Part shown: positions 1 to 64,000 of the stretch, piece by piece
Numbering within the stretch: the stretch's first letter is position 1
How the letters are laid out: every line of letters begins with the position of its first letter
Assembly: GCA_027603945.1 (NCBI GenBank)
Contig: JADIIU010000011.1
Location: 62,001 to 126,000 of the forward strand
Origin: Terramyces sp. JEL0728
Lineage: Eukaryota > Chytridiomycota > Chytridiomycetes > Rhizophydiales > Terramycetaceae
Length of the DNA stretch: 64,000 bases
Reading direction: 5' to 3'
The notes under the pieces: model-generated
Databases searched by the model: none
Told to the model about the DNA's origin: nothing
The model's input: only the letters and a program-made list of their open reading frames with translations
Program-made: the position numbers and the translations under genes

Positions 1-635
1 CAAGCAATGTACTGTTACTCGGACAATCGCGGGAGAGAAACCGCACTGGATTTGTATATGACATCTGTTACAGGTGGAATTCACGAAGCGCTGATAGAGA
101 AATCTCCTTCCTATAAAAATTGGAAAGTAAAATATACTTAATTAAAGTTGAATCAACATGAAAAACATTTCATGGAGTTGACAAAAGAAGAATTTCATCA
201 GAATAACAATGCACCGTTGGAATTCTGTTACCTGACTGCCGATTCACCGAATGTAATTGCCGATTTAGATCCAAACACAATTTATATTGTAGGCGGGATT
301 GTGGACAAGAACAGGCACAAAGGACTTTGCTTTCAAGAAGCAGAAAAGTACAAGATTGGGCATGGAAGACTTCCTATTGGAGAATACATAAAGCTGGGCA
401 CCAGAAAAGTACTGACAATCAATCACGGTATTTTAGATTAATTCTAGTTGTCGCGATCATGGGCGAATACGTTAATCACAAAGATTGGAAGGAAGCGTTT
501 CTGAGGATCTTGCCTGCGAGAAAAGGTGCAGCAGCCAAAGAAGATAATAACAACTCAGCTGAAGATCTGCAGAGCTTGTCGGAAGTCGATGATGAAAAAC
601 ACGAAAATTCAGAAAGTGAAATAAAGGAGAAATAA
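1..635 (+). CDS. TRM10: tRNA (guanine-N1)-methyltransferase TRM10 (5' end outside window)
   Basis: SAM-dependent SPOUT methyltransferase that makes m1G9 in tRNAs. About 197 residues of the catalytic domain are visible. Seen directly: the family hallmarks [23 protein letters not shown] and ARLPI-like [21 protein letters not shown]. Reading across two introns, 127-147 (21 nt) and 428-447 (20 nt), restores the family sequence (…SYKNWK/LNQHEK… and …TINH/VVAIMG…DWKEAF). The last roughly 35 residues are acidic and lysine-rich, as in other family members. The start codon lies left of the window. The next gene starts 219 bp downstream on the same strand. Identity is secure from several colinear motifs; target position (G9 versus A9) cannot be read from sequence. 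Confidence 0.93.
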
Positions 636-854
636 ATTACATCCGCAAATATCGCTGTTTTATTACATTAATTCTGTAGGGGCGAATATCCGTTTAGTCT
701 GGCTTAACAATGACAAGCTTCGACAATGTGACGTGTTGATTTGACACTTTTTCAATTTGTAATATACATTTGACTTGCCCCACAAGTAATGTGGAATTCA
801 CAAGAGGATAAAGTAAATCGCACCGTATAACATTAGAAAAATAAAAGCTTCACA

Positions 855-3800
855 ATGAAATTGTTCACAAAGAAAACCTCATCTGTGGAGCCTGAAGGAA
901 ACACCGGAAGCCTGAAAAGAGCAATCACTACAAAGGAAGGAAAGAGAGGGAATGACGACGAAAATGAAATATTGTCCAGTCCATCCGTCCTGTCAAAAGG
1001 AATGGTGTTTGACTTTACCAGCACGGATACAAAAGAACACAAAAAGACACCATCAGCAAATAAATTTGATTCTACTGGTAATATACCAAAGGATTTGGAA
1101 ACATCAAAGTCGCCAAAATCGGTGAGGGCAGCCTCCAAAGATTATTTGGCAATGGACAGCAAACAAGAATCTCAGCTGCCTAATCTGGGGAAAAACAGGA
1201 TGCAGATAGATTCGCCCGCCAATAAAACATACACCCCGCCTCTACCACTGGAGAATGAAGATTCCATATTGGACGATTCAAAAATAGCCGCGACAAAGAG
1301 CAAAATGTTGAAAGGAGTAACAGTGCGGGGATTGGAAAAACTGCAATTCAATACACAGTATGTCAATAAGACAGAGTACTCAGAGAAAATCGCAACTGTT
1401 ATAGACTCGCCAAACACAGCCGAGGAGGGACGGACTGATAGGATTCGTGCATCGATTGGATCTAGCCCGCTTGTGGATAGAGGGCAAGATCCGTTTGCCA
1501 AGAAGGAACTTTCTAATCTCAAAATTCCAATAACGAGTGTGAAAATATTGGAAGATATACCAATCGAGCAATCCTCGGAGATTGACAGCAATACTGGTGA
1601 AGTAAAGAGTAATTCATTCAAAACTTCAGCAAAATCAAAGGATACTGCAGAGAAAATGCAATCTCCAATAGATAAAGCTCCGGCCTCAAATTTTATGCAA
1701 ATTGATATCCCAGCAGCCAAATACAAACCGCCTCCACCACTGGAAGACAATTCATTCGTAATAGAGACAACTTCAAACAAATCATCGCCGGCTGTTGTAA
1801 AAAACAAGGCAAAGGGCATTACAATAAGAGGTATTGAGAAACTACAGTTTGATGTCAGCCAGCCAATTAGTCTGACAGATCCAACTACCTCATCAGCAGA
1901 TACTAAAATATTGCCATCCAAAGCAGCAGTAGACAACAAACGGCAAAGCTTTCCTGTATCAATTGCTGACACAGTTAGCATACCCTCAGCTGGAATTCGT
2001 GAAACTGACCAATTTATATTTGATGAAATTGTTTTGAAAAATAGCAGTATCAAAGAAGACAATTTTGAAACAGATACTTTGGATAAAACACCACTAATAT
2101 CTCCTGTTTGTGGGAAAAATCCGTTCAGCTCGAATTCAGATCTTGGAACCAGCAACTCTACCAATAGTGCAAAGAACTTTCCGACCTCTGCAAGTAACCA
2201 ATTCAACGTTGGCACTTTTGCATCTAAATCATCAATTAATATAATTGGGAATTCAGGTGTCATTTCGCCGAATGCTAGTCAAACTATATTATCGCCAAAA
2301 CCAGAAAATACTACCAGCACCATTACAAAATCGCCAAGTATGCAGAATGCACATTTACAAAAATCACCCAGCAGTCAAAATACTGTCGGAATAAGCAAAT
2401 CGCCAAGTAACCAGATCAATAGCGGAGTTACCAAATCGCCAAGTAACCAGATCAATAGCGGGGTTACCAAATCACCAAGTAACCAAGTAAATGCTATTAT
2501 TACCAAATCACCAAGCAATCCGATTGCAATTAACCTTATCAAATCACCCAGCGTTACAGGTCTCAAAACACCAGAAATCGAACCAGTGGTGAATTCAAAA
2601 CCAACAGATGCAGCAGTGCTGAAAAGAGAAGAGAGCTTCAAGCATCGCAAATCTGTTGGGAGCAGACCTTCGTCTGGAATATTCGACCCTCCAAAGTTCT
2701 CAGACAAGAGCTTTTCTGAAGCATTTAAACCGGCTGCAGGCAGTTCAAACGTTCTCAACACTTCTGCAGAATCACAGGATACACGTTTGGCGATATCAGT
2801 TGTAGATTTGGATACCAGGAAACAGTCGATTACTTCAGCTTTATCGAGCCATCCAAGCACTGCCAATTCAAGCCGAAACTCTGTTGGGCCAGAATCAGCA
2901 AGAAGTATCAAGAATTTCCAAATGCAGATCGACAAGCCGAAAATGGCCCTCTACCCACCTCCCCTTATTGAAGAGGAATCTACTCCTGAAGACGGCAAAA
3001 ACAAAGCCCCAGACTTTAAAATGAAAGGAATAACCGTAAGAGGGCTGGAGAACTTTCATGTGGATACCAAGCTTGCAGTCAAGTCAAGCTCAGAGTCGGA
3101 ACTTAAAGCAATGTCGCCCGCTATCAAATCATCTTCAAGCGAGGATGAAGAAGGACAGACTCTGGGGAAACAAAAGAAAAAAAGTAAACCTTCACTTGCA
3201 AAGATACCAATTGTTACTGCACCACCTCCGGAATTGGTGAGGGAAAACTCTGACGGTCCAAGAACTGCCTTGATTTCTGAAATACCAAATCCATTTTCGG
3301 ATAGCCACACTGGACAAGATGCGACTGAAGGTTCCTCTACTTTATCACCTCAACAGAATCGGGTAAAGAAGCCTGCTAAAGAACGACGAAACAGCAAAGT
3401 TGCGCAATATATTGCAGAATTAAAAATTGACACCATTGAAGAAAAACCTGAAATGGAAAAGTCGAAATCCAACATTGCTGCTTGGCTAGATGGTACAATT
3501 GCTGAAGTGAAAGAATCCAAAGCCAGTTTGGCAAGCCCTAGATCAAATCCAGACTTTAACAAATCATGTGGTAATTCAGCATTAATATCAGGAGAATTAT
3601 CCTATTTGCTGCCCAAATTTATGTCTGGTGTGAGAGTTGCATTTGATAATTCAATATCCAAAGATACGAAAAGGCTACTATCGAGGCATTTAATAGCATA
3701 TGACGGGTAAAGTGTCCTAATAGTAGCGAAGTTCATGAAAAAATCAGTGAAAATACCACTCACTATTGCAGCGCAGATGTAAAGAAGAATTTGGATATTC

Positions 3801-3910
3801 TACTAAACTTCCCGGCAATACTACTGGTAGATTCAAGGTGGATTCTGCATTGTCATAGAAATCAAACCAGGATACCGGAATCCAAAGACTTTACTGCTAA
3901 TCATATTTAA
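855..3910 (+). CDS. Large disordered protein with C-terminal XRCC1-like BRCT domain and three novel internal repeats
   Basis: About 1011 residues. The first ~900 are Ser/Pro/Lys-rich and look disordered. They contain three spaced copies of an unrecognised module starting near residues 116, 281 and 690: MQID-x-P, then a Pro-Pro stretch and acidic run, then KG(I/V)T(V/I)RG(L/I)E. A run of 12-residue KSPSNQ repeats lies near residue 515. The C-terminus reads like a BRCT domain, closest in my judgement to the second XRCC1 BRCT: LLPKFMSGVRVAF, then RHLIAYDGEVHEKIS, then the diagnostic Trp in VDSRWILHC. The BRCT is completed only by removing intron 3707-3726; without it the frame stops at 3710. A weak TATA-like TATAAC lies at 826-831, 24-29 bp before the ATG. 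BRCT proteins of this type act as scaffolds in single-strand-break repair; that role is inferred here. No N-terminal XRCC1 domain is present, so orthology is uncertain. Confidence 0.7.
2397..2504 (+). repeat. 36-bp tandem repeat encoding KSPSNQINSGVT units
   Basis: Two nearly identical 36-bp units (2397-2432, 2433-2468) and a diverged third lie inside the BRCT protein gene. The flanking codons carry further KSPS/TKSPS copies. Each unit offers a Ser-Pro site, a possible target of proline-directed kinases. Confidence 0.85.
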
Positions 3911-3952
3911 ACTTATAATAAATTGTAATTAGAATATTTTTGACGCGTTTGA

Positions 3953-5551
3953 ATGACTTCGAGGTCAGTCTTGAATATGCGCCAAACTCAAAGTACAGCT
4001 GCATTAACCAAGCACGCAAACCAAACAATCAGAATCAGCAATCTGAATATATTAGGAATTTGCAACAGCAAATATATCTCTTGGAGTTGGAAACCAGATA
4101 TATGTATACGATTCTCATTATAGGAAAGCGGGGAAGAAGGACAAGGGTGGTCTGTATCGCCCAAAATCATTACAAGGAATGCCGTCCAAATCTCAATTGC
4201 TGTATTCCAGTCCTTCACTTTTTGGGTCGACAAAGGCCCTCAATACTCAAGAACAGGGTTTAGAACCGGAAGAAATAGACGACGAAGACGAGGTAATAGA
4301 CTCCAATGGTAGGAGAGAGAAGCCATGATAAAAGAAATGAAGATCAAAGAAGAAAATCTAAAGAACGACTTTGAAACTGTCAAAAAAGAACACAGTGAGC
4401 TGTTGGAAGAAATCCGTCAGTTAAAAGGTATGGTCTGGGCTTATTTCAAGAGCGCTACACATTAGCAAAAGATTCTCTGAATGGGGAAATAATTGCGACG
4501 AAACAAAAGTTTGACGCAGCAGCCGCGCAAGTAGCGCATTTGAGTCTGTCTTGTGAAAGAATCTTGCAAGAAAAAGAACAGCTTCACCAAACTAATTTGA
4601 ATTTGCAATGTGAATCAAACTCTTTAAGACAAAAAGTAACCACCGTTGACATAGATTGATGAGCAACTCGCAATCCACACCCATATTGAATCGTCAATTC
4701 AAAAATCGCAAGCATTGCGCTCTCAAGATGCCCAAAGAATTAAAGAGTTGGAACAAAAGCTCGATGTACTGCATGTGGAGACTTTTACAAAACAAATTGC
4801 AGATTTACAAACCAAGGTGTCTCGCTTAACTGCTGATTTAAAGTCTGAATCGATAGAGAAGCAAGCATTGATTGGTCAACAAACCCAATTGAAGGAAGCA
4901 ATGAAAGTTGCGGTTCAAAGATCATCGAGTCTGGAGCAAGAAGTAGATTCTCTCAAACTATTAGTTGATGGAGAAGCCAAAGGCAGCTTATCAAACCGCA
5001 AAAAATCAGATGCAGCCATAAGAGAAGAGCAAGAAAGAATAGAATATATCGCCCAGATGGAAAGTCAGGTAAAGATGTTGAAAATTGCTGTTGAAACAAA
5101 GGATGCAAATACAGAGACTCTATATCAAAAGGTGGGTTGCATTAATTTTAGATCAAGGCCGCAGAACTTACCGCATTGAAACGTATCCGGTAGCTAATAG
5201 TAGATACGGAACAGTACATAGCTACCAAAGAGAAGCATGACCTATTGGAGCAGATTAGCATGAGGAGAGCACATGATATCATCCAGTTAGGGCAAGATAA
5301 AAGGTACCAGATGCTGATATAGCGCATTACAAGACGAGTTGGCAGAATGTAAAAATGCGATGGATAGAAAGGACCAAAAGATCAAATCCCTGTCTAATGA
5401 AAATAAGAATTTGCAAGAAAGACTTGTGCAGCTGGAAGCAGAGTCTTCAAAATGGAACGAGTTTGCAAACATTGTCGATCAAGTCGAGTCTTCAGGTGCA
5501 AATTATCTAGCAATGATGCAGGGAGTTAAATCCAAATTGGGGAGGGTGTAA
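3953..5551 (+). CDS. Long coiled-coil protein, probably cytoskeletal or ciliary
   Basis: About 479 residues assembled from nine exons. Introns: 3993-4012, 4104-4123, 4293-4312, 4428-4450, 4636-4654, 5132-5151, 5183-5200 (or -5203) and 5304-5322. After a basic N-terminus comes the motif SEYIRNLQQQIYLLELETRY, then a linker and about 330 residues of almost continuous heptad-type coiled coil (for example RIKELEQKLDVLHVET and LSNENKNLQERLVQLEAES). No enzyme domain is seen. The N-terminal motif looks like those in flagellar or basal-body coiled-coil proteins, but I cannot name the family; that assignment is inference, helped by the axonemal gene at 57 kb. Its stop codon is only 16 bp from the convergent acyl-CoA ligase stop. 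The exact 3' splice site of the seventh intron is ambiguous because both choices keep the frame. Confidence 0.7.
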
Positions 5552-5567
5552 CAAAGGTTTATTCTGG

Positions 5568-7248
5568 TTATAATTTTGCCAAGTTTTTCTTGTCCATATC
5601 TCTCAAAATCCTTCTCAAGATCTTTCCAGCCGCGCTTTTTGGAATTTCATTGATAAATTCAACACCGCCTCTCAACCATTTGTGGTAGCTTGTTTTTGAT
5701 TCAATGTACTGTTGAATTTCCAATTCTGTCGCCTTTGCCCCAGGTTTTAGGACTACATAAGCCTTTGGGATTTCACCAGCAGCAGCATCTGGACGAGGAA
5801 TAACAGCAGCATCTGCAATTGCAGGATGTCCCAACAGATACGATTCAAGTTCTGCAGGAACGACTTGCAAACCTTTGTATTTAATGAGTTCCTTGATACG
5901 ATCAACAATGAAAAAGTAACCATCCTTGTTGACTCTTGCAACATCGCCAGTGTGCAGCCAACCGTTAATAATTGTTTCTTTTGTTGCTTTTTGATTGTTC
6001 AGATATCCTTTCATGATATTTGCTCCGCGAAGACACAATTCTCCTTCTTGGTCATACCCTAATTCTTTGCCATCAGGATCAATCAATTTAGCCTGAACAC
6101 TAGGAGCTAAAATACCGATGCTTCCAGGAACAATTTTTTCCATTGGGTTTGAGTGAGTCAATGGAGATGTTTCAGTCATACCATAGCCTAAAATTAAAAT
6201 AACCAACCTTGTTTAATAGGAATGCCCAGTCTCTTGGTGAATTCTGCAGAAACTTCGTTTCCTAGCGGTGCCGCACCACTCATAGCGAATTTGACAGTCG
6301 ATAGGTTGAATTTGGACACGATAGGATGCTTAGCCATGCCGATTGCGATTGGTGGGACGATAAACAGGATGGTGACTTTGTAAGTTTGAATCATCCCCAA
6401 GAAAGCTGGCAAATCAAATTTGGATTGAACAACGATAGTGGTGCCTCTCCAAATAGCAAAATGAAGGAAAATATTCAAAGCATAAATGTGATAGAACGGC
6501 AGTACACCGATTGTTACATCATTCCCGTCCATCTTTTCAAAAGCAGTCAATTGATGAACATTGGAAACAAGATTGTCGTGGGTAGTCATTACACCCTTGG
6601 AGCGGCCTACAATTAACTATAAATACCAGTTGTACCAGAGGAGTAGCAGAGATAGGCTGTATCTTCCTTCAGCTGACGCTCTGTGAATTTTACAGTTGGC
6701 AAACTGCCGACTTTTGTAGAACCCAACGCAGCCAATTCATCAATAGACAAGTGAGAATCAATTTTTTTCAATCCAAATACAAATACTCTAGATTTTGGAA
6801 TTTTTGATTGAGATCCAGCTTCAAGCGCATTTGCCAAAACTGAATCATGACTGAAAATATATTTTGCACCTGAATCTTGGAGTTGATAGGCGAATTCAGA
6901 AGCCAGATAGTTTGGATTTGCTGTAGTGACGACAGCCCCAAGTCTAATCGCAGCATAGAGGACAACTGGATATTGAATGTGATTTGGAGCGTAAATTGCA
7001 ATAACATCTCCTCTCTTGACGCCAATTGAGTGCAGATATGCAGCTAATGAGGTAATTTTGGTCAAGAGTTGGCCATATGTGTAAGTTTCATTGGTAATAC
7101 CGTCGATTAATGCGGGTCTGTTGATCCTGTCGTCTGGGAGTTTACCATCAAAAAACACTGTGGAAAATGTATCCTTGAATTGATAGCGGATTGGAGGAAA
7201 TGAGGAATTAAAAATCATGCTGATATTTTGGAAAAATAACCCAGTCAT
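5568..7248 (-). CDS. 4-coumarate-CoA ligase-like / acyl-CoA ligase with peroxisomal signal
   Basis: ATP-dependent acid-CoA ligase of the adenylate-forming family, about 546 residues, normal length. Motifs in order: P-loop YSSGTTGRSKGV, YGMTETSP, the GWLHTGD motif, DRIKELIKYKGLQVVP hinge, and PKSAAGKILRR containing the catalytic Lys. The P-loop and the YGMTET motif are each interrupted by a 20-nt intron (6607-6626 and 6188-6207); splicing restores both exactly. The protein ends in AKL, a PTS1-like tripeptide, so a peroxisomal location is likely, as for plant and insect relatives. Substrate (fatty acid, coumarate-like or luciferin-like) cannot be decided. It lies 67 bp upstream of nothing shared; NUP82 follows on the same strand. 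Confidence 0.92.
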
Positions 7249-7315
7249 TTTATCATGTGGAGGCGCAGATAAGCCTTTTGGCCGAACGGAATAATTATGG
7301 GCAATTATTTATTTA

Positions 7316-9554
7316 TTATTCAAGAGGGTGCTTTGTTTCGACAGCTTTCAAATCAATGTTTAGCTTCTTCATCAAATCGTCCAGTTCCACCAACTCTTTG
7401 TATTCGAGCGAAAGATTCGCTTTTACATCTCGAATCTGCCTTTCGCCCAAAATTTCGGCTGGTGGAGGTTGGAGAATCTGCAATTCAACTTTTAGTTCAT
7501 CAGTGCGGGCTTGATACTTTTGTTACAGCAATATTACCTGCTTGTGTTTTGGAAGATATATTTGGGAATACGTCTGCCAAAGATGTTGAAGGCTGTTGAT
7601 CCAAGATATTTCAGCAGCAGAGAGTTCCAACTGCGTTAAATCAAAGAGAAGTTCAATTATTGTGGCCATTCTTTGATGCTGTTTTTCAAACTTTTGCTCT
7701 ATTGCTTCTTGTCTCTGTTTGTAGCTGCCAATACTAGCGGATATCCTTGCCAATGTTTCTTTGGAACTTTCAATAACTGTATCGTGGTTTTTGCTTTCTT
7801 GTTCCAGGGAAAACGTCCTGATATTAGGATAAAGTACCATTCGCGCAAATCACTGTATGCATCAAACATTTTTTGAATATTCTGCCTGGTTTGTTCGGCA
7901 CGCTTTGTGTAGTCTTTTACAGTCTTTTCGGAAACAAATTCAGGGTAAGCCGCAGACTTTGTTGTTAATTTTGTAGCAAGAGGAATATCATCGATGTTTG
8001 GCGTTTTTTGTTTGATTACACTTGTCAGGGTTTTTAATTGGCTTTTAGGAGGGCTTACAGGATCATATATGCTGAAGATTGTATCAATAATTAACCCTCC
8101 TTTTGACGGAAGACACAAAAACGATGGCCCCAGTGCCAAAGTCCCAATCAGCCCCAGCCCATTGATATAGCTACGGTTAAAATAAGGTACTCTTTCTGAG
8201 TATCTACGAGTCTCCTTATTTTACACAACGCATTTTCTGTTTTAATCTGTTCTGCCTTTTCCGGATCGTTCAAGTATTTTTTCAATTGTAGTTGTACTTG
8301 GCATAATTGTTTGTTGCTCTTTACGAAAACACTGTCTGGTACTGCCGGATTATAGTGCAAGACCATTGGTGTTGATTCACCGGGTTTAAATAGGGATAAT
8401 GATTCGTGAACAAACAGAATTGGCGGCTCCTCCAATTGATTCTGGTTAGCATATAATTACATCTTCAATTTTCCAAATCGGTTTTGGCAATTCAGTGATA
8501 ATTCCAGTAATTAATTCTCCAGATTCATAGGTTGCAACAACTATCGGGCAAAGATCAGTGGACAGGACAAGGATATCTGAAGATGCGCCAAATGACGACA
8601 AAAATTCGGAATCTGGTTTGATCAACCACGGAGAGGTTCTTGCCAAGTCAACTTCTGGTATAGGTCGCTCCAACGGGTTTCCATCACATATTAGATCTAG
8701 CATACCTCTTGCGTTTTCCAATAGTTCGTTGAGCCACCTATGTGTCCAATAATATTGTATCTCTTGTTTTACGTCCGTTTCCTTTTCCCAGTCCAAAACT
8801 GTCTTGTCAAATGTCGCCTTGATCCATTCAAGCGGAATATTGGTGCTGTTGGGCAAGACTGGTGTAACTGAAACTAAATCTCCAGATTTAAGCATTGCGT
8901 AAACAGTTAAACATGTCCATCCACAGTTTGGCGACGAGTATTCTCCAATCGTAAAGGTGGTTGTTTCAAACTCATCCAGATTGGCACCAAACACTGTTCC
9001 TTTCGATTGGAAATGTTCAATGAAATGAAACGTTTGTTCAGGATTTTGCGTATCCTTTGCAACATCAAACAGATACAGTATTCCACTAGATACCAGTACT
9101 AGCAAATGAGAATAGGTAGCTGAAAATGGATGCCACATTATCTTTACAATTTCTGATGATGAGAGGTAAGTTGACCCAATCTCAAAATTCCTGCGTTAAA
9201 TAAACCATACTCGCAAATTAATTCCTGTTTTTCTGGTCTAGCAAGCGGTATCACCGAGACAACCAAATGATTCTTGTCTGCAATTGCCAATAATCTCCCT
9301 TGTTCGTTGATCACCAAATCGTTTATTTCAAAATCAACCCGATTGGTGGCCAACCCTTTAAAATCGGCTTTAGCACCATCAATCAGCGTCCGTTTCCACT
9401 GTAACAAATTGAATAACCGAATCTCTTTTTTGCAAGCAATAAACACCTCCCCGTCCTTTTCCTGGATCAAATTTCGCTTATATTTATTCTGTGAAAATCC
9501 TTGGAGAGCTGGATGCTCTTGAATTGTATCCATCCACGGCTCGATATATCCCAT
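7316..9554 (-). CDS. NUP82: Nucleoporin NUP82/NUP88
   Basis: About 712 residues. The N-terminal half is a beta-propeller with the family signatures VDFEINDLVINEQGRLLAIADKNHLVV, EIVKIMWHPFSATYSHLLVLVSSG and SDILVLSTDLCPIVVATYESGEL. The C-terminal third is coiled coil, as in Nup82/NUP88, where it binds the Nup159/Nup214 and Nsp1/Nup62 partners on the cytoplasmic face of the pore. Five introns on the plus-strand map: 9191-9210, 8442-8460, 8171-8190, 7818-7837 and 7517-7537. I start it at ATG 9554 (MGYIEPWMD) rather than a further-upstream TTG. The divergent NSUN5 ATG is only 31 bp away. Confidence 0.85.
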
Positions 9555-9585
9555 TGAGATTGGTTTTGTACTTGACAAAAAAATT
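9555..9585. promoter_or_regulatory. 31-bp divergent intergenic region between NUP82 and NSUN5
   Basis: Only 31 bp separate the two divergent start codons. There is no TATA box. Any core promoter elements must overlap the coding sequences or be bidirectional. Confidence 0.6.
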
Positions 9586-10920
9586 ATGGGGAATTCATTT
9601 TATGATGTTGCAGCCAAGATTATACAGAAATTATCCGAACAAAAAGGGACAATAAAGTCATTGGTCATGGCTGAGAAGACTACAGACAAGAAGTTACTAT
9701 ACGCCATTATATGCGAGACGTTAAAGTACAGAATTGTTATTGAGGAAATAATGGAGAAATCTGGAGTAGTGAAGCAAGAGAAAAAGCTGGGGAAATATCT
9801 ATTGACTGTATTAATATACGATTTGCTCTTTGGAAAAGGAAGAATTACTGGGCCTTACAAGGAGAAAATCCTCAGACATAAAACACGGTTGAATGCGGAA
9901 TTGGTAAAGGTTAAAATCAAAAGAGGATGCAAGGACAATAAGGACTTGATCCCGGAACATATCAGGAATGCAATTGTTATTCCACGGTACGTGCGAGTCA
10001 ATACGATAAAAATATCTGTCCCAGAAGCAATTAAACATTTTGAAAAGAAGGGATTTAAAATGTCTGATTCATCTATACTAGACGCAGAAACTTGGCCGTA
10101 ATTATTTGTTAATTCAGCCAAAATGAAATGTGCAAAGACAAACACCTCCCGGAATTGCTGATATTACCACCATCTGCGGATTTGCATGACGACGAGCTGT
10201 TACTGAATGGAAAGGTGGTGCTTCAGGACAAAGCATCGTGCTTCCCTGCCTTTATCTTGTCCCCTCCAGTCAACTCTGTTGTTATTGATGGATGTATGCG
10301 AATCTAATATTAGGCGCAGCCCCAGGAAACAAAACTTCTCATTTATCAGCTATTATGAAAAATACTGGCAAAATTACAGCATTTGACATGGATAGAAAGC
10401 GATTGGATACCCTTGAGAGGTTGACAGGAAGAGCCGGTTGTACTAATATCAAAGCTGTCCATGGCAGTTTTCTTGATGCAAAGCCAAAAGACTATGCGAA
10501 TGTGGAATATATCCTGCTGGACCCTAGTTGTAGCGGGTCAGGTATTGTGGGCAGAATGGATCACTTGGTGCAAGATTTTGAAGAAAATGAGACTGAAGAT
10601 GCGCAGGATAGAGTTAATTCTTTGGCAGAGTTCCAAAAGCATGTGCTATTACATGCCTTCTCATTCCCAAAAGTACAGCGCGTAGTATACTCTACATGTT
10701 CCAAACATAAAGAGGAAAATGAGATGGTAGTAGAACATGTACTTGCCAAAAACAAAAAATTCAGGCTTGTCGATAACGTATTTAGTACTTGGACTAGACG
10801 CGGTTTGGAAGAATTCCAGTGCGGTAAACCAACGCTAATTTAGGGCCAAAGGTTATCAGGACTGAGCCAGAAATAGATCATACTATCGGGTTCTTTGTCG
10901 CACTCTTTGAACGTAAATAA
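9586..10920 (+). CDS. NSUN5: 25S/28S rRNA (cytosine-C5)-methyltransferase NSUN5/Rcm1
   Basis: NOP2/Sun-family RNA m5C methyltransferase, about 424 residues, which methylates large-subunit rRNA in the nucleolus. Visible: the N-terminal helical region typical of NSUN5 (AAKIIQKLSEQKGTIKSL, KTRLNAELVKVKIKRG), SAM motif I IDGCAAPGNKTSHLSA near residue 228, the DPSCSGSG motif near 299, and the second catalytic cysteine in YSTCSKHKEENE near 356. Introns 10098-10117, 10294-10313 and 10824-10843 are each 20 nt; the second falls inside motif I. The stop codon lies 5 bp from the stop codon of the convergent small membrane protein. Confidence 0.93.
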
Positions 10921-10925
10921 AGTTA

Positions 10926-11084
10926 CTATTTTATTAACGAATGTACTATTGAAGGTGAATTTTGGTTGATTGCCAATAAGATCACCAAGACGCAGATCGC
11001 GATGAATAACACGAATAACTGAAAGTAAATGACTTTCGACTTTTGTTTAATTTCGTACTGCTCCACAAATAATCCCTTTTCCAT
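10926..11084 (-). CDS. Small single-pass membrane protein (52 aa)
   Basis: An uninterrupted 52-residue frame: a charged N-terminus (MEKGLFVEQYEIKQKSK), one strongly hydrophobic segment (YFQLFVLFIAICVLVILLAI, about residues 20-40) and a short polar tail. I do not recognise the family. Support for a real gene is a TATATAAA box 24-31 bp before the ATG, the same spacing as at other genes here, and the convergent stop of NSUN5 only 5 bp away. An out-of-frame ATG lies 5 nt upstream. Confidence 0.6.
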   Translation of the reverse strand: MEKGLFVEQYEIKQKSKVIYFQLFVLFIAICVLVILLAINQNSPSIVHSLIK

Positions 11085-11107
11085 TGCATGCTGGGGTTTA
11101 TTTTAGG

Positions 11108-11115
11108 TTTATATA
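11108..11115 (-). promoter_or_regulatory. TATA box of the 52-aa membrane protein gene
   Basis: TATATAAA on the minus strand, 24-31 bp upstream of the ATG at 11084. Confidence 0.6.
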
Positions 11116-11185
11116 GCAGTCGGTGCGCAATATATTAAAATATTTAATATTAAATTAATACAGGGATTTATTTTTGAAAGGTCTA

Positions 11186-11491
11186 CTACGCTGGTAGACT
11201 TGCCTTTAACGAGTTTATGGTCGACTGAAGTTCTTGTGCTTTTACTTTATGCTGGCCGGCGGTTTGTTCTGCAACTGCGAGCGCTTCTTTGAGTTGCTGA
11301 TTAGTTTGATAAATTAGTAATATTTGTTGTTGGTATAGTCTTAGTTGTTCATCCAAATCATCATCGTCAAAATCATTGTCAAAATGATCTGAATCTGGAT
11401 AGTCTTCATCGCTGAAACAAAGTGGCTCCTAATATCAATAGGTAGGAACCTCATCTCCTAATTCTGCCAGTGTAATTTCCTCGAGAGGCAT
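11186..11491 (-). CDS. Small acidic coiled-coil protein (94 aa)
   Basis: Two exons split by a 21-nt intron (11429-11449) that contains an in-frame TGA. The product begins MPLEEITLAELGDE, continues through an Asp-rich stretch (DHFDNDFDDDDLDEQ) and ends in a predicted helix or coiled coil (LRLYQQQILLIYQTNQQLKE and following). I do not recognise it. A TATAAAT box 26-32 bp before the ATG and the correctly spliced frame make it credible. Confidence 0.6.
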
Positions 11492-11876
11492 CCAATTTTT
11501 CGACGGTAATTGCGGAATTTATACCGTTTTGTTTCCTACTATGGTCACGTGCAACCAGATGCAAAGTCAAAATGAGTAATAGAAAGGCATTTTACACAAT
11601 TGTGAACAAAGATATGATTAGCTTGCACCAACGCGATATTTTTCAATGACAGCCTTAGGATTCCGTTGACTTCCGCATCTTTTTCAAAAACACTTTTCTG
11701 GCACTTTCAAATCGCTCATGGGCCATTCAATAAATGGTTGGAATCATGCTAAACCCAAAGCCCTGCTACTAATGTATTGGCCCACGTTACTGCCATGCTG
11801 AAAATGGAAAAAAGTAAAGCTGCAGACTGTAATTTTTCCTCTTTCTTTTTCCATATTATTTATTACTACACAACAC
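11492..11876. other. Intergenic region between divergent genes (385 bp)
   Basis: Holds the promoter of the 94-aa gene and that of FOL1. On the minus strand around 11770-11860 there is a short hydrophobic open segment (SAALLFSIFSMAVTWANTL) and another short frame near 11660-11740. I could not join them with introns of the local type, so no gene is called. Confidence 0.4.
11517..11523 (-). promoter_or_regulatory. TATA box of the 94-aa coiled-coil gene
   Basis: TATAAAT on the minus strand, 26-32 bp upstream of the ATG at 11491. Confidence 0.6.
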
Positions 11877-14178
11877 ATGTTAATAATCCCAATAGCTCTG
11901 CGGAGTGTCTATAGACAGAGATGGAATCATCGATCTGGCTTACGTAAGTTCAGTCAAAGTTTGCAAATTCACCAAAAAAAATTAACACAGCAAAAAATGG
12001 ATAAGATTATACTTCAAGATTTCAAGGTGAAAGGCCAAGTCGGCTCTAATCATTGGGGAATGCCGAAACAGATTATGCTCATATTCAATATCATTGGATA
12101 CATCACATTTCAAACCAACGATAAAATCGAAGATACTGGTAATTGAACGCTGATTTAGTTTCTTATTCAGCTATGGCCACCAAAATTCAAAAGTTTGTGG
12201 AAACTGATACTACTTTGAAAACACTGGAAGCATTATCTGCAAAGATTGCATTGGATTTGCTGTTGATGGGCTTGAAAAAAGTAACAGTAAAGATTGAGAA
12301 ATGCAATGCGCTACTACATGCAGATACAGTTGGAATTGAAATTACTAGATCCGTCAATGATCTGGAATTCCTAAAACCAGCCAATTTGGTCTACATCGAA
12401 TATCCTGACCCAACAGCCGAAGATGTAATTTTCATCAAGGATCTGGCGCTAACTTGCATTATCGGGATTCATCCTCATGAACGCATTGAAAAGCAGAGGG
12501 TGCTGATCAATATCTCTGCTCATTATAGACCAGAACAAGCCAATCCAAATCAAACTCCCGATAGAAATAATTACAAAACCATAGCTAGACAAGTAGCTGA
12601 ATTCGTGGAACAGTCGAATTACGAAACACTTGAAACAATGGTAATTGCAATCTGTGATGTTGTATTGACGCAGTGCAACGTAGATAAGGTTACAGTTAAA
12701 GTACAGAAACCATCTGCCCTGATGTTTGCACTTGCCGGCGTTGAAATTACAAAAAGCAAGGTCTCGACTCCAAAGAAAGAAGATGATGAAATTATCAATA
12801 CCGCATATTTGGCAATAGGAACAAATATGGGGGATAGACACGGAAATATCCAGCATGCGCTCTCAGAATTGCAGAAGAGAAATATTACAGTGGTAGATAC
12901 ATCGTTCTTGTATGAAACTTCTCCAATGTATGTTGAGGAGCAGCCAAAGTTCTTGAATGCTGCATTAAAGGTATGTATTGCTAACGAAGGTGCAAACCAA
13001 ATTGAATCCGGAAGGTTTATTAGTGCAACTCAAGGAAATTGAAGCAGATCTTGGAAGAGATTTTGGCGGTATTAGAAATGGCCCTAGGCCGATTGATTTA
13101 GATATCCTATTCTTTAATCACATTGAATACAAGAGTGGTACTTTGATTATCCCACACCCAAGGATTCAGGAGCGATTGTTTGTTCTGGAGCCGTTGGCAG
13201 AGTAATATCTTTTTTTAATTTAGCATTGCAGCAAACTTTTACCATCCAATTTTGTACCGCACAGTTAGCAGGCTGAGAGAATTGGCAAGGTACAAAGATA
13301 CTTCCAAAGATGCTATATACAAAATTGTACCTGTTGGGTCAAGTACTTGGAATCTTTCAAAGCGCACGTTCATTATGGGGATTTTAAATGTTACACCTGA
13401 TTCGTTCAGCGATGGAGGGAAATACACCAAACTAGGCGCGGCGGTGGACAATGCCCTTAGAATGGTCGAGCAAGGTGCAGACATTATCGATATTGGCGGA
13501 CAGTCCACAGCGCCGCATGCTGAAGAAATTAGCGCTGCAGCGGAAATTGAACGAGTTGTCCCAGTAATCAAAGCCATTAGAGAAAGCCACAAAGAAATCG
13601 CCATTTCTGTTGATACCTTTAGGGCAGAAGTTGCAAAAGCTGCAATTGAAGCTGGAGCAAGCTTGATTAATGATATATCCGGTGGTATGCGCGATCCCGA
13701 AATGTTCAAGGTAATGGCAGAATGTCGAGTTCCAATTTGTTTGATGCACATGAGGGGTGACAGCAAAACGATGGATTCCTTAACAAATTACGGCGGGAGC
13801 CTTGTGCCAGTTATTGCAACTGAGTTGTCCAGATGTACTGAATTTGCATTAGAAGCTGGAGTATGCAGATGGAATATTATTGTTGATCCAGGAGTCGGGT
13901 TTGCGAAAACTGCAGATCAAAACTTTGAAATTATCAAGAACCTACGACATTTGACACCAAGCGAGCCAAAGCTTACTGGAATGCCAATTCTAGTTGGTCT
14001 CTCTCGAAAGAGATTTATTGGGACTGCCACTGGCCAAACTAATCCTGAAGATAGAGTTTGGGGAACTGCTGCCGCAAATACTGCTGCAATTATTGCCGGT
14101 GCTTCAATTATCAGAGTGCATGATGTGAAGGAAATGAAAGATGTCGCTCTAGTTGCTGACGGCTGTTTGCATAAATAA
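11877..14178 (+). CDS. FOL1: Trifunctional folate synthesis protein FOL1 (DHNA, HPPK, DHPS)
   Basis: Fungal-type fusion, about 746 residues, catalysing three successive steps of folate synthesis. Order: an N-terminal degenerate FolB-like domain (about 41-155), an intact FolB dihydroneopterin aldolase (IGIHPHERIEKQ, residues ~178-288), HPPK (YLAIGTNMGDRHGN, GPRPIDLDILFF, HPRIQERLFVLEPL, ~300-428) and DHPS (MGILNVTPDSFSDGG, INDISGG, VDPGVGFAKT, GLSRKRFIG, ~475-746). Introns: 12139-12158, 12971-12989, 13202-13223. The loop usually STRP reads STAP. I use ATG 11877 because the 40 added residues are Arg-rich and acid-free, like a mitochondrial presequence, matching the mitochondrial location of yeast Fol1; an in-frame ATG at 11997 could give a cytosolic form. 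Confidence 0.95.
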
Positions 14179-14207
14179 TCAAATCCAATATAATTTCATG
14201 TGTTTTA

Positions 14208-15112
14208 TTAAATTGCAACCAAGGTTTGTTCACCTTCCCAGGTTCCACCAGGCGACAGTTGTACTGGCCCTGCAACGTTCCCAACTTCAACACAAATCAT
14301 GTTCAAATATTCTATGTTATAGCCAATTACCTTCGTCGCCGAAATCAGCCATTTTTTTGGCATTCTCGATCCAAGGATTCCATACAACCACATCCTTAAA
14401 GTTTGATTTGGAAATAATGAATCCGGAACCAATTTGAGTGTTTTCAATTGTCAAAATGTTGTTGGTTACATTTTGATATACTCTGTCTACCTCGCCAGCA
14501 ACAGCGACACCATGTCTTGATTCAGTAGAAATCAAGTTGTTATTGATTGTGTCTTCCAGGGTGTATCCGGTTAAGCCAACAACCTTAGCCTTGATAACAT
14601 CCTTTACGCGAATATAAGTATGCAACAAACTGGTAAATTCAAAAGGTCCAGAACCAGCATTATTTACATTCAACTTTGTTTTTAGCGTGTTTCCGATAAG
14701 TGTAACGGTGTACACCAATTTGAAATCGTGAGTCCATAGCTTTCTTTGAGATTCAGGGACAGCGTCTGGCTTCAGTCCAAAAGATACAGTTAATTCAGAT
14801 GCGTTTTCGGTGGATACGCCTAACCAATCCCATTTTGACACTCTGGCGAATCCGTGCTGCGGCAGAGGTCCTTTAGGTCCAAATTGAGGGAATACTATCG
14901 GACTAGGATTAACATTGATTACATTCCCCCTCGGATCGCTTTTGGTCCATCATAGTTGGCTTTTGAACTTAATTAGCAATCAATTACCTGACGAAAATAC
15001 GCTCTTGTCCATCAAACACCCAACTAGTGAGTGTAGCTCCAAGCAAGTAAATTTCCACGGTGGATTTTCCGTGCCTGAGTATAACCTTGTTTGCAGATTG
15101 TTCGACTGGCAT
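14208..15112 (-). CDS. Glucose-6-phosphate 1-epimerase (YMR099C-like aldose epimerase)
   Basis: Interconverts alpha and beta glucose-6-phosphate in the cytosol. About 281 residues, normal length. Visible: GATLTSWVFDGQERIFVSS, the RGGI(S)PIVFPQFG motif, LPQHGFAR containing a catalytic His, FTSLLHTYIRV, the NVTNNI region and the C-terminal GPVQLSPGGTWEGEQTL. Introns 14968-14987, 14903-14922 and 14312-14330. I chose ATG 15112 (MPVEQSANKVILRH), which matches the usual family start; the frame stays open to an ATG at 15175, giving 21 extra residues of no obvious value. Convergent with FOL1, 29 bp between stops. Confidence 0.92.
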
Positions 15113-15263
15113 TTGAAAAGAATTACAGCCAATGGACTCGATGATTTGCAGCCAACATTCGGCAACGTGATTCAATCAATATGGATCAGCTACCGTCCAT
15201 TAGCAACCAACTGCCTCTTGCTACAAAGGTATTCACCATTAAAAATTATCTTTATTACAACAT

Positions 15264-15515
15264 TCATTTCTTTTCCAGTTGAGACTTTAGCGTATCTATC
15301 AGAGTCACCAGCTGAGTTTCTTTTAGTTTCTGCACTTGATTCTCCATCTCCAGTATGTTTATTCTGCGCTGAAATTCAACAGAGGACGAAAGCACCAGAT
15401 TAACTCTATCCTGGTATTGCTGCAGGATATCGTCCAACTCTGTACACTCCTCGCAGTCCCCGTTTAGACAGCAGATATCCGAATCCTCTGAATCTGACCT
15501 ATCCAAGGCTTGCAT
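15264..15515 (-). CDS. Small coiled-coil protein with a Cys cluster (83 aa)
   Basis: Single exon. The N-terminus has an acidic, Cys-containing segment (DSDICCLNGDCEECTEL, pattern CC-x4-C-x2-C) followed by about 50 residues of heptad-like coiled coil (EFQRRINILEMENQVQKLKE). The Cys pattern could bind a metal, which is inference. No family is recognised. It sits between the epimerase and the WW genes, all on the minus strand. Confidence 0.5.
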   Translation of the reverse strand: MQALDRSDSEDSDICCLNGDCEECTELDDILQQYQDRVNLVLSSSVEFQRRINILEMENQVQKLKETQLVTLIDTLKSQLEKK

Positions 15516-15757
15516 TTTCAAGAAAATTGGAGGAAATCAGTTTCATTCGATTCGAAGGGATGTAATGATTGTTTATTATTACTCATAATTATTCCACATG
15601 ATTCGTGGAAAAAAATCCGGAAAAGATGCAGAATGATTCCAGGACAATGGACAAAACAATGATTAGGATATCTTGCTTGACTTGGTTGACGATGTGTATG
15701 GACGAGCTTGGCTACAGATAATTAGTTGAAAACGCTTGGATATCAATTTTATTAGCT

Positions 15758-16369
15758 TTAAAGCATATGGTGGTGGTGGTGTCCATGGTGGCCTGGGTTA
15801 TTGTTTACGTAAATCACTTCTTCAATAACCTGTGGTTGTTGCGAGTAACCTTGAACCACCTGTGGGAATTGTTGATGGTGATGTCTATTTTCCATGTGAG
15901 CAAGTCCTTCACCTAAAAAGACACCACCCAGTAGACCAGCAGCAGCACCAGCTAAACCAGTAGCCATTGGGTTACTCATTGCATTGGCAATAGTGGACTG
16001 TTGCTGAGGCTGCTGCTGTGGATACTGCTGTGGATACTGTTGGCCAGGATACTGGTTTGGTGCTCCATATGGTTGCGATTGAGGTTGGTACTGATAGTTT
16101 TGTTGGGGCTGTCCTGGATAAGGAGGTGGGTTTCCTTGACTAAAGATACCTTTGTCAGTACCACCTGGAGCACTTGGGGCCATTTGAGGAGATGAAAGAT
16201 TTGGAGCATTTAATGGAAGAGCAAATTGCGTTCTTGGATCTTCCCATTGACTAGCACCAGTCTTTGTGTTCACAAAGAAGTTTCTTTGATATTGAGCATT
16301 CCATTGGGCAATGAATCCATCTGGTAGCGGAGCTTGTGCAGGAGCTTGAGCTGGTGGAGGATAATTCAT
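15758..16369 (-). CDS. WW domain / glycine-zipper protein, copy 1
   Basis: About 203 residues, single exon. Residues ~12-42 form a WW domain (LPDGFIAQWNAQYQRNFFVN, then TGASQWEDPR with both tryptophan-type positions). Then a Pro/Gln/Tyr-rich low-complexity stretch (PYPGQPQQNYQYQPQSQ), a glycine-zipper segment (ATGLAGAAAGLLGGVFLGEG) of the kind that packs in membranes or oligomers, and a His-rich tail ending in a run of His. WW domains bind Pro-rich ligands, and the low-complexity part contains PPPY, so self-association is possible (inference). A paralogue follows 115 bp upstream. TATA box at 16391-16402; AATAAA just after the stop. Confidence 0.75.
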   Translation of the reverse strand: MNYPPPAQAPAQAPLPDGFIAQWNAQYQRNFFVNTKTGASQWEDPRTQFALPLNAPNLSSPQMAPSAPGGTDKGIFSQGNPPPYPGQPQQNYQYQPQSQPYGAPNQYPGQQYPQQYPQQQPQQQSTIANAMSNPMATGLAGAAAGLLGGVFLGEGLAHMENRHHHQQFPQVVQGYSQQPQVIEEVIYVNNNPGHHGHHHHHML

Positions 16370-16390
16370 TACTGGTGGTAGGTTTCTCCA

Positions 16391-16402
16391 GCCAATTAAA
16401 TA
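16391..16402 (-). promoter_or_regulatory. TATA element of WW gene copy 1
   Basis: Minus strand TATTTAATTGGC, 22-33 bp before the ATG. The same TATWTAATTGGCTG block precedes copy 2, so the promoter was duplicated or conserved with the gene. Confidence 0.6.
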
Positions 16403-16484
16403 CTTTGAAAGGGAACAATGAGCGCGACTGAGGGGACGGGAGAAAACAATGATTGCGGACAAGAAACATACAATTGCAAATATA

Positions 16485-17237
16485 TTACCAATCGTTATCA
16501 TAAACAACTTCTTCAACTACATTGCCATTGTCAAAGACTTCAACTACTCGATCGCCTCCCCAGCCGTTGTTTTCGACTATTATTTCTTCAACATTGTTTC
16601 TTCCCCAGCCGTTGTTTTCGACTATTATTTCTTCAACATTGTTTCTTCCCCAGCCGTTGTTTTCGACTATTATCTCTTGCACATTGTTTCTTCCCCATCC
16701 ACCGTCTAGAAACCCATGATGATGTTGATGGTGGTGCCTATTTTCAACCATTTCTCCTAGTAAGAATCCACCAACACCGCCTGCAGCTAAACCGGCTAAA
16801 CCAGCAGTCATTGGGTTCATTCCAGTCTTTGGCTGTGGAGCTGATTGTTGATATGGTTGGTTATTGTACGGCATTTGGTTTGGAGGAGGCTGAGGAGAGG
16901 GTTGTCTGTAAGGACCTTGAGGTGGATAAGGTTGGTTTGAATATGGTTGCGGTGAAGGTTGGTTTGAATATGGTTGCGGTGGAGGTTGATTGTATGGTTG
17001 GTTTGGATATGGTTGAGGAGAGGGTTGTCTGTTAACTTGGGGAGACTGGGTTGGATAAGGAGGAGGACTGTTTTGGTTAATTGGAGAGCCATATTTGTTT
17101 TCAGGAGGAGGACCTGGCGGTGGTTGAATACGAGGATCTTCCCATTGACTCTTTCCTGTCGCTGTATTTACATAAAAGTATCTCTGATAATTTGGATCCC
17201 ATTGCGAGACGAAATCTGGAGGAAGTGGTTGATTCAT
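16485..17237 (-). CDS. WW domain / glycine-zipper protein, copy 2
   Basis: About 250 residues, single exon, the tandem paralogue of copy 1. Same order: WW domain (DFVSQWDPNYQRYFYVN, GKSQWEDPR), a Pro/Gln/Tyr-rich region with repeated QPYSNQPSPQPY-like units, a glycine zipper (AGLAGLAAGGVGGFLLGE), a His-rich stretch and then, unlike copy 1, an array of 15-residue repeats NNGWGRNNVEEIIVE before an acidic end. The tail of copy 1 (VIEEVIYVNNN) resembles one degenerate unit. Function unknown; the low-complexity middle and zipper suggest an assembling or membrane-associated protein. Confidence 0.75.
   Translation of the reverse strand: MNQPLPPDFVSQWDPNYQRYFYVNTATGKSQWEDPRIQPPPGPPPENKYGSPINQNSPPPYPTQSPQVNRQPSPQPYPNQPYNQPPPQPYSNQPSPQPYSNQPYPPQGPYRQPSPQPPPNQMPYNNQPYQQSAPQPKTGMNPMTAGLAGLAAGGVGGFLLGEMVENRHHHQHHHGFLDGGWGRNNVQEIIVENNGWGRNNVEEIIVENNGWGRNNVEEIIVENNGWGGDRVVEVFDNGNVVEEVVYDNDW
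16562..16696 (-). repeat. Three 45-bp tandem repeats (15 aa each)
   Basis: Units start at 16562, 16607 and 16652. Two are identical at the DNA level and the third differs at a few positions, pointing to recent expansion. Each encodes NNGWGRNNVEEIIVE or a close variant. Confidence 0.95.
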
Positions 17238-17261
17238 AACTTGCAAAGTTGGAAAAACACA

Positions 17262-17273
17262 GCCAATTATATA
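17262..17273 (-). promoter_or_regulatory. TATA element of WW gene copy 2
   Basis: Minus strand TATATAATTGGC, 25-36 bp before the ATG at 17237, matching the element of copy 1. Confidence 0.6.
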
Positions 17274-17643
17274 GTTGGACGCACAGCCATAAACAATCTG
17301 AGTGGCCTTTGACTTTAACGAACTTTGCCAGAATGCGTTTGGTTCAATAGCCAAGGTCGCCATCAGCGGAATCGGAGTGCATGAATATTAAAAACATATT
17401 CACTAAAGACGCTCAATGACTAAATTCTACGAAAGGGGCTATCCTAGTACCTACCAAACAAGATTCAACCTGGAATACTTTTACATTGTGTGGAAAACCC
17501 GGCAATTTAACCGCAATATCGATAGCGGCATGTACAAACTAACGTATATTGAGAATCACTCGAGTCAATTTTTTACGGTACAATTTGATATTTGTGATAC
17601 TTTGAAACCCTCAACCTGCCGAATTTCCACCGACTGAGAAAAC

Positions 17644-17650
17644 TATAAAG
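17644..17650 (+). promoter_or_regulatory. TATA box of the short eEF1B paralogue
   Basis: TATAAAG, 24-30 bp upstream of the ATG at 17674. Confidence 0.6.
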
Positions 17651-17673
17651 CAGAAGCTCACTCCATTTCATTC

Positions 17674-18083
17674 ATGACTACTCCTGAACTGTGTGCAAGT
17701 GCGAATGAATGTCACTCTGACGACGAAATCGAAATAAACGCCGATATTATCGCTGAATACAACAAGAAAAAAGCGTCAAGTAATTCGCTTTAACCTTAGA
17801 ACCAAAAGTAGTTGCAAAGTCCATCATTTCTCTTGATGTTAAGCCATGGGATGACGAAACCGATATGCAGGCTTTGACTGAAAGTGTCAAAAATGTTGCA
17901 ATGGAAGGTCTGCTTTGGGGAACTCACAAAGTAGTCCCAATCGGATATGGCATTTCCAAACTCACAATTACTTGTGTTGTAGTTGATGATCTTGTAGGGA
18001 CTGATGATCTCACTGAATTAATTATGGATGAATGCCAAGACCATGTCAGCTCAATTGAAATCGCTTCATTTAATAAACTGTAA
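17674..18083 (+). CDS. Shortened eEF1B (EF-1 beta) paralogue, GEF domain only
   Basis: About 129 residues after removal of intron 17780-17799. It has the C-terminal nucleotide-exchange domain of eEF1B (SLDVKPWDDETDM, LLWGTHKVVPIGYGI, LTITCVVVDDLVGTDDL, final FNKL), which in yeast contacts eEF1A. It lacks the N-terminal GST-C-like domain and the CK2-type DLFGSDDEED segment present in the full copy 0.5 kb downstream. The frame is intact, it has its own TATA box and its own intron position, so it looks expressed rather than a pseudogene, but it has diverged clearly from its neighbour. A role as a second or regulatory eEF1A exchange factor is inference. Confidence 0.8.
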
Positions 18084-18595
18084 CATTCACGAGCTGACTG
18101 CGTTTACCAGGTAAAAAGGTAATACCGTTGAAATCAACTGGATACGTGTAAAAACAAGGCAATACAAATAATTTATATTTATTTACATTCTCTTCATTCA
18201 CACCAGAGGCGTCTCCGCATAGTTCCGATAAATCAGCATCATTTTCAGCTGTCCCTATCTTTGGATGTAATCATCAGAGAATAGAGCTACGCAATGCAAA
18301 GGCGGCTTATAAAATGCAGATCATTCAATAAAACATCTAGATATTAGAAAAAGATAAAGAAAGCTCGTCATTGATTGTTCACCCAGATCATTCAGCATGT
18401 TTGTCTATGGAGAAATCTATTTTTCTAATCATCGAGTATTCGCAAATACCCAGCCCTCTACTCTGCTTACCTTTACTTTGCCAGTAAAGAACTGAATCTT
18501 TTTTTTTCAAATTTACAGACGAGCCACGCTATCTGATTGGCCAGATTTGCTGCTTCTGTAAAAAAACCTGAAGGATCTCTTTGCCTCAAACGCTC
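18084..18595. other. Intergenic region between the two eEF1B genes (512 bp)
   Basis: Promoter region of the full-length eEF1B gene; no clear TATA box. On the minus strand an open segment of ~57 codons (about 18086-18260) has mixed composition and no ATG; I could not extend it with local-type introns, so I do not call a gene. Confidence 0.4.
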
Positions 18596-19306
18596 ATGCC
18601 AGAATTCACTAACCTTGATAAGGACGCAAAAGCACTTGATGATTACCTTTTGGAAAAATCATACGTTGAAGGGTAATTTTGAATTCATGTTAGATACACT
18701 CCATCCCAAGCTGATGTAGCTGTTTACGAACAATTCAAATCAGCACCAGCTGCCAAATACGTCAATGCCACTCGTTGGTACAACCACTTATCCTCATACA
18801 CTGCTGCTGAATTCAAGGCATTCCCAGGAACCAAGCCAGCTGCAAAGGCTGCTTCTCCAGCTAAAACTGCTCCAGCAGCCAAACCAGCTGCTAAACCAGC
18901 TGCCGAAGAAGAAGATGACGATGATCTCGACTTGTTTGGTTCTGATGACGAAGAAGATGAAGAAAATGAAAGAATCAAGGCCGAACGTGTTGCTGAATAC
19001 AACAGAAAGAAGGCAGCTGGAAAGCCAAGACCTGATGCTAAATCTATGATCATCTTTGATGTCAAACCATGGGATGACGAAACTGACATGAAAGTACTTA
19101 CCGATGGTGTTTTGGCAATCAAAAAAGAAGGTTTATTGTGGGGTACCAGCAAACTTGTTCCAATTGGTTACGGTATCAAGAAACTTACTATCACTGCCGT
19201 CGTTGTTGATGAATTAATCGGTACTGATGATATCATTGATGAAATTACCGAAGGGCTTGCAGACTATGTTCAATCCGTCGATATTGTTGCTTTCAACAAG
19301 TTGTAA
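18596..19306 (+). CDS. EFB1: Translation elongation factor eEF1B (EF-1 beta)
   Basis: Guanine-nucleotide exchange factor for eEF1A, about 229 residues, full length. Order: N-terminal GST-C-like helical domain (DLDKDAKALDDYLLEKSYVEG-type start, residues 1-70), an Ala/Lys/Pro linker, the acidic DLFGSDDEEDEENER segment, and the exchange domain (FDVKPWDDETDM, EGLLWGTSKLVPIGYGIKKL, VDELIGTDD, VAFNKL). One 21-nt intron at 18673-18693 carries an immediate in-frame TAA. Convergent with OST2. Confidence 0.95.
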
Positions 19307-19384
19307 TCGAACAACAATAAAATTCATTATTTACACAATCTCTTGCATGTATCCCAAGCAACTCCATGTATGTTTAATGATTTA

Positions 19385-19763
19385 TTAACCGATAAAGCAG
19401 ACGACAAACAGGAACAGCACCATGGTGGAAAATACATAATCAGCAATAGCACTAAATTAATATTGCGTACCGCTCATTTGAAATCACTTTTTCGTTCTGT
19501 GGATTCAACTGGATCCTCAAATTGGCTGTAATTAATCAACACGAACCTGAATTTACAAAAACTCCGACTGAACAAATGAATCCAGAGAGAAAAGCATTGT
19601 ACGGATAAGTCCCTGCCAATACCATGTATACAAACTGAATGATCCCAGTTACCATAACAAATCCAAGGAAAATATCAATCAGTTTTAGTAGCTGCGGAGT
19701 GTTTTCTGAATACGAAGCAGATAATCGACTGAAAAGTGGTTGCTGTTTTGCAGATTTCGACAT
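19385..19763 (-). CDS. OST2: Oligosaccharyltransferase subunit OST2/DAD1
   Basis: ER membrane subunit of the N-glycosylation oligosaccharyltransferase, about 112 residues, normal size. Visible: SYSENTPQLLKLIDIFLGFV, IQFVYMVLAGTYPYNAFLSG, then after splicing LRIQLNPQNEK and the hydrophobic C-terminus ADYVFSTMVLFLFVVCFIG, giving three membrane segments. Introns at 19526-19546 (21 nt) and 19452-19470 (19 nt). The divergent CCDC47 gene starts only 18 bp from this ATG; both products work in the ER translocon environment, so shared control would make sense (inference). Confidence 0.95.
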
Positions 19764-19781
19764 TTTTTGAAAGCAATCAGC
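19764..19781. promoter_or_regulatory. 18-bp divergent region between OST2 and CCDC47
   Basis: The two divergent ATGs are separated by 18 bp. No TATA box. This is the shortest divergent spacer in the window. Confidence 0.6.
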
Positions 19782-20922
19782 ATGTCAGAATTCAAAGAGC
19801 TTCCAGACTACAAACCCGCACTTGACTGGCAAACGATTTCTATTTTTGATCTATGGATTGAAATAGCCGCTGTTGCCGGGATACTCGTTTATTTACTGAC
19901 CTACTACACTGGCAACACCAAAAATAAACAAATCGCACGGAAATGGTACGCTAGACTAATTTCAGGATGAACGCCAATTACGATTTATGGGCTCAGCACT
20001 TTGCTCATGTTGGAGATAACGATGGTCATAAATTTGTAAAGGATGGCCCCAGAGATTATATCATGTACGGGTCTGGAAGAATTTACGTTGAAAAAGTCTA
20101 CGGATTAATTCGCTTAGAGCCTCGTCATGACTGGATTGAATATTTCATGGATAAATTATCAATTGGAAAAGTGTACGACAAAGTCACCATCAACTGCGTG
20201 CTGAACAGCGAAGAGAGTGACGACATCACGTTTGCTATATTACCAAGAGATTCCGCATCAAGTATTTTGAAAAAGCGATGGGATTTGGATAATTTCCCTA
20301 AACCCAGAGATCTCCCAGGGTTTCCAAAGCAAGTGTATACACTTTTGACTGATGCACCAGAGTTTACAAATTTGATTTGGGGGCTGCCAAGTGTAAAGAA
20401 AGCACTTTGGGGGTCAGTAGGTAAAGATGAAAACGGTAATTGCTGTTAATGAAGGCGATGATGTGTCTGGCTATCCCGTTCTTGAACAAATTTCCTTATC
20501 AAACCTTCCTCCATTTAAACCAGAAAAATTGGAAGATTTGAAGCAACCAAAAACTCTACAGCTGGTATTCAAAATCCCTGAATTAAGCGCTGAATCACTA
20601 CCCCTACAATCAATCGCGTCCCAAGTAGCATTTGATATCGTCGACACTATAGGCAAGCATGGTAGATTATCGGCTGAAGGCAAGCAAAAAGCAAAGCGAT
20701 TGCGAACAGCTGCCGAACAAACTATTTTGAAGCAATTTGAAGAAGAAAGAAAAAGAGTAAGTATCGTTAATATAGGAATTAGCAGATAAAAAAGTCGCCG
20801 AAAAGAAGCAGCTATTGGAAAATATTCAAAAATTGTCTCCTGAAAGCCAACGCAAAGCGGAAGAAAAGTTGAGAAAGAAGGAACAGAAGAAGCAACAAGC
20901 TAAAAAGATGAAGCGAATTTAA
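19782..20922 (+). CDS. CCDC47: CCDC47-like protein (PAT complex, ER membrane chaperone)
   Basis: About 360 residues. In animals CCDC47 with Asterix forms the PAT complex, an intramembrane chaperone at the ribosome-translocon. Seen: an N-terminal membrane segment (LWIEIAAVAGILVYLLTYY), the conserved domain with MYGSGRIYVEKV, the ILKKRWDLDNFPKPRDLPGFP motif and LLTDAPEF, and a highly basic, Lys/Arg-rich coiled-coil C-terminus (RKKEQKKQQAKKMKRI), as in the family, where it meets the ribosome. Introns 19946-19965, 20436-20454 and 20757-20775. Shorter than the human protein, lacking most of the luminal N-terminal extension. Confidence 0.85.
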
Positions 20923-20961
20923 TAAACTTTATGGACTGTCTTTAAATATGAAAGGTATCTA

Positions 20962-21689
20962 TTAGTGATAAATGCATACATATGGCAGAGGTTTTGACAG
21001 GTACCTCTTGAGTTGATCCATACACGAATCAATGAGATATAATTCGAAATTTTGCTTTTTGAATAAAAGTAAGAGAGGAGCAACATCAGACTCATAGATC
21101 AACAAACTGGAGAGCAAACAAGCTGCTGCTTGAATCGAATATCCATATTTCATAAAATACACGTCTTCATTAGTACCAATTACCCTTTTGCAATAGGACC
21201 AATAAATTAACGCTGGTATCAAAGTTTGACTTCAGATCATAGTCCAGCTCTTCCAAGAAACACTCTAGAAAAGTGATTGGAGTGGGGACTTGAAGCTCAT
21301 AGTCTTTTTCAAATAGGATTTTCTCTTCCATTGCCAATAATTGCGGTTTATCAAACCCACCCATGGACAGGTAAGCCAGCGTATTTATTGTTGGGGATGA
21401 ATTTTCAAGATATTTCGATGATATCAAAAAGCAGCTTGCACCTACACACTGAAAGTCTTGCAATCTAATAGGGACATTTAGCAAGCACCAGTCGACTAGA
21501 TAAATAGCAAGGAATAATACCTCCTCCCGACGATAAAACTGATCATTCAACTGGGTTAGAGCTTTTTACTTTTATTAACCAGTCAATTAGCTCTAGTCGG
21601 TGCTTGGATTTGATGGCGGTGCAAGTGAAAGTTAGCGTTGGTTCCTTGACCCAGCTTGGTAGTTGATTCTGGACAACAACTGTCAGCAT
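20962..21689 (-). CDS. B-type-like cyclin, short form
   Basis: About 229 residues, essentially only a two-fold cyclin box. Seen: HRLELIDWLIKLNDQFYRREEVLFLAIYLVD split in my reading by intron 21551-21569, then CVGASCFLISSKYLE, LAMEEKILFEKDYELQVPTPITFLE, and a second fold with AAACLLSSLLIYE after intron 21165-21183. No N-terminal destruction box region exists, so turnover would differ from standard mitotic cyclins. TATA box at 21716-21725. CDK partner and cell-cycle stage cannot be told. Confidence 0.85.
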
Positions 21690-21715
21690 GGAACAAACTT
21701 TTTTTTGTAATTTTC

Positions 21716-21725
21716 CTTTTATATA
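21716..21725 (-). promoter_or_regulatory. TATA box of the cyclin gene
   Basis: Minus strand TATATAAAAG, 27-36 bp upstream of the ATG at 21689; an excellent match to a metazoan/fungal TATA consensus. Confidence 0.65.
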
Positions 21726-21754
21726 TGCGCCACCAATGATGCTATCATACTATA

Positions 21755-21979
21755 ATGAATCATTTGATCATCCTTGTACCACAAGAATCCTCGTTCCTTA
21801 TCAGTGTCAATTGTTTGATGTCCGATCCGCTCGGATATTCAACTGAAGAGCGGTTAACCAAGATTCCTCGGCTAATTAGGGGGGATGTAGACACAGTTGG
21901 CAATTGCCTTTTAGCTTTACAGGCAATGAATTTGGGATCCAAGCTGTTGAAGAGTTTCTCAAATACAAATCAGCTGTAA
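21755..21979 (+). CDS. Hypothetical short open frame (74 aa)
   Basis: Starts [20 protein letters not shown] and ends [10 protein letters not shown], 17 bp before the GUF1 ATG. No domain recognised. A second frame in the same stretch ([20 protein letters not shown]) looks equally coding-like and runs into the GUF1 frame, so the true exon structure is unclear. It may be a small gene or an unsolved 5' exon. Confidence 0.25.
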
Positions 21980-21996
21980 AAAATTTGATTCTTAAA

Positions 21997-23988
21997 ATGA
22001 ATGGGAAAAAAATATTTCAGTTGATATTTAAAAGATTCAGCTCGAGGCAGATTGAAATGCACGAATATCCTCCAGAAAAAATACGGAATTTCAGCATTAT
22101 TGCCCACATTGACCATGGGAAGAGCACACTGGCTGATAGACTTTTGGAGCTTTCTGGGACAATCCAAAAGACTAAAGAAAACAAGCAGGTCCTGGATAGC
22201 TTGAAAGTGGAAAGAGAAAGAGGAATCACAGTCAAAGCCCAAGTAATATTCGTTAATTAGACCGTCTCTATGTTTTACAAGTACAAGAATGAAAAATATT
22301 TATTGAATCTAATTGATACTCCAGTAATTGTTTTTAATTCAGGGTAGTTTGGCATTTACATAGGCCACGTTGACTTTTCATACGAAGTATCCCGCTCACT
22401 AGCAGCTTGCCAAGGGACGTTGCTGTTGGTGGACGCATGCCAAGGGATTCAAGGTAGCTATCATTAACCCAGCGCAAACCATCGCTAATTTCTATTTAGC
22501 CTTTGGCCAGGACTTGAAGATTATTCCAGTAATCAACAAAGTGGATTTACCTGCTGCAGATGTGGAAAAGACCAGTTCACAGATTGAGAATACTTTTGAA
22601 CTGGATACCAGTGGTATAAGAGGAATATCGGCCAAGACTGGGTTAGGAGTGGAAGCACTATTTCCAGATATAATAGAGAATATACCCGCACCAATTGGAG
22701 ATGCGAATGCGCCATTCAGGGCATTGTTATTTGACACCTGGTACGATAAATACGCTGGTGTCATTTGTTTGATTGCAATCAAGGATGGAAAATTGAAAAA
22801 AGGAGACAAAATCGTTTCTGGGTATACTAAACTCAGTTATGAAATCAGTGATTTGGGAATTATGTATCCACAAAGAGTTTCTTGTGAACAGTTATCTGCG
22901 GGACAAGTTGGATATGTTGCAATGAATCTTAAAAGTACCAGAGAAGCATCCATTGGAGATACGTTCTACAAACAAGGACAGCCCACCGAGTTATTCGCTG
23001 GATTCCACCCTGCGCAGAGTATGGTATTTGCTGGATTATTCCCGGTAGATTCTTCAAAGCACAGTGAATTGCAAGAAGCGCTGGATAGGCTAACTTTAAA
23101 CGATGCCTCAGTGTCGATTACAAAGGAAAACAGTGCTGCTTTAGGACAAGGATTTAGATTAGGGTTCCTCGGCACTCTACATATGGATGTATTTAGACAG
23201 CGACTGGAAGAAGAACATGACACGCCTGTAATCAATACCATGCCTACAGTGCCTTACATTATTCGATATACTAATGGTGAACAGGTAAAAATCAGAAATC
23301 CGTCTGATTTCCCTGAAAACGCATCCGCTACAAAAATTCAATGCTATCTTGAACCTATGGTAAACGGAACTTTTGTTGCGCCAGACAAATACCTTGGCAG
23401 GATCATCGAATTGTGTAATGTAAGTTGAACATTAATTATAGTCTCATAGGGGAGAACAATTAGATTGCTCTTATATAAGTGACAATCGCGTAATGCTGAA
23501 ATACAAGCTGCCTATGGCTGAAATTCTTACACAATTCTATGATCGTTTAAAATCATGCACATCTGGCTATGCAAGGTACTATCTCTTAATATAGTTTTGA
23601 TTATGAAGAAGCAGGATACGCAGAGGCAGATTTAGTCAAAGTAAATATCATGCTGAACGGTAAGCCGGTAGATGCGTTATCATGTATTACCCATCACAAT
23701 AATAGCGAAGTGGTAGCCAAGCAATGGGTACACAAACTCAAAAATGTCATTGAAAGGCAGTTATTTGAAATAGTTATTCAAGGAGCTGCCGGTGGTAAAG
23801 TATGCGCTAGAGAGACAATCAAGGCAGCTCGTAAAGATGTGACTGCCAAATGTTATGGTGGGGATATCACTAGAAAGATGAAATTGCTGGATAAGCAAAA
23901 GGAAAACAAGAAAAAGATGAAGAGAGTGGCCGGCGGTGTTGAGCTATCCCAAGAAGCATTCCTATCTCTAATGACAGATAATAAATAA
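21997..23988 (+). CDS. GUF1: Mitochondrial translation factor GUF1 (LepA/EF4)
   Basis: Ribosome-dependent GTPase of the LepA family, about 624 residues. An Arg/Lys-rich start ([20 protein letters not shown]) looks like a mitochondrial presequence. G motifs: [27 protein letters not shown] and [10 protein letters not shown]; the family-specific C-terminus reads [20 protein letters not shown] and [14 protein letters not shown]. Introns: 22243-22260 (18 nt, the shortest here), 22324-22342, 22344-22363, 22454-22472, 23420-23441 and 23576-23594. Introns two and three are separated by one base: restoring the invariant Gly of DTPGH needs G22343 as a 1-nt exon. Confidence 0.95.
22343..22343 (+). other. 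Predicted 1-nt exon of GUF1
   Basis: Between intron 22324-22342 (19 nt) and intron 22344-22363 (20 nt). G22343 plus GC at 22364-22365 forms the Gly codon of the invariant G3 motif DTPGH. A single 40-nt intron, or splicing only the first, breaks the frame or meets TAG at 22361. Confidence 0.7.
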
Positions 23989-24024
23989 TTTCAATCAGCT
24001 TTTTACTTTCGGACTTGCAATCTC

Positions 24025-24877
24025 ATGACTTTGGAGTACTTGGAGTGCCTATACTGCAAACTAGTAACCGTCTACTAACCAGTTATACAAGGACAAGAGA
24101 ATCAAGAACTACATTGACGGATTCATTAAACAAACCAAAAACAACATTGAATTATTTGATGACCAAAAGAACCAAATTGATCAACTGTACAAAAATATCG
24201 AGTTGCGAGATGGATTAGAATTTGATCTGGAAAAGTATCACGTTGAAATGGTTGCTTCACCGACCGTAAACGAATCTATGAAAGCCAATGTGCCATACCG
24301 ACCACCCCGATTTAAACCCCTGGCTAAAAAGGTAAAGCTAGAAGTGCCAGAGCCTCCAAAGGAAACCGAATCTTCAGCCGGGCTTAAAAAAGTGTCGTTA
24401 AGTGACTTTTTGGATAAAGACGAGACGGATGATGACCATTTATTACATACGAGTAATCACAGTCATAATAATACATATTCAAGGGGCTTGGGTTCCAGGA
24501 ACACTGATATCCAATTTCGGAATGGTGAATCTGTATCTGGGGCAAACGATATCCAAGCAGTTGACGACGAAGAAGTAGAAAGACTACTTTTTGCCCATTC
24601 AAACACAACAGAACCAACTAATACTAAAGATGCCATTGTAACTGAAAAGCCGCGAACAGCGCGCTGGAACAATTACAAGGAGGATGATAGCGACGACGAT
24701 TTGCCCAATAATAATATTTCTGTTCCAATAGTTGCGAAATTGTCAGCGAATGATTATAATAGCAACAGTAATCTCGTCAGCAATGTACCTACCGAAGAAG
24801 CAGACTTAAGCGGCCTGATTGATTTGTCCGGCAACGAAGAAATGTCTGCGCAGCAATTGCTAGATCTGTTCAAGTAA
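24025..24877 (+). CDS. Mte1/Dbl2/ZGRF1-like N-terminal domain protein
   Basis: About 277 residues after removing intron 24064-24082. The first ~75 residues (LEYLECLYCKLLYKDKRIK, YIDGFIKQ, NIELFDDQ, LRDGLEFDLEKYHVEM) follow the pattern of the small domain at the N-terminus of Mte1, Dbl2 and ZGRF1, which bind DNA recombination helicases. Then VPYRPPRFKPL and an acidic, Ser/Asn-rich tail. No helicase domain is present, as in Mte1. The family call rests on motif pattern read by eye, so moderate confidence. It would act in D-loop and homologous-recombination control (inference). Confidence 0.55.
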
Positions 24878-24902
24878 AGTTTCTTTTTTTATTATTTCAC
24901 AT

Positions 24903-26928
24903 TTAATCTTTATAATATCTGTTACGCTGTGGGGATGAAATGTATGGAGAGTCAGGTTTTGGGGAAATTGAAGCTGATCTATTTCTGTGTTTAGGTGAAG
25001 GCGTGTATGGTGATCTCTTCCTGTGGGATATTTCACTGCTTTCTGATGTGTATTTTCTTTGTTTTCTGCTATATTCTGGAGAATAGTCGTACCTGTCCTT
25101 GCTATACTTTGGAGATGGCTCTCTCGATCTTGAATAATGTTGGCGCTTTGGAGATGCTGCTCTGTTTGAATACTTTGGTGATAATTCCCTAGAATTTGAA
25201 TATGCGGTGTTCCTATAAGGTGGCGATGGCTCTCTAGGTTTCACTTGTCTTTGACTTTCCCTGGAATCATTTCCATATTCGTTATTACCAGTATGGTACT
25301 TTCCATTTTGTGCAATTTCCTTATGATTCGCAGTCCTTTCATTAAATTTACTAAGTTTTGGCTGTGAATGGGATCTCTTTAATGACAGAGGTAGACTGTT
25401 TGGCTGCTGGCGTTAGCTATGAAATACTTGCGATATATCTGGGGAAACTGCTGCATCCCGAATGTCGTGTAAAGTTACTGATTGCGACAGTTTCGAATCC
25501 CCGATGATCTTTTGCTGAGATTGAGAAGTCTCGGCAAAATTTGCTGTGGAAACGGAAGACGGTGCGTTGGGCACGTTTGGTTTAACTTTTTTCCTTTGTT
25601 TACCTTCAAATTCGTGCCAGTCTCCTTCTATTTTTGGTAATCTAAATTAGCAAGAAATACTCGTATGGCTCACACGGAAGCGGCAGTTCAGACGTAAAAT
25701 AAGGATGGGAAAGTGCTTGTTTTGCTGTAGGTCTAGCAGTAGGGCTTAATGCCAAAAGGGCATCGAGGAGCAGCACAAACTGCTTGCTTAATCCATACGA
25801 ATCATTGGAAAATTCTCGCACAAGGATTCTATCGCACAGAGGAAAGTTGACAAATTCATACCACGGAAGCGCGTTAATCTCTGGGAAATTGTCTGGTGTA
25901 GGCGAACCACATAGTTTAAATATTAGTTCGAGCTGTTCCAGTTCTGCTCTTCCTTGGAATATCGCATACTTGGTATAGAACTCTAATATAATGCAGCTAG
26001 AGTTAGGATTTGAAATACCCAGTGCTCCAGATATCCACAGCATACGTATAGTTGGTAGATCCAAGCAGCAGTTCTGGAGATCTATACCATAGCGTCACAA
26101 CCCTGTTTGTATATTGGTATCCTTCTTGCGGTACATCACTGTCCCTATCTAGGTGTATTCGACGCGCCAGCCCGAAATCAGCTATTTTCAAATACCCTTC
26201 ATTATTCAACAAGAGATTTGCCCCTTCCATTAATTATTCTCAAACCTTTTACATCACGATGTATGATTTGGTTTGCATGTAAATACGCCAACCCTTGAAA
26301 GAGCTGCTTTGAAAGACATTTAATATGCTCCTGACGATATACGACTACTGCATTATTCAGCACTCCCGTTAGATCATGATCCATGTATTCAAACACCATA
26401 TACATATCCATATTATCTATCCCTGCCGTTAAAAATACAAACCAGTGGTCAACGAAATCATCGCTTGCAACTCCACAATATTGGGGTGGTTTAATGAGCG
26501 TAATATTTCAATTTCTCTGAGCGCAGTAATAGGAAACTAGATTACCAAATAGTTACCCCATCACGGTTCTTTTCCTTTCCTTTATCATCCTCTTTCAAAT
26601 AAAGCTTTTTCAAAGCTACATATTTCCCCGTCAACTTATTTTTCGCTTTGAAAACCTGGCCATAAGTTCCTTCTCCAACTTGAGATCCGATATCATACAT
26701 ATTCATGTTCTTGTAAACAAAAAACTTGCGCAGCGTAGAAAAAGAAACCGCAAGTGGTTTAGTGGGCGATTTTGAAGTTGATAACGAACCTCTTCGATTA
26801 TTATTGCGTTTCTGCTCAAAAGTCAGTATTTTCGGTTTTTGGGGAGATGGAGGCTTTGGCCTGAACGACCTCTTATCTCCGGGATATCTTTTTCTTGAAA
26901 TATTGATTCCTTTATATTCATAATCCAT
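24903..26928 (-). CDS. CDK9/CTK1-type transcriptional cyclin-dependent kinase with Ser/Arg-rich tail
   Basis: About 633 residues. Kinase domain ~77-370 with [16 protein letters not shown], the cyclin-binding helix [19 protein letters not shown] (the PITALRE sequence of CDK9), [23 protein letters not shown] and [18 protein letters not shown] with the T-loop Thr. The C-terminal ~250 residues are Arg/Ser/Pro/Tyr-rich with repeated SPKYS and SREPSPKYS units, like CDK12/13-type tails that bind splicing factors. Introns: 26537-26556, 26423-26442, 26224-26245, 25997-26018, 25642-25660 and 25407-25427. Such kinases phosphorylate the RNA polymerase II CTD to release elongation. Whether it is the CDK9 or CDK12 orthologue is unsettled: helix says CDK9, tail and HRDxKGxN say CDK12/CTK1. 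Confidence 0.88.
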
Positions 26929-27012
26929 ATCTATTGTATAATCGCCCCTCGGATATTTGCCTAAAATGTTGAAAATTTTTTACTTGAAAATGCAAAGTCA
27001 AATCACAAATAT

Positions 27013-27683
27013 TTATTCTTTAATACCCCATTGGGCTTTGTAGCTGGTTATATCCGTAACTGCAGTTTCATAACCACCAATTTCTTTAAGATATTCCAAA
27101 ACGTCATCCAAGCTAACGATACAAACAACTTTGATTCCGTATTCCTCTTGCACTTGCTGGATTGCGCTCTTGTCAGTATCTTTCCCCTTTTCTTTTCTGT
27201 CGAGGGCAATCAATACCCCATTTAGGTGGGCACCATTATTCTTGATGATTTGGACAGACTCTCTGATCGCAGTGCCAGCAGTAATAACATCGTCAATAAC
27301 AACAATCTCCCCTTTTAGCGCAGACCCGACAATCATACCCCCTTCGCCGTGATCCTTTTGTTCCTTTCGGTTGAATGAGAACTGCGAATTTACTCCAAAA
27401 TCTTTGTATAAAGATACAGCCAAAGAACTGACCAGTGGGATTCCTTTATAAGCTGGTCCAAATAACACATCATAGTGTAATCCAGAATCTTGCAATGCCG
27501 CAGCATAAAATGAACCCAGTTGAGATAATGCTGATCCAGAAGCAAATAGCCCAGCGTTGAAAAAGTATGGTGAGATTCTCATTAACTTGAAGCTTACCTT
27601 CCGGATTTCAGAGTGAAAGAACCAAAAGTCAACACCTTGTTTTCAATGGCAAACTTGATAAATTGTTTCTGGTAATCCTTCAT
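27013..27683 (-). CDS. URA5: Orotate phosphoribosyltransferase
   Basis: Pyrimidine synthesis enzyme joining orotate to PRPP, about 216 residues, a normal stand-alone fungal-type length. Visible: [19 protein letters not shown] restored across intron 27578-27597, [23 protein letters not shown] loop, and the PRPP-binding motif [12 protein letters not shown]. The start codon is 26 bp from the divergent RPC11 ATG. Confidence 0.96.
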
Positions 27684-27709
27684 AATTTTTCAAAAATCAA
27701 AAAAAAATC
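27684..27709. promoter_or_regulatory. 26-bp divergent region between URA5 and RPC11
   Basis: A-rich 26-bp spacer between divergent start codons; no TATA box. Confidence 0.55.
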
Positions 27710-28070
27710 ATGTATTTCTGCCCAGTGTGTGCCAATCTGTTGCTAGTAGAGGAACAGGATGGAAATCAGTTATTCTGCCAAGGTACTCTCTATATCTTAC
27801 TCCAGCCTGTCCTTATGTCAGCAAAATATCTAAACCAATCAGTCAGAAAAAGGTTTTCAAGCCAAAGCAGGTGGACGATATATTAGGAGGAGATGATTCA
27901 TGGGACAATGTAGATTCAACAGAAGGTGATTATTGCTAATAGCAGCCTCTTGTCCGAAATGCGGGCACAACAGAGCTTATTTCATGTTGATTCAAATTAG
28001 ATCCGCAGATGAACCTTCAACTGCTTTTTACAAATGCTGTTCTTGTAGACATGACTGGAGAGAAAATTAA
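27710..28070 (+). CDS. RPC11: RNA polymerase III subunit RPC11 (Rpc10/TFIIS-like)
   Basis: About 105 residues, the usual size. N-terminal Zn ribbon (FCPVCANLL, then FCQACPYV) and the C-terminal TFIIS-like ribbon CPKCGHNRAYFMLIQIRSADEPSTAFYKCCSC, which carries the catalytic acidic pair (RSADEP) used for RNA cleavage by Pol III. The TEASCPKC junction is restored by a 20-nt intron (27926-27945); the first intron is 23 nt (27783-27805). Convergent with MED6, 15 bp between stops. Confidence 0.95.
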
Positions 28071-28085
28071 TATTTATTTATAATT

Positions 28086-28890
28086 CTATTTTGGAGCTAT
28101 GGCTTCTTTTTTCTTTTTGGAGGAGGTCAGTTCTTTCTTTTTCCTCTTTACTTTGGTTTCTGTGGGTGTCTCATCTGGCGGTGTAACTACCTGAGGTGGA
28201 GTCTCCACTTCCTTAACTGCTTCAACTTTGAAGGTATCCACTATAATCTTGTCCATTTGGTTCTGAAATTCCAGCGCGATTCTCTGGTCATTGACAGATG
28301 TCAACGTGGCATTCTTGTCGTTGGTGTTTGCTGCTTCAATCAGCTCTTTGCGGGCTCTAAAGTCAGGGGTAAATACTTTTTGATTGCTGGTTCATCACTT
28401 ATCCATCGATACCCCTGCAGCGGATGGAATTTGGAATCCTCCATGCCAATATCAAAAGCTTTGTTCAAGTAAAACAGCGAAGTCATCTTTTTTAGTAAAA
28501 ATTACAGTTCTATTCGTCAACACTGAAGAAAGCGATGGCGCTTGGTATATTGTTCCTTCAATTACATAGTAGATTGCCAGTAATTCCGCTTTTGTCAAAA
28601 AACCAAAAACCTCTTGTTTCCGAATATATTTGCGATTTTTTGATAACAAAATAAGATGGCTGGTATGTGAAATACCACAGATCGTATTTGATACCCGTCA
28701 TTTTTGTGTGATCCAGCTGCGTTACTTGCAGATCGTTGAAACGGGCTTGCATCTTTAATTGTTCATCAATACACGACACATCGTAAAACTGAGACTTTGA
28801 AAAGTATTCAATGATATTGAGCTCATGCAAACCGAATGCCTGTAAAAATGCAGTGTCCTTAAATGAAACGCTCGTTAATTCTTCATCCAT
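28086..28890 (-). CDS. MED6: Mediator complex subunit 6
   Basis: Head-module subunit of Mediator, about 247 residues. Visible: ELTSVSFKDTAFLQAFGL, IIEYFSKSQFYD, EQLKMQARFN, the MTGIKYDLWYFTYQPSYFVIKK block, YYVIEGTIYQAPSLSSVL and the downstream helix TSLFYLNKAFDIGME with a Lys-rich end. Introns 28589-28610, 28487-28505 and 28357-28376. At first sight the frame shifts at a run of six A, but a 22-nt intron just downstream explains it. Confidence 0.9.
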
Positions 28891-29163
28891 TAGATTAGTT
28901 TTCAAAAAAAGTAAACCTGTGAACACATTCGCTTAAGATTGATTCTATCCCTGCAGGAAATGCCATGTAGTAAGGTTCGAAAAGCCAAGTGGTCAAATAC
29001 GTTCTCGATTCAGCTAGCAATGTCTCATGACTTTCAAATGGCACCAATAATATTCAGGAGTGATTGAGCGTCTCCGGCATAGTTTAAAAAGAGTATTCGA
29101 AAACACACGTGGATTTTAGTGCTATTGTTCGTCGGGGATACCTCATTCTTTTTTATCAAACTG
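28891..29163. other. Divergent region with an unassigned coding-like segment
   Basis: Between MED6 and DMA1. On the minus strand, about 28925-29060, an open frame reads VPFESHETLLAESRTYLTTW and on to MAFPAGIESILSECVHR, ending at a GT at 28921 followed by CTAATC. It looks coding but its upstream exon could not be found, so no gene is called. Confidence 0.3.
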
Positions 29164-30858
29164 ATGGAGTCAAACAGCCTAAGGACTGCATTTAATTCCC
29201 AGCAGCATAGAACATTTGCAGCGAATGCCCAAAAAGAGGAAGATTCGGACGCACCGACAAATGTACCTCCAACCTGGACTGACAACAGCGAAATGATTCA
29301 GATGGATGATAATCAAGAAGCATTTCCTGGACAGCAAGATAGTGGAGATGATCATGGAAGTTTGGATGCCAACAACGAAGAACACGAAAGAAATAAAAGT
29401 GTCGGGCCAGAAGACGTGTTTCATTCAGCTGCAGGACAGGCACAACCTCTTCCCTTGGAAATTTTACCTGGGCCAGAAGCTCAAGAAGCTCCAAAGGCTG
29501 TGTTAGTGAATGAAAACGCACTGTTAAGATTCCAGCTGATCCCTATATCCGAGACTCCAGGAAAAGCTGCTGTTGGCGAAGTTTTGGAAAGAAAGATTAA
29601 GCCTGGACTAACAATTAAAATCGGCAGACAAATTGTTAGAGACGGACAAACGACAATAAAAGGCAACAAAAAAGCAACCGAAATAGATATTTGGTTCACG
29701 TCAAAGGTTGTCAGTAGATTACATGCGGAAATCTGGACAAAAGACGGACAAGTAATTATATTTAAATATAGTTATGTATAAAAGACGTCGGAAGTTCTTC
29801 AGGGACATTTTTAAACAAGATGAGGCTGTCCCCGTCAGGAAAGGAATCGCGACCATACCCATTGAAGCAAGGAGATGTGTTGCAATTTGGAGTGGATTTT
29901 AAAGGAAAATCCGAGAGTAATTGTTTTTGATGTTAGCTGTTGACGTATACCGCGCAATGGTATTGAAACTAGGATTTTTCGATCAATCGTGGTTAGCAAG
30001 TCAAAGAGCAAATGCAAATCCGCAAAGGTAATTTCAAGTAACAATAAGATTTTCTGCAGCTCTGAAATCTCTTTTGGCAGCTACCAATCCTTACGGAAAT
30101 AAAGACTCTGAACAAACTGACACTGGCGCTGAAACAGAATGCTGTATTTGTTTAGGGTCAATCGCGCCATTCCAGGCATTGTTTATTGCACCATGTTCGC
30201 ACTGCTACCACTATAAATGTGTTGGATCAATTATTGCACAATCGCCAATGTTCCAATGTCCTTTATGTAGACAGGTAGCAAACTTGACTGCGAGTGTAAG
30301 CTCAGAATCACTACATGCCGATAACGAAGCGTATATTGAACTACCATCTATTACTGGTATATTTTACCTAATGCAGCACCTATTGATTTTTCCGAAGATG
30401 CCGCAACCCCATCTGCCGCTCAAGCTCCGTCATCGCGAAGAGGTTCAAATGCAAATGTGAAGCCTCAAGGAAAAAGGATGAGCATTATCCAGGGACTTGG
30501 CATGTTGGGAATACGTCAACATCAAGAGGCGCCAGGACCATCCAACTCTACATCCCCAACACCTCCCCAAAATGCAACCACTTCCCCTACAGAAAATTCG
30601 GGGGCTAATTTACAGAGAAAAGCCAGCAAAAAACGTACCTTTAGTATGAAGATCCAAAACTTTTTAGGCAGAAAAGAAAATGCCGACGGTGTGCCTCACT
30701 TTGATGAAAATGAAGACCCAGGTAGAAACCCAATGGCCAATGTCCCGCGTACTTCTCACGTTGTACCTGGAGAACAACCTCAGGCAGAAATACCAGGCGA
30801 ATCTGCCCAAGCTCAAGCTAAGAATGAAAATAATAATTTGGTAAATGCAGAAAACTAA
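29164..30858 (+). CDS. DMA1: FHA-RING E3 ubiquitin ligase, Dma1/Chfr-like
   Basis: About 537 residues. Disordered acidic start, FHA domain about 145-240 ([10 protein letters not shown], the phosphopeptide-binding [34 protein letters not shown]), then a RING finger near 305-350 ([26 protein letters not shown]) and a disordered tail. FHA followed by RING in this order is the fungal Dma1/Dma2 arrangement, used in mitotic checkpoint and septin or spindle-position control. Introns 29752-29771, 29917-29936, 30028-30048, 30357-30376. Confidence 0.9.
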
Positions 30859-30916
30859 ATTAATAAATGTGATCTATTTGCACTTCAAAGGAAAAAGTAT
30901 ATTACAAAAAGGTTGG

Positions 30917-33157
30917 TTATGTACAGGAATGCTGATGTAAAAATTTTGACTGCTCACCAGGAATATTCGGATGCTCACATGTTGCAATTGCTTCTACCCA
31001 TTCCTTTTTGAGAATTTCATTGGCTTCTAGCCGTTTTGATGCATCTGGGTCTAGGATGTTGTACAATAGCATTCTGGGGTTGTAGTCGAGCATTTCAAAT
31101 TGCGGAAACCCAGTCTCTCGCTTTTTCAAATATTTGACATAGTTGGGATCATCCTCCTTTGTTGAGAGCCAGAGCATGTTCTTGGTGAGCATGGAATAAA
31201 ATATGATGCCTATATTGGTGCAGCGATTACCTATTGCCCAAATATCCACTTTTGTCGGTAGATAGTCAGCGCTTTCAGCCCACTCCTCAGGAGCAATGTA
31301 TGGGCCAGAGCCGCACAGACCATGGATTTTCCTCGAGCATTTCTCGAATTGGGTTCGAAAAACTGTGGAAACACCTCCAATTAAAAATTCTTACCAAAAT
31401 CAGTGATTTTCAAAAATCGATGGCCAGCATCTAATAATAAATTTTCAGGTTTCAGATCTCTATGTGCAACACCGGTTTTGTGCAAATAATCTACCCCAAA
31501 TAAGAGTTGTTTGAATAGACAAAACATTTCATCTGGGCCAGCAAATCCAACAGTTGTCATTTTAACCAACAAATCTCCTCCAGGACAATATTCCATAACT
31601 TCGCACCATTTTCCATGCTGCGGTTAATTAATATTACCTCATCTTTGATTAAATCAATGGTTTCCACCACATTTGGGTGATGCAATGACGAACTGGGTTA
31701 GTTTGACTTACCTGATGCAAAATTCCGCAACAAGCTTTTTGATGTACTCTTTTTCGGTTTCTTCCTTTTTCTTTTTCCTAAACTCCTGAAATTAATAGCA
31801 AAAACCTTTATCGCGAACCACTTGGCATCTTTCTCTCGTTTATGCGCCTAAAATCAGTCAAAGTTACAATTCGAACAGTTGCACTGGCACCTTTACCAAG
31901 TACACTGTCTCTTGGGCCGTATTTTTCCGAAAGCGAAACCTCCGAACCGCTCTTGGACATTTGGGGTTCGTGCTGGTAAAATTTGAGGGACATACTGGAA
32001 GATCTAGAAGATTTCTTTGCAATGCTAGCGGTTCGCGGATGGGTTGCAATGCCCTCTACAGACTCTGCCTTCTTTTCGTGATTTTTGTAGAACAAGAATT
32101 TAGGGAAATGCCATTCAGAATCCCTAGATTCAGATGCGATTTCGCTATTGCTTTGAATTTCACGCGAACCATATTCACTTGGCTGTTCTTCGCTTTTAGG
32201 GGAAATTTCATCGCTTTTGCTTGGAATTTCGCACGAATCCCCCTTTTCTCCCAAATGGACATCCGTGGGTGCTAAGCGTGGACTGATTTCAGGGGTTTCA
32301 ACGCTCAATCTTGGGTTTAACTTTGGGCTAACTTCACAGCTATCTTGACTAGCTTGGGTTGGCGAAATTGGGTGTGAAAATTTATGATGCATTAGCTTTT
32401 CAAATAAATGGTCATTTCTATGTTCTTTTCCTGCCAGAGGTGAAGATATTGATACTTCTTCTGGTTCATCTGGATTAATTTTATTTTCCAATCCCATTAA
32501 AATTGCTTTCAAAGATTTCAGTCCTTGTGTTTCTTCTGATTCATGTTTCTTGTTTGGAAAGTGCTTCTTTAGAAATGTACCAATCTTTAGTCTCATAGCT
32601 GGAGTTGAAACGTCACCGTCAGGCTCTGATTCGCTGGACAGCATTTTGGTGTGATTTCTATTCACTGATATCTTTCTTAGAAGAGAATTTGCCCTGTCTC
32701 TAAGCTGAGTAATCTCGTCATGTTTCCGATCTATCTCTACGCTGGACTTTCTAGGTTTTTTTTCCAAATCTTCGTTCGAACTGATACTGAGGGGCTTTGC
32801 TTTCGTCTCTGAGGAGTCGTTTTCTTCATAAGGGGTTTCTTTTATGATTTCTATTGGTGTATGGATTGCGAATACTGCACTGGGCCGTTCAGCATCGGGT
32901 TTTAAATGTATATCTTCATCCTCTATCACTAATTTATCCATTTTCTTATTCATATCCCCATCTGGGTTTGTGCTGGGATATTCTGGTGTAAACTCTTTTG
33001 CCAAGGGACTGGACAAAAATCCTGGCGATAGTATTGCATTCCCTGGCGTTCTCTTTATTGTGATTGGTGCCAGGTTCCTTGAATTGCGTTTTAACCGCAA
33101 AGCAGAGTCTAAGCTAGTAGGGGATGTATTACTAGAGTTTGGCGTCTGTTCCTCCAT
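30917..33157 (-). CDS. HAL4/SAT4-type Ser/Thr protein kinase
   Basis: About 706 residues: a 410-residue disordered Ser-rich N-terminus and a C-terminal kinase domain. Motifs: [33 protein letters not shown] (cut here at the intron), [37 protein letters not shown] and [13 protein letters not shown]. The RKKKKEET and GSxPYIAPEE features are typical of the fungal HAL4/HRK1 family that regulates potassium and nutrient transporters. Introns 31848-31867, 31786-31805, 31693-31711, 31618-31637, 31375-31394 and 31210-31230. The last is the only 3n-length intron seen without an in-frame stop; retention would add seven residues. Confidence 0.88.
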
Positions 33158-33325
33158 TCTGTTTCCAAGAATTATTCATCAGACAATGAATTTACACGTG
33201 TTTCGTCTACACCTACGATGGTATCTATATTTGGAAGCATGTCCCATTTGAATTCAAAAGTCACTACTATGAAATGGCTGACAGCTAATTTTCCTTGTCA
33301 GTGGAAAAAAAGGAATCTGAAGAAA

Positions 33326-34898
33326 ATGTTTAACCGAAGCATTAAACGAGCACAACAGACAGCAATGCATTTGAGAGTACTTGTAATATTAAGAATAGCA
33401 TTTCAGTACCCAAGAAACCCCAAGCGTTCACCACATGAAAAGCCAGTCAGTCAGAAATTTTGTTTTGGATCGTCCTGCAGCATTAAACGCTTTGAATTTG
33501 GAAATGATTTACAACATTACTCCGCAATTACAGGCTTGGCAAGAAGCGGATTTGTGTAAAGTTATTGTTCTATCCAGTGCACCAGGATCTCGAGCATTCT
33601 GCGCTGGCGGTGATGTGAAGCGTAATAATATCATAAACCTTAGAGATTGTTATCGATGCAAAAGAATCTTTGGCAGGAGTACGCAAAGGCGCACAGTTTT
33701 TTGAGCTTGAATACAAATTGAACCACCTAATTGCAACAACAAAGAAACCATTCGTCAGTATCCTGGATGGAGTTACCAGTACGTAATGTTAATGATAGTG
33801 GGTGGTGGTGTTGGTTTATCTGTTCACGGCCATTTCCGAATTGTTACTGAAAACACTTTGATTGCTATGCCTGAAACCAGCATTGGTTTATTCCCAGATG
33901 TAGGCGGAAGTTTCTTCCTCCCTAGAATGGACGGAGAGCTTGGAACATTCATAGGTCTTACTGGCCATCGATTGAAAGGGGAAGAAGTTTATATTTCTGG
34001 GTTTGGGACTCATTTTGTTCCTTCCTCAAGAATCCCAGCATTGATGGAAAGGCTTGGGGAATTAGAAACTGATGAGCTAGATGTGGTCAACGCGGCCATT
34101 GACGAATTTTCTGGAGAGCTTAGTGCAGATCAGTTCAAAAATTGGACTTTGGGTGGAAAAGTTGGCGATTTAATTGACCGCTGCTTCAGACACTATACAA
34201 TTGAAGAAATTATTGCCTCATTGGAAGCAGAAACTCAAAATGCTGACGAACAGGTAAACTTTTTTTTACACTAGCTTGCAGCATTTGCCACTAAACAACT
34301 GAAAGTTTTAAAAGCAGCGTCTCCCACAAGTTTGAAAGTCACTTTAGCCCAGCTCAGACGAGGCGCTAGAATGCATATAGCTGATTGCTTCAAGATGGAA
34401 TATCGCCTTGCCCAACAATTTTTAGTTACTCCAGATTTTCTGGAAGGGGTTACCGCAAAGTTGATTAATAAGACCAGTGCGGTTTGGAATCCGTCTTTTG
34501 ACAAGTTGTCGTCCATCACTGAACAAGAAATTGATGAAAAGTTCTTTGGAGAAAGAGACACTCCAGATTTGGAGCTATACAACAGACTGTCATACTACGA
34601 CTATCCACACCGCACCCTTTCTGGTTTGCCTACCGATAGAGATGTGTTCCGTGTTGTCAATGGAGAAGGAAGGCGGGGGGCGAGGACTGCCAAACCCAAC
34701 ACTAAATTGGAAGTAATGGAGTGGATTAAACAAAACTGGGGTAGATATGATACAGGAGTAGTTGGAGAGATTCATATTCCAACAATGAATACGCTAGACG
34801 GTGGAAGGGGCAAGGGCAAAGTAGGTTTATTGGAAAAGGTGCAAGCGATTTTGGATCGTCATGCTACTGAAACTAAAACTGGTATTGAATGGCGTTAG
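33326..34898 (+). CDS. HIBCH: 3-hydroxyisobutyryl-CoA hydrolase (EHD3/mS47-type)
   Basis: Crotonase-family hydrolase of valine breakdown, about 495 residues. An Arg-rich presequence (MFNRSIKRAQQTAMHLRHFS) points to mitochondria. Visible: NFVLDRPAALNALNLEMI, RAFCAGGDVK, the GGGVGLSVHG oxyanion block, and MPETSIGLFPDVGG carrying the catalytic Glu and Asp. The fungal relative is also mitoribosomal protein mS47. The ~100-residue C-terminal region after the crotonase fold (LEVMEWIKQNWGRYDTG…) is consistent with that double role, which is inference. Introns 33377-33398, 33622-33643, 33779-33798, 34254-34274. Confidence 0.93.
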
Positions 34899-34917
34899 CT
34901 TTAATAAATAAATTATA

Positions 34918-35343
34918 TTAAATGTCTGGTTTTGCATAAACTGGTTGCGCTACATGGAATAGCCCGACAGCTCCTATACCTATTACACTAAATATTGTCG
35001 TAAATGAGAAAAATACTATCCTGGGGTAATGGGTCCAGTCAATCTAGATTACGTTGAGATTACTTCGGCTGGTGCCAGAGACACTGGATCGCCCACTCTG
35101 ATTTTAGGAATTAAGGCAAGTACCATAACATATAACGCAAAGACAACCCCAGAGACTATATAGAAAAGTCTATGTTAATGCTGCGTACCCGGCGAATTCC
35201 TGTTGGCTGAATATCATACACAAAACCGCCAATAAAACCGCCAATAAAATGCACGAAAACAATGCCCACCCTAATCCAAGCACTTTTTGAGATGGTGGGA
35301 CGACCGTTGTCGCAACCGCTGAACCTATCAACATAAACTGCAT
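34918..35343 (-). CDS. Small multi-pass membrane protein (128 aa)
   Basis: Three exons joined by removing 35170-35188 (19 nt) and 35044-35063 (20 nt). The product has three hydrophobic segments: LGWALFSCILLAVLLAVLCM, LFYIVSGVVFALYVMVLALI and IVFFSFTTIFSVIGIGAVGL. I do not recognise the family. Exon lengths sum to a complete frame and the hydrophobic pattern continues across both splice joins, which supports the model. Stop codon is 19 bp from the HIBCH stop. Confidence 0.65.
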
Positions 35344-35390
35344 GACGCGTTGACAAACAAGAAAAATTATTTAGTTTTATATTAGTTCAA

Positions 35391-37324
35391 TTAGAATCCC
35401 ATTTCTTCGATGTGATCTAGCACCGCAACATCAATGTCATCTTCTTCGTCTTCCATCATATCGGGGCGTTTTGATAACAACGGCGGATTCATTATAGCAC
35501 CCCTTCTGGCGGCAGTATAGTACAATTCTGTATATGTTCTAATGTATAGCCTTAATACCTCCCACTGTGTCCACCTTTTGCAGTAGTATTTGATTTTTGG
35601 GTAGCGGTCAAGGACTTCCAGCAGGTAAGCTCTTGGCAGAAAATTGCATTTGATGTCAGTAAGAGCTCTGCATTCACATGCTTTGATGTTTTCTCTCAAG
35701 GTTGACAGACCGATCATACTACCGCTCGGGTATACTCTACCTTCCACTGCAACAATCCCTTGTTCAATGTAGTAAATCCCCTCTAACCCTTGGAGATAAA
35801 GCATGTTGTTGGCCGGAATCATCTTCTTTTCTATTCCCTGGCATACATCTTGGATAAATTGCGGCTGTGTATCACAGAATATTTCTAAAAACGGAATTTG
35901 AACAATAAAATCAAGATAAATTTCCATGGCAATAAAGCTGTGCAGCTGTTTTGGCAGTTGGTGCAGCAGATGCATTTGCCTGTGATTTGCAAGCGACGTA
36001 AAGTGATCCGACAGATGGTGAAAAACCTGATATGAGAAAAGAATACTGTATATTTCAACCTATCGTCCAATCGGAGTTCATCCAGCATTTTTAAATATTC
36101 ATCCACCAAAATATCTTGCTTCCTGCTGAGCTTTCCTGTCAAATTTACAATACTAGCCAGCATTGCAATAATGTATATGCCTATAATATACACAATAAAG
36201 TTTGTGCAGAACACATAAATGTACTCTCTCAAACAGCGAGGCTCCAAAAAACTTCCCGAAACACCAACCAGAGAAACGATTCCAGAGCTCCAGTAAACAG
36301 AAATAAAATAAGCATCTAAAATCGGCACAACGGTAACATTGCTTGAAACCGCGTAATAATCCAGCCAACCGAGAGGATCATCGGGAGAAGTTGCCGATCC
36401 TACGAGTCTGAAACCACATGCAAGCCAATGGATTGCAAAAATTATAATAAATATAATCTACATTAGCTACTAGTACCTTCAAAAGTTCCAATGTGGCATA
36501 CCGTAATCCAGACGCAATCTGGGCTTGCTTCAACTTTCTACTTGCCCTGAAAACACGCAACAGCTTCAACAAACGAAACAGTCTGACAAACCTTAAAATT
36601 TTCAATGTTGAAAGATTAGTAGCCTTCATCGGGAAAATATAGTTCATATACTCAAAAGGCAACACAGACACTAAATCGAGCACAAACCATGAAGCCAGAT
36701 ATCTGGTTGCAATGACGGAACTGTCCAATACCAGCTTACCGGTCCTTGCATCTCTATATGGTGTGCGAATTTGAACAAACATATCCAGAAAGAAGATCAG
36801 ATCAACAAATCTGTTCAGTAAAAACAGCGTATCGATGTTTACTGCTCCGTTCGAGTTGGTATCAATAAATCTGTGGTTAAGCCCAATAGTTACGCTGTTT
36901 CAAAAGGGGTGACAGAAGCTGTAAAGAACAACAACAAGAGTGCCAGCGCGTCCCAACGTTTCAAGAATGGTGTTCCGAGCTCTAGAGGCCCATACCAGAG
37001 ATTCTTTTTCACGAAAACATCATATTTATCTTCAGGCTCGGCATGTTCTTTGAGATAAAGGGGAAGGTTGTAGTTCTTGTTTCTAACTACCCTCCACTTT
37101 TTATTCCGCCCATAATGCACTTGTTGAAGATAACAGTCGCCAGGTACAAGTAATTCCTCTTCTTCGTCGATTGGTACTAAAACATCCGTGAGGTAATTCA
37201 TCTTTTCATACCAAGTGTGTTGTGCTATTCTATCCACTTTAACTTTATCAATTTTGACCCTCATCATAGAGTTTTCTGAAGCCGATTTCCGGTTCGAGCT
37301 TCTTCCAATACTTCTTGCATCCAT
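35391..37324 (-). CDS. Voltage-type cation channel with C-terminal cyclic-nucleotide-binding-like domain
   Basis: About 623 residues, six-helix architecture of the HCN/KCNH/CNG superfamily. S1 near residue 130, an Arg-rich S4 (TLKILRFVRLFRLLKLLRVF, about 230-250), S5 (IIFIIIFAIHWLACGF), a pore loop with YFISVYWSSGIVSLVGVSGS, S6 (NFIVYIIGIYIIAMLASIVN), C-linker, and a CNBD-like fold (~460-540). The selectivity-filter position reads SLVGVSG rather than TVGYGD or the CNG-type TIGE, and the phosphate-binding cassette lacks the usual Arg-(Thr/Ala). Introns 36871-36893, 36458-36476 and 36027-36046. Ion preference and ligand dependence cannot be predicted safely. Related channels serve zoospore signalling in flagellated fungi. 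Confidence 0.85.
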
Positions 37325-37422
37325 GACCTTATTATTCCAGAAATTTCTGTTTCGCGAGAGATAAACGCGTAAAAAAGAACGTTTCAAACGCAGTGTTTAT
37401 TAGGTAGTGTGATTAGGCAGAG

Positions 37423-39399
37423 CTAATTACTCAGAGTTAATCCAGGGACAGTTCTCCAAATGCGGTTCAAGATCGCCATCCCCCTTTCCCCTCTTGCCCG
37501 TTCATATAGCACAAAGATCTCCAAATCCTTCACATCCTCCAAAAACATCTTTTTGTGTTGGCTAGATAGCGGTGCATTTGCAACTGCACTTCTCAGTTCA
37601 ATCAAACTCACAAGAAGTTGACCTATAACATGATTCTCTGGTGTATCATCCTTGTTAAAGATCCTTTCAATTTCTCTGAAATTAACAGTAAATACCTTAG
37701 GTCGAATCTGACTATATCCATCTTCTTCGTGGCTCCCAAACCTTTCTGGGAGTTAATATAACGAAGGAACCACGAGACACCTGCATAGGTCAGCAACAAT
37801 GTAGGAATAGTGGCCAAAAATGCAAAGTTTAACTCGTTGGAGCTAAGTAGTTTGTCCAGAGCCGACATTGCCAAAGCACCATCCACTTTTACCTTTTGAA
37901 TTTGAATTAGCAATGATCGAATTAATGTGCCAGCTACCAATGATTTAACTAGGTTAATAAAACGTACTAGGTGATTTAATCTCCTTTTCATATTCTAATA
38001 GCACCGCCCCTAGGTCACCAGATTCGACTTGTTCTGCTACTAGCTTGGCATCTATTGACGGGTTATAATCCTTTGCAAATTGGACCACCATTCTTTCCAG
38101 AGAATCTAGATCCGACTTGAGAGAGTTTTTGCCCATAATAGCCAATTTGGGGTCTTTATGTCTTATGATTTTGAGCATATCCTTCAACGGAGACAATACC
38201 CATCCATTTACAAACCCCTTGACAGTATCAACAATATCTGTTGAAAGATTGCATAATGAATTAGTAATTGATGATAGAGTAAACAACCTATAACAGTAAA
38301 TTCCCCCCAACACTGCTGCAGATGCTGGAACCCAATATCTAAAATAAACGGGCGGCCTCTGATATTTTGTAATCGCTTGATTAAACTTGACCTGCGTTCT
38401 ATCCAAGTTACTATAAATAAAGTCAACCCTGATTTTGGCAAATTTGATAAATTCCACTGGCCCCATATTCATCACAACATTGCTGGCTTGGAACAACTCC
38501 CCATAATCCTTTTCCAGATTGTTCATCGCGGTGCTAATCATATCCAGCTCTTCCAATTCAGACTGCAAATAGTTTTGAATTTCAACAATCAAACGGTTGT
38601 GCGCATCATTCCAATCTGAAGCAGGCGAAGTTACATTCAAGAGGGTTTTCATTGACGAGAGAACATTTAAACGAGTATCATCTTCTATAAAGGATCCGAG
38701 ATCGTTCGCAGTGCTAAAGTGGACGCTAGTCCTGAAAATTGATTGAAAAGAAGCATAAGATAGTGATCCTAGGCAGTGGGCTTGGATTTTGTTGATCTTT
38801 GACAGTGCAGCCATTTTGAAATTCATCTTTCTTCTTGTGTTTGTGTAAATACTAAGTGGTTCCAATGAAAATGCCGACCGAGCATCTTCCGTGAACTGTA
38901 CTTTTTTTGGGACCATCTTAAAGAACCAAGGTAGGTGTTGTGCTATATTAGTGTTATTGACCAACAAGGTGTACAGTCCCTCTGGTATCGACTGCACAAT
39001 GTTTTTCCAGATTGCCCAGTAACTATCTTTGCGGTCTTTCCAATACTTTATCTCCTGAGATACCTTTGGCACTGTAACGGCTAATTTTCTAATATACTCG
39101 CCCTTAATAGTTGCTATGATTTTGTAAATGATGATGAAATGAGCTATACATGGTTTTGTGGTTTCCAGCAATCCAAGAGCGCTCGCAATCGAAAAATCCG
39201 TGCTGTCAAAATTGATATTCAGGGTTTTCCAGAGTGTATTAATTTGTTGCTCATCCATAGTGTAGTCTGCCGTGTCGGGCAAGGAGTGAAAGAGAACGTT
39301 CAACTGCTGCTCCGTCGGGGAAGCATTGTCCAGATTGAACGCTTTGTCTACAGCTTCAAAGGATAATTTCAGTAATCCCAAATCCAGCCCTTCTTCCAT
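37423..39399 (-). CDS. NCA2: NCA2-like mitochondrial outer/inner membrane protein
   Basis: About 645 residues, full length. In yeast, Nca2 affects expression of mitochondrial ATP synthase subunits 6 and 8. The best evidence is the C-terminal family core: DLGAVLLEYEKEIKSPIKSL, LIRSLLIQIQKVKVDGALAM, SALDKLLSSNELNFAFLA, followed by a membrane segment and DLREIERIF. An upstream membrane segment (FRYWVPASAAVLGGIYCYRL) is also typical. Introns 37950-37968 and 37676-37695. Confidence 0.9.
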
Positions 39400-39490
39400 A
39401 AAATTGTCAACTAAAATTACTCTTTGCTAAGCCACTTTAAGCAGATACATGGATAGGGATTACTTTTTATTAAAACTATATAATTTCAGC

Positions 39491-41487
39491 TCAATTGGAT
39501 TCATCTACAGCATCTATATCTTCTGGGGTCTGCACTGTGTCCCACGATGATCTATCGCCCAATGCCTTGATTTCCTTGCCAATATCTGGATGCTCTGTGA
39601 AATCCAAGACTTCGAACCATGTACGATGGCCTTCTTGTCCTGGCTCGCTTACTTGAACAGAGCTGACTAATTTGTAAGTATCCATGCGGACTCGCCACAC
39701 GCCAACAACATTAGTAACGACATCTCCGATAAACCTACCATAGACTGGTTCGGGTCCATTTGGCCCTTGAGTGAAATGAAGAGACTTTCGCAGCTTTGAC
39801 GATTTTGGGATAATTGAAGCCAGATTATGCATGCTAGAGGAAACACCATACCCATCAGTCGACAATTCCCAGATCTTTACTCCGCCATCAGAACCAGACA
39901 CAATTCTATTGGGTATTGGATCGTGATGGAAACAGGTGATTGCATGAGTGTGCCCAGTCAAAGTTCCTAAGCATTCTCCAGTAGTAGGAGACCAGATCCT
40001 TAATGTCGAATCTGCAGCTGCTGAAATGAGATATTTTGGCGTTAGCTCCAACAACCCCACAAGAGAATTGTGTCCATCAAGGACAAACAAATTTACACCA
40101 GTTTGAGTGCACCATACTCTGACAGTTGCGTCCATACTACCACTGACTGCTCTTTTCAATTCGTGGCAATAGCCAATAGAGTACACCTTTTCCCGATGGC
40201 CTTCAAAAATGAATGAGCATTCCCCAGTATCCAAATTCCACACTCTGACAGTAGTATCATAAGATCCAGAAACAAGTACGTTTCCAGACCCAGCAATTGC
40301 GCGCACGGAATTGGTATGGCCGGTGAAAAGATATTTGAAGTAGGGGTTTTGATAACCTGTCGATGGATTCCATTTCTTGTCTTCTGGGTTGGGCAATTTC
40401 CAAACACGCAGAGTAGCATCCCTCGATCCGGTTACAATCAATGGTTCAGAGGGCTCAAGAACACCATTTTCGTTCAATTGTGGAGTAATTATTAATAAAC
40501 ATCGGACAGTTGAAGTATGCCCATCAAAAACATGGGTACACTCTTCAGTATCCATATCCCACACTCTAACTGTACGGTCTGTGGATCCAGAAACTAAAGT
40601 AGACTTCCAGTACTGCAAGGCCCAGACTCCTCCGGCATGCCCTTCAAGTTTCTTTACTAGCAGTCCAGTTTTAGTGTCGTATATATGGATAGTATGATCA
40701 TCAGATCCAGAAATGATATTATCTCCGTCAAACTGCAATGAAGTGACAACATGTCTTCCGTGTCCGGGAAATGAAACCTTTCTATATCTTCCCAACAACC
40801 AATTTTGTCTTGTTAGATGATGGTGTTTATAAAATTCTTTATACATATTAACGCTTTGCGAGTCATTCTAAAGTAAGAAAAAGGTACCAAAAAGTTGGTA
40901 ATAAATGTTGGATTCAATTCGCTCTCTTTTGCAAACCCTTCCAGTTGAATTCTCTTTTTCCAAATCGCCTGATCTGCGACCTCTCCGTCAATCAAAACTT
41001 TCCAAGATTTACAAACGTGCATGGAGCGTCCGATAGATCTTATATCTAGATATTCCAAAATCTTATAACCAAGTTCCGCTGGTAATTTGCCCTGCCGTTA
41101 TTTGAAAAATACCAAGAAATTACATTTCAGCAATGGTAGAATTGTACATGATATTTGTTGCAAAGTAGTAATGGAGGACTGCTTTAATATTTCTATCAGG
41201 GCTGCGCTCTTGTGATTAGTGCTGAGTAAATTGTAGATATTTATGAAATTGTGAATTTCAGGCTCTGGAGAAAAATCAGGGTTTTGCTTCAACAGTTCTC
41301 CCAGGGCAATATTCTTTTGTTTTGATGACAGACTATTGTAGTAAGTCATTAGGTCAATGATTTGAAAATGCGAAGTTTCTGCAAACGTTGGGCAATCAGT
41401 GTTAGGAGTAAGTGGTATAGACTGGTCCTCTGGGAGTGTGTAGTTGATTCTCTTTTTTCTTTCAGGTTCTTTGGATTCAGTCAGCAT
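39491..41487 (-). CDS. CDC4: F-box/WD40 protein CDC4 (FBXW7-type SCF substrate receptor)
   Basis: About 651 residues. An N-terminal dimerisation-like helical region, an F-box (LGKLPAELGYKILEYLDIRS, then MHVCKSWKVLID) restored across intron 41092-41112, then seven WD40 blades from about residue 240 to 590 (for example NIISGSDDHTIHIYDTKTG, LVSGSTDRTVRVWD, VTGSRDATLRVWKLP, LISAAADSTLRIW). SCF-Cdc4 ubiquitinates phosphorylated cell-cycle regulators in the nucleus. The blade Arg residues that bind phosphodegrons appear conserved (SRDATLRVW, SYDTTVRVW). Second intron 40868-40887. Confidence 0.93.
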
Positions 41488-41878
41488 ATTTCTTTTTCTC
41501 TACCTATTAGCCTCTTGTTACGTTCTCGTTGTTAGACTTTTGATTGTCTTTCATTCAAGGAAAAAATCAGGTGCCAATTTCGTCAAAGCTGACACAAGAG
41601 CGCCTCCTGCAGCAACGAAAAAGTTTAAATGGGATTACTATGCCAGTTGGAAGAAACTGCGATGCACTCTTTGGGTTGGCGGTTTGGTGGTGAACCAGGT
41701 TGGGAATCTTGCATTTTGACAACACTCAGCTGACAGATCTAAGACGGTTACCCGTATCTTTATGAGCAGCAGTAACTAATAGTAACTGCTCTTGGACAGG
41801 GTGTTTTCGCTTTTCCCATTCCATTTGTGTGGCTGGGCTAGTTCAAGGCTTTGCAGTCGATTAATTTTCACTTTCCAA
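41488..41878. other. Divergent intergenic region (391 bp)
   Basis: Between CDC4 and the CSC1-type channel. A plus-strand open frame (about 41500-41719) reads as a hydrophobic segment followed by a basic stretch (KKSGANFVKADTRAPPAATK), which looks coding, but it has no ATG and overlaps the CDC4 start. A small gene here is possible and unproved. Confidence 0.35.
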
Positions 41879-44724
41879 ATGTCAACGGTAACGCAAACAT
41901 CTAATGCCGACTTGGTTGGTTTAATCACAGCGATGGTTGTGCAATTCGCAATATCCTGCGCATGGTAATTATTTTTAATTGAAGCTTTGTTGGATTTTCA
42001 GTTCTGCGACCTTCAAACAAAAAGACTTATGAACCTAAAATACACTTTTCAGAACAAAAAAAGAAACCAGCACCTCTAAGTGCGGAACCATTGGCTTGGC
42101 TGAAACCAATAATGAATCTGAGTGAATCGGAATTGGTGGACAAATTAGGATTGGATGCAGTAATGTTTTTGAAATTCGTTGCCTTTGGGGTTCGATTTTT
42201 TGTGCTTGCTTCGCTTCTTTGCATTCCGTTGATGGTTGTTTACAATTTTGCGCCAAGTTTGGACAAGTACCAGGACGTTGCTCAAGGTATAACTGTCAAT
42301 CCTTCTCTCAAAGCCCTTTCTATGCAAAACTTGAACAAGGGGTCAAATTTTTTGTATATACCAGCGTCATTAGCGTATATCTTGTCCTTCTTTGCATACT
42401 ATCAACTATATGTTATCTGGGACCAATACATTGCGCTCAGAAAGTTCAGCTTCACCAGTCCCGAATATCTCAATTCAACTTCAAACAAAACACTCCTGTT
42501 TACTGATATTCCAGAAGATATGCAAAATATTCCAAAATTCACCGAATATATCAAGAGCTTGAATTTGAAGCAAACCCCAAAGCAAGTCATGCTGGGAAGA
42601 GATTATTTGGAATTGTCTAAATTGGTAGCCCACCACCTTGAACTCACAAAAGGATTTGAAAATGTTTTGGTAAAATACCTTAAAAACCCAAATGATTTAC
42701 CAAATAAGAGACCCACTCATAAAATCGATGGTTTCCTCGGTATTGGATTTTTAGGCGGCGAAACAGTCGACTCTATTGACTACTACAGAACCGAACTCTT
42801 GAAAGTAGAAAAGAAAATATATACTCTGCGTTCCTTACCAGACTCAAACTTCAAATCCGATGCGTCTGGATTTGTTTCATTCAACTCGGTTAAAGAAGCG
42901 CATTCAGTAGCAAATTCATTGACTCACTTTTTTTCAAGGAATGCTCTCTACAGCTCCGTTACTCTTACTCCAACGTAATTGCTATCTAATAATAGTGTGA
43001 AATTATCTCCTGAATTTGATGATATTATTTGGGATAATGTTGGACTTCCGCCTGCAATCAAACGAACTCGGCAATTGATATCCTATGGATTGCTGGCAGT
43101 GATGGTGCTTTTTTGGGTAGCTCTCCAATCTCTAGTCACTTCTCTCTCGTCCCTCTCCACCTGGAATGCTGATGTTGCTACTTCCATTAACAATTCTCCT
43201 TACAAGGGACTAATTGCGGTCGTGCAATCATTGATTTCTCCTGCCCTGCTTGCTGCATTGAACTTTTTGCTTCCTATCTTTTTGCGTATTATCGCTACTC
43301 TGCAAGGGGTTACCTCTTACTCTGGTGTTGAACGTTCTGCAATGTACAAGTACTTTGTGTTCCAAGTGTACCAATTTATGGTCAACATTGGATTGAAACT
43401 GATGAAGGATTTGTGGGATAGCATTTTGCATCCACCACCTGGTCAAGAATTCAACATTACATTGAACAATTTTCTCAAGAATTTCTCTGGCAGTTTCGTA
43501 AGTGCGGGTTCCTTCTATATTAACTACGTTCTGGCTGGTTATGCGTTCTTTGGGATCCAAATTATCCAAGCGGCACCGCTAATTCTCAGATATGTAAAGT
43601 CCAAATTATTAACATTCACACCGAGAGAAGAATACGAATTCAATGAATCGCCAAAGTTTGATTACATGCCAATTTACTCTTACTTGCAATTCTCGTTGCT
43701 GGTTGGTATTTGCTACTCCCTAGTCGCCCCACTGATTGTACCTTTCACCGCGCTCGCGTTCATTATCGCCTACATTTGCATGAAGTATCAATTCTTGTAT
43801 GTTTATGAAACCAAAACCGAAACCCACGGTGTGTGGTGGCCAAAGGTATTCAATTTGATTTGTGTTTGTATCGGGTTATTCCAGCTAACTACGTTTGGTT
43901 CGCTTGTTATTATTGGGGCCACTGTCACTGGAACGGACGGAGGAGATGGCCGTGCTGCAAACCTTATGGTAGTCTTTTTGGTGCCTGCAACAATTCTATT
44001 CTGGCTGTACGTTCAACAAGTCATGAAGCCTAAAGCAGACTTTGTTTCAAAGAAGCTCGATGTCGATGCTATTCCATTTGAAGTCGATGAAAGATTAAAT
44101 AGCGAAGTATTAAAGAACAAAGTGTTCAATCCTGCTGTCATCAAATTGCTCCCTAAAGTATGGGTTAAAAAAGATGCAACTTCAGCTCTCCCAGATATTT
44201 ACAAGCCTGACTACAAAGACGTTATTGACTTTGTTCGACAAACTGACCCTGGAAGATTGAAGGAAGCTCAAACCCAAGCCAAAGAAAGGGAAGAACAGCT
44301 TAGCACTTTGCTTCGTCACCGTTCAAAGCATATTACTCACCTTCAGAGTGCCGCCTCTGGATCACATCTTGAATTACAGCCAGATTTTGATGAAAAACCA
44401 CCAGAGTTTGAAGGATATACTTTTGACCAAGATTTCTCCACCCAATATGTTGAACAGAGTTTCATTGGTGATGCCTTTGAAATGCAACCTAGATCAGATA
44501 TGCGAGACACGGAAGGTGGCAGCCCTAGGAACGGCAATTCTAGATTAGAACCTCGCAGTGGAAGTCTTCCAACCAATAGAGTTGACTATCCCGCGCCGGT
44601 TCACAGAGATTCTCCTCAGCGTCCTAGGTCTCCTCCACAATCACAGAGGTCTCCCCCGCAATCACAAAGGTCTCCCCAAGGCAGAAGAGTTTACAACCAA
44701 AATGAAAAGAGTACTTTTCAATAA
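41879..44724 (+). CDS. CSC1/OSCA/TMEM63-family mechanosensitive-type channel
   Basis: About 934 residues. Order: N-terminal membrane helix (completed by intron 41965-41984), LRPSNKK-type motif typical of fungal CSC1/RSN1 proteins, two more helices, a large cytosolic loop with LLFTDIPEDMQ (RNA-recognition-like fold), then after intron 42975-42995 the conserved block IIWDNVGLPPAIKRTRQ and seven further helices, including the pore region around LPIFLRIIATLQGV. The tail is disordered with three RSPPQSQ repeats near 44630-44670. Family members are osmosensitive or stretch-activated cation channels or lipid scramblases in the plasma membrane. Confidence 0.93.
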
Positions 44725-44764
44725 ATAATTTTTTGAAAAAGCTTTTTCTCAAATCTACATACCT

Positions 44765-45880
44765 ATGGATAAAAAGTCTCCATTCAACATTGAAACGCCT
44801 GGACCTGATGTATTGGAAGCAGTAGGAACTGCAGTTACTTTAACTGAAACGGTATATATCGATGATTTCGAACCAGAGGAAAATCCAAATATCATCAAGG
44901 ATAATTTCATTATTTCCCAAGCAGCAGACAAATTTACTGAAAGAAAACCCCGAAAAGAATACAAGGAGACTTTAAAAGCAAGGTACGAGCGTTTGGAGTG
45001 GGAAATAGAACAGCTAGCTTCCGATTTGGAAGTTGCCAATACCCAAGAGAGCAACTATTCAAACAAGGAATTGATGGGCCAAGTTGCCAATCTGCAAGCT
45101 CAACTGAAGAATTTAAACAAATCAGTTATAGAATCCCCTTTGGAACATATTTTTACTGATCCAGACAATACAAAGAACCTTGTCAAGGAAATTACTGAAT
45201 ACAAAACCCAGCAAGTTGATGAAGCACAGGATGGAAAGCTGGTGTATCAGCTGGTTTATGATGCAAAGACTGCACCAGATAGCACCAAGGACTTTCAGCT
45301 TGAACAGCGCATTACCAATCTTGAAAGGATCATTGGGCTGCATGCCATTGATCCAGTTAATGTTATTATTAGCCAGGAAGACCGCCAAAACCTATTCAAC
45401 ACTACGGGCACTTTGATTGGTGCGTTGGAAAGGCTGGACATGCATTTTTCACTAATCACTGAACCAAGAGTGCTTGATATTGCAAATAGAAAAATATCGG
45501 AAGCAATAGTAAATTTGGAAAAGCTGGCAGACCTATCCTATAAACAACGAATGGACCAGTCAGATATGCATGATTTAGATAAAAAGATTACCTACATTTA
45601 CAACCAGATGATAAAATTAGAATCGGTTGCAAATCTTATCCCAAATCTCGTAATGCGACTCAAGTCTCTTCAATCGCTTCATGCTGAAACAGCTCAGTTT
45701 GCAGAAACGCTCAAGATGATTACCACCGATCACGCAAACCTAAAGACTATTGCAGTTGATACACGGGACGGAATAGAAAAATTAAATACTACAATTTCCG
45801 AGAATAATACAAAGATTGCTAATAATATTGCTGCGTTAGATGAGAGAATGCGGAACATATTAAATAAAAAGTCAAACTAG
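44765..45880 (+). CDS. DCTN2: Dynactin subunit 2 (dynamitin, p50)
   Basis: About 371 residues, one exon, the only long gene here with no intron. The N-terminus has the dynamitin pattern ETVYIDDFEPEEN, then ARYERLEWEIEQLASDLE and long coiled-coil segments (FQLEQRITNLERIIG, TGTLIGALERLDMHFSLI). In dynactin, p50 helps form the shoulder that joins the sidearm to the Arp1 filament, linking cargo to dynein; fits a flagellated or dynein-using cell. Stop codon is 12 bp from that of the convergent permease. Confidence 0.9.
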   Translation: MDKKSPFNIETPGPDVLEAVGTAVTLTETVYIDDFEPEENPNIIKDNFIISQAADKFTERKPRKEYKETLKARYERLEWEIEQLASDLEVANTQESNYSNKELMGQVANLQAQLKNLNKSVIESPLEHIFTDPDNTKNLVKEITEYKTQQVDEAQDGKLVYQLVYDAKTAPDSTKDFQLEQRITNLERIIGLHAIDPVNVIISQEDRQNLFNTTGTLIGALERLDMHFSLITEPRVLDIANRKISEAIVNLEKLADLSYKQRMDQSDMHDLDKKITYIYNQMIKLESVANLIPNLVMRLKSLQSLHAETAQFAETLKMITTDHANLKTIAVDTRDGIEKLNTTISENNTKIANNIAALDERMRNILNKKSN

Positions 45881-45892
45881 CACTTGAAAATA

Positions 45893-47644
45893 TTAAGCCA
45901 AGCATTTTTCCTCTTCGCTACTATTGGAAGTATTTTCTGTTGCTTGACTGACAGTTGAAGGACGATCTCCACCGATAGGTTCGAAAGATCCGCGATCTTC
46001 TTCCCCTTTGGCAATTTTGTTCCCAATTACAGAGTGGCGGTATCCATATCCAAAATAAATAACTAGTCCGATGATTAGCCAAATGACGATTCGCCAAATG
46101 GACGAAACTGCTGCCTGGGAGATCAAAAACAAGGTGCATGCCGCTGACAGTCCAGGGATTACGTATCCGCCTACAATAGGACCTCCAGGAATCAAGAAAC
46201 CTCTCTTTAAATCGGGATTAGTAATTCTAAGGACAATTACACTCACTGAAACCAAAAAGAACGCAAATAACGTGCCCACGCTCGTCAAATTTCCAAGCAA
46301 ATCCACTGGCAGTAACGAAGCTAATATTGCACAAATTAAACTGCTGGTTAAAGTAGCTGCATAAGGAGTTTTTCTAGTCGGATGGATTTTTGCAAAAAAT
46401 GGAGGGAATAAACCGTCAATCGACATTGCTTGAAATATTCTAGGTTGTCCTAACAATGATGTGAGCAAAACAGATGTTAAGCCTGCCACTGCTCCAACTT
46501 CTGTGAATATTGTCAACACTCTATAGCCATATTGTCGCACTGCACCAGCAACTGGCGCGTTCAGATCAATGACAGTATAATTCTGCATGCCTGTAAGAAC
46601 TAGACACACAGAGATGTATAATAAAGTACAAACCGAAAGCGATCCAATGATGCCAATTGGCAGATCTCTTTGGGGGTTAACAGCTTCTTGGGAAGCAGTA
46701 GTAACAGCATCAAACCCTATATACGCAAAGAAGACCGTCACCGCTGCACATTAGTTAATAGTACTTGCTTCAAGAATCCCACTAGCACCATATTGTCCAC
46801 GAACACCAGTGTTTGGCGGCACCAAAGGGCTGTAGTTTTTTGGGTTGATGAAATTAATTCCAAAGAAAATAAAAGTAAGAATAACCACTAATTTGAGCGC
46901 TACCATAGTGTTGTTGAAGATTGCAGATTCTTTAACGCCAGTAATCAAAATTCCCATTGCAACCAAAATAATTACCAGTGCAGGAACCTAGATAAGTTAC
47001 GAATTACGTTAATGATAGCGTTGCACAATTTCTGATTATCCCATGGGCACACCACTTGGTTCGAATAAAATCCAGCTGAAGCCGCATGTGTGGTATTTGA
47101 CCATGGTAAAGCTTGCCCGTGTTCAATCCAAACAAATGGAGCGTTAATGAATCTTTGGTCAAACATATTATCATTATTAGCGATATCTTGAACTAGATAT
47201 ACAAAATAACCCGACCAGCCAACAGCAACTATGGTTAACGAACTTTAACCTGTTGCGGCCCCAACCAGATATTCCAGCATTAGATCCCATCCTATAATCC
47301 AAGCTATGATTTCTCCCAGAGTAGCGTAGGTATATGAATATGCAGACCCAGACACTGGCAGAGTCGACGCCAGTTCCGAGTAACATAGACACGAAAGTGA
47401 AGAAACTACCCCAGCGATAATGAAGGAAAATACTATTCCAGGTCCAGCGTTTTCTCTTGCTGCTTTTCCAGTGAGTACAAAGATCCCAGCTCCAACAATA
47501 TTGCCTGGTTAGCGTGCATATACCTATCCCAAGACAGACAAGATCAAACGCTTTCAAAGTCTTTTTGTATTCGCTTTTTTTTGTATCTGCTTCGATCATG
47601 GATGGAGGTTTCTTTGCGAATAATCGCTTCAAAAACATTCTCAT
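45893..47644 (-). CDS. Cationic amino-acid transporter-like permease (APC superfamily)
   Basis: About 556 residues and roughly 14 membrane helices. Visible: the first-helix motif GIGNIVGAGIFVLTGKAA, ENAGPGIVFSFIIAG, CYSELASTLPVSGSAYSYTY, WIIGWDLMLEYLVGAA, FFAYIGFDAVTTASQEAVNP, DLPIGIIGSL and a conserved late block YAATLTSSLICA. These are hallmarks of CAT-type (animal/bacterial-like) transporters more than of the yeast amino-acid permeases. Substrate not provable from sequence. Introns 47505-47523, 47229-47249, 46988-47007, 46744-46764. Confidence 0.9.
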
Positions 47645-47869
47645 TTTGGAATATATGCAAAGTTGGCTGATACAACGCGTCCAACTAACACAGGATTAAA
47701 ATTATGCAGTTTTCCAAGATTTGGTGATTGGTACTGTGCCAAAAGTACACATTGCAGTAATCCAGTACAGACAATCATGCCAATCCAATTTCACAAGATA
47801 TCCATTATGGTTCAAATACAAGGAACCAAATTTAATCATGTGAAATTTATTAAAAAACAAATGAACATA

Positions 47870-50800
47870 TTAATTGAGACTGGCCCTGCTGATAGCCTTT
47901 TGAATCTTTTCATGTCTGATTCTTCTTGGATCTGCAAAGTTGATAATGGTTGGCGGCTGTCGTCTTTGATTAGAGCTGAAGTTTGTAAATACATGTTCAC
48001 GCAAGCGAAGCCATCTCTCGCTGGGTGAAATATTGGCTTCAAACGCAGATCGGGATGATCTAGAGCTCTTTTGGCTCATTGTTTCTCCAGCTCGAACAAC
48101 TCTGCCATCAGCGTGCCTAAATCCACGAACAACACTGACTTGTAACCTAGTTGTTCTTATGGCCCTCTTCCATCGTTCAGTGGACAATGTTCTATGAACT
48201 GATATCTCAAGGTGTGTATTGCGATCAACCGCCAGTTCATCAACTTCCACAATGCTTGGTAGTGTTGCTGTGGAATCTACAGATTGGGATTGGCCTTTAG
48301 TATCACCTGACGGAGCTTCAGTGCGTTCAAAGTCTGGCATCAATCTAATCAAAAATCCAACCGGTAAACTTCCGAATCCTGCCAAAACTGAAATGCCCCA
48401 GTGAGCAGCAGATAGCCCTTCAGGTTCTAGTTTAAAGAATAATCCTGCAAACTCGACAATAATAATTTGACAAATAACTGATATCCCCAAAATAAACAAA
48501 AAGATTTTGTTTTTGTGAATACCTTTGAAGACATTAAGATCTAAAATCAATGAAACTGTTACCTTTTGAGATGGATCTGCTATTAATTTCGTTGAATATG
48601 TTGCAGAAAATGAAAGCATTAAAGACAATAGTAGAGGTAGGATATCCTTGTTCAGGTGTTTCATTGTCAATCGTTCCAATTGGGAACCAAGAAGGTCCCA
48701 AAAAGTACAAGAACAAGCAGATAAACACTTGGTAAATAGCTTGTCCAATCATCTGCTTCTTCATACTGTGAGTAATAAGCGATTCATCCTTTTTGGATGG
48801 TTTTCTGTTCAACAATTCGTCAGAGGGAGGGTCGGTCGCTAATGCTAAAGCTGCCATTGTGTCCATAACCAGGTTGACCCATAATAGCTGTACCGCACTC
48901 AAGACAGACTCTGGTTTTCTGTCATCGGCAATGGTGGTGTAAATGGAGGTGACAATGGTAATGACAGAAGCACTGATATTCACTGTCAACTGGAATTGCA
49001 AAAACTTTTTGATTGCATCGTATACACAACGCCCCCAAACTACTGCTTTAACAATTGATGCAAAGTTATCATCAATCAATATAATATCAGAAGCCTCTTT
49101 TGCAACTTCGGTGCCAGCAATGCCCATACTGAACCCAACATCAGCACTAGTTAAGGCAGGGGCGTCGTTAGTACCGTCACCAGTAACTGCCACAGTTTCG
49201 CCTAATCTCTTCAGGTTGTTCACAAGGATTTGCTTATCCAACGGCGAGCTTCTGGCAAGGACTTGCAGCTTTGGCAAGATGCGGTCCATCTTCTCTTGGC
49301 TCAGCGTGCGGAATTCAGGTCCTTCCATTACAATACCGTCAGCAGAGAGGATGCCACACCCTCTTGCAATAGCTTTTGCAGTCTCGATACCATCGCCAGT
49401 AACCATCCGAACACAGACACCAGCGGCTTGACATTGGGCAACAGCATTTGGAACTTCAGGACGAAGCGGATCAAGGATACCAAAGATCCCAACCAAAATC
49501 AATTCTGAATCGTCATCAATTGTTTCATCGAAAAATCCTTCTCCAGCTCTAACCGGTTTGATAGCTGCACAAATTGTTCTGAGGGCTTTTCCTGCAAACT
49601 CCTTGATATAGGCATTGTACTTTGCTTTTTCTTCATCGTCCAATACAACAATCTTTCCATCCTTGTTTACAGTCCTGTGACACTGCTCCAACACGATTTC
49701 TGATGCTCCCTTTACAAAGATGCATTCAGCGATATCTTCCTTGGAAATCCCCAATAACTCTGGCAAGAGCTGATCAGAAACTTTTACCAAACAAGACATT
49801 CTTTTTCTTGCAGACGAGAATGGCATTAGCGAAACAATATTGGTATCTTTTCGATCGCTTTCATAGTCGTATCCTAACAATTTGGTGAAATCCAAGAGTG
49901 CAATTTCCGTTTTTGAGCCTTCCATTACAGATTTTCCATCTTTAACAGTCATTGCAGCAGAAGAGTTTACGTTCAACGATTTAGCGACAAATTTCAAAAC
50001 TTCAGAGCCGGATTTCAAAGATTCAATTTCTTTTTGTTCAAATTTAGTCTCCAACAATACACCTTCGACGACAGTCATTTTGTTCAATGTTAAGGTACCG
50101 GTTTTATCTGAGCAAATGGTGGTTGCATTACCCATGGTTTCACAAGAAGCCAAGTGACGAACAAGGTTATTGTCTTTAAGCATTTGCAAAGTAGCATGGG
50201 CGAGGGAGAGGGTAACGGCTAACGGCAATCCTTCTGGAACTGCTACGACAACAATGGCGACAGCCAAAATGACAATATTCAGCATAGCTTCAGCAAGCTC
50301 AAACGACTGATAGTTGCCTGCATGCAGGACTAGATACAACACGAGCAGTAATAAGATAATCCCAATTGCGCCATAAATAGCATATTTGGCAATGTCGTCG
50401 GCCAATCTTCCAAGTTTTTGCTGTAATGGAGTATCTTCTGGCTCGACATCCAGTGCCAACATGGTTTTGCCATTCAAAGAGTGGATACCGGTAGCAATAA
50501 CAAGCATCTTGCCGACACCGTTGTTGATTGATGTTCCGGAAAGCATGAAAGGGTCGCGGACAAAATCCTTCTTTACGGCATGCGGCTCTCCAGTCATTGT
50601 GCTTTCATCAGCTTCAACATTGTATCCAGATATCAATAGTCCATCGGCAGGCACTACCACACCTTTATTAGCGCCAATTACCTGTTTCAACTACGACAAT
50701 ATCCCCAACGACCAAGTTTTCAACGTTAACCATTTCGGTTTCGCTGTTTCTTAAGACTTTGATCGTATTAAAGGATTTTCCAAAGTCATTCAGTTCTCTA

Positions 50801-51213
50801 AATTGTGCTTGTTTTCTAAAGTCAGAAACAGCCCCAATCAAAACAACGATTGCGACAGCAACCAAGATAGTTGCTCCGTCCAACAGTGCCAATTTCTCCT
50901 TTTCAGCTGCAAAGAAGGATTTGTAAACACCGACTCCGAGTTCAACAGCTGCTGCAATCATCAATATAACAAGTGTCTTGTCTTGCAACGCTTGCCAAAC
51001 AAATTCCAAGAATGTGGTCGAAATCACTTCTGGTAAAGCGTTGGTTCCATACAAGTCTGTCCGTGCTTTATCGATTAAAGTTAAACCTGTGGTAGTGTGT
51101 GTCCCAAGTTTTTTTGCGACACTTTCCACTCCGCCCAGCTCTTTCAAATACGTTGGGTTCTTTGGATCGACTAGCTTTGTTAGCTCCTCTGGCGTTAGCG
51201 ATGTGCTAGTCAT
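47870..51213 (-). CDS. Plasma-membrane-type Ca2+-ATPase (P2B) with calmodulin-binding-like tail
   Basis: About 1100 residues, full length. P-type motifs: DESTMTGEP, VAVPEGLPLAVTLSLAHA, the phosphorylation site CSDKTGTLTLNKM near residue 360, MVTGDGIETAKAIA and GDGTNDAPAL near 668, ten membrane helices. The C-terminal tail reads ERWKRAIRTTRLQVSVVRGF followed later by TIINFADPRRIR; both align with the animal PMCA autoinhibitory calmodulin-binding segment. Yeast vacuolar Pmc1 lacks such a tail. It would export cytosolic calcium. Introns 50663-50681 and 48541-48562. Start chosen at MTSTSLTPEEL. Confidence 0.95.
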
Positions 51214-51859
51214 GCGTACTTTTTGGTCGTGGATCACCCCTTTTGTATGTATCCTAACGCATAGCCACACTTAACTCGCCGCATTGAAGATTCCGCAGAA
51301 ATGACTCTAAATTAGTAATAGTGTCAATATTGAGAGGCAGAAGGATGTTCAATAGTTTAATAGCGAGCCGGTATCAATGTGCAAAGTGCAGTTGAAGGTT
51401 TTCCGGCGGGTGAAATACTACTGAATCGGATCGGAATAGGAATTTCCTTTTTTGGAATTTCAAAGCAATAGATATCCATTACCTGTTTATTGCTTCTGGT
51501 ACAGAAATTGAGGCTGTTACTTGGCCAACCTTTATCTGGCATTTAACTTGTCTTTATGTTAATATGAAATGCATCACAGAAGTTGAATACTTGGAGCCCT
51601 GAGCAGAACAAGAACTGGAACCCAAAAGAAAACCAGATTGGGATTTAGTTGTAAGTCACCAGGTATGTAATCCGCCAACATAGATTAGCCTGTCCTTTAC
51701 TCATATGCACACAAGCAATTGTCATCCCTTATCATAATATAACTGTCCAATAATCCGCAGCATATTCCCACTACTTTAGCATTGACTTTTCTGAAAGAGC
51801 GCTATAAATGGTTAGTGAATACATTGCAGCTATTTTGGATTCTTTGGTCAAATCTAGAA
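51214..51859. other. Longest intergenic region in the window (646 bp)
   Basis: Divergent spacer between the Ca2+-ATPase and SAC3. TATAAAT occurs at 51803-51809, 51-57 bp before the SAC3 ATG. A 61-codon minus frame (51357-51542) and a short plus segment with KPDWDL (about 51625-51650) show no complete gene. I see no other feature. Confidence 0.5.
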
Positions 51860-54800
51860 ATGGAAATTCCAAATGCAAAGAAAAGACAATCAGGAGAGAA
51901 AAGAGGAAGAGGAGGGAGACGGATGAATCCCGCTAATGAAATGATGAATTCGCAAGATAACAAAGACCGTTTGGAGAGATTTGCAGCACAACCATTGGAA
52001 AACAAGTACCTTCAAGTAAACTATGTTAATTTAGATGAAAAGCGAGCGGGAGCAATTAAAAATGAAATATATAAAGGAAGGGAAAATGGCTGATCCAGAT
52101 GCATTTTACCAAATCGACAATGCTGTTCGATTTGTGGCAGAATGCTTGGATATGTGTCCTGAATATGAAAGAGAAGAACGAGAATTTACTAATTTTCTTG
52201 AAGTATTTGAAAAGATTCCAGGAACAGAGCGTGTGGATCATTCAAAAGCTGTAAAGCGCTACAAACGATCAGCAGCTGGCGATCCACCACCTCTTCCTTG
52301 CGATGTCCGGCCTCCGCATATATTGATAAAGACATTGGATTATTTGTTTAAGGACATTATTAAGAAGCATGGAATCATTGAATCACATGGGTTCGTTAGA
52401 GATAGATGCCGTTCAATTAGAAATGACTTAACACTGCAAAATTACAGAGGAAAGGAAGCAATGTTACTGCATGAGCGGATTGCAAGATATCATATCCTAT
52501 GTTCCAACTACCTGTGTGGATCTGACGGTTTCGTGATGCAGCAGGAAGTCGAGCAGCTGCGGAAAAGTTTATAAAATTAACTTTAGCATTACAGAGCTTG
52601 ATGGAGTATTACTCGGAAAATACCCAGGATTTGGAAAACGAAGCAGAGTTTCAAGCCTATTACATACTCACATTCCCATGGAATAATGATATCGTTTCAA
52701 AATTGGAGCAAGAATTAAAACCAAATATATTTATGGACAACCAAGTGCAATTGGCCCTTCAGATACGGTTTCTTATGGCTCGAAAGAATGACAACAATCT
52801 GCCTTCTGCAGATGGATCTATTAACCACTATTCCAGGATTTTTACTTTGCTTAAACAGACAAAAGTATCGTACCTGTTAGCTTGCTGTATTCATTTACAT
52901 TTTGTAGATATCCGCAGAGGAGCCTTAAAAGCAATGCAAAAGAGTTATCAATATATTGATAGCGACCCTACAAGTGGACATCAGCTGGAAGAAATTATAG
53001 ATATATTAGGATTTGACGGAGTTGATGATTCCACTGCTTTTTTGAGCCATTATTTCATTGAGATAGAAGATCACGGAAGCTTGATTGCAAAGATTGGAAA
53101 GAAAGTAGTGACCGAGTTTTCTGGAAAAAGGAAAACAGTACCTCCCAAGTTTCCTTGTAATTATTTCTTACCCAAGATGTCATTATCCCAGACAACATTC
53201 AACCAACAAAATCTGAATTGGTCGAGCTAAAGAAAGGAAATTTGAATTACTTGGAAATACTTTATGGAAAGAATTCAAATATTGCAGTTGGTACCCCAAA
53301 AGATTTCAATATGCATGAAAGCAGTCCGAAACCCCTGCCTATTACAAATGGAAACGGCGTGCCATCAACCGCAGAGAGTATTGGTGAAACAGTTAACTGG
53401 AATGTAAACGCAAATCCATTTACTCCTTCCACCGGTATTAAAGCAGCGGGTTTGTTTGCAAACTCTGCATTTCCAGCGCCGACAATCAAAACAGAATTCA
53501 AAGCCCCAGAATTTACATTCACAAAGAAAGAGACTCCTATTCCGACCATCACAGTTGAGACCCCAGCAAAAAACCACACTTTATACAAACCTAATGAAAA
53601 TACACCTTTAAGAGCCACCTTCAAAACGCCAAATACCACAATAGATACCCCAGCGGATACTCCTGTCCCCAAATTTAACTTTTCGACTCCCTCGTTCTCA
53701 GATTCGTTGTTTAATACCCCTTCAAAACCAGCGAATCTCAGCATTAAAGAAACAGATCTTTTTTCTGCTTTTAAACCAGAGCAACAAGCAACTCCACACA
53801 AGGTTGATAAAGCGGTGAGGCAAAAGGAGTTATCTCTGGCGGAGAAGTTTGAAGCTGTAAAAGATGTTATATTAGAGGAGCTTTTGGCTGGAGCTATCTA
53901 TGAAGTAGCAAACTCTACTATTATTGAGAATTCACACAAGGAAAGACGAAATTATACTATTTCGCAGGAAATTCTGGATGACATCATTCAACAGGAAATC
54001 AAACACAGCATCGAGGAAAGACATTCAGTTTGGGTCCAGCTACGAGGATACAGAAATGCAATTCTGAATATTGTAGAGTTGGCGCTGATGGATGAAATCA
54101 GGTATGAGATTCAAAGTATTCATTCAAATCATGCCCTCAGCCTGAAGAAAGCCAAATCATCAATGAGATTTGGGTTTGATCGGTGGAAATATATAACCAC
54201 TAAACGATATATGGAGAAACAGAGGAAAATTATCATGAAAGAGAAAATGAAGAGATATCTCGCACAATCATTCATTAAACCACTCCAAACATACACACCA
54301 AAGAAATCTATAGAAAATATCGTTGAATCAAAGCTGACAAGATTTGCGCAAGAAGTAAATGTCAATTCATGTTAGATGGAAAACAAACGAGCAACTTGGT
54401 ATGAGCCTTTCAAATTTGAAAGTGATGTGTTTCCTCAATTGACCCAAATTTGTCCAATGAAACGATATAAAATCATAATTTCGACTGGGGAATTAATTGA
54501 AAAAACCCAAGGAACTTGCGATTGGTTTATTGATAGGTGGCTCAAATCCAAATTCAATCGCCAGCATATCAACCCTCTCCAACAGACTGAATTCGATTTA
54601 CTTTCGGATTTCTCTTTTGATTTTGAATCAGAAAGAGTTTCAATTTTAATCCAAAATTACAAGAATCGTGGACACATTCAGCCTCGCTTACTTCACAATT
54701 CACAATCGCTCTTCAGTGGTACAAATATGGCCATCTTTCAATTAGATTATTATTCCGCTGCACATGGGACGGTCAGGTAATTTCTCTCTTATCTAGCAAT

Positions 54801-55897
54801 TATCTAAAAACACAATTCAAATTACTAAAGGCATTTGCATCTAATTTCCCACAATGCTCGCAAATACCTTTGCTGATGGTATATTGGCCAAGTGAACACC
54901 TCCCACGCACACCATTTGCGCAGAATGTACTATTCGTTAATTTAGGCTAAACAACTAGTTGAGGGTTTGAATAATTTAGAGTATTCGCCATTCACTTTGT
55001 GCAACTTTACGTGTTTGGACGTTTCTAACGAGTCTTTTGATTCCAGTGCTTCTTCTGCAAAACTAATAGAGTCGCTAGTGTGGCTATTCGAATCTGCCAG
55101 TATGGAGCCGATGCTGCACCAGGATTTAATGTCCGGTAACCGTCACTTATCTAGAATATACCCCAATAGTACAAAACTTTGAATGGGCAATCCATGAAAT
55201 TCAAGAGCTAATGCCAAAGGAAATAGCCCAGTATCCCCAGCCGTATGTAGTCACTCTCAATATGATGGTTCAAATGTACAATGCCTTCATTAGACAAATT
55301 ATGAACATTATAATTGACCCAAAATTGTTGGCCATTCCGTTTCCAGCCAAAGAATATGCGTCTATTCCATTGGATTGGAATTCTACGGAATGGTTTTCCG
55401 ATTTGGACCAACTAGGGATTGCCAGTCTTTTACCTGAATTCGCCTTTAAAACAAACGATTTCCAAAGTGGTGCTGGCGGTATAAAGAGTTTGTATGCTCA
55501 TTTCATTGAATTATTATACGATCATCCCGGGGCAATTGCAAAGGACCTTGACAAGCTGTCTGAAAGTATTATGAATCAGAAGGATATATCGGGATCTCAA
55601 TTTTTTTTCCAAATCGCTACCAACACTTTGCAGTTTTTCTCTGATTCTCTTCAATTGAAATCCAGAAATTATCTGCCGTTTGATTCCAAGAAATTACAGT
55701 TTAACAATACTTGCCAACTGCTCTTACAAAAGTTTATGGATGATAACCAATTCAAAGACCTGGTTGCAACTCTGGTTACTCCGTCAAAGAAGCGAAAGAA
55801 CAGAGAACCGCAAACACAAAGTACAGATTCAGTGCACAAAGCCTATGAGAGGCTGAGGTTAGCAATGTTGTCTGCAAAACAGTTAATTGATAAATAG
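51860..55897 (+). CDS. SAC3: SAC3/GANP-family mRNA export and germinal-centre-type scaffold
   Basis: About 1299 residues from eight exons. The SAC3/PCI domain carries MCPEYEREEREFTNFLEVFE, YKRSAAGDPPPLPCDVRPPH, RDRCRSIRNDLTLQNY and HERIARYHILCSNYLCG. A central Pro/Thr/Phe-rich, FG-like stretch follows, then a charged helical region resembling the Cdc31/centrin-binding part, and a C-terminal region like the GANP/MCM3AP extension. The protein scaffolds the TREX-2 complex that links transcription to mRNA export at the nuclear pore. Introns: 52016-52034, 52567-52586, 53157-53176, 54355-54375, 54777-54796, 54927-54945 and 55136-55154. Intron four ends TAG immediately before ATG, so the gene is easily split in two by mistake. 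Confidence 0.9.
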
Positions 55898-55943
55898 TAC
55901 ATGTATTTACGATATTGCCAATATATTTTATTCATATGTAATA

Positions 55944-56892
55944 TTATTCTTCAGGACTCCACAACGAACCCATGGGATTGATGAATCGTAATTCACCCCT
56001 TTCATATTCCCATTCGTGAGTGCCTGTCATCCATCCAAGTGCAGCAAGACGCGCTTCTGCCAACAATCCGACAACCCTCATATCGTGGTCATCCATATCA
56101 CTATATTCAGTGTCTTTGAAAACTAAAAAATCGTTTTTCCGTTCCTGGAATATTAGTTGATCAGCTATTGCTCTTTGGGTTGCCATTTCAATTGCTTGTT
56201 CGATATTCATCATTACATTATTTAATCCACTAGGCAACTTTTTTTTTTGAATTTTTGCCTCTTCACTTCCATCTGATAGCGATTTCTTTAAATCCAGTAC
56301 AATCTGAGCTCTTGAACGCCAATACCATGCCTCAGATTGAGATATTGCTGAAGCAAACTCTGGCGCAGAGACAATATGCTCTGGTTTAGCTCCTAAATTA
56401 ACGATAAAAACCTTCCCCGGAAGAGAAATATTCAATAAATGAATCAACAGTATTTGAAAACGCAGGTATTATTGCTGTAGCTCTAAACATACTCTCATTC
56501 GGAAATCTTTGCCAAAATTCTGGCAAATCTCTAAAGATGCGAAGTGACCACAATAACATCCCAGACATTAAAACTAACTTACCGAAAGATTCCCATCGAA
56601 TTTCTGTTGGGATTATATCCTGAACAACATCCCAAGTTGCGTAATCCTTGGACAATAACTCCTGTTCTCTTTTGGTCATGAATTCATTAATCCTTGTCTT
56701 TCTGATGGTTTCATTCAATGCTTTGAATCCCTCCTGTCCCCGTAAATCATTCTTGTGCGTTAATGCTGCCGATTCAAGAGTCCATCGAGTTAGTAGAAGC
56801 TGTGTGCAGCATGCTCTCAGTGCCAATTCCCTAGGTGTTCTATTTAGCAACCCAGCAGTTCCGGTAACTGATGCGAAACCTCTTTTCCACAT
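55944..56892 (-). CDS. Mitochondrial-type protein resembling DUF4272
   Basis: About 309 residues. The start MWKRGFASVTGTAGLLNRTP is Arg-rich with no acidic residue, as in a mitochondrial presequence. The body follows the DUF4272 pattern: RELALRACCTQLLLTRW, EIRWESF then MLLWSLRIFRDLP (compare W-R-x-E and LLWAL), SEAWYWRSRAQIVLDL, and the late block RLAALGWMTGTHEWEYERG. One sure intron, 56393-56411. A second 21-bp stretch at 56562-56582 looks like an intron lacking its AG. Function of DUF4272 is unknown; the domain is best known from bacteria. Confidence 0.55.
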
Positions 56893-57011
56893 ATTTGAAT
56901 TTTGAGATGAGAAACAAAAATCAAGAGTGGGAGATGAAAATACTTGCGTCTTGAATGTGCAAGATCGACATTGTTATTGGGTGACATCATTAGAATTTTT
57001 GACTTTACGAA

Positions 57012-58991
57012 ATGTCAGGCCCACGAGCTGAATTCCCTTTCTTGCCAGGAAACTCTTTTACCGACGCTAGTGTAAGTAGATAATTAATGCAAGAAACAAG
57101 ATTTCAGAAAACCACACTCTCTTGGGTTTATCAATGGGTATCCTGTCCAACCAAAGCCAAACCTTGGGATTGGACTCGAAAAACTAAATATTGACGCATC
57201 TCCTTCCGAAGAAGAACTATTGAATGCAATTGGGATTGACCAACAAATTTACGGAGAAAGGAGGTATTTCAATAAGAGTAGAACGGCTGGATTTGTACCG
57301 GCACATGTCGCGTTTGACAAAGTCGTAAGCTGTCAAATAACGTTAGGTGTTAAGATTTGATGGTTACTTTAAACAAACCGTCCATGAATCGAAAGAGCAA
57401 TTTCACCTTCGAAAAGTTCGAATTCTTTACTTTTTGGAGGATGATTCGATTGCTGTGGTGGAACCTCCTGTAGAGAACTCTGGCATTCCTCAAGGAGTCT
57501 TGATCAAGAGACAGAAACTTCCAAAGTCTTCTTCAGAGTTTTACAAGGTTTCCGACTTTAATATTGCTCAAAATGTTACTTTCTACGGAAAGACCTTTCG
57601 AATAATCTCTTGCGATAAATTTACTGAAGTAGCTGTTTTCTCATATTAGAAATACATGCGTGAAACGGAGGGTATTGCTTTGAATGCAAAAGAAGAGATG
57701 CCAGTTGATCCACACCAAGAATCACGCGTCCGTCCAGCCAGAAAAACACCTGTTGCGTCTGAAAAGAAAGACAAGTTGAAGAGATTCCTAGAGAAAGATA
57801 GAAAGGTTTTGCGGTTCTATTGTATTTGGGATGATCGATACTCTATGTTTGGGGAACTCAGAGAATTTGTAAAATATTCTTATTGTAGGTTTTGCACTAT
57901 CATCTAGTGGATGATTCAATTGAAGTTCGTGAAGTTCAAAAGCCAAATAATGGCCGCGACCCATTCCCTATTCTTTTGAGAAGACAGGCACTGCCAAAAG
58001 TATTTAAAGAGCTTTCTGATGTTTATGAAAGTGAGATTTACACCTGGAAAGATTTGCATATTGGAGCGTGCATCAATGTTTTAGGAAGACCGTTCTTGAT
58101 GTATATACTTTTAATGGTAGTCGTGACTGCGATGAATATACAAGACGGTTCTACAAAGATATGGTTGAAGTGGGAGAAGATGTTAAGGTGCAGGCTGAGC
58201 AAGCTATTCCGTTAGACAATGAAGGCCCATCAAAACACGAACAAACACTCCCGCCATACAATGGATTTGGAACTGTAGAGGACTCTTTGGGCTCAGTCAA
58301 ATACTTGGTATTAAAACCTCCAAAGAAGGATTTCATCAAGATGCTTGAAAATGAACACAAAATCCTTAGATTTGTAGCTAAAATGGTGCGAAATGTTTGA
58401 CTCTAGGAATCAAAGCACAAAGAAGACCAAGATAGGAGATTCGTCATAAGTTACAGATTAGCCGATGATATGATGACTATTTACGAGCCTCCGCAGAGGT
58501 AATTGGGCGATAATTATAGAAATGCTGGCATAATTGGGGGTAAATTCATGGAACGCACAAGAGTGCTTCGACCAGGATCTTCCTTATCAGATCCACAAGG
58601 CCCATCCTACTATGATGCCACAGATTTGTACATTGGCGTAAAAATCAAAGTTCTCAGCCATAAATTTGTATTGGTTGATGCAGATGAGTTTGTGTTCAAC
58701 TACATGGAGGCAGAAGGAGAAAGATTTAAGCTATCCAATTCTCCAGCTGTCCGCGCAAAAATTACAAGGCTAATCAGCAGCTTGTCAAAGGAGGAAATAG
58801 AATCGATGAGAAAGGCACTCAAAGCCCATGATCCAACGAACAGTGGAGTTGTGGACAGACATGTGTTGATCAGCATTGCAAAGAACCAGTTCCCTGGAAT
58901 ATTGACCGAGCAGGAGATTATTACTTTTTCTAGATGCTTTGAGCAAGTGGTTCGCAAACCAAATTATGTTAATTTGTTGAATACAGTCTGA
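57012..58991 (+). CDS. EFHC1/2-type axonemal protein with three DM10 domains
   Basis: About 610 residues. Start MSGPRAEFPFLPGNSF resembles the EFHC N-terminus. Three DM10 domains follow: VLRFDGYFKQTVHES with VRILYFLEDDSIAVVEPP; VLRFYCIWDDRYSMFGE with LVDDSIEVREVQ; and ILRFVAKM with FVISYRLADDMMTIYEPPQRN. The C-terminus has a degenerate EF-hand (AHDPTNSGVVDRHVL). EFHC proteins (Rib72 in Chlamydomonas) are inner-junction proteins inside doublet microtubules, found only in organisms with motile cilia, so this cell probably builds a flagellum. Seven introns: 57072-57093, 57325-57346, 57629-57649, 57869-57888, 58101-58120, 58386-58406, 58499-58519. Confidence 0.93.
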
Positions 58992-59060
58992 TTGAAAGAT
59001 AATAAAAACTAGTGTACTGTTTATTCTATAACTACGACCTGCTAATCAGTTTTCCATAGA

Positions 59061-62000
59061 TTAACTCTCGGCTTCCTCTACCGTCAGTTCAGCATTTTCT
59101 TGTTCCTCTCCATTGCTAACTATTCCTTGCTCTGATGAATTATCTCCTTTCATGTGATCTATGGTTAGTTAAAATTACGAATTTGCCCAAGCTTGGTTTC
59201 TCCGTATGCAAACAACCCAACTCCCCCGATTGATAAAAGGGCAAACAAAACTGGGACCGCCAATGCATATGATGCAAAGTAATTTGAATAAACAATACCA
59301 GTGACGATCGCAAGAAAGGCGGTGACAACAGAACCTCTTCCCAAGTACCAATGAGCTTTGTCCCACCACGGAATTTCGGTTCTGTCCATCGAGAACAACC
59401 TGTCGCTAACAAACCCAAGGATAACCTGACAAATCATTGCAATGGTTACTAACAAACCTAATAGGGGGTGCAAACTTGGCGACACTGAAAAATGTGGGCC
59501 AGTTTTGAACAAGAATATCAACAAAAACGCGGATAAACTTCCCAGAGCACAACCGAAAAGCATAATAAAGACATGCAGCCTGAACCACCACACACCGAGA
59601 TAATCTTTCATATAGCGAGCAATAAACACACCAACGAACGGACAGAACACCCACGCGTATAGCATAACGTATCCGTGCAGACGAATGACAGTCGAATATT
59701 CCACTCCATCTGGAAGCGTGAGGATCGATCCTCCGTCTCCATTTGCATTACCAGTTCCCGCGTGGTAAGTAGTAAAGTCAAGATTTCCTAATTTACCAAA
59801 CTTATCATGAATACTGAATGAGGAACTTGGATCATCAGGATTTGATGGAGCACTTCCGCATAAGGCATAAATAAACTGTGTGTCAGTTTTGTAAGTGATA
59901 TCATTGGTAGAAAGAGGTCTTTTAATGGTGACCGCTAGTTTCGCCCAACTTGGAGCATTAACCCTGAGAGCCACTACAGCTGAATAGGTTTCGGTTGATT
60001 GTTGTGGCAGAGATTCGCTTTGGGAAATTCTGTCAGAAACAGTGTAACCGCCGTAAGAGTTTTTCCATGCAACAATCATCGCCGACCCTGTCATAGAAGA
60101 AGATGTTCCAAGGGCAACCCAGCCACTGTAGGATCCATGTAGTGTAATGTACACACCACCATATCCATCGGGCTCAGAGTAGACGCAATATGTACCGTCT
60201 ACACATGTGGAACCGATCAAGCCATTATTTGGTGGGGAAGCAGTGGGGTTTCCCCCATTTGCAGGGCTTGCGACACCCGGACTTTGATCTGCGGTGCCAT
60301 TATGGACTGTGGTAAAATCCAAAACTCCCAAATACCCTCTACCAGTATGGATATTAAAGTTACTGGATGCCAAATCTGGATTGTTTGGTGGGGAGGTGGA
60401 AAATGCATAGATATAGTCAGACTGGGCTGTGAACACATAGGCTGCAGTTTTCAATGGCATCAAGACAGTAAACGCTAACTTTGCCCAATCTGGCTGAGGA
60501 ACTTTAAGATCGACAACTGCTGTTGCCTGGACACCCATTGGGGGCAACATTTCACTGGAAGATACCCTATTAGATACCACATAATTTCCTTGCGAGTTCT
60601 TCCATCCCACGATCATGGATGAAGACGACATGTCTTTTCCTGTCCCTGAAATTAACTAATGCTTACCAAGAGCAACCCATCCACTAGCGGCAGACAATAG
60701 GGAAATGAAAACATTTCCTTTCCCGTCAGGTGTTGAATACACACAGTAAAGATTAGGAATACACGTAGAGCCAACTCCGTTATTGATGGCTGGAGCAGAA
60801 GGAGTACTACTCGAACCAGATGTCCCGGCGCCAGTGTGAACAGTGGTGAAATCCAAAATGCCAAGATATCCTCTTCCTGTGTGCACCGGGAATGAGCTTG
60901 CAGGAGAATTAGCGTCTGAAGGCTTTGATGTTGAGTATGCATATATAAAATCGGTGTGTGGAGTAAAAGAAACATCAGCACCTTGTAATGGCTTTAGCAC
61001 AGAAAAAGCAAGATTAGCCCAGTTAGGTACTGTTACACGTGTATCAACTAACTGTGATTCTTGAGTTCCCATAGTGGGCATAACTTCACCCGAGGCTTTA
61101 CGGTCTGATATTATGTATTTTCCTTGAGCGTTTTTCCATCCAACAATCATTGAAGAAGATGCCATACTTTTGCCAGTGCCTAATCCAACCCATCCAGATG
61201 CAGCAGAGAGTAATGTGATATAAACATTTCCCTTTCCATCTGGTTCGGAATACACGCAATAAATATCTGGAATGCATGTCGAGCCTACCCCTCCATTGGC
61301 AACAGCTGGGTCTCCTGGGGCTATTTCTGGCGGTGTAACAGCAACTGTGCCTCCATTTCTGGTTGTAAAATCCAAAACACCAAATTGGCCGCGAACATCG
61401 TGAACAGGAAAGTCGCTGCTAGCAGAATTTGGATTCGACGGTTTGGAGTCGGAGTATGCGTAAATATATTGAGTAGTTGAAGTGATTGGACCGTCGGAAG
61501 ATTTCAGCGACACTGTGAATGCAATATTTGCCCAAGAAGGCGGCGGATGAGCAAGAGACACAAGAGTAGATATGGTGCTGCTTACAGTGGGCATTGCTTC
61601 CGCTTTTGAAGATCTATCAGTGATTGCCACTTGACCTGCAGAATTTACCCATCCAACAATCATTTTCGAATCATGCATGCTGTTTCCAATGCCAATCCCT
61701 ACCCAGCCATTTGCAGAAGAGTGAAGAGTAATCAACGTGTTGCCGTTTCCATCTGGTTCGCCATAGATACAGTATTGGTTTGGTATGCACACTGAGGTCG
61801 ACAATCCAGTTCCTCCACCGTTTGGTACAGGAATAACTGTAGGAGTTGGTACAACGGTGGGAATTGGAATCGTTTTGGTTATAGTTGAAGGTGTTGATGA
61901 CAAGAAATCAAATTGCCCAATCACACCTGCACCATTGGATGCATGGCTTGAGAAATCCGATTTTGGAGAATCAATATTCCTTGGAGGTACTTGGCAGTGA

Positions 62001-64000
62001 GCATAGATATAGCTGGTCGTAGAGGTAAATGTACCGTCTTTGTTTTGGATCGGTTTGCTGAAAGAAAACCCAAGAGCTGCCCATGACGGCATCGGAACTC
62101 TCAGAGGGACGATTTTGGATAGGATTTCACCCGACGCAACAGGCATAACAAAGTCCTTTGAAACTCTGTCTGAAATGGTGTAGCCCCCATTACTATTTTT
62201 CCAACCAACAGTAATCGCGCCGTCAGTCATACCACTCCCGGTTCCAATAGCGGCCCACTATCATTAGTAAGATTTACCCCTTCCAATGCTGAATGAACAG
62301 TAAAGATGATATTTCCTTGGTTGTCATTTTCGCCGTAAATACAGTACTGTTGGCCAACGCAAATGCCATTTTTGCCGCTAGATACAGGCGTAGCCGATGG
62401 AGAGCTGGTTTCAATAGTTGGCGACGCAGTAGTTACTGGATTTGATGTGCCACCAACAAAATTAAGTGCTCCAAGTTGTCCTTTGGTTCGGCCATGACCT
62501 TTGAAAACCGCGCCTGGATCATCAATGTTTCCAGTTGGAATTTTACTACTGTAAGCATAGAGCCACTGAGTATTGCTAGTGATTGTGTAATCAACAGAGC
62601 TAATTGGACGAATGTAAGAGAAAGCCATAGTAGCCCAACTTGGAGCAGGATATTGGAGTGGGATAAGTTTGGATGCTGGATTGCTGCTTACGCCTGGTAA
62701 TGAATCAGCGGCTGCAATGCGATCACTGATTGTATATCCGCCAGTAGAGTTTTTCCAAACCACGACGTCTTTCGATCCAATCATGGTGCTTGAATCCGCA
62801 CCTATTCCTATCCATCCTAGCGCAGCCGAAAATACAGTGAAAATAATATTTCCAGCACCGTCGGGCTTTCCATAGATACAGTAGGAAGTGTCGACGCAAA
62901 TACCAGCTATACTCGGAGTAGGGGAGGAAATAGGAGCTCCTGTTGAAGTAGCGGTAGAAGGGGCCGGTTTATCGACAAAATCCAATACATCAAAGTACCC
63001 CTTGTCATAGTGTTCTAGAATTCGACTGCCTGGGTTATCGATATTCCTCTGGGGAGGATTTTGACCCAGCGCATAGATCCAACTGGATTTACTGCTAAGA
63101 GTAACATCAGAAGCTTGGATTGGTCTTGTAAAGCTAAATGACATTTTGCTCCAGGCGGGTGCAGGATATTGTAAAGGGATTATCTTTGATACTTGGTTAA
63201 CACCAACTGTCGGAGACACGTAGTCAGTTGCGTATCTATCACTGATGGTGAACCCGCCAGTGGAATTCTTCCAAACAATAACGTCGGTGGAATTAACCAT
63301 TCCGGTGCCAATACCAACACCAGTGTATCTATTATTAGGAATGCCCTACCCCTGCGCCGAAGAATGAACAGTAATCATCACATTTCCTAGTCCGTCAGGC
63401 TGACCATAAATGCAAATGGTAGTGCCTACACACTTTCCTGCAATAGATGGAGGCTGGACAGGAGTAGCTGTTGGAGAAGGGGTAGTTGCTACAGGCTTGT
63501 CAACAAAATCTAGAACGTCCAGCAAACCTTTATCGTAATGTTCAAGTATTCGGGTTGCAGGGTTATCAATATTTCTTTTTGGGGGACTATGCCCAAGCGC
63601 GTATATGTAGCTGCTGGAACTGGTCAAGTTAACATCAGCAGATATAATTGGTCTGCTGAAAGAGAAAGACATGTTACTCCAAGCCGGTGCTTCAATTTGC
63701 AACGGTACAATCTGAGATACAAGGTTATTGCTTACAGCTGGAGATACATAGTCGGTCGCAACTCTGTCACTAATCGTGAATCCACCAGTAGAGTTCCTCC
63801 ATACAATGATGTCCGTCGAGTTAACCATGCCTGAACCAACGCCTATAGCAGTCCATCTAAATTAAAACCAATCTACCCTGGTGCAGATGAGTGTACGGTA
63901 AAAATAACATTTCCATTTCCATCAGGTTGCCCGTATAAACAGATTGCTTCTGTTCCAATGCACTTTCCATTTATCGGTGGGGAAGCTCCATCCTTGGTCC
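59061..64000 (-). CDS. Tandem-DOMON cytochrome b561 protein, at least eight haem domains (5' end outside window)
   Basis: More than 1600 residues read without the start. Eight DOMON repeats, each ~155 residues, open with C-x5-C then (I/V/L)Y(G/S)-x-PDG, followed by GWxxxGxGxxM, WKNSxGG, ISDR and a late His before LDF. Every copy keeps the Met in GxGxxM and the His, matching the Met/His haem-b ligands known from CDH-type DOMON cytochromes. The C-terminus is a cytochrome b561 core with five or six helices and the expected His residues (RLHGYVM, WFRLHVFIM, SLHPLLGL, DKAHWYLGR), then a short acidic tail. Introns 63857-63876, 63329-63349, 62258-62277, 60646-60666 and 59159-59178. Likely carries electrons across the plasma membrane. 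Confidence 0.92.

Follow-up and report, generated by a model that had tools for sequence, protein, structure and literature searches.

Introduction

Are the GT...AG segments of about 20 nt that interrupt the genes of the window (the whole 64,000-nt stretch of DNA analysed here) spliceosomal introns, are they typical of the genome, and how would a spliceosome deal with them? The organism is a chytrid, Terramyces sp. JEL0728, as HDV01_000664 of that fungus and an open reading frame at 48534-50690 are 100% identical. Terramyces lives freely in soil and can be cultured. JEL is a culture collection code (excerpt of PMC7537106). Ultrashort introns are known from heterotrich ciliates, mikrocytids and a nucleomorph, as described in excerpts of PMC9505925, PMC10245619 and PMC12316389.

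Results

Short introns join conserved protein segments

In three genes, all 13 short introns join conserved protein segments (homolog alignments gap-free over ±6 aa), and the deposited gene models include 11 of the 13. For each intron, the number of homologs that align without a gap is given below.

57072..57093, + strand: 22-nt intron, EFHC1 gene; in deposited model P0121; 110/117 covering homologs gap-free over ±6 aa
57325..57346, + strand: 22-nt intron, EFHC1 gene; in deposited model; 118/120 homologs gap-free
57629..57649, + strand: 21-nt intron, EFHC1 gene; in deposited model; only 52/119 homologs gap-free
57869..57888, + strand: 20-nt intron, EFHC1 gene; in deposited model; 118/120 homologs gap-free
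58101..58120, + strand: 20-nt intron, EFHC1 gene; in deposited model; 120/120 homologs gap-free
58386..58406, + strand: 21-nt intron, EFHC1 gene; in deposited model; 118/120 homologs gap-free
58499..58519, + strand: 21-nt intron, EFHC1 gene; in deposited model; 113/120 homologs gap-free
47505..47523, - strand: 19-nt intron, cationic amino acid transporter gene; in deposited model; 120/120 homologs gap-free
47229..47249, - strand: 21-nt intron, cationic amino acid transporter gene; in deposited model; 118/119 homologs gap-free
46988..47007, - strand: 20-nt intron, cationic amino acid transporter gene; in deposited model; 111/116 homologs gap-free
46744..46764, - strand: 21-nt intron, cationic amino acid transporter gene; 119/120 homologs gap-free with the 21-nt form; deposit has a 48-nt intron with the same donor
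50663..50681, - strand: 19-nt intron, PMCA-type Ca-ATPase gene; in deposited model; 115/115 homologs gap-free
48541..48562, - strand: 22-nt intron, PMCA-type Ca-ATPase gene; 97/107 covering homologs gap-free with the 22-nt form; deposit has an 85-nt intron with the same donor

The deposited 48-nt and 85-nt introns drop residues that align without a gap in those 119/120 and 97/107 homologs, respectively. Measured against these three genes, 13 of the 14 gene-finder calls that were frame-required (retention gives a frame shift or an in-frame stop) are correct, as are none of the four other calls; the program thus over-calls, with 5 of 18 calls unsupported.

Across the window, the gene finder placed introns of this size in 41 gene models, and 10 of them, in four genes, each fall within one unbroken Pfam stretch.

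1..64000, no single strand: window total of 117 GT-AG introns of 18-23 nt, all frame-required, spread over 41 gene models
6607..6626, - strand: 20-nt intron, AMP-binding domain gene; Pfam stretch 36-396 unbroken across residue 200
6188..6207, - strand: 20-nt intron, AMP-binding domain gene; Pfam stretch 36-396 unbroken across residue 333
14968..14987, - strand: 20-nt intron, aldose epimerase gene; Pfam stretch 10-277 covers residue 42
14903..14922, - strand: 20-nt intron, aldose epimerase gene; Pfam stretch 10-277 covers residue 57
14312..14330, - strand: 19-nt intron, aldose epimerase gene; Pfam stretch 10-277 covers residue 247
36871..36893, - strand: 23-nt intron, ion channel gene; Pfam Ion_trans stretch 123-380 covers residue 144
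36458..36476, - strand: 19-nt intron, ion channel gene; Pfam Ion_trans stretch 123-380 covers residue 275
33622..33643, + strand: 22-nt intron, enoyl-CoA hydratase/isomerase family gene; Pfam ECH_2 stretch 23-337 covers residue 78
33779..33798, + strand: 20-nt intron, enoyl-CoA hydratase/isomerase family gene; Pfam ECH_2 stretch 23-337 covers residue 123
34254..34274, + strand: 21-nt intron with an in-frame stop, enoyl-CoA hydratase/isomerase family gene; Pfam ECH_2 stretch 23-337 covers residue 275

The segments 36131-36148 (18 nt) and 34449-34472 (24 nt) also lie within Pfam stretches and were left uncounted, being not frame-required. On three other contigs, seven introns in the U2AF65, SF1 and RBM39-like genes are each covered by a single continuous alignment, to a domain or to a chain (one false intron was left out of the U2AF65 gene model).

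Intron lengths in the sampled genome

The sampled DNA comprises the window and 20 × 10 kb from 20 other contigs, in total 264 kb of 15.0 Mb, the assembly having 231 contigs. Before counting, 144 of 658 gene-finder calls were excluded as not frame-required; GT and AG ends were fixed in the models, with GC-AG and AT-AC introns outside them. Among the 514 frame-required introns called by the motif-trained gene finder on these 21 contigs, 436 are 18-23 nt long: 117/131 in the window and 319/383 in the 200 kb from the other 20 contigs, every one of which holds 6-33 of them. The window counts are 1, 32, 49, 21, 11 and 3 at 18, 19, 20, 21, 22 and 23 nt, and the remaining 14 of its 131 calls are candidates spread over 16-17 and 24-114 nt. 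Overall, 78/514 calls are candidates beyond 18-23 nt, as counted with the final model, which favoured short introns.

The flat-length runs had no such bias. With a flat 12-60 nt prior and no motif, 34 of 56 introns in the window and the 200 kb came out at 19-22 nt; once the prior was widened to 12-300 nt, 22 of 58 did, and 26 of 58 were spread over 61-300 nt. The motif-trained run with a flat 12-120 nt prior placed 366 of 690 calls at 18-23 nt (19, 86, 140, 75, 34 and 12 from 18 to 23 nt), with 1-9 calls for every remaining length between 12 and 40 nt. A further 214 of the 690 exceed 40 nt, and we regard these as noise, since they scatter over 80 lengths and form no peak; from 31 nt upwards, the counts per ten lengths are 45, 39, 34, 32, 25, 29, 21, 20 and 14. 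No second peak that would mark a separate longer class appeared in the flat-length runs. Lengths divisible by three are rarer than expected (34 observed vs 53.2 expected, p=0.00025).

On all the contigs sampled, 21 in number and covering 264 kb of the 15.0 Mb, nearly all predicted introns belong to a class a few nucleotides wide and shorter than ~25 nt, and we conclude that the introns of Terramyces are predicted to be nearly all 19 to 22 nt in every sampled part of the genome. An earlier note on the window had placed 107 introns in it, every one of 18-23 nt, with counts of 1-2, 26, 47, 19-20, 10 and 3 at 18, 19, 20, 21, 22 and 23 nt, respectively. The size class held up, with 117 frame-required introns and similar length counts, and 'every' proved too strong, nearly all being the better wording. 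The longer introns in most genes elsewhere that would have spoken against that note were not found in the 20 × 10 kb from the other contigs, and the fungus-like host it proposed is indeed a fungus.

Splice signals and their spacing

A count of the motif GTA...YTAAY...AG alone, over 233,780 bases of gene span, put the branch A at index 14-16 in 197 sense vs 1 antisense cases (109, 66 and 22 sense, 0, 1 and 0 antisense at index 14, 15 and 16, respectively), while each other branch A position from 7 to 45 gave 0-12 sense and 1-5 antisense cases. The edge is sharp, with the branch A at position 14 in 109 cases vs 1 at position 13. In the gene-finder introns the branch A likewise sits at a fixed position, namely index 14 or 15 in 330/412, and it lies 5 or 6 nt before the last base in 336/412. 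The gap between donor +6 and the branch pentamer is 4 or 5 nt in 323/377 introns, and that between the branch A and the AG is 3 or 4 nt in 330/377.

The branch consensus is YTAAY, with the variants YTRAY and YTTAY; the branch matrix had a hand-set, YTRAY-like start and was then re-estimated. Among 261 strong, motif-selected introns of an earlier gene-finder run, the pentamers include TTAAT (93), CTAAT (57), TTAAC (34) and CTAAC (30), and the acceptor is the first AG past the branch in 254. The donor reads GTA, then mainly A, T, T; its +5 base is T in 175, A in 94, G in 92 and C in 51 of 412 introns. The signals are of the U2 type, i.e. GT...AG (ends imposed by the models) with a YTRAY complementary to the U2 branch-binding sequence. 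The introns lack the hallmarks of the U12 type, an GTATCCTT/ATATCCTT donor and an TCCTTAAC branch: their donor is GTA with mainly A, T, T after it, and C precedes the branch pentamer in 10%.

According to excerpts of PMC6692369, the human B complex needs a U6 helix of 17 nt, a U2 helix of 14 nt and a gap equivalent to ~21 nt, ~52 nt in total, and the donor-to-branch distance in Terramyces is far below this. U2AF65 reads 8-9 nt of pyrimidine tract (excerpt of PMC8363638).

Spliceosome components

The U2 snRNA is present (140 bits), with AGUGUAGUAUCUGUUCU intact and the branch-binding GUAGUA unchanged, and SF1 and U2AF65 match solved chains at 2e-56 and 9e-62, respectively. Judged by their sequences, these three components of Terramyces are recognisably conventional. 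In its normal form, U6 carries ACAGAGA, and U1 carries ACUUACCU. The covariance search returned no acceptable match for U6, an empty result that does not show absence, and neither two 22-base patterns (up to 3 mismatches) nor a 105-base consensus DNA search returned any. The two top covariance matches (27.4 and 26.9 bits) were rejected as parts of a 3.1-kb segment, coding-like by eye and 98.9% identical between C199 and C111. For U1 and U4, the assembly likewise gave no acceptable match, in searches that had no positive control and whose empty result does not show absence. Also run without a positive control, the search for RED_N gave no match, and that for SPF45 (G-patch + UHM), which takes the place of U2AF65 on a kind of short intron in human cells, a single one, a UHM on C19 that is part of the RBM39-like gene.

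Two further points of the earlier note can be judged here. Its TTAAY or CTAAY branch corresponds to the YTAAY consensus, to which the YTRAY and YTTAY variants have to be added, and of the snRNAs and factors it proposed to compare, U2, SF1 and U2AF65 are present and U6 is without an acceptable match.

Discussion

The short segments are very probably genuine U2-type spliceosomal introns of the nucleus. They would be up against a minimum size set by two separate spacings, of which one would hold the branch A at intron nucleotide 14 or 15 and the other would keep it 5-6 nt ahead of the last G. A conventional SF1 would read the branch, followed by U2 with its unchanged branch-binding sequence, and the acceptor may simply be the first AG downstream. 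Because there is no room for a polypyrimidine tract past the branch, U2AF65 could hardly use one, and it may be recruited via protein contacts or by binding elsewhere. U6-donor and U2-branch helices of human length presumably cannot coexist on one intron; early assembly would therefore be altered, possibly proceeding via shorter helices, a differently shaped complex or sequential binding. The depletion of lengths divisible by three suggests that mis-splicing is policed by translation.

It is unlikely that, in place of conventional snRNAs, a remodelled donor-reading set with diverged U1, U6 and U4 handles these introns. A +5 G is the usual partner of U1 and U6, and the mostly different base found here (G in 92/412), together with the lack of acceptable U6, U1 and U4 matches where U2 was found, would fit such remodelling. 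However, empty snRNA searches do not show absence, U6 may be missing from the 231-contig assembly, and we hold this reading less probable because the commonest Stentor intron, GUAAUUUUUAUAUAG, has no +5 G, yet the Stentor U6 ACAGAGA is conserved (excerpts of PMC9505925). We are similarly doubtful of a rebuilding of the early steps as a whole, in which the +5 G would be lost, U2AF65 would work without reading polypyrimidines, U1, U4 and U6 would have diverged beyond the family models, the U6-donor and U2-branch helices would never be together at human length, and 13 nt from donor G to branch A would be a hard floor.

It is very improbable that, next to the ultrashort introns, the genome holds a sizeable class of introns of ordinary length that frame-based finding misses. 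The 36 frame-required calls above 30 nt, the calls above 40 nt in the flat-length run (214/690) and the 48-nt and 85-nt introns of two deposited genes could be taken as its members, but the flat-length runs have no second peak, and in both deposited cases the donor is that of a short form and homolog-aligned residues are skipped. Excised DNA elements (similar to ciliate IESs), assembly errors or programmed frameshift sites would all yield short interruptions of reading frames, and our evidence for introns is drawn from sequence, but this can practically be dismissed, given that the motif follows gene orientation (197 sense vs 1 antisense at index 14-16), the segments bear a U2-type donor, branch and acceptor, the depositors annotated 11/13 as introns and the segments remain in the assembled DNA.

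With predicted introns shorter than the spliceosome geometry of human cells would allow, Terramyces is well suited to finding out how far an intron can shrink and yet be excised. Uniformly tiny introns had been described in ciliates, in a parasite among the rhizarians and in the relict nucleus of an alga, all of them distant from the model spliceosomes. In Terramyces, a chytrid whose SF1, U2AF65 and U2 are recognisably conventional, the question of minimal size can be put within the kingdom to which the model yeasts belong. A physical limit open to measurement is suggested by the sharp edge at branch position 14, and the conflict between intron spacing and human B complex geometry is directly testable. 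Gene predictors mis-annotate such genomes, as 2/13 short introns of three deposited genes became longer ones that drop conserved residues.

Comparison with known systems

Among the papers listed by searches of open-access literature, we recognised none on such introns in fungi, which is weak evidence of novelty; the excerpts of two chytrid genome papers checked for introns (PMC13391722, PMC5364385) give no intron lengths. The introns of Cryptococcus neoformans are likewise fungal, many and short, but with a mean of 63 nt about three times longer (excerpt of PMC8476143). Paramecium, with introns of ~25 nt, shares the depletion of lengths divisible by three, which there are rich in in-frame stops, whereas its introns are longer and the host is a ciliate (excerpts of PMC5014332).

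The nucleomorph of the chlorarachniophyte Bigelowiella natans has nearly the same size range (18-21 nt), but it is a relict green-algal nucleus of ~300 genes inside another cell, and Terramyces has a full nuclear genome (excerpts of PMC10245619 and PMC12316389). The lineages with such introns are more numerous than the few listed in the earlier note, as mikrocytids have introns of 16-17 nt (excerpts of PMC10245619). Those of Mikrocytos mackini resemble the Terramyces introns in being numerous and exceptionally narrow in size range; unlike this obligate parasite with its highly reduced spliceosome, Terramyces has a 15-Mb genome with SF1 and U2AF65 (same excerpts).

Stentor coeruleus and other heterotrich ciliates carry introns of 15-16 nt, and all snRNAs are reported in Stentor, as compared to only U2 found in Terramyces (here and below, excerpts of PMC9505925). 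Both have uniform, tiny, AU-rich GT-AG introns whose donor starts with GUA and whose branch A is at a fixed position, in Stentor 5 nt before the end; U2AF2 and U2AF1 homologs are reported there, and U2AF65 is present in Terramyces. In Stentor the branch A occupies position 10 of 15 and lacks a strong consensus, whereas that of Terramyces is at position 14-15 within a strong YTAAY, and the introns, of 19-22 nt instead of 15-16 nt, belong to a fungus and not to a ciliate.

Results

Introns of 18–23 nt form a distinct size class

The ultrashort intron size class is real and does not depend on splice motifs supplied beforehand. We applied a dynamic-programming gene finder, which uses codon-pair scores on both strands and permits GT...AG introns, to 264 kb made up of the window and one 10-kb stretch from each of 20 other contigs. 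Given no splice motif and a flat prior on lengths from 12 to 60 nt, it placed 34 of 56 introns at 19–22 nt; when the flat range was widened to 12–300 nt, 22 of 58 did so and 26 exceeded 60 nt, spread at ~0.11 per length. Adding matrices for donor, branch and acceptor (that for the branch hand-started, then re-estimated) with length flat from 12 to 120 nt yielded 19, 86, 140, 75, 34 and 12 introns of 18 to 23 nt (366/690), every other length from 12 to 40 having 1–9. A total of 214 calls exceeded 40 nt. No second, longer peak appeared in the window or the 20 other contigs, successive tens of lengths from 31 upward holding 45, 39, 34, 32, 25, 29, 21, 20 and 14.

Once the length prior was learned, the 264 kb gave 658 calls. 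Frame-required introns, whose retention shifts the frame or brings an in-frame stop, numbered 514, and 436 of them measured 18–23 nt. The window contributed 117 of its 131 (18 nt, 1; 19, 32; 20, 49; 21, 21; 22, 11; 23, 3), close to the counts by which the earlier note had claimed uniformly minimal introns here. Of 163 genes with 100 codons or more, 132 are interrupted by such an intron, and, if the sample is typical, the genome would hold about 25,000.

The short introns join conserved protein sequence

The window lies on contig 11 (bases 62001-126000) of a 231-contig assembly totalling 15,016,339 bases, and its host belongs to Fungi, Chytridiomycota, Rhizophydiales, Terramycetaceae. GC content ranges from 0.38 to 0.45 per 4 kb; ARAGORN found no tRNA in the window, and no Rfam match there reached the gathering level. 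ORF 48534-50690 (-) matches Terramyces sp. JEL0728 protein HDV01_000664 at 100% identity, then Boothiomyces sp. JEL0866 (89%) and other chytrids, and two further gene models match deposited Terramyces proteins at 99% and 94%. Two features were seen by eye:

59009-63970, minus strand: large gene with many tandem copies of one GSTCIPNLYCVYSEPDGKGN...-type unit
15758-17363, minus strand: two adjacent genes that encode a WW-like motif and tails rich in proline/glutamine and in histidine

The repeat unit of the first is possibly DOMON-like, and the hydrophobic tail after the repeats may correspond to a cytochrome b561 region; the second is apparently a tandem duplicate.

Spliced EFHC1 (its C-terminal end provisional), a cationic amino acid transporter and a PMCA-type Ca-ATPase were each aligned to their 120 best database matches, among them the deposited Terramyces protein. 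Within ±6 residues of the junction, 90% or more of the homologs covering it were gap-free in 12 of 13 cases, the exception being 57629-57649 in EFHC1 (52/119). Ten frame-required introns in four more window genes fall within single unbroken Pfam stretches, and seven in the U2AF65, SF1 and RBM39-like genes (contigs 2, 39 and 19) within unbroken alignment to solved chains.

When three deposited Terramyces proteins were mapped onto the DNA, 13 introns resulted, 11 of which coincide with our models (19–22 nt); such introns are therefore already on public record. The other two use the same donor with a later AG and lose residues present in homologs:

46717-46764: deposited intron, 48 nt, conserved residues skipped
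48478-48562: deposited intron, 85 nt, conserved residues skipped

Acceptor errors of this type may be numerous in the public annotation of the genome.

Two constrained spacings set intron length

The sharpest signal came from counting motifs independently of any intron call (GTA, then YTAAY, then the first AG 4–7 nt past the branch A) across predicted gene spans totalling 233,780 bases. The branch A lay at intron position 14, 15 or 16 in 109, 66 and 22 sense cases versus 0, 1 and 0 antisense, with one of each at position 13 and 0–12 sense and 1–5 antisense at the remaining positions from 7 to 45. All 21 contigs sampled contributed cases.

Among 412 frame-required introns of 17–24 nt with a good motif score, from the same sample, donors begin GTA (353), GTT (38), GTG (19) or GTC (2). 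G dominates donor +5 in most eukaryotes; Terramyces differs, with T 175, A 94, G 92 and C 51, and T is favoured at +6. The branch A occupies position 14 or 15 in 330 introns and lies 5 or 6 bases ahead of the last G in 336. AT content is 69% in introns versus 60% in coding sequence, and in 254 of 261 strong introns from an earlier gene-finder version the acceptor is the first AG past the branch. For 377 introns of 18–23 nt with the branch A 4–7 before the end, 4 or 5 nt separate donor +6 from the branch pentamer in 323, and 3 or 4 nt separate the branch A from the AG in 330. Two spacings, each constrained separately, add up to the intron length, and the one from donor to branch has a sharp lower edge.

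Lengths divisible by three are depleted (34 of 206 motif-only introns versus 53.2 expected under independent spacings; 20,000 permutations, p 0.00025; window and 20 stretches), and 27 of the 34 contain an in-frame stop versus 22.0 averaged over phases, as raw counts only. The depletion points to quality control that depends on translation; in Paramecium the same pattern was read as selection via nonsense-mediated decay (PMC5014332).

Splicing machinery

U2 snRNA (140 bits) has an intact branch-binding sequence. SF1 (SF1-HH and KH regions) and U2AF65 (RRM1, RRM2 and UHM) are present, their own genes being interrupted by 19–20 nt introns. An SPF45 query matched solely the UHM of the RBM39-like gene, and a genome search run without a positive control returned no RED_N candidate, which is not proof of absence. 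Unlike U2, the U1, U4 and U6 snRNAs had no acceptable match genome-wide, an empty result that likewise does not prove absence, and two 22-base U6 core patterns allowing up to three mismatches had zero matches in 15.0 Mb. The assembly may lack these RNAs, introns may split them, or they may have diverged. The best U6 match is false and falls in a 3.1-kb segment, coding-like by eye, whose two copies on contigs C199 (stretch L022) and C111 (stretch L023) are 98.9% identical.

Discussion

In the human B complex, the U6–donor helix takes 17 nt, the U2–branch helix 14 nt and the 15-nm gap between them ~21 nt, so that an unchanged structure needs at least ~52 nt from donor to branch (PMC6692369). In Terramyces introns the branch A comes at nucleotide 14 or 15, and from this spacing we infer that the two helices are shorter than in humans, come together only after rearrangement, or belong to a complex of another shape. 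In humans, U2AF65 recognises a pyrimidine tract of 8–9 nt (PMC8363638); with just 3–4 nt after the branch, U2AF65 is unlikely to act through a tract there.

A survey of 644 fungal genomes names Cryptococcus neoformans, with a mean of 63 nt, as relatively short (PMC8476143). In the open-access literature searched, we found neither a report of 20-nt introns in a fungus nor a paper remarking on the short introns deposited for Terramyces. This kind of genome is already known, uniform ultrashort introns being described in heterotrich ciliates (15–16 nt), mikrocytids (16–17 nt) and the chlorarachniophyte nucleomorph (18–21 nt) (PMC10245619); the fungal case is apparently unreported in that literature. 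In the 15-nt introns of Stentor, the branch A is at position 10 versus 14–15 in Terramyces, and the ciliate, which faces the same spacing problem, has kept all snRNAs and many splicing proteins (PMC9505925).
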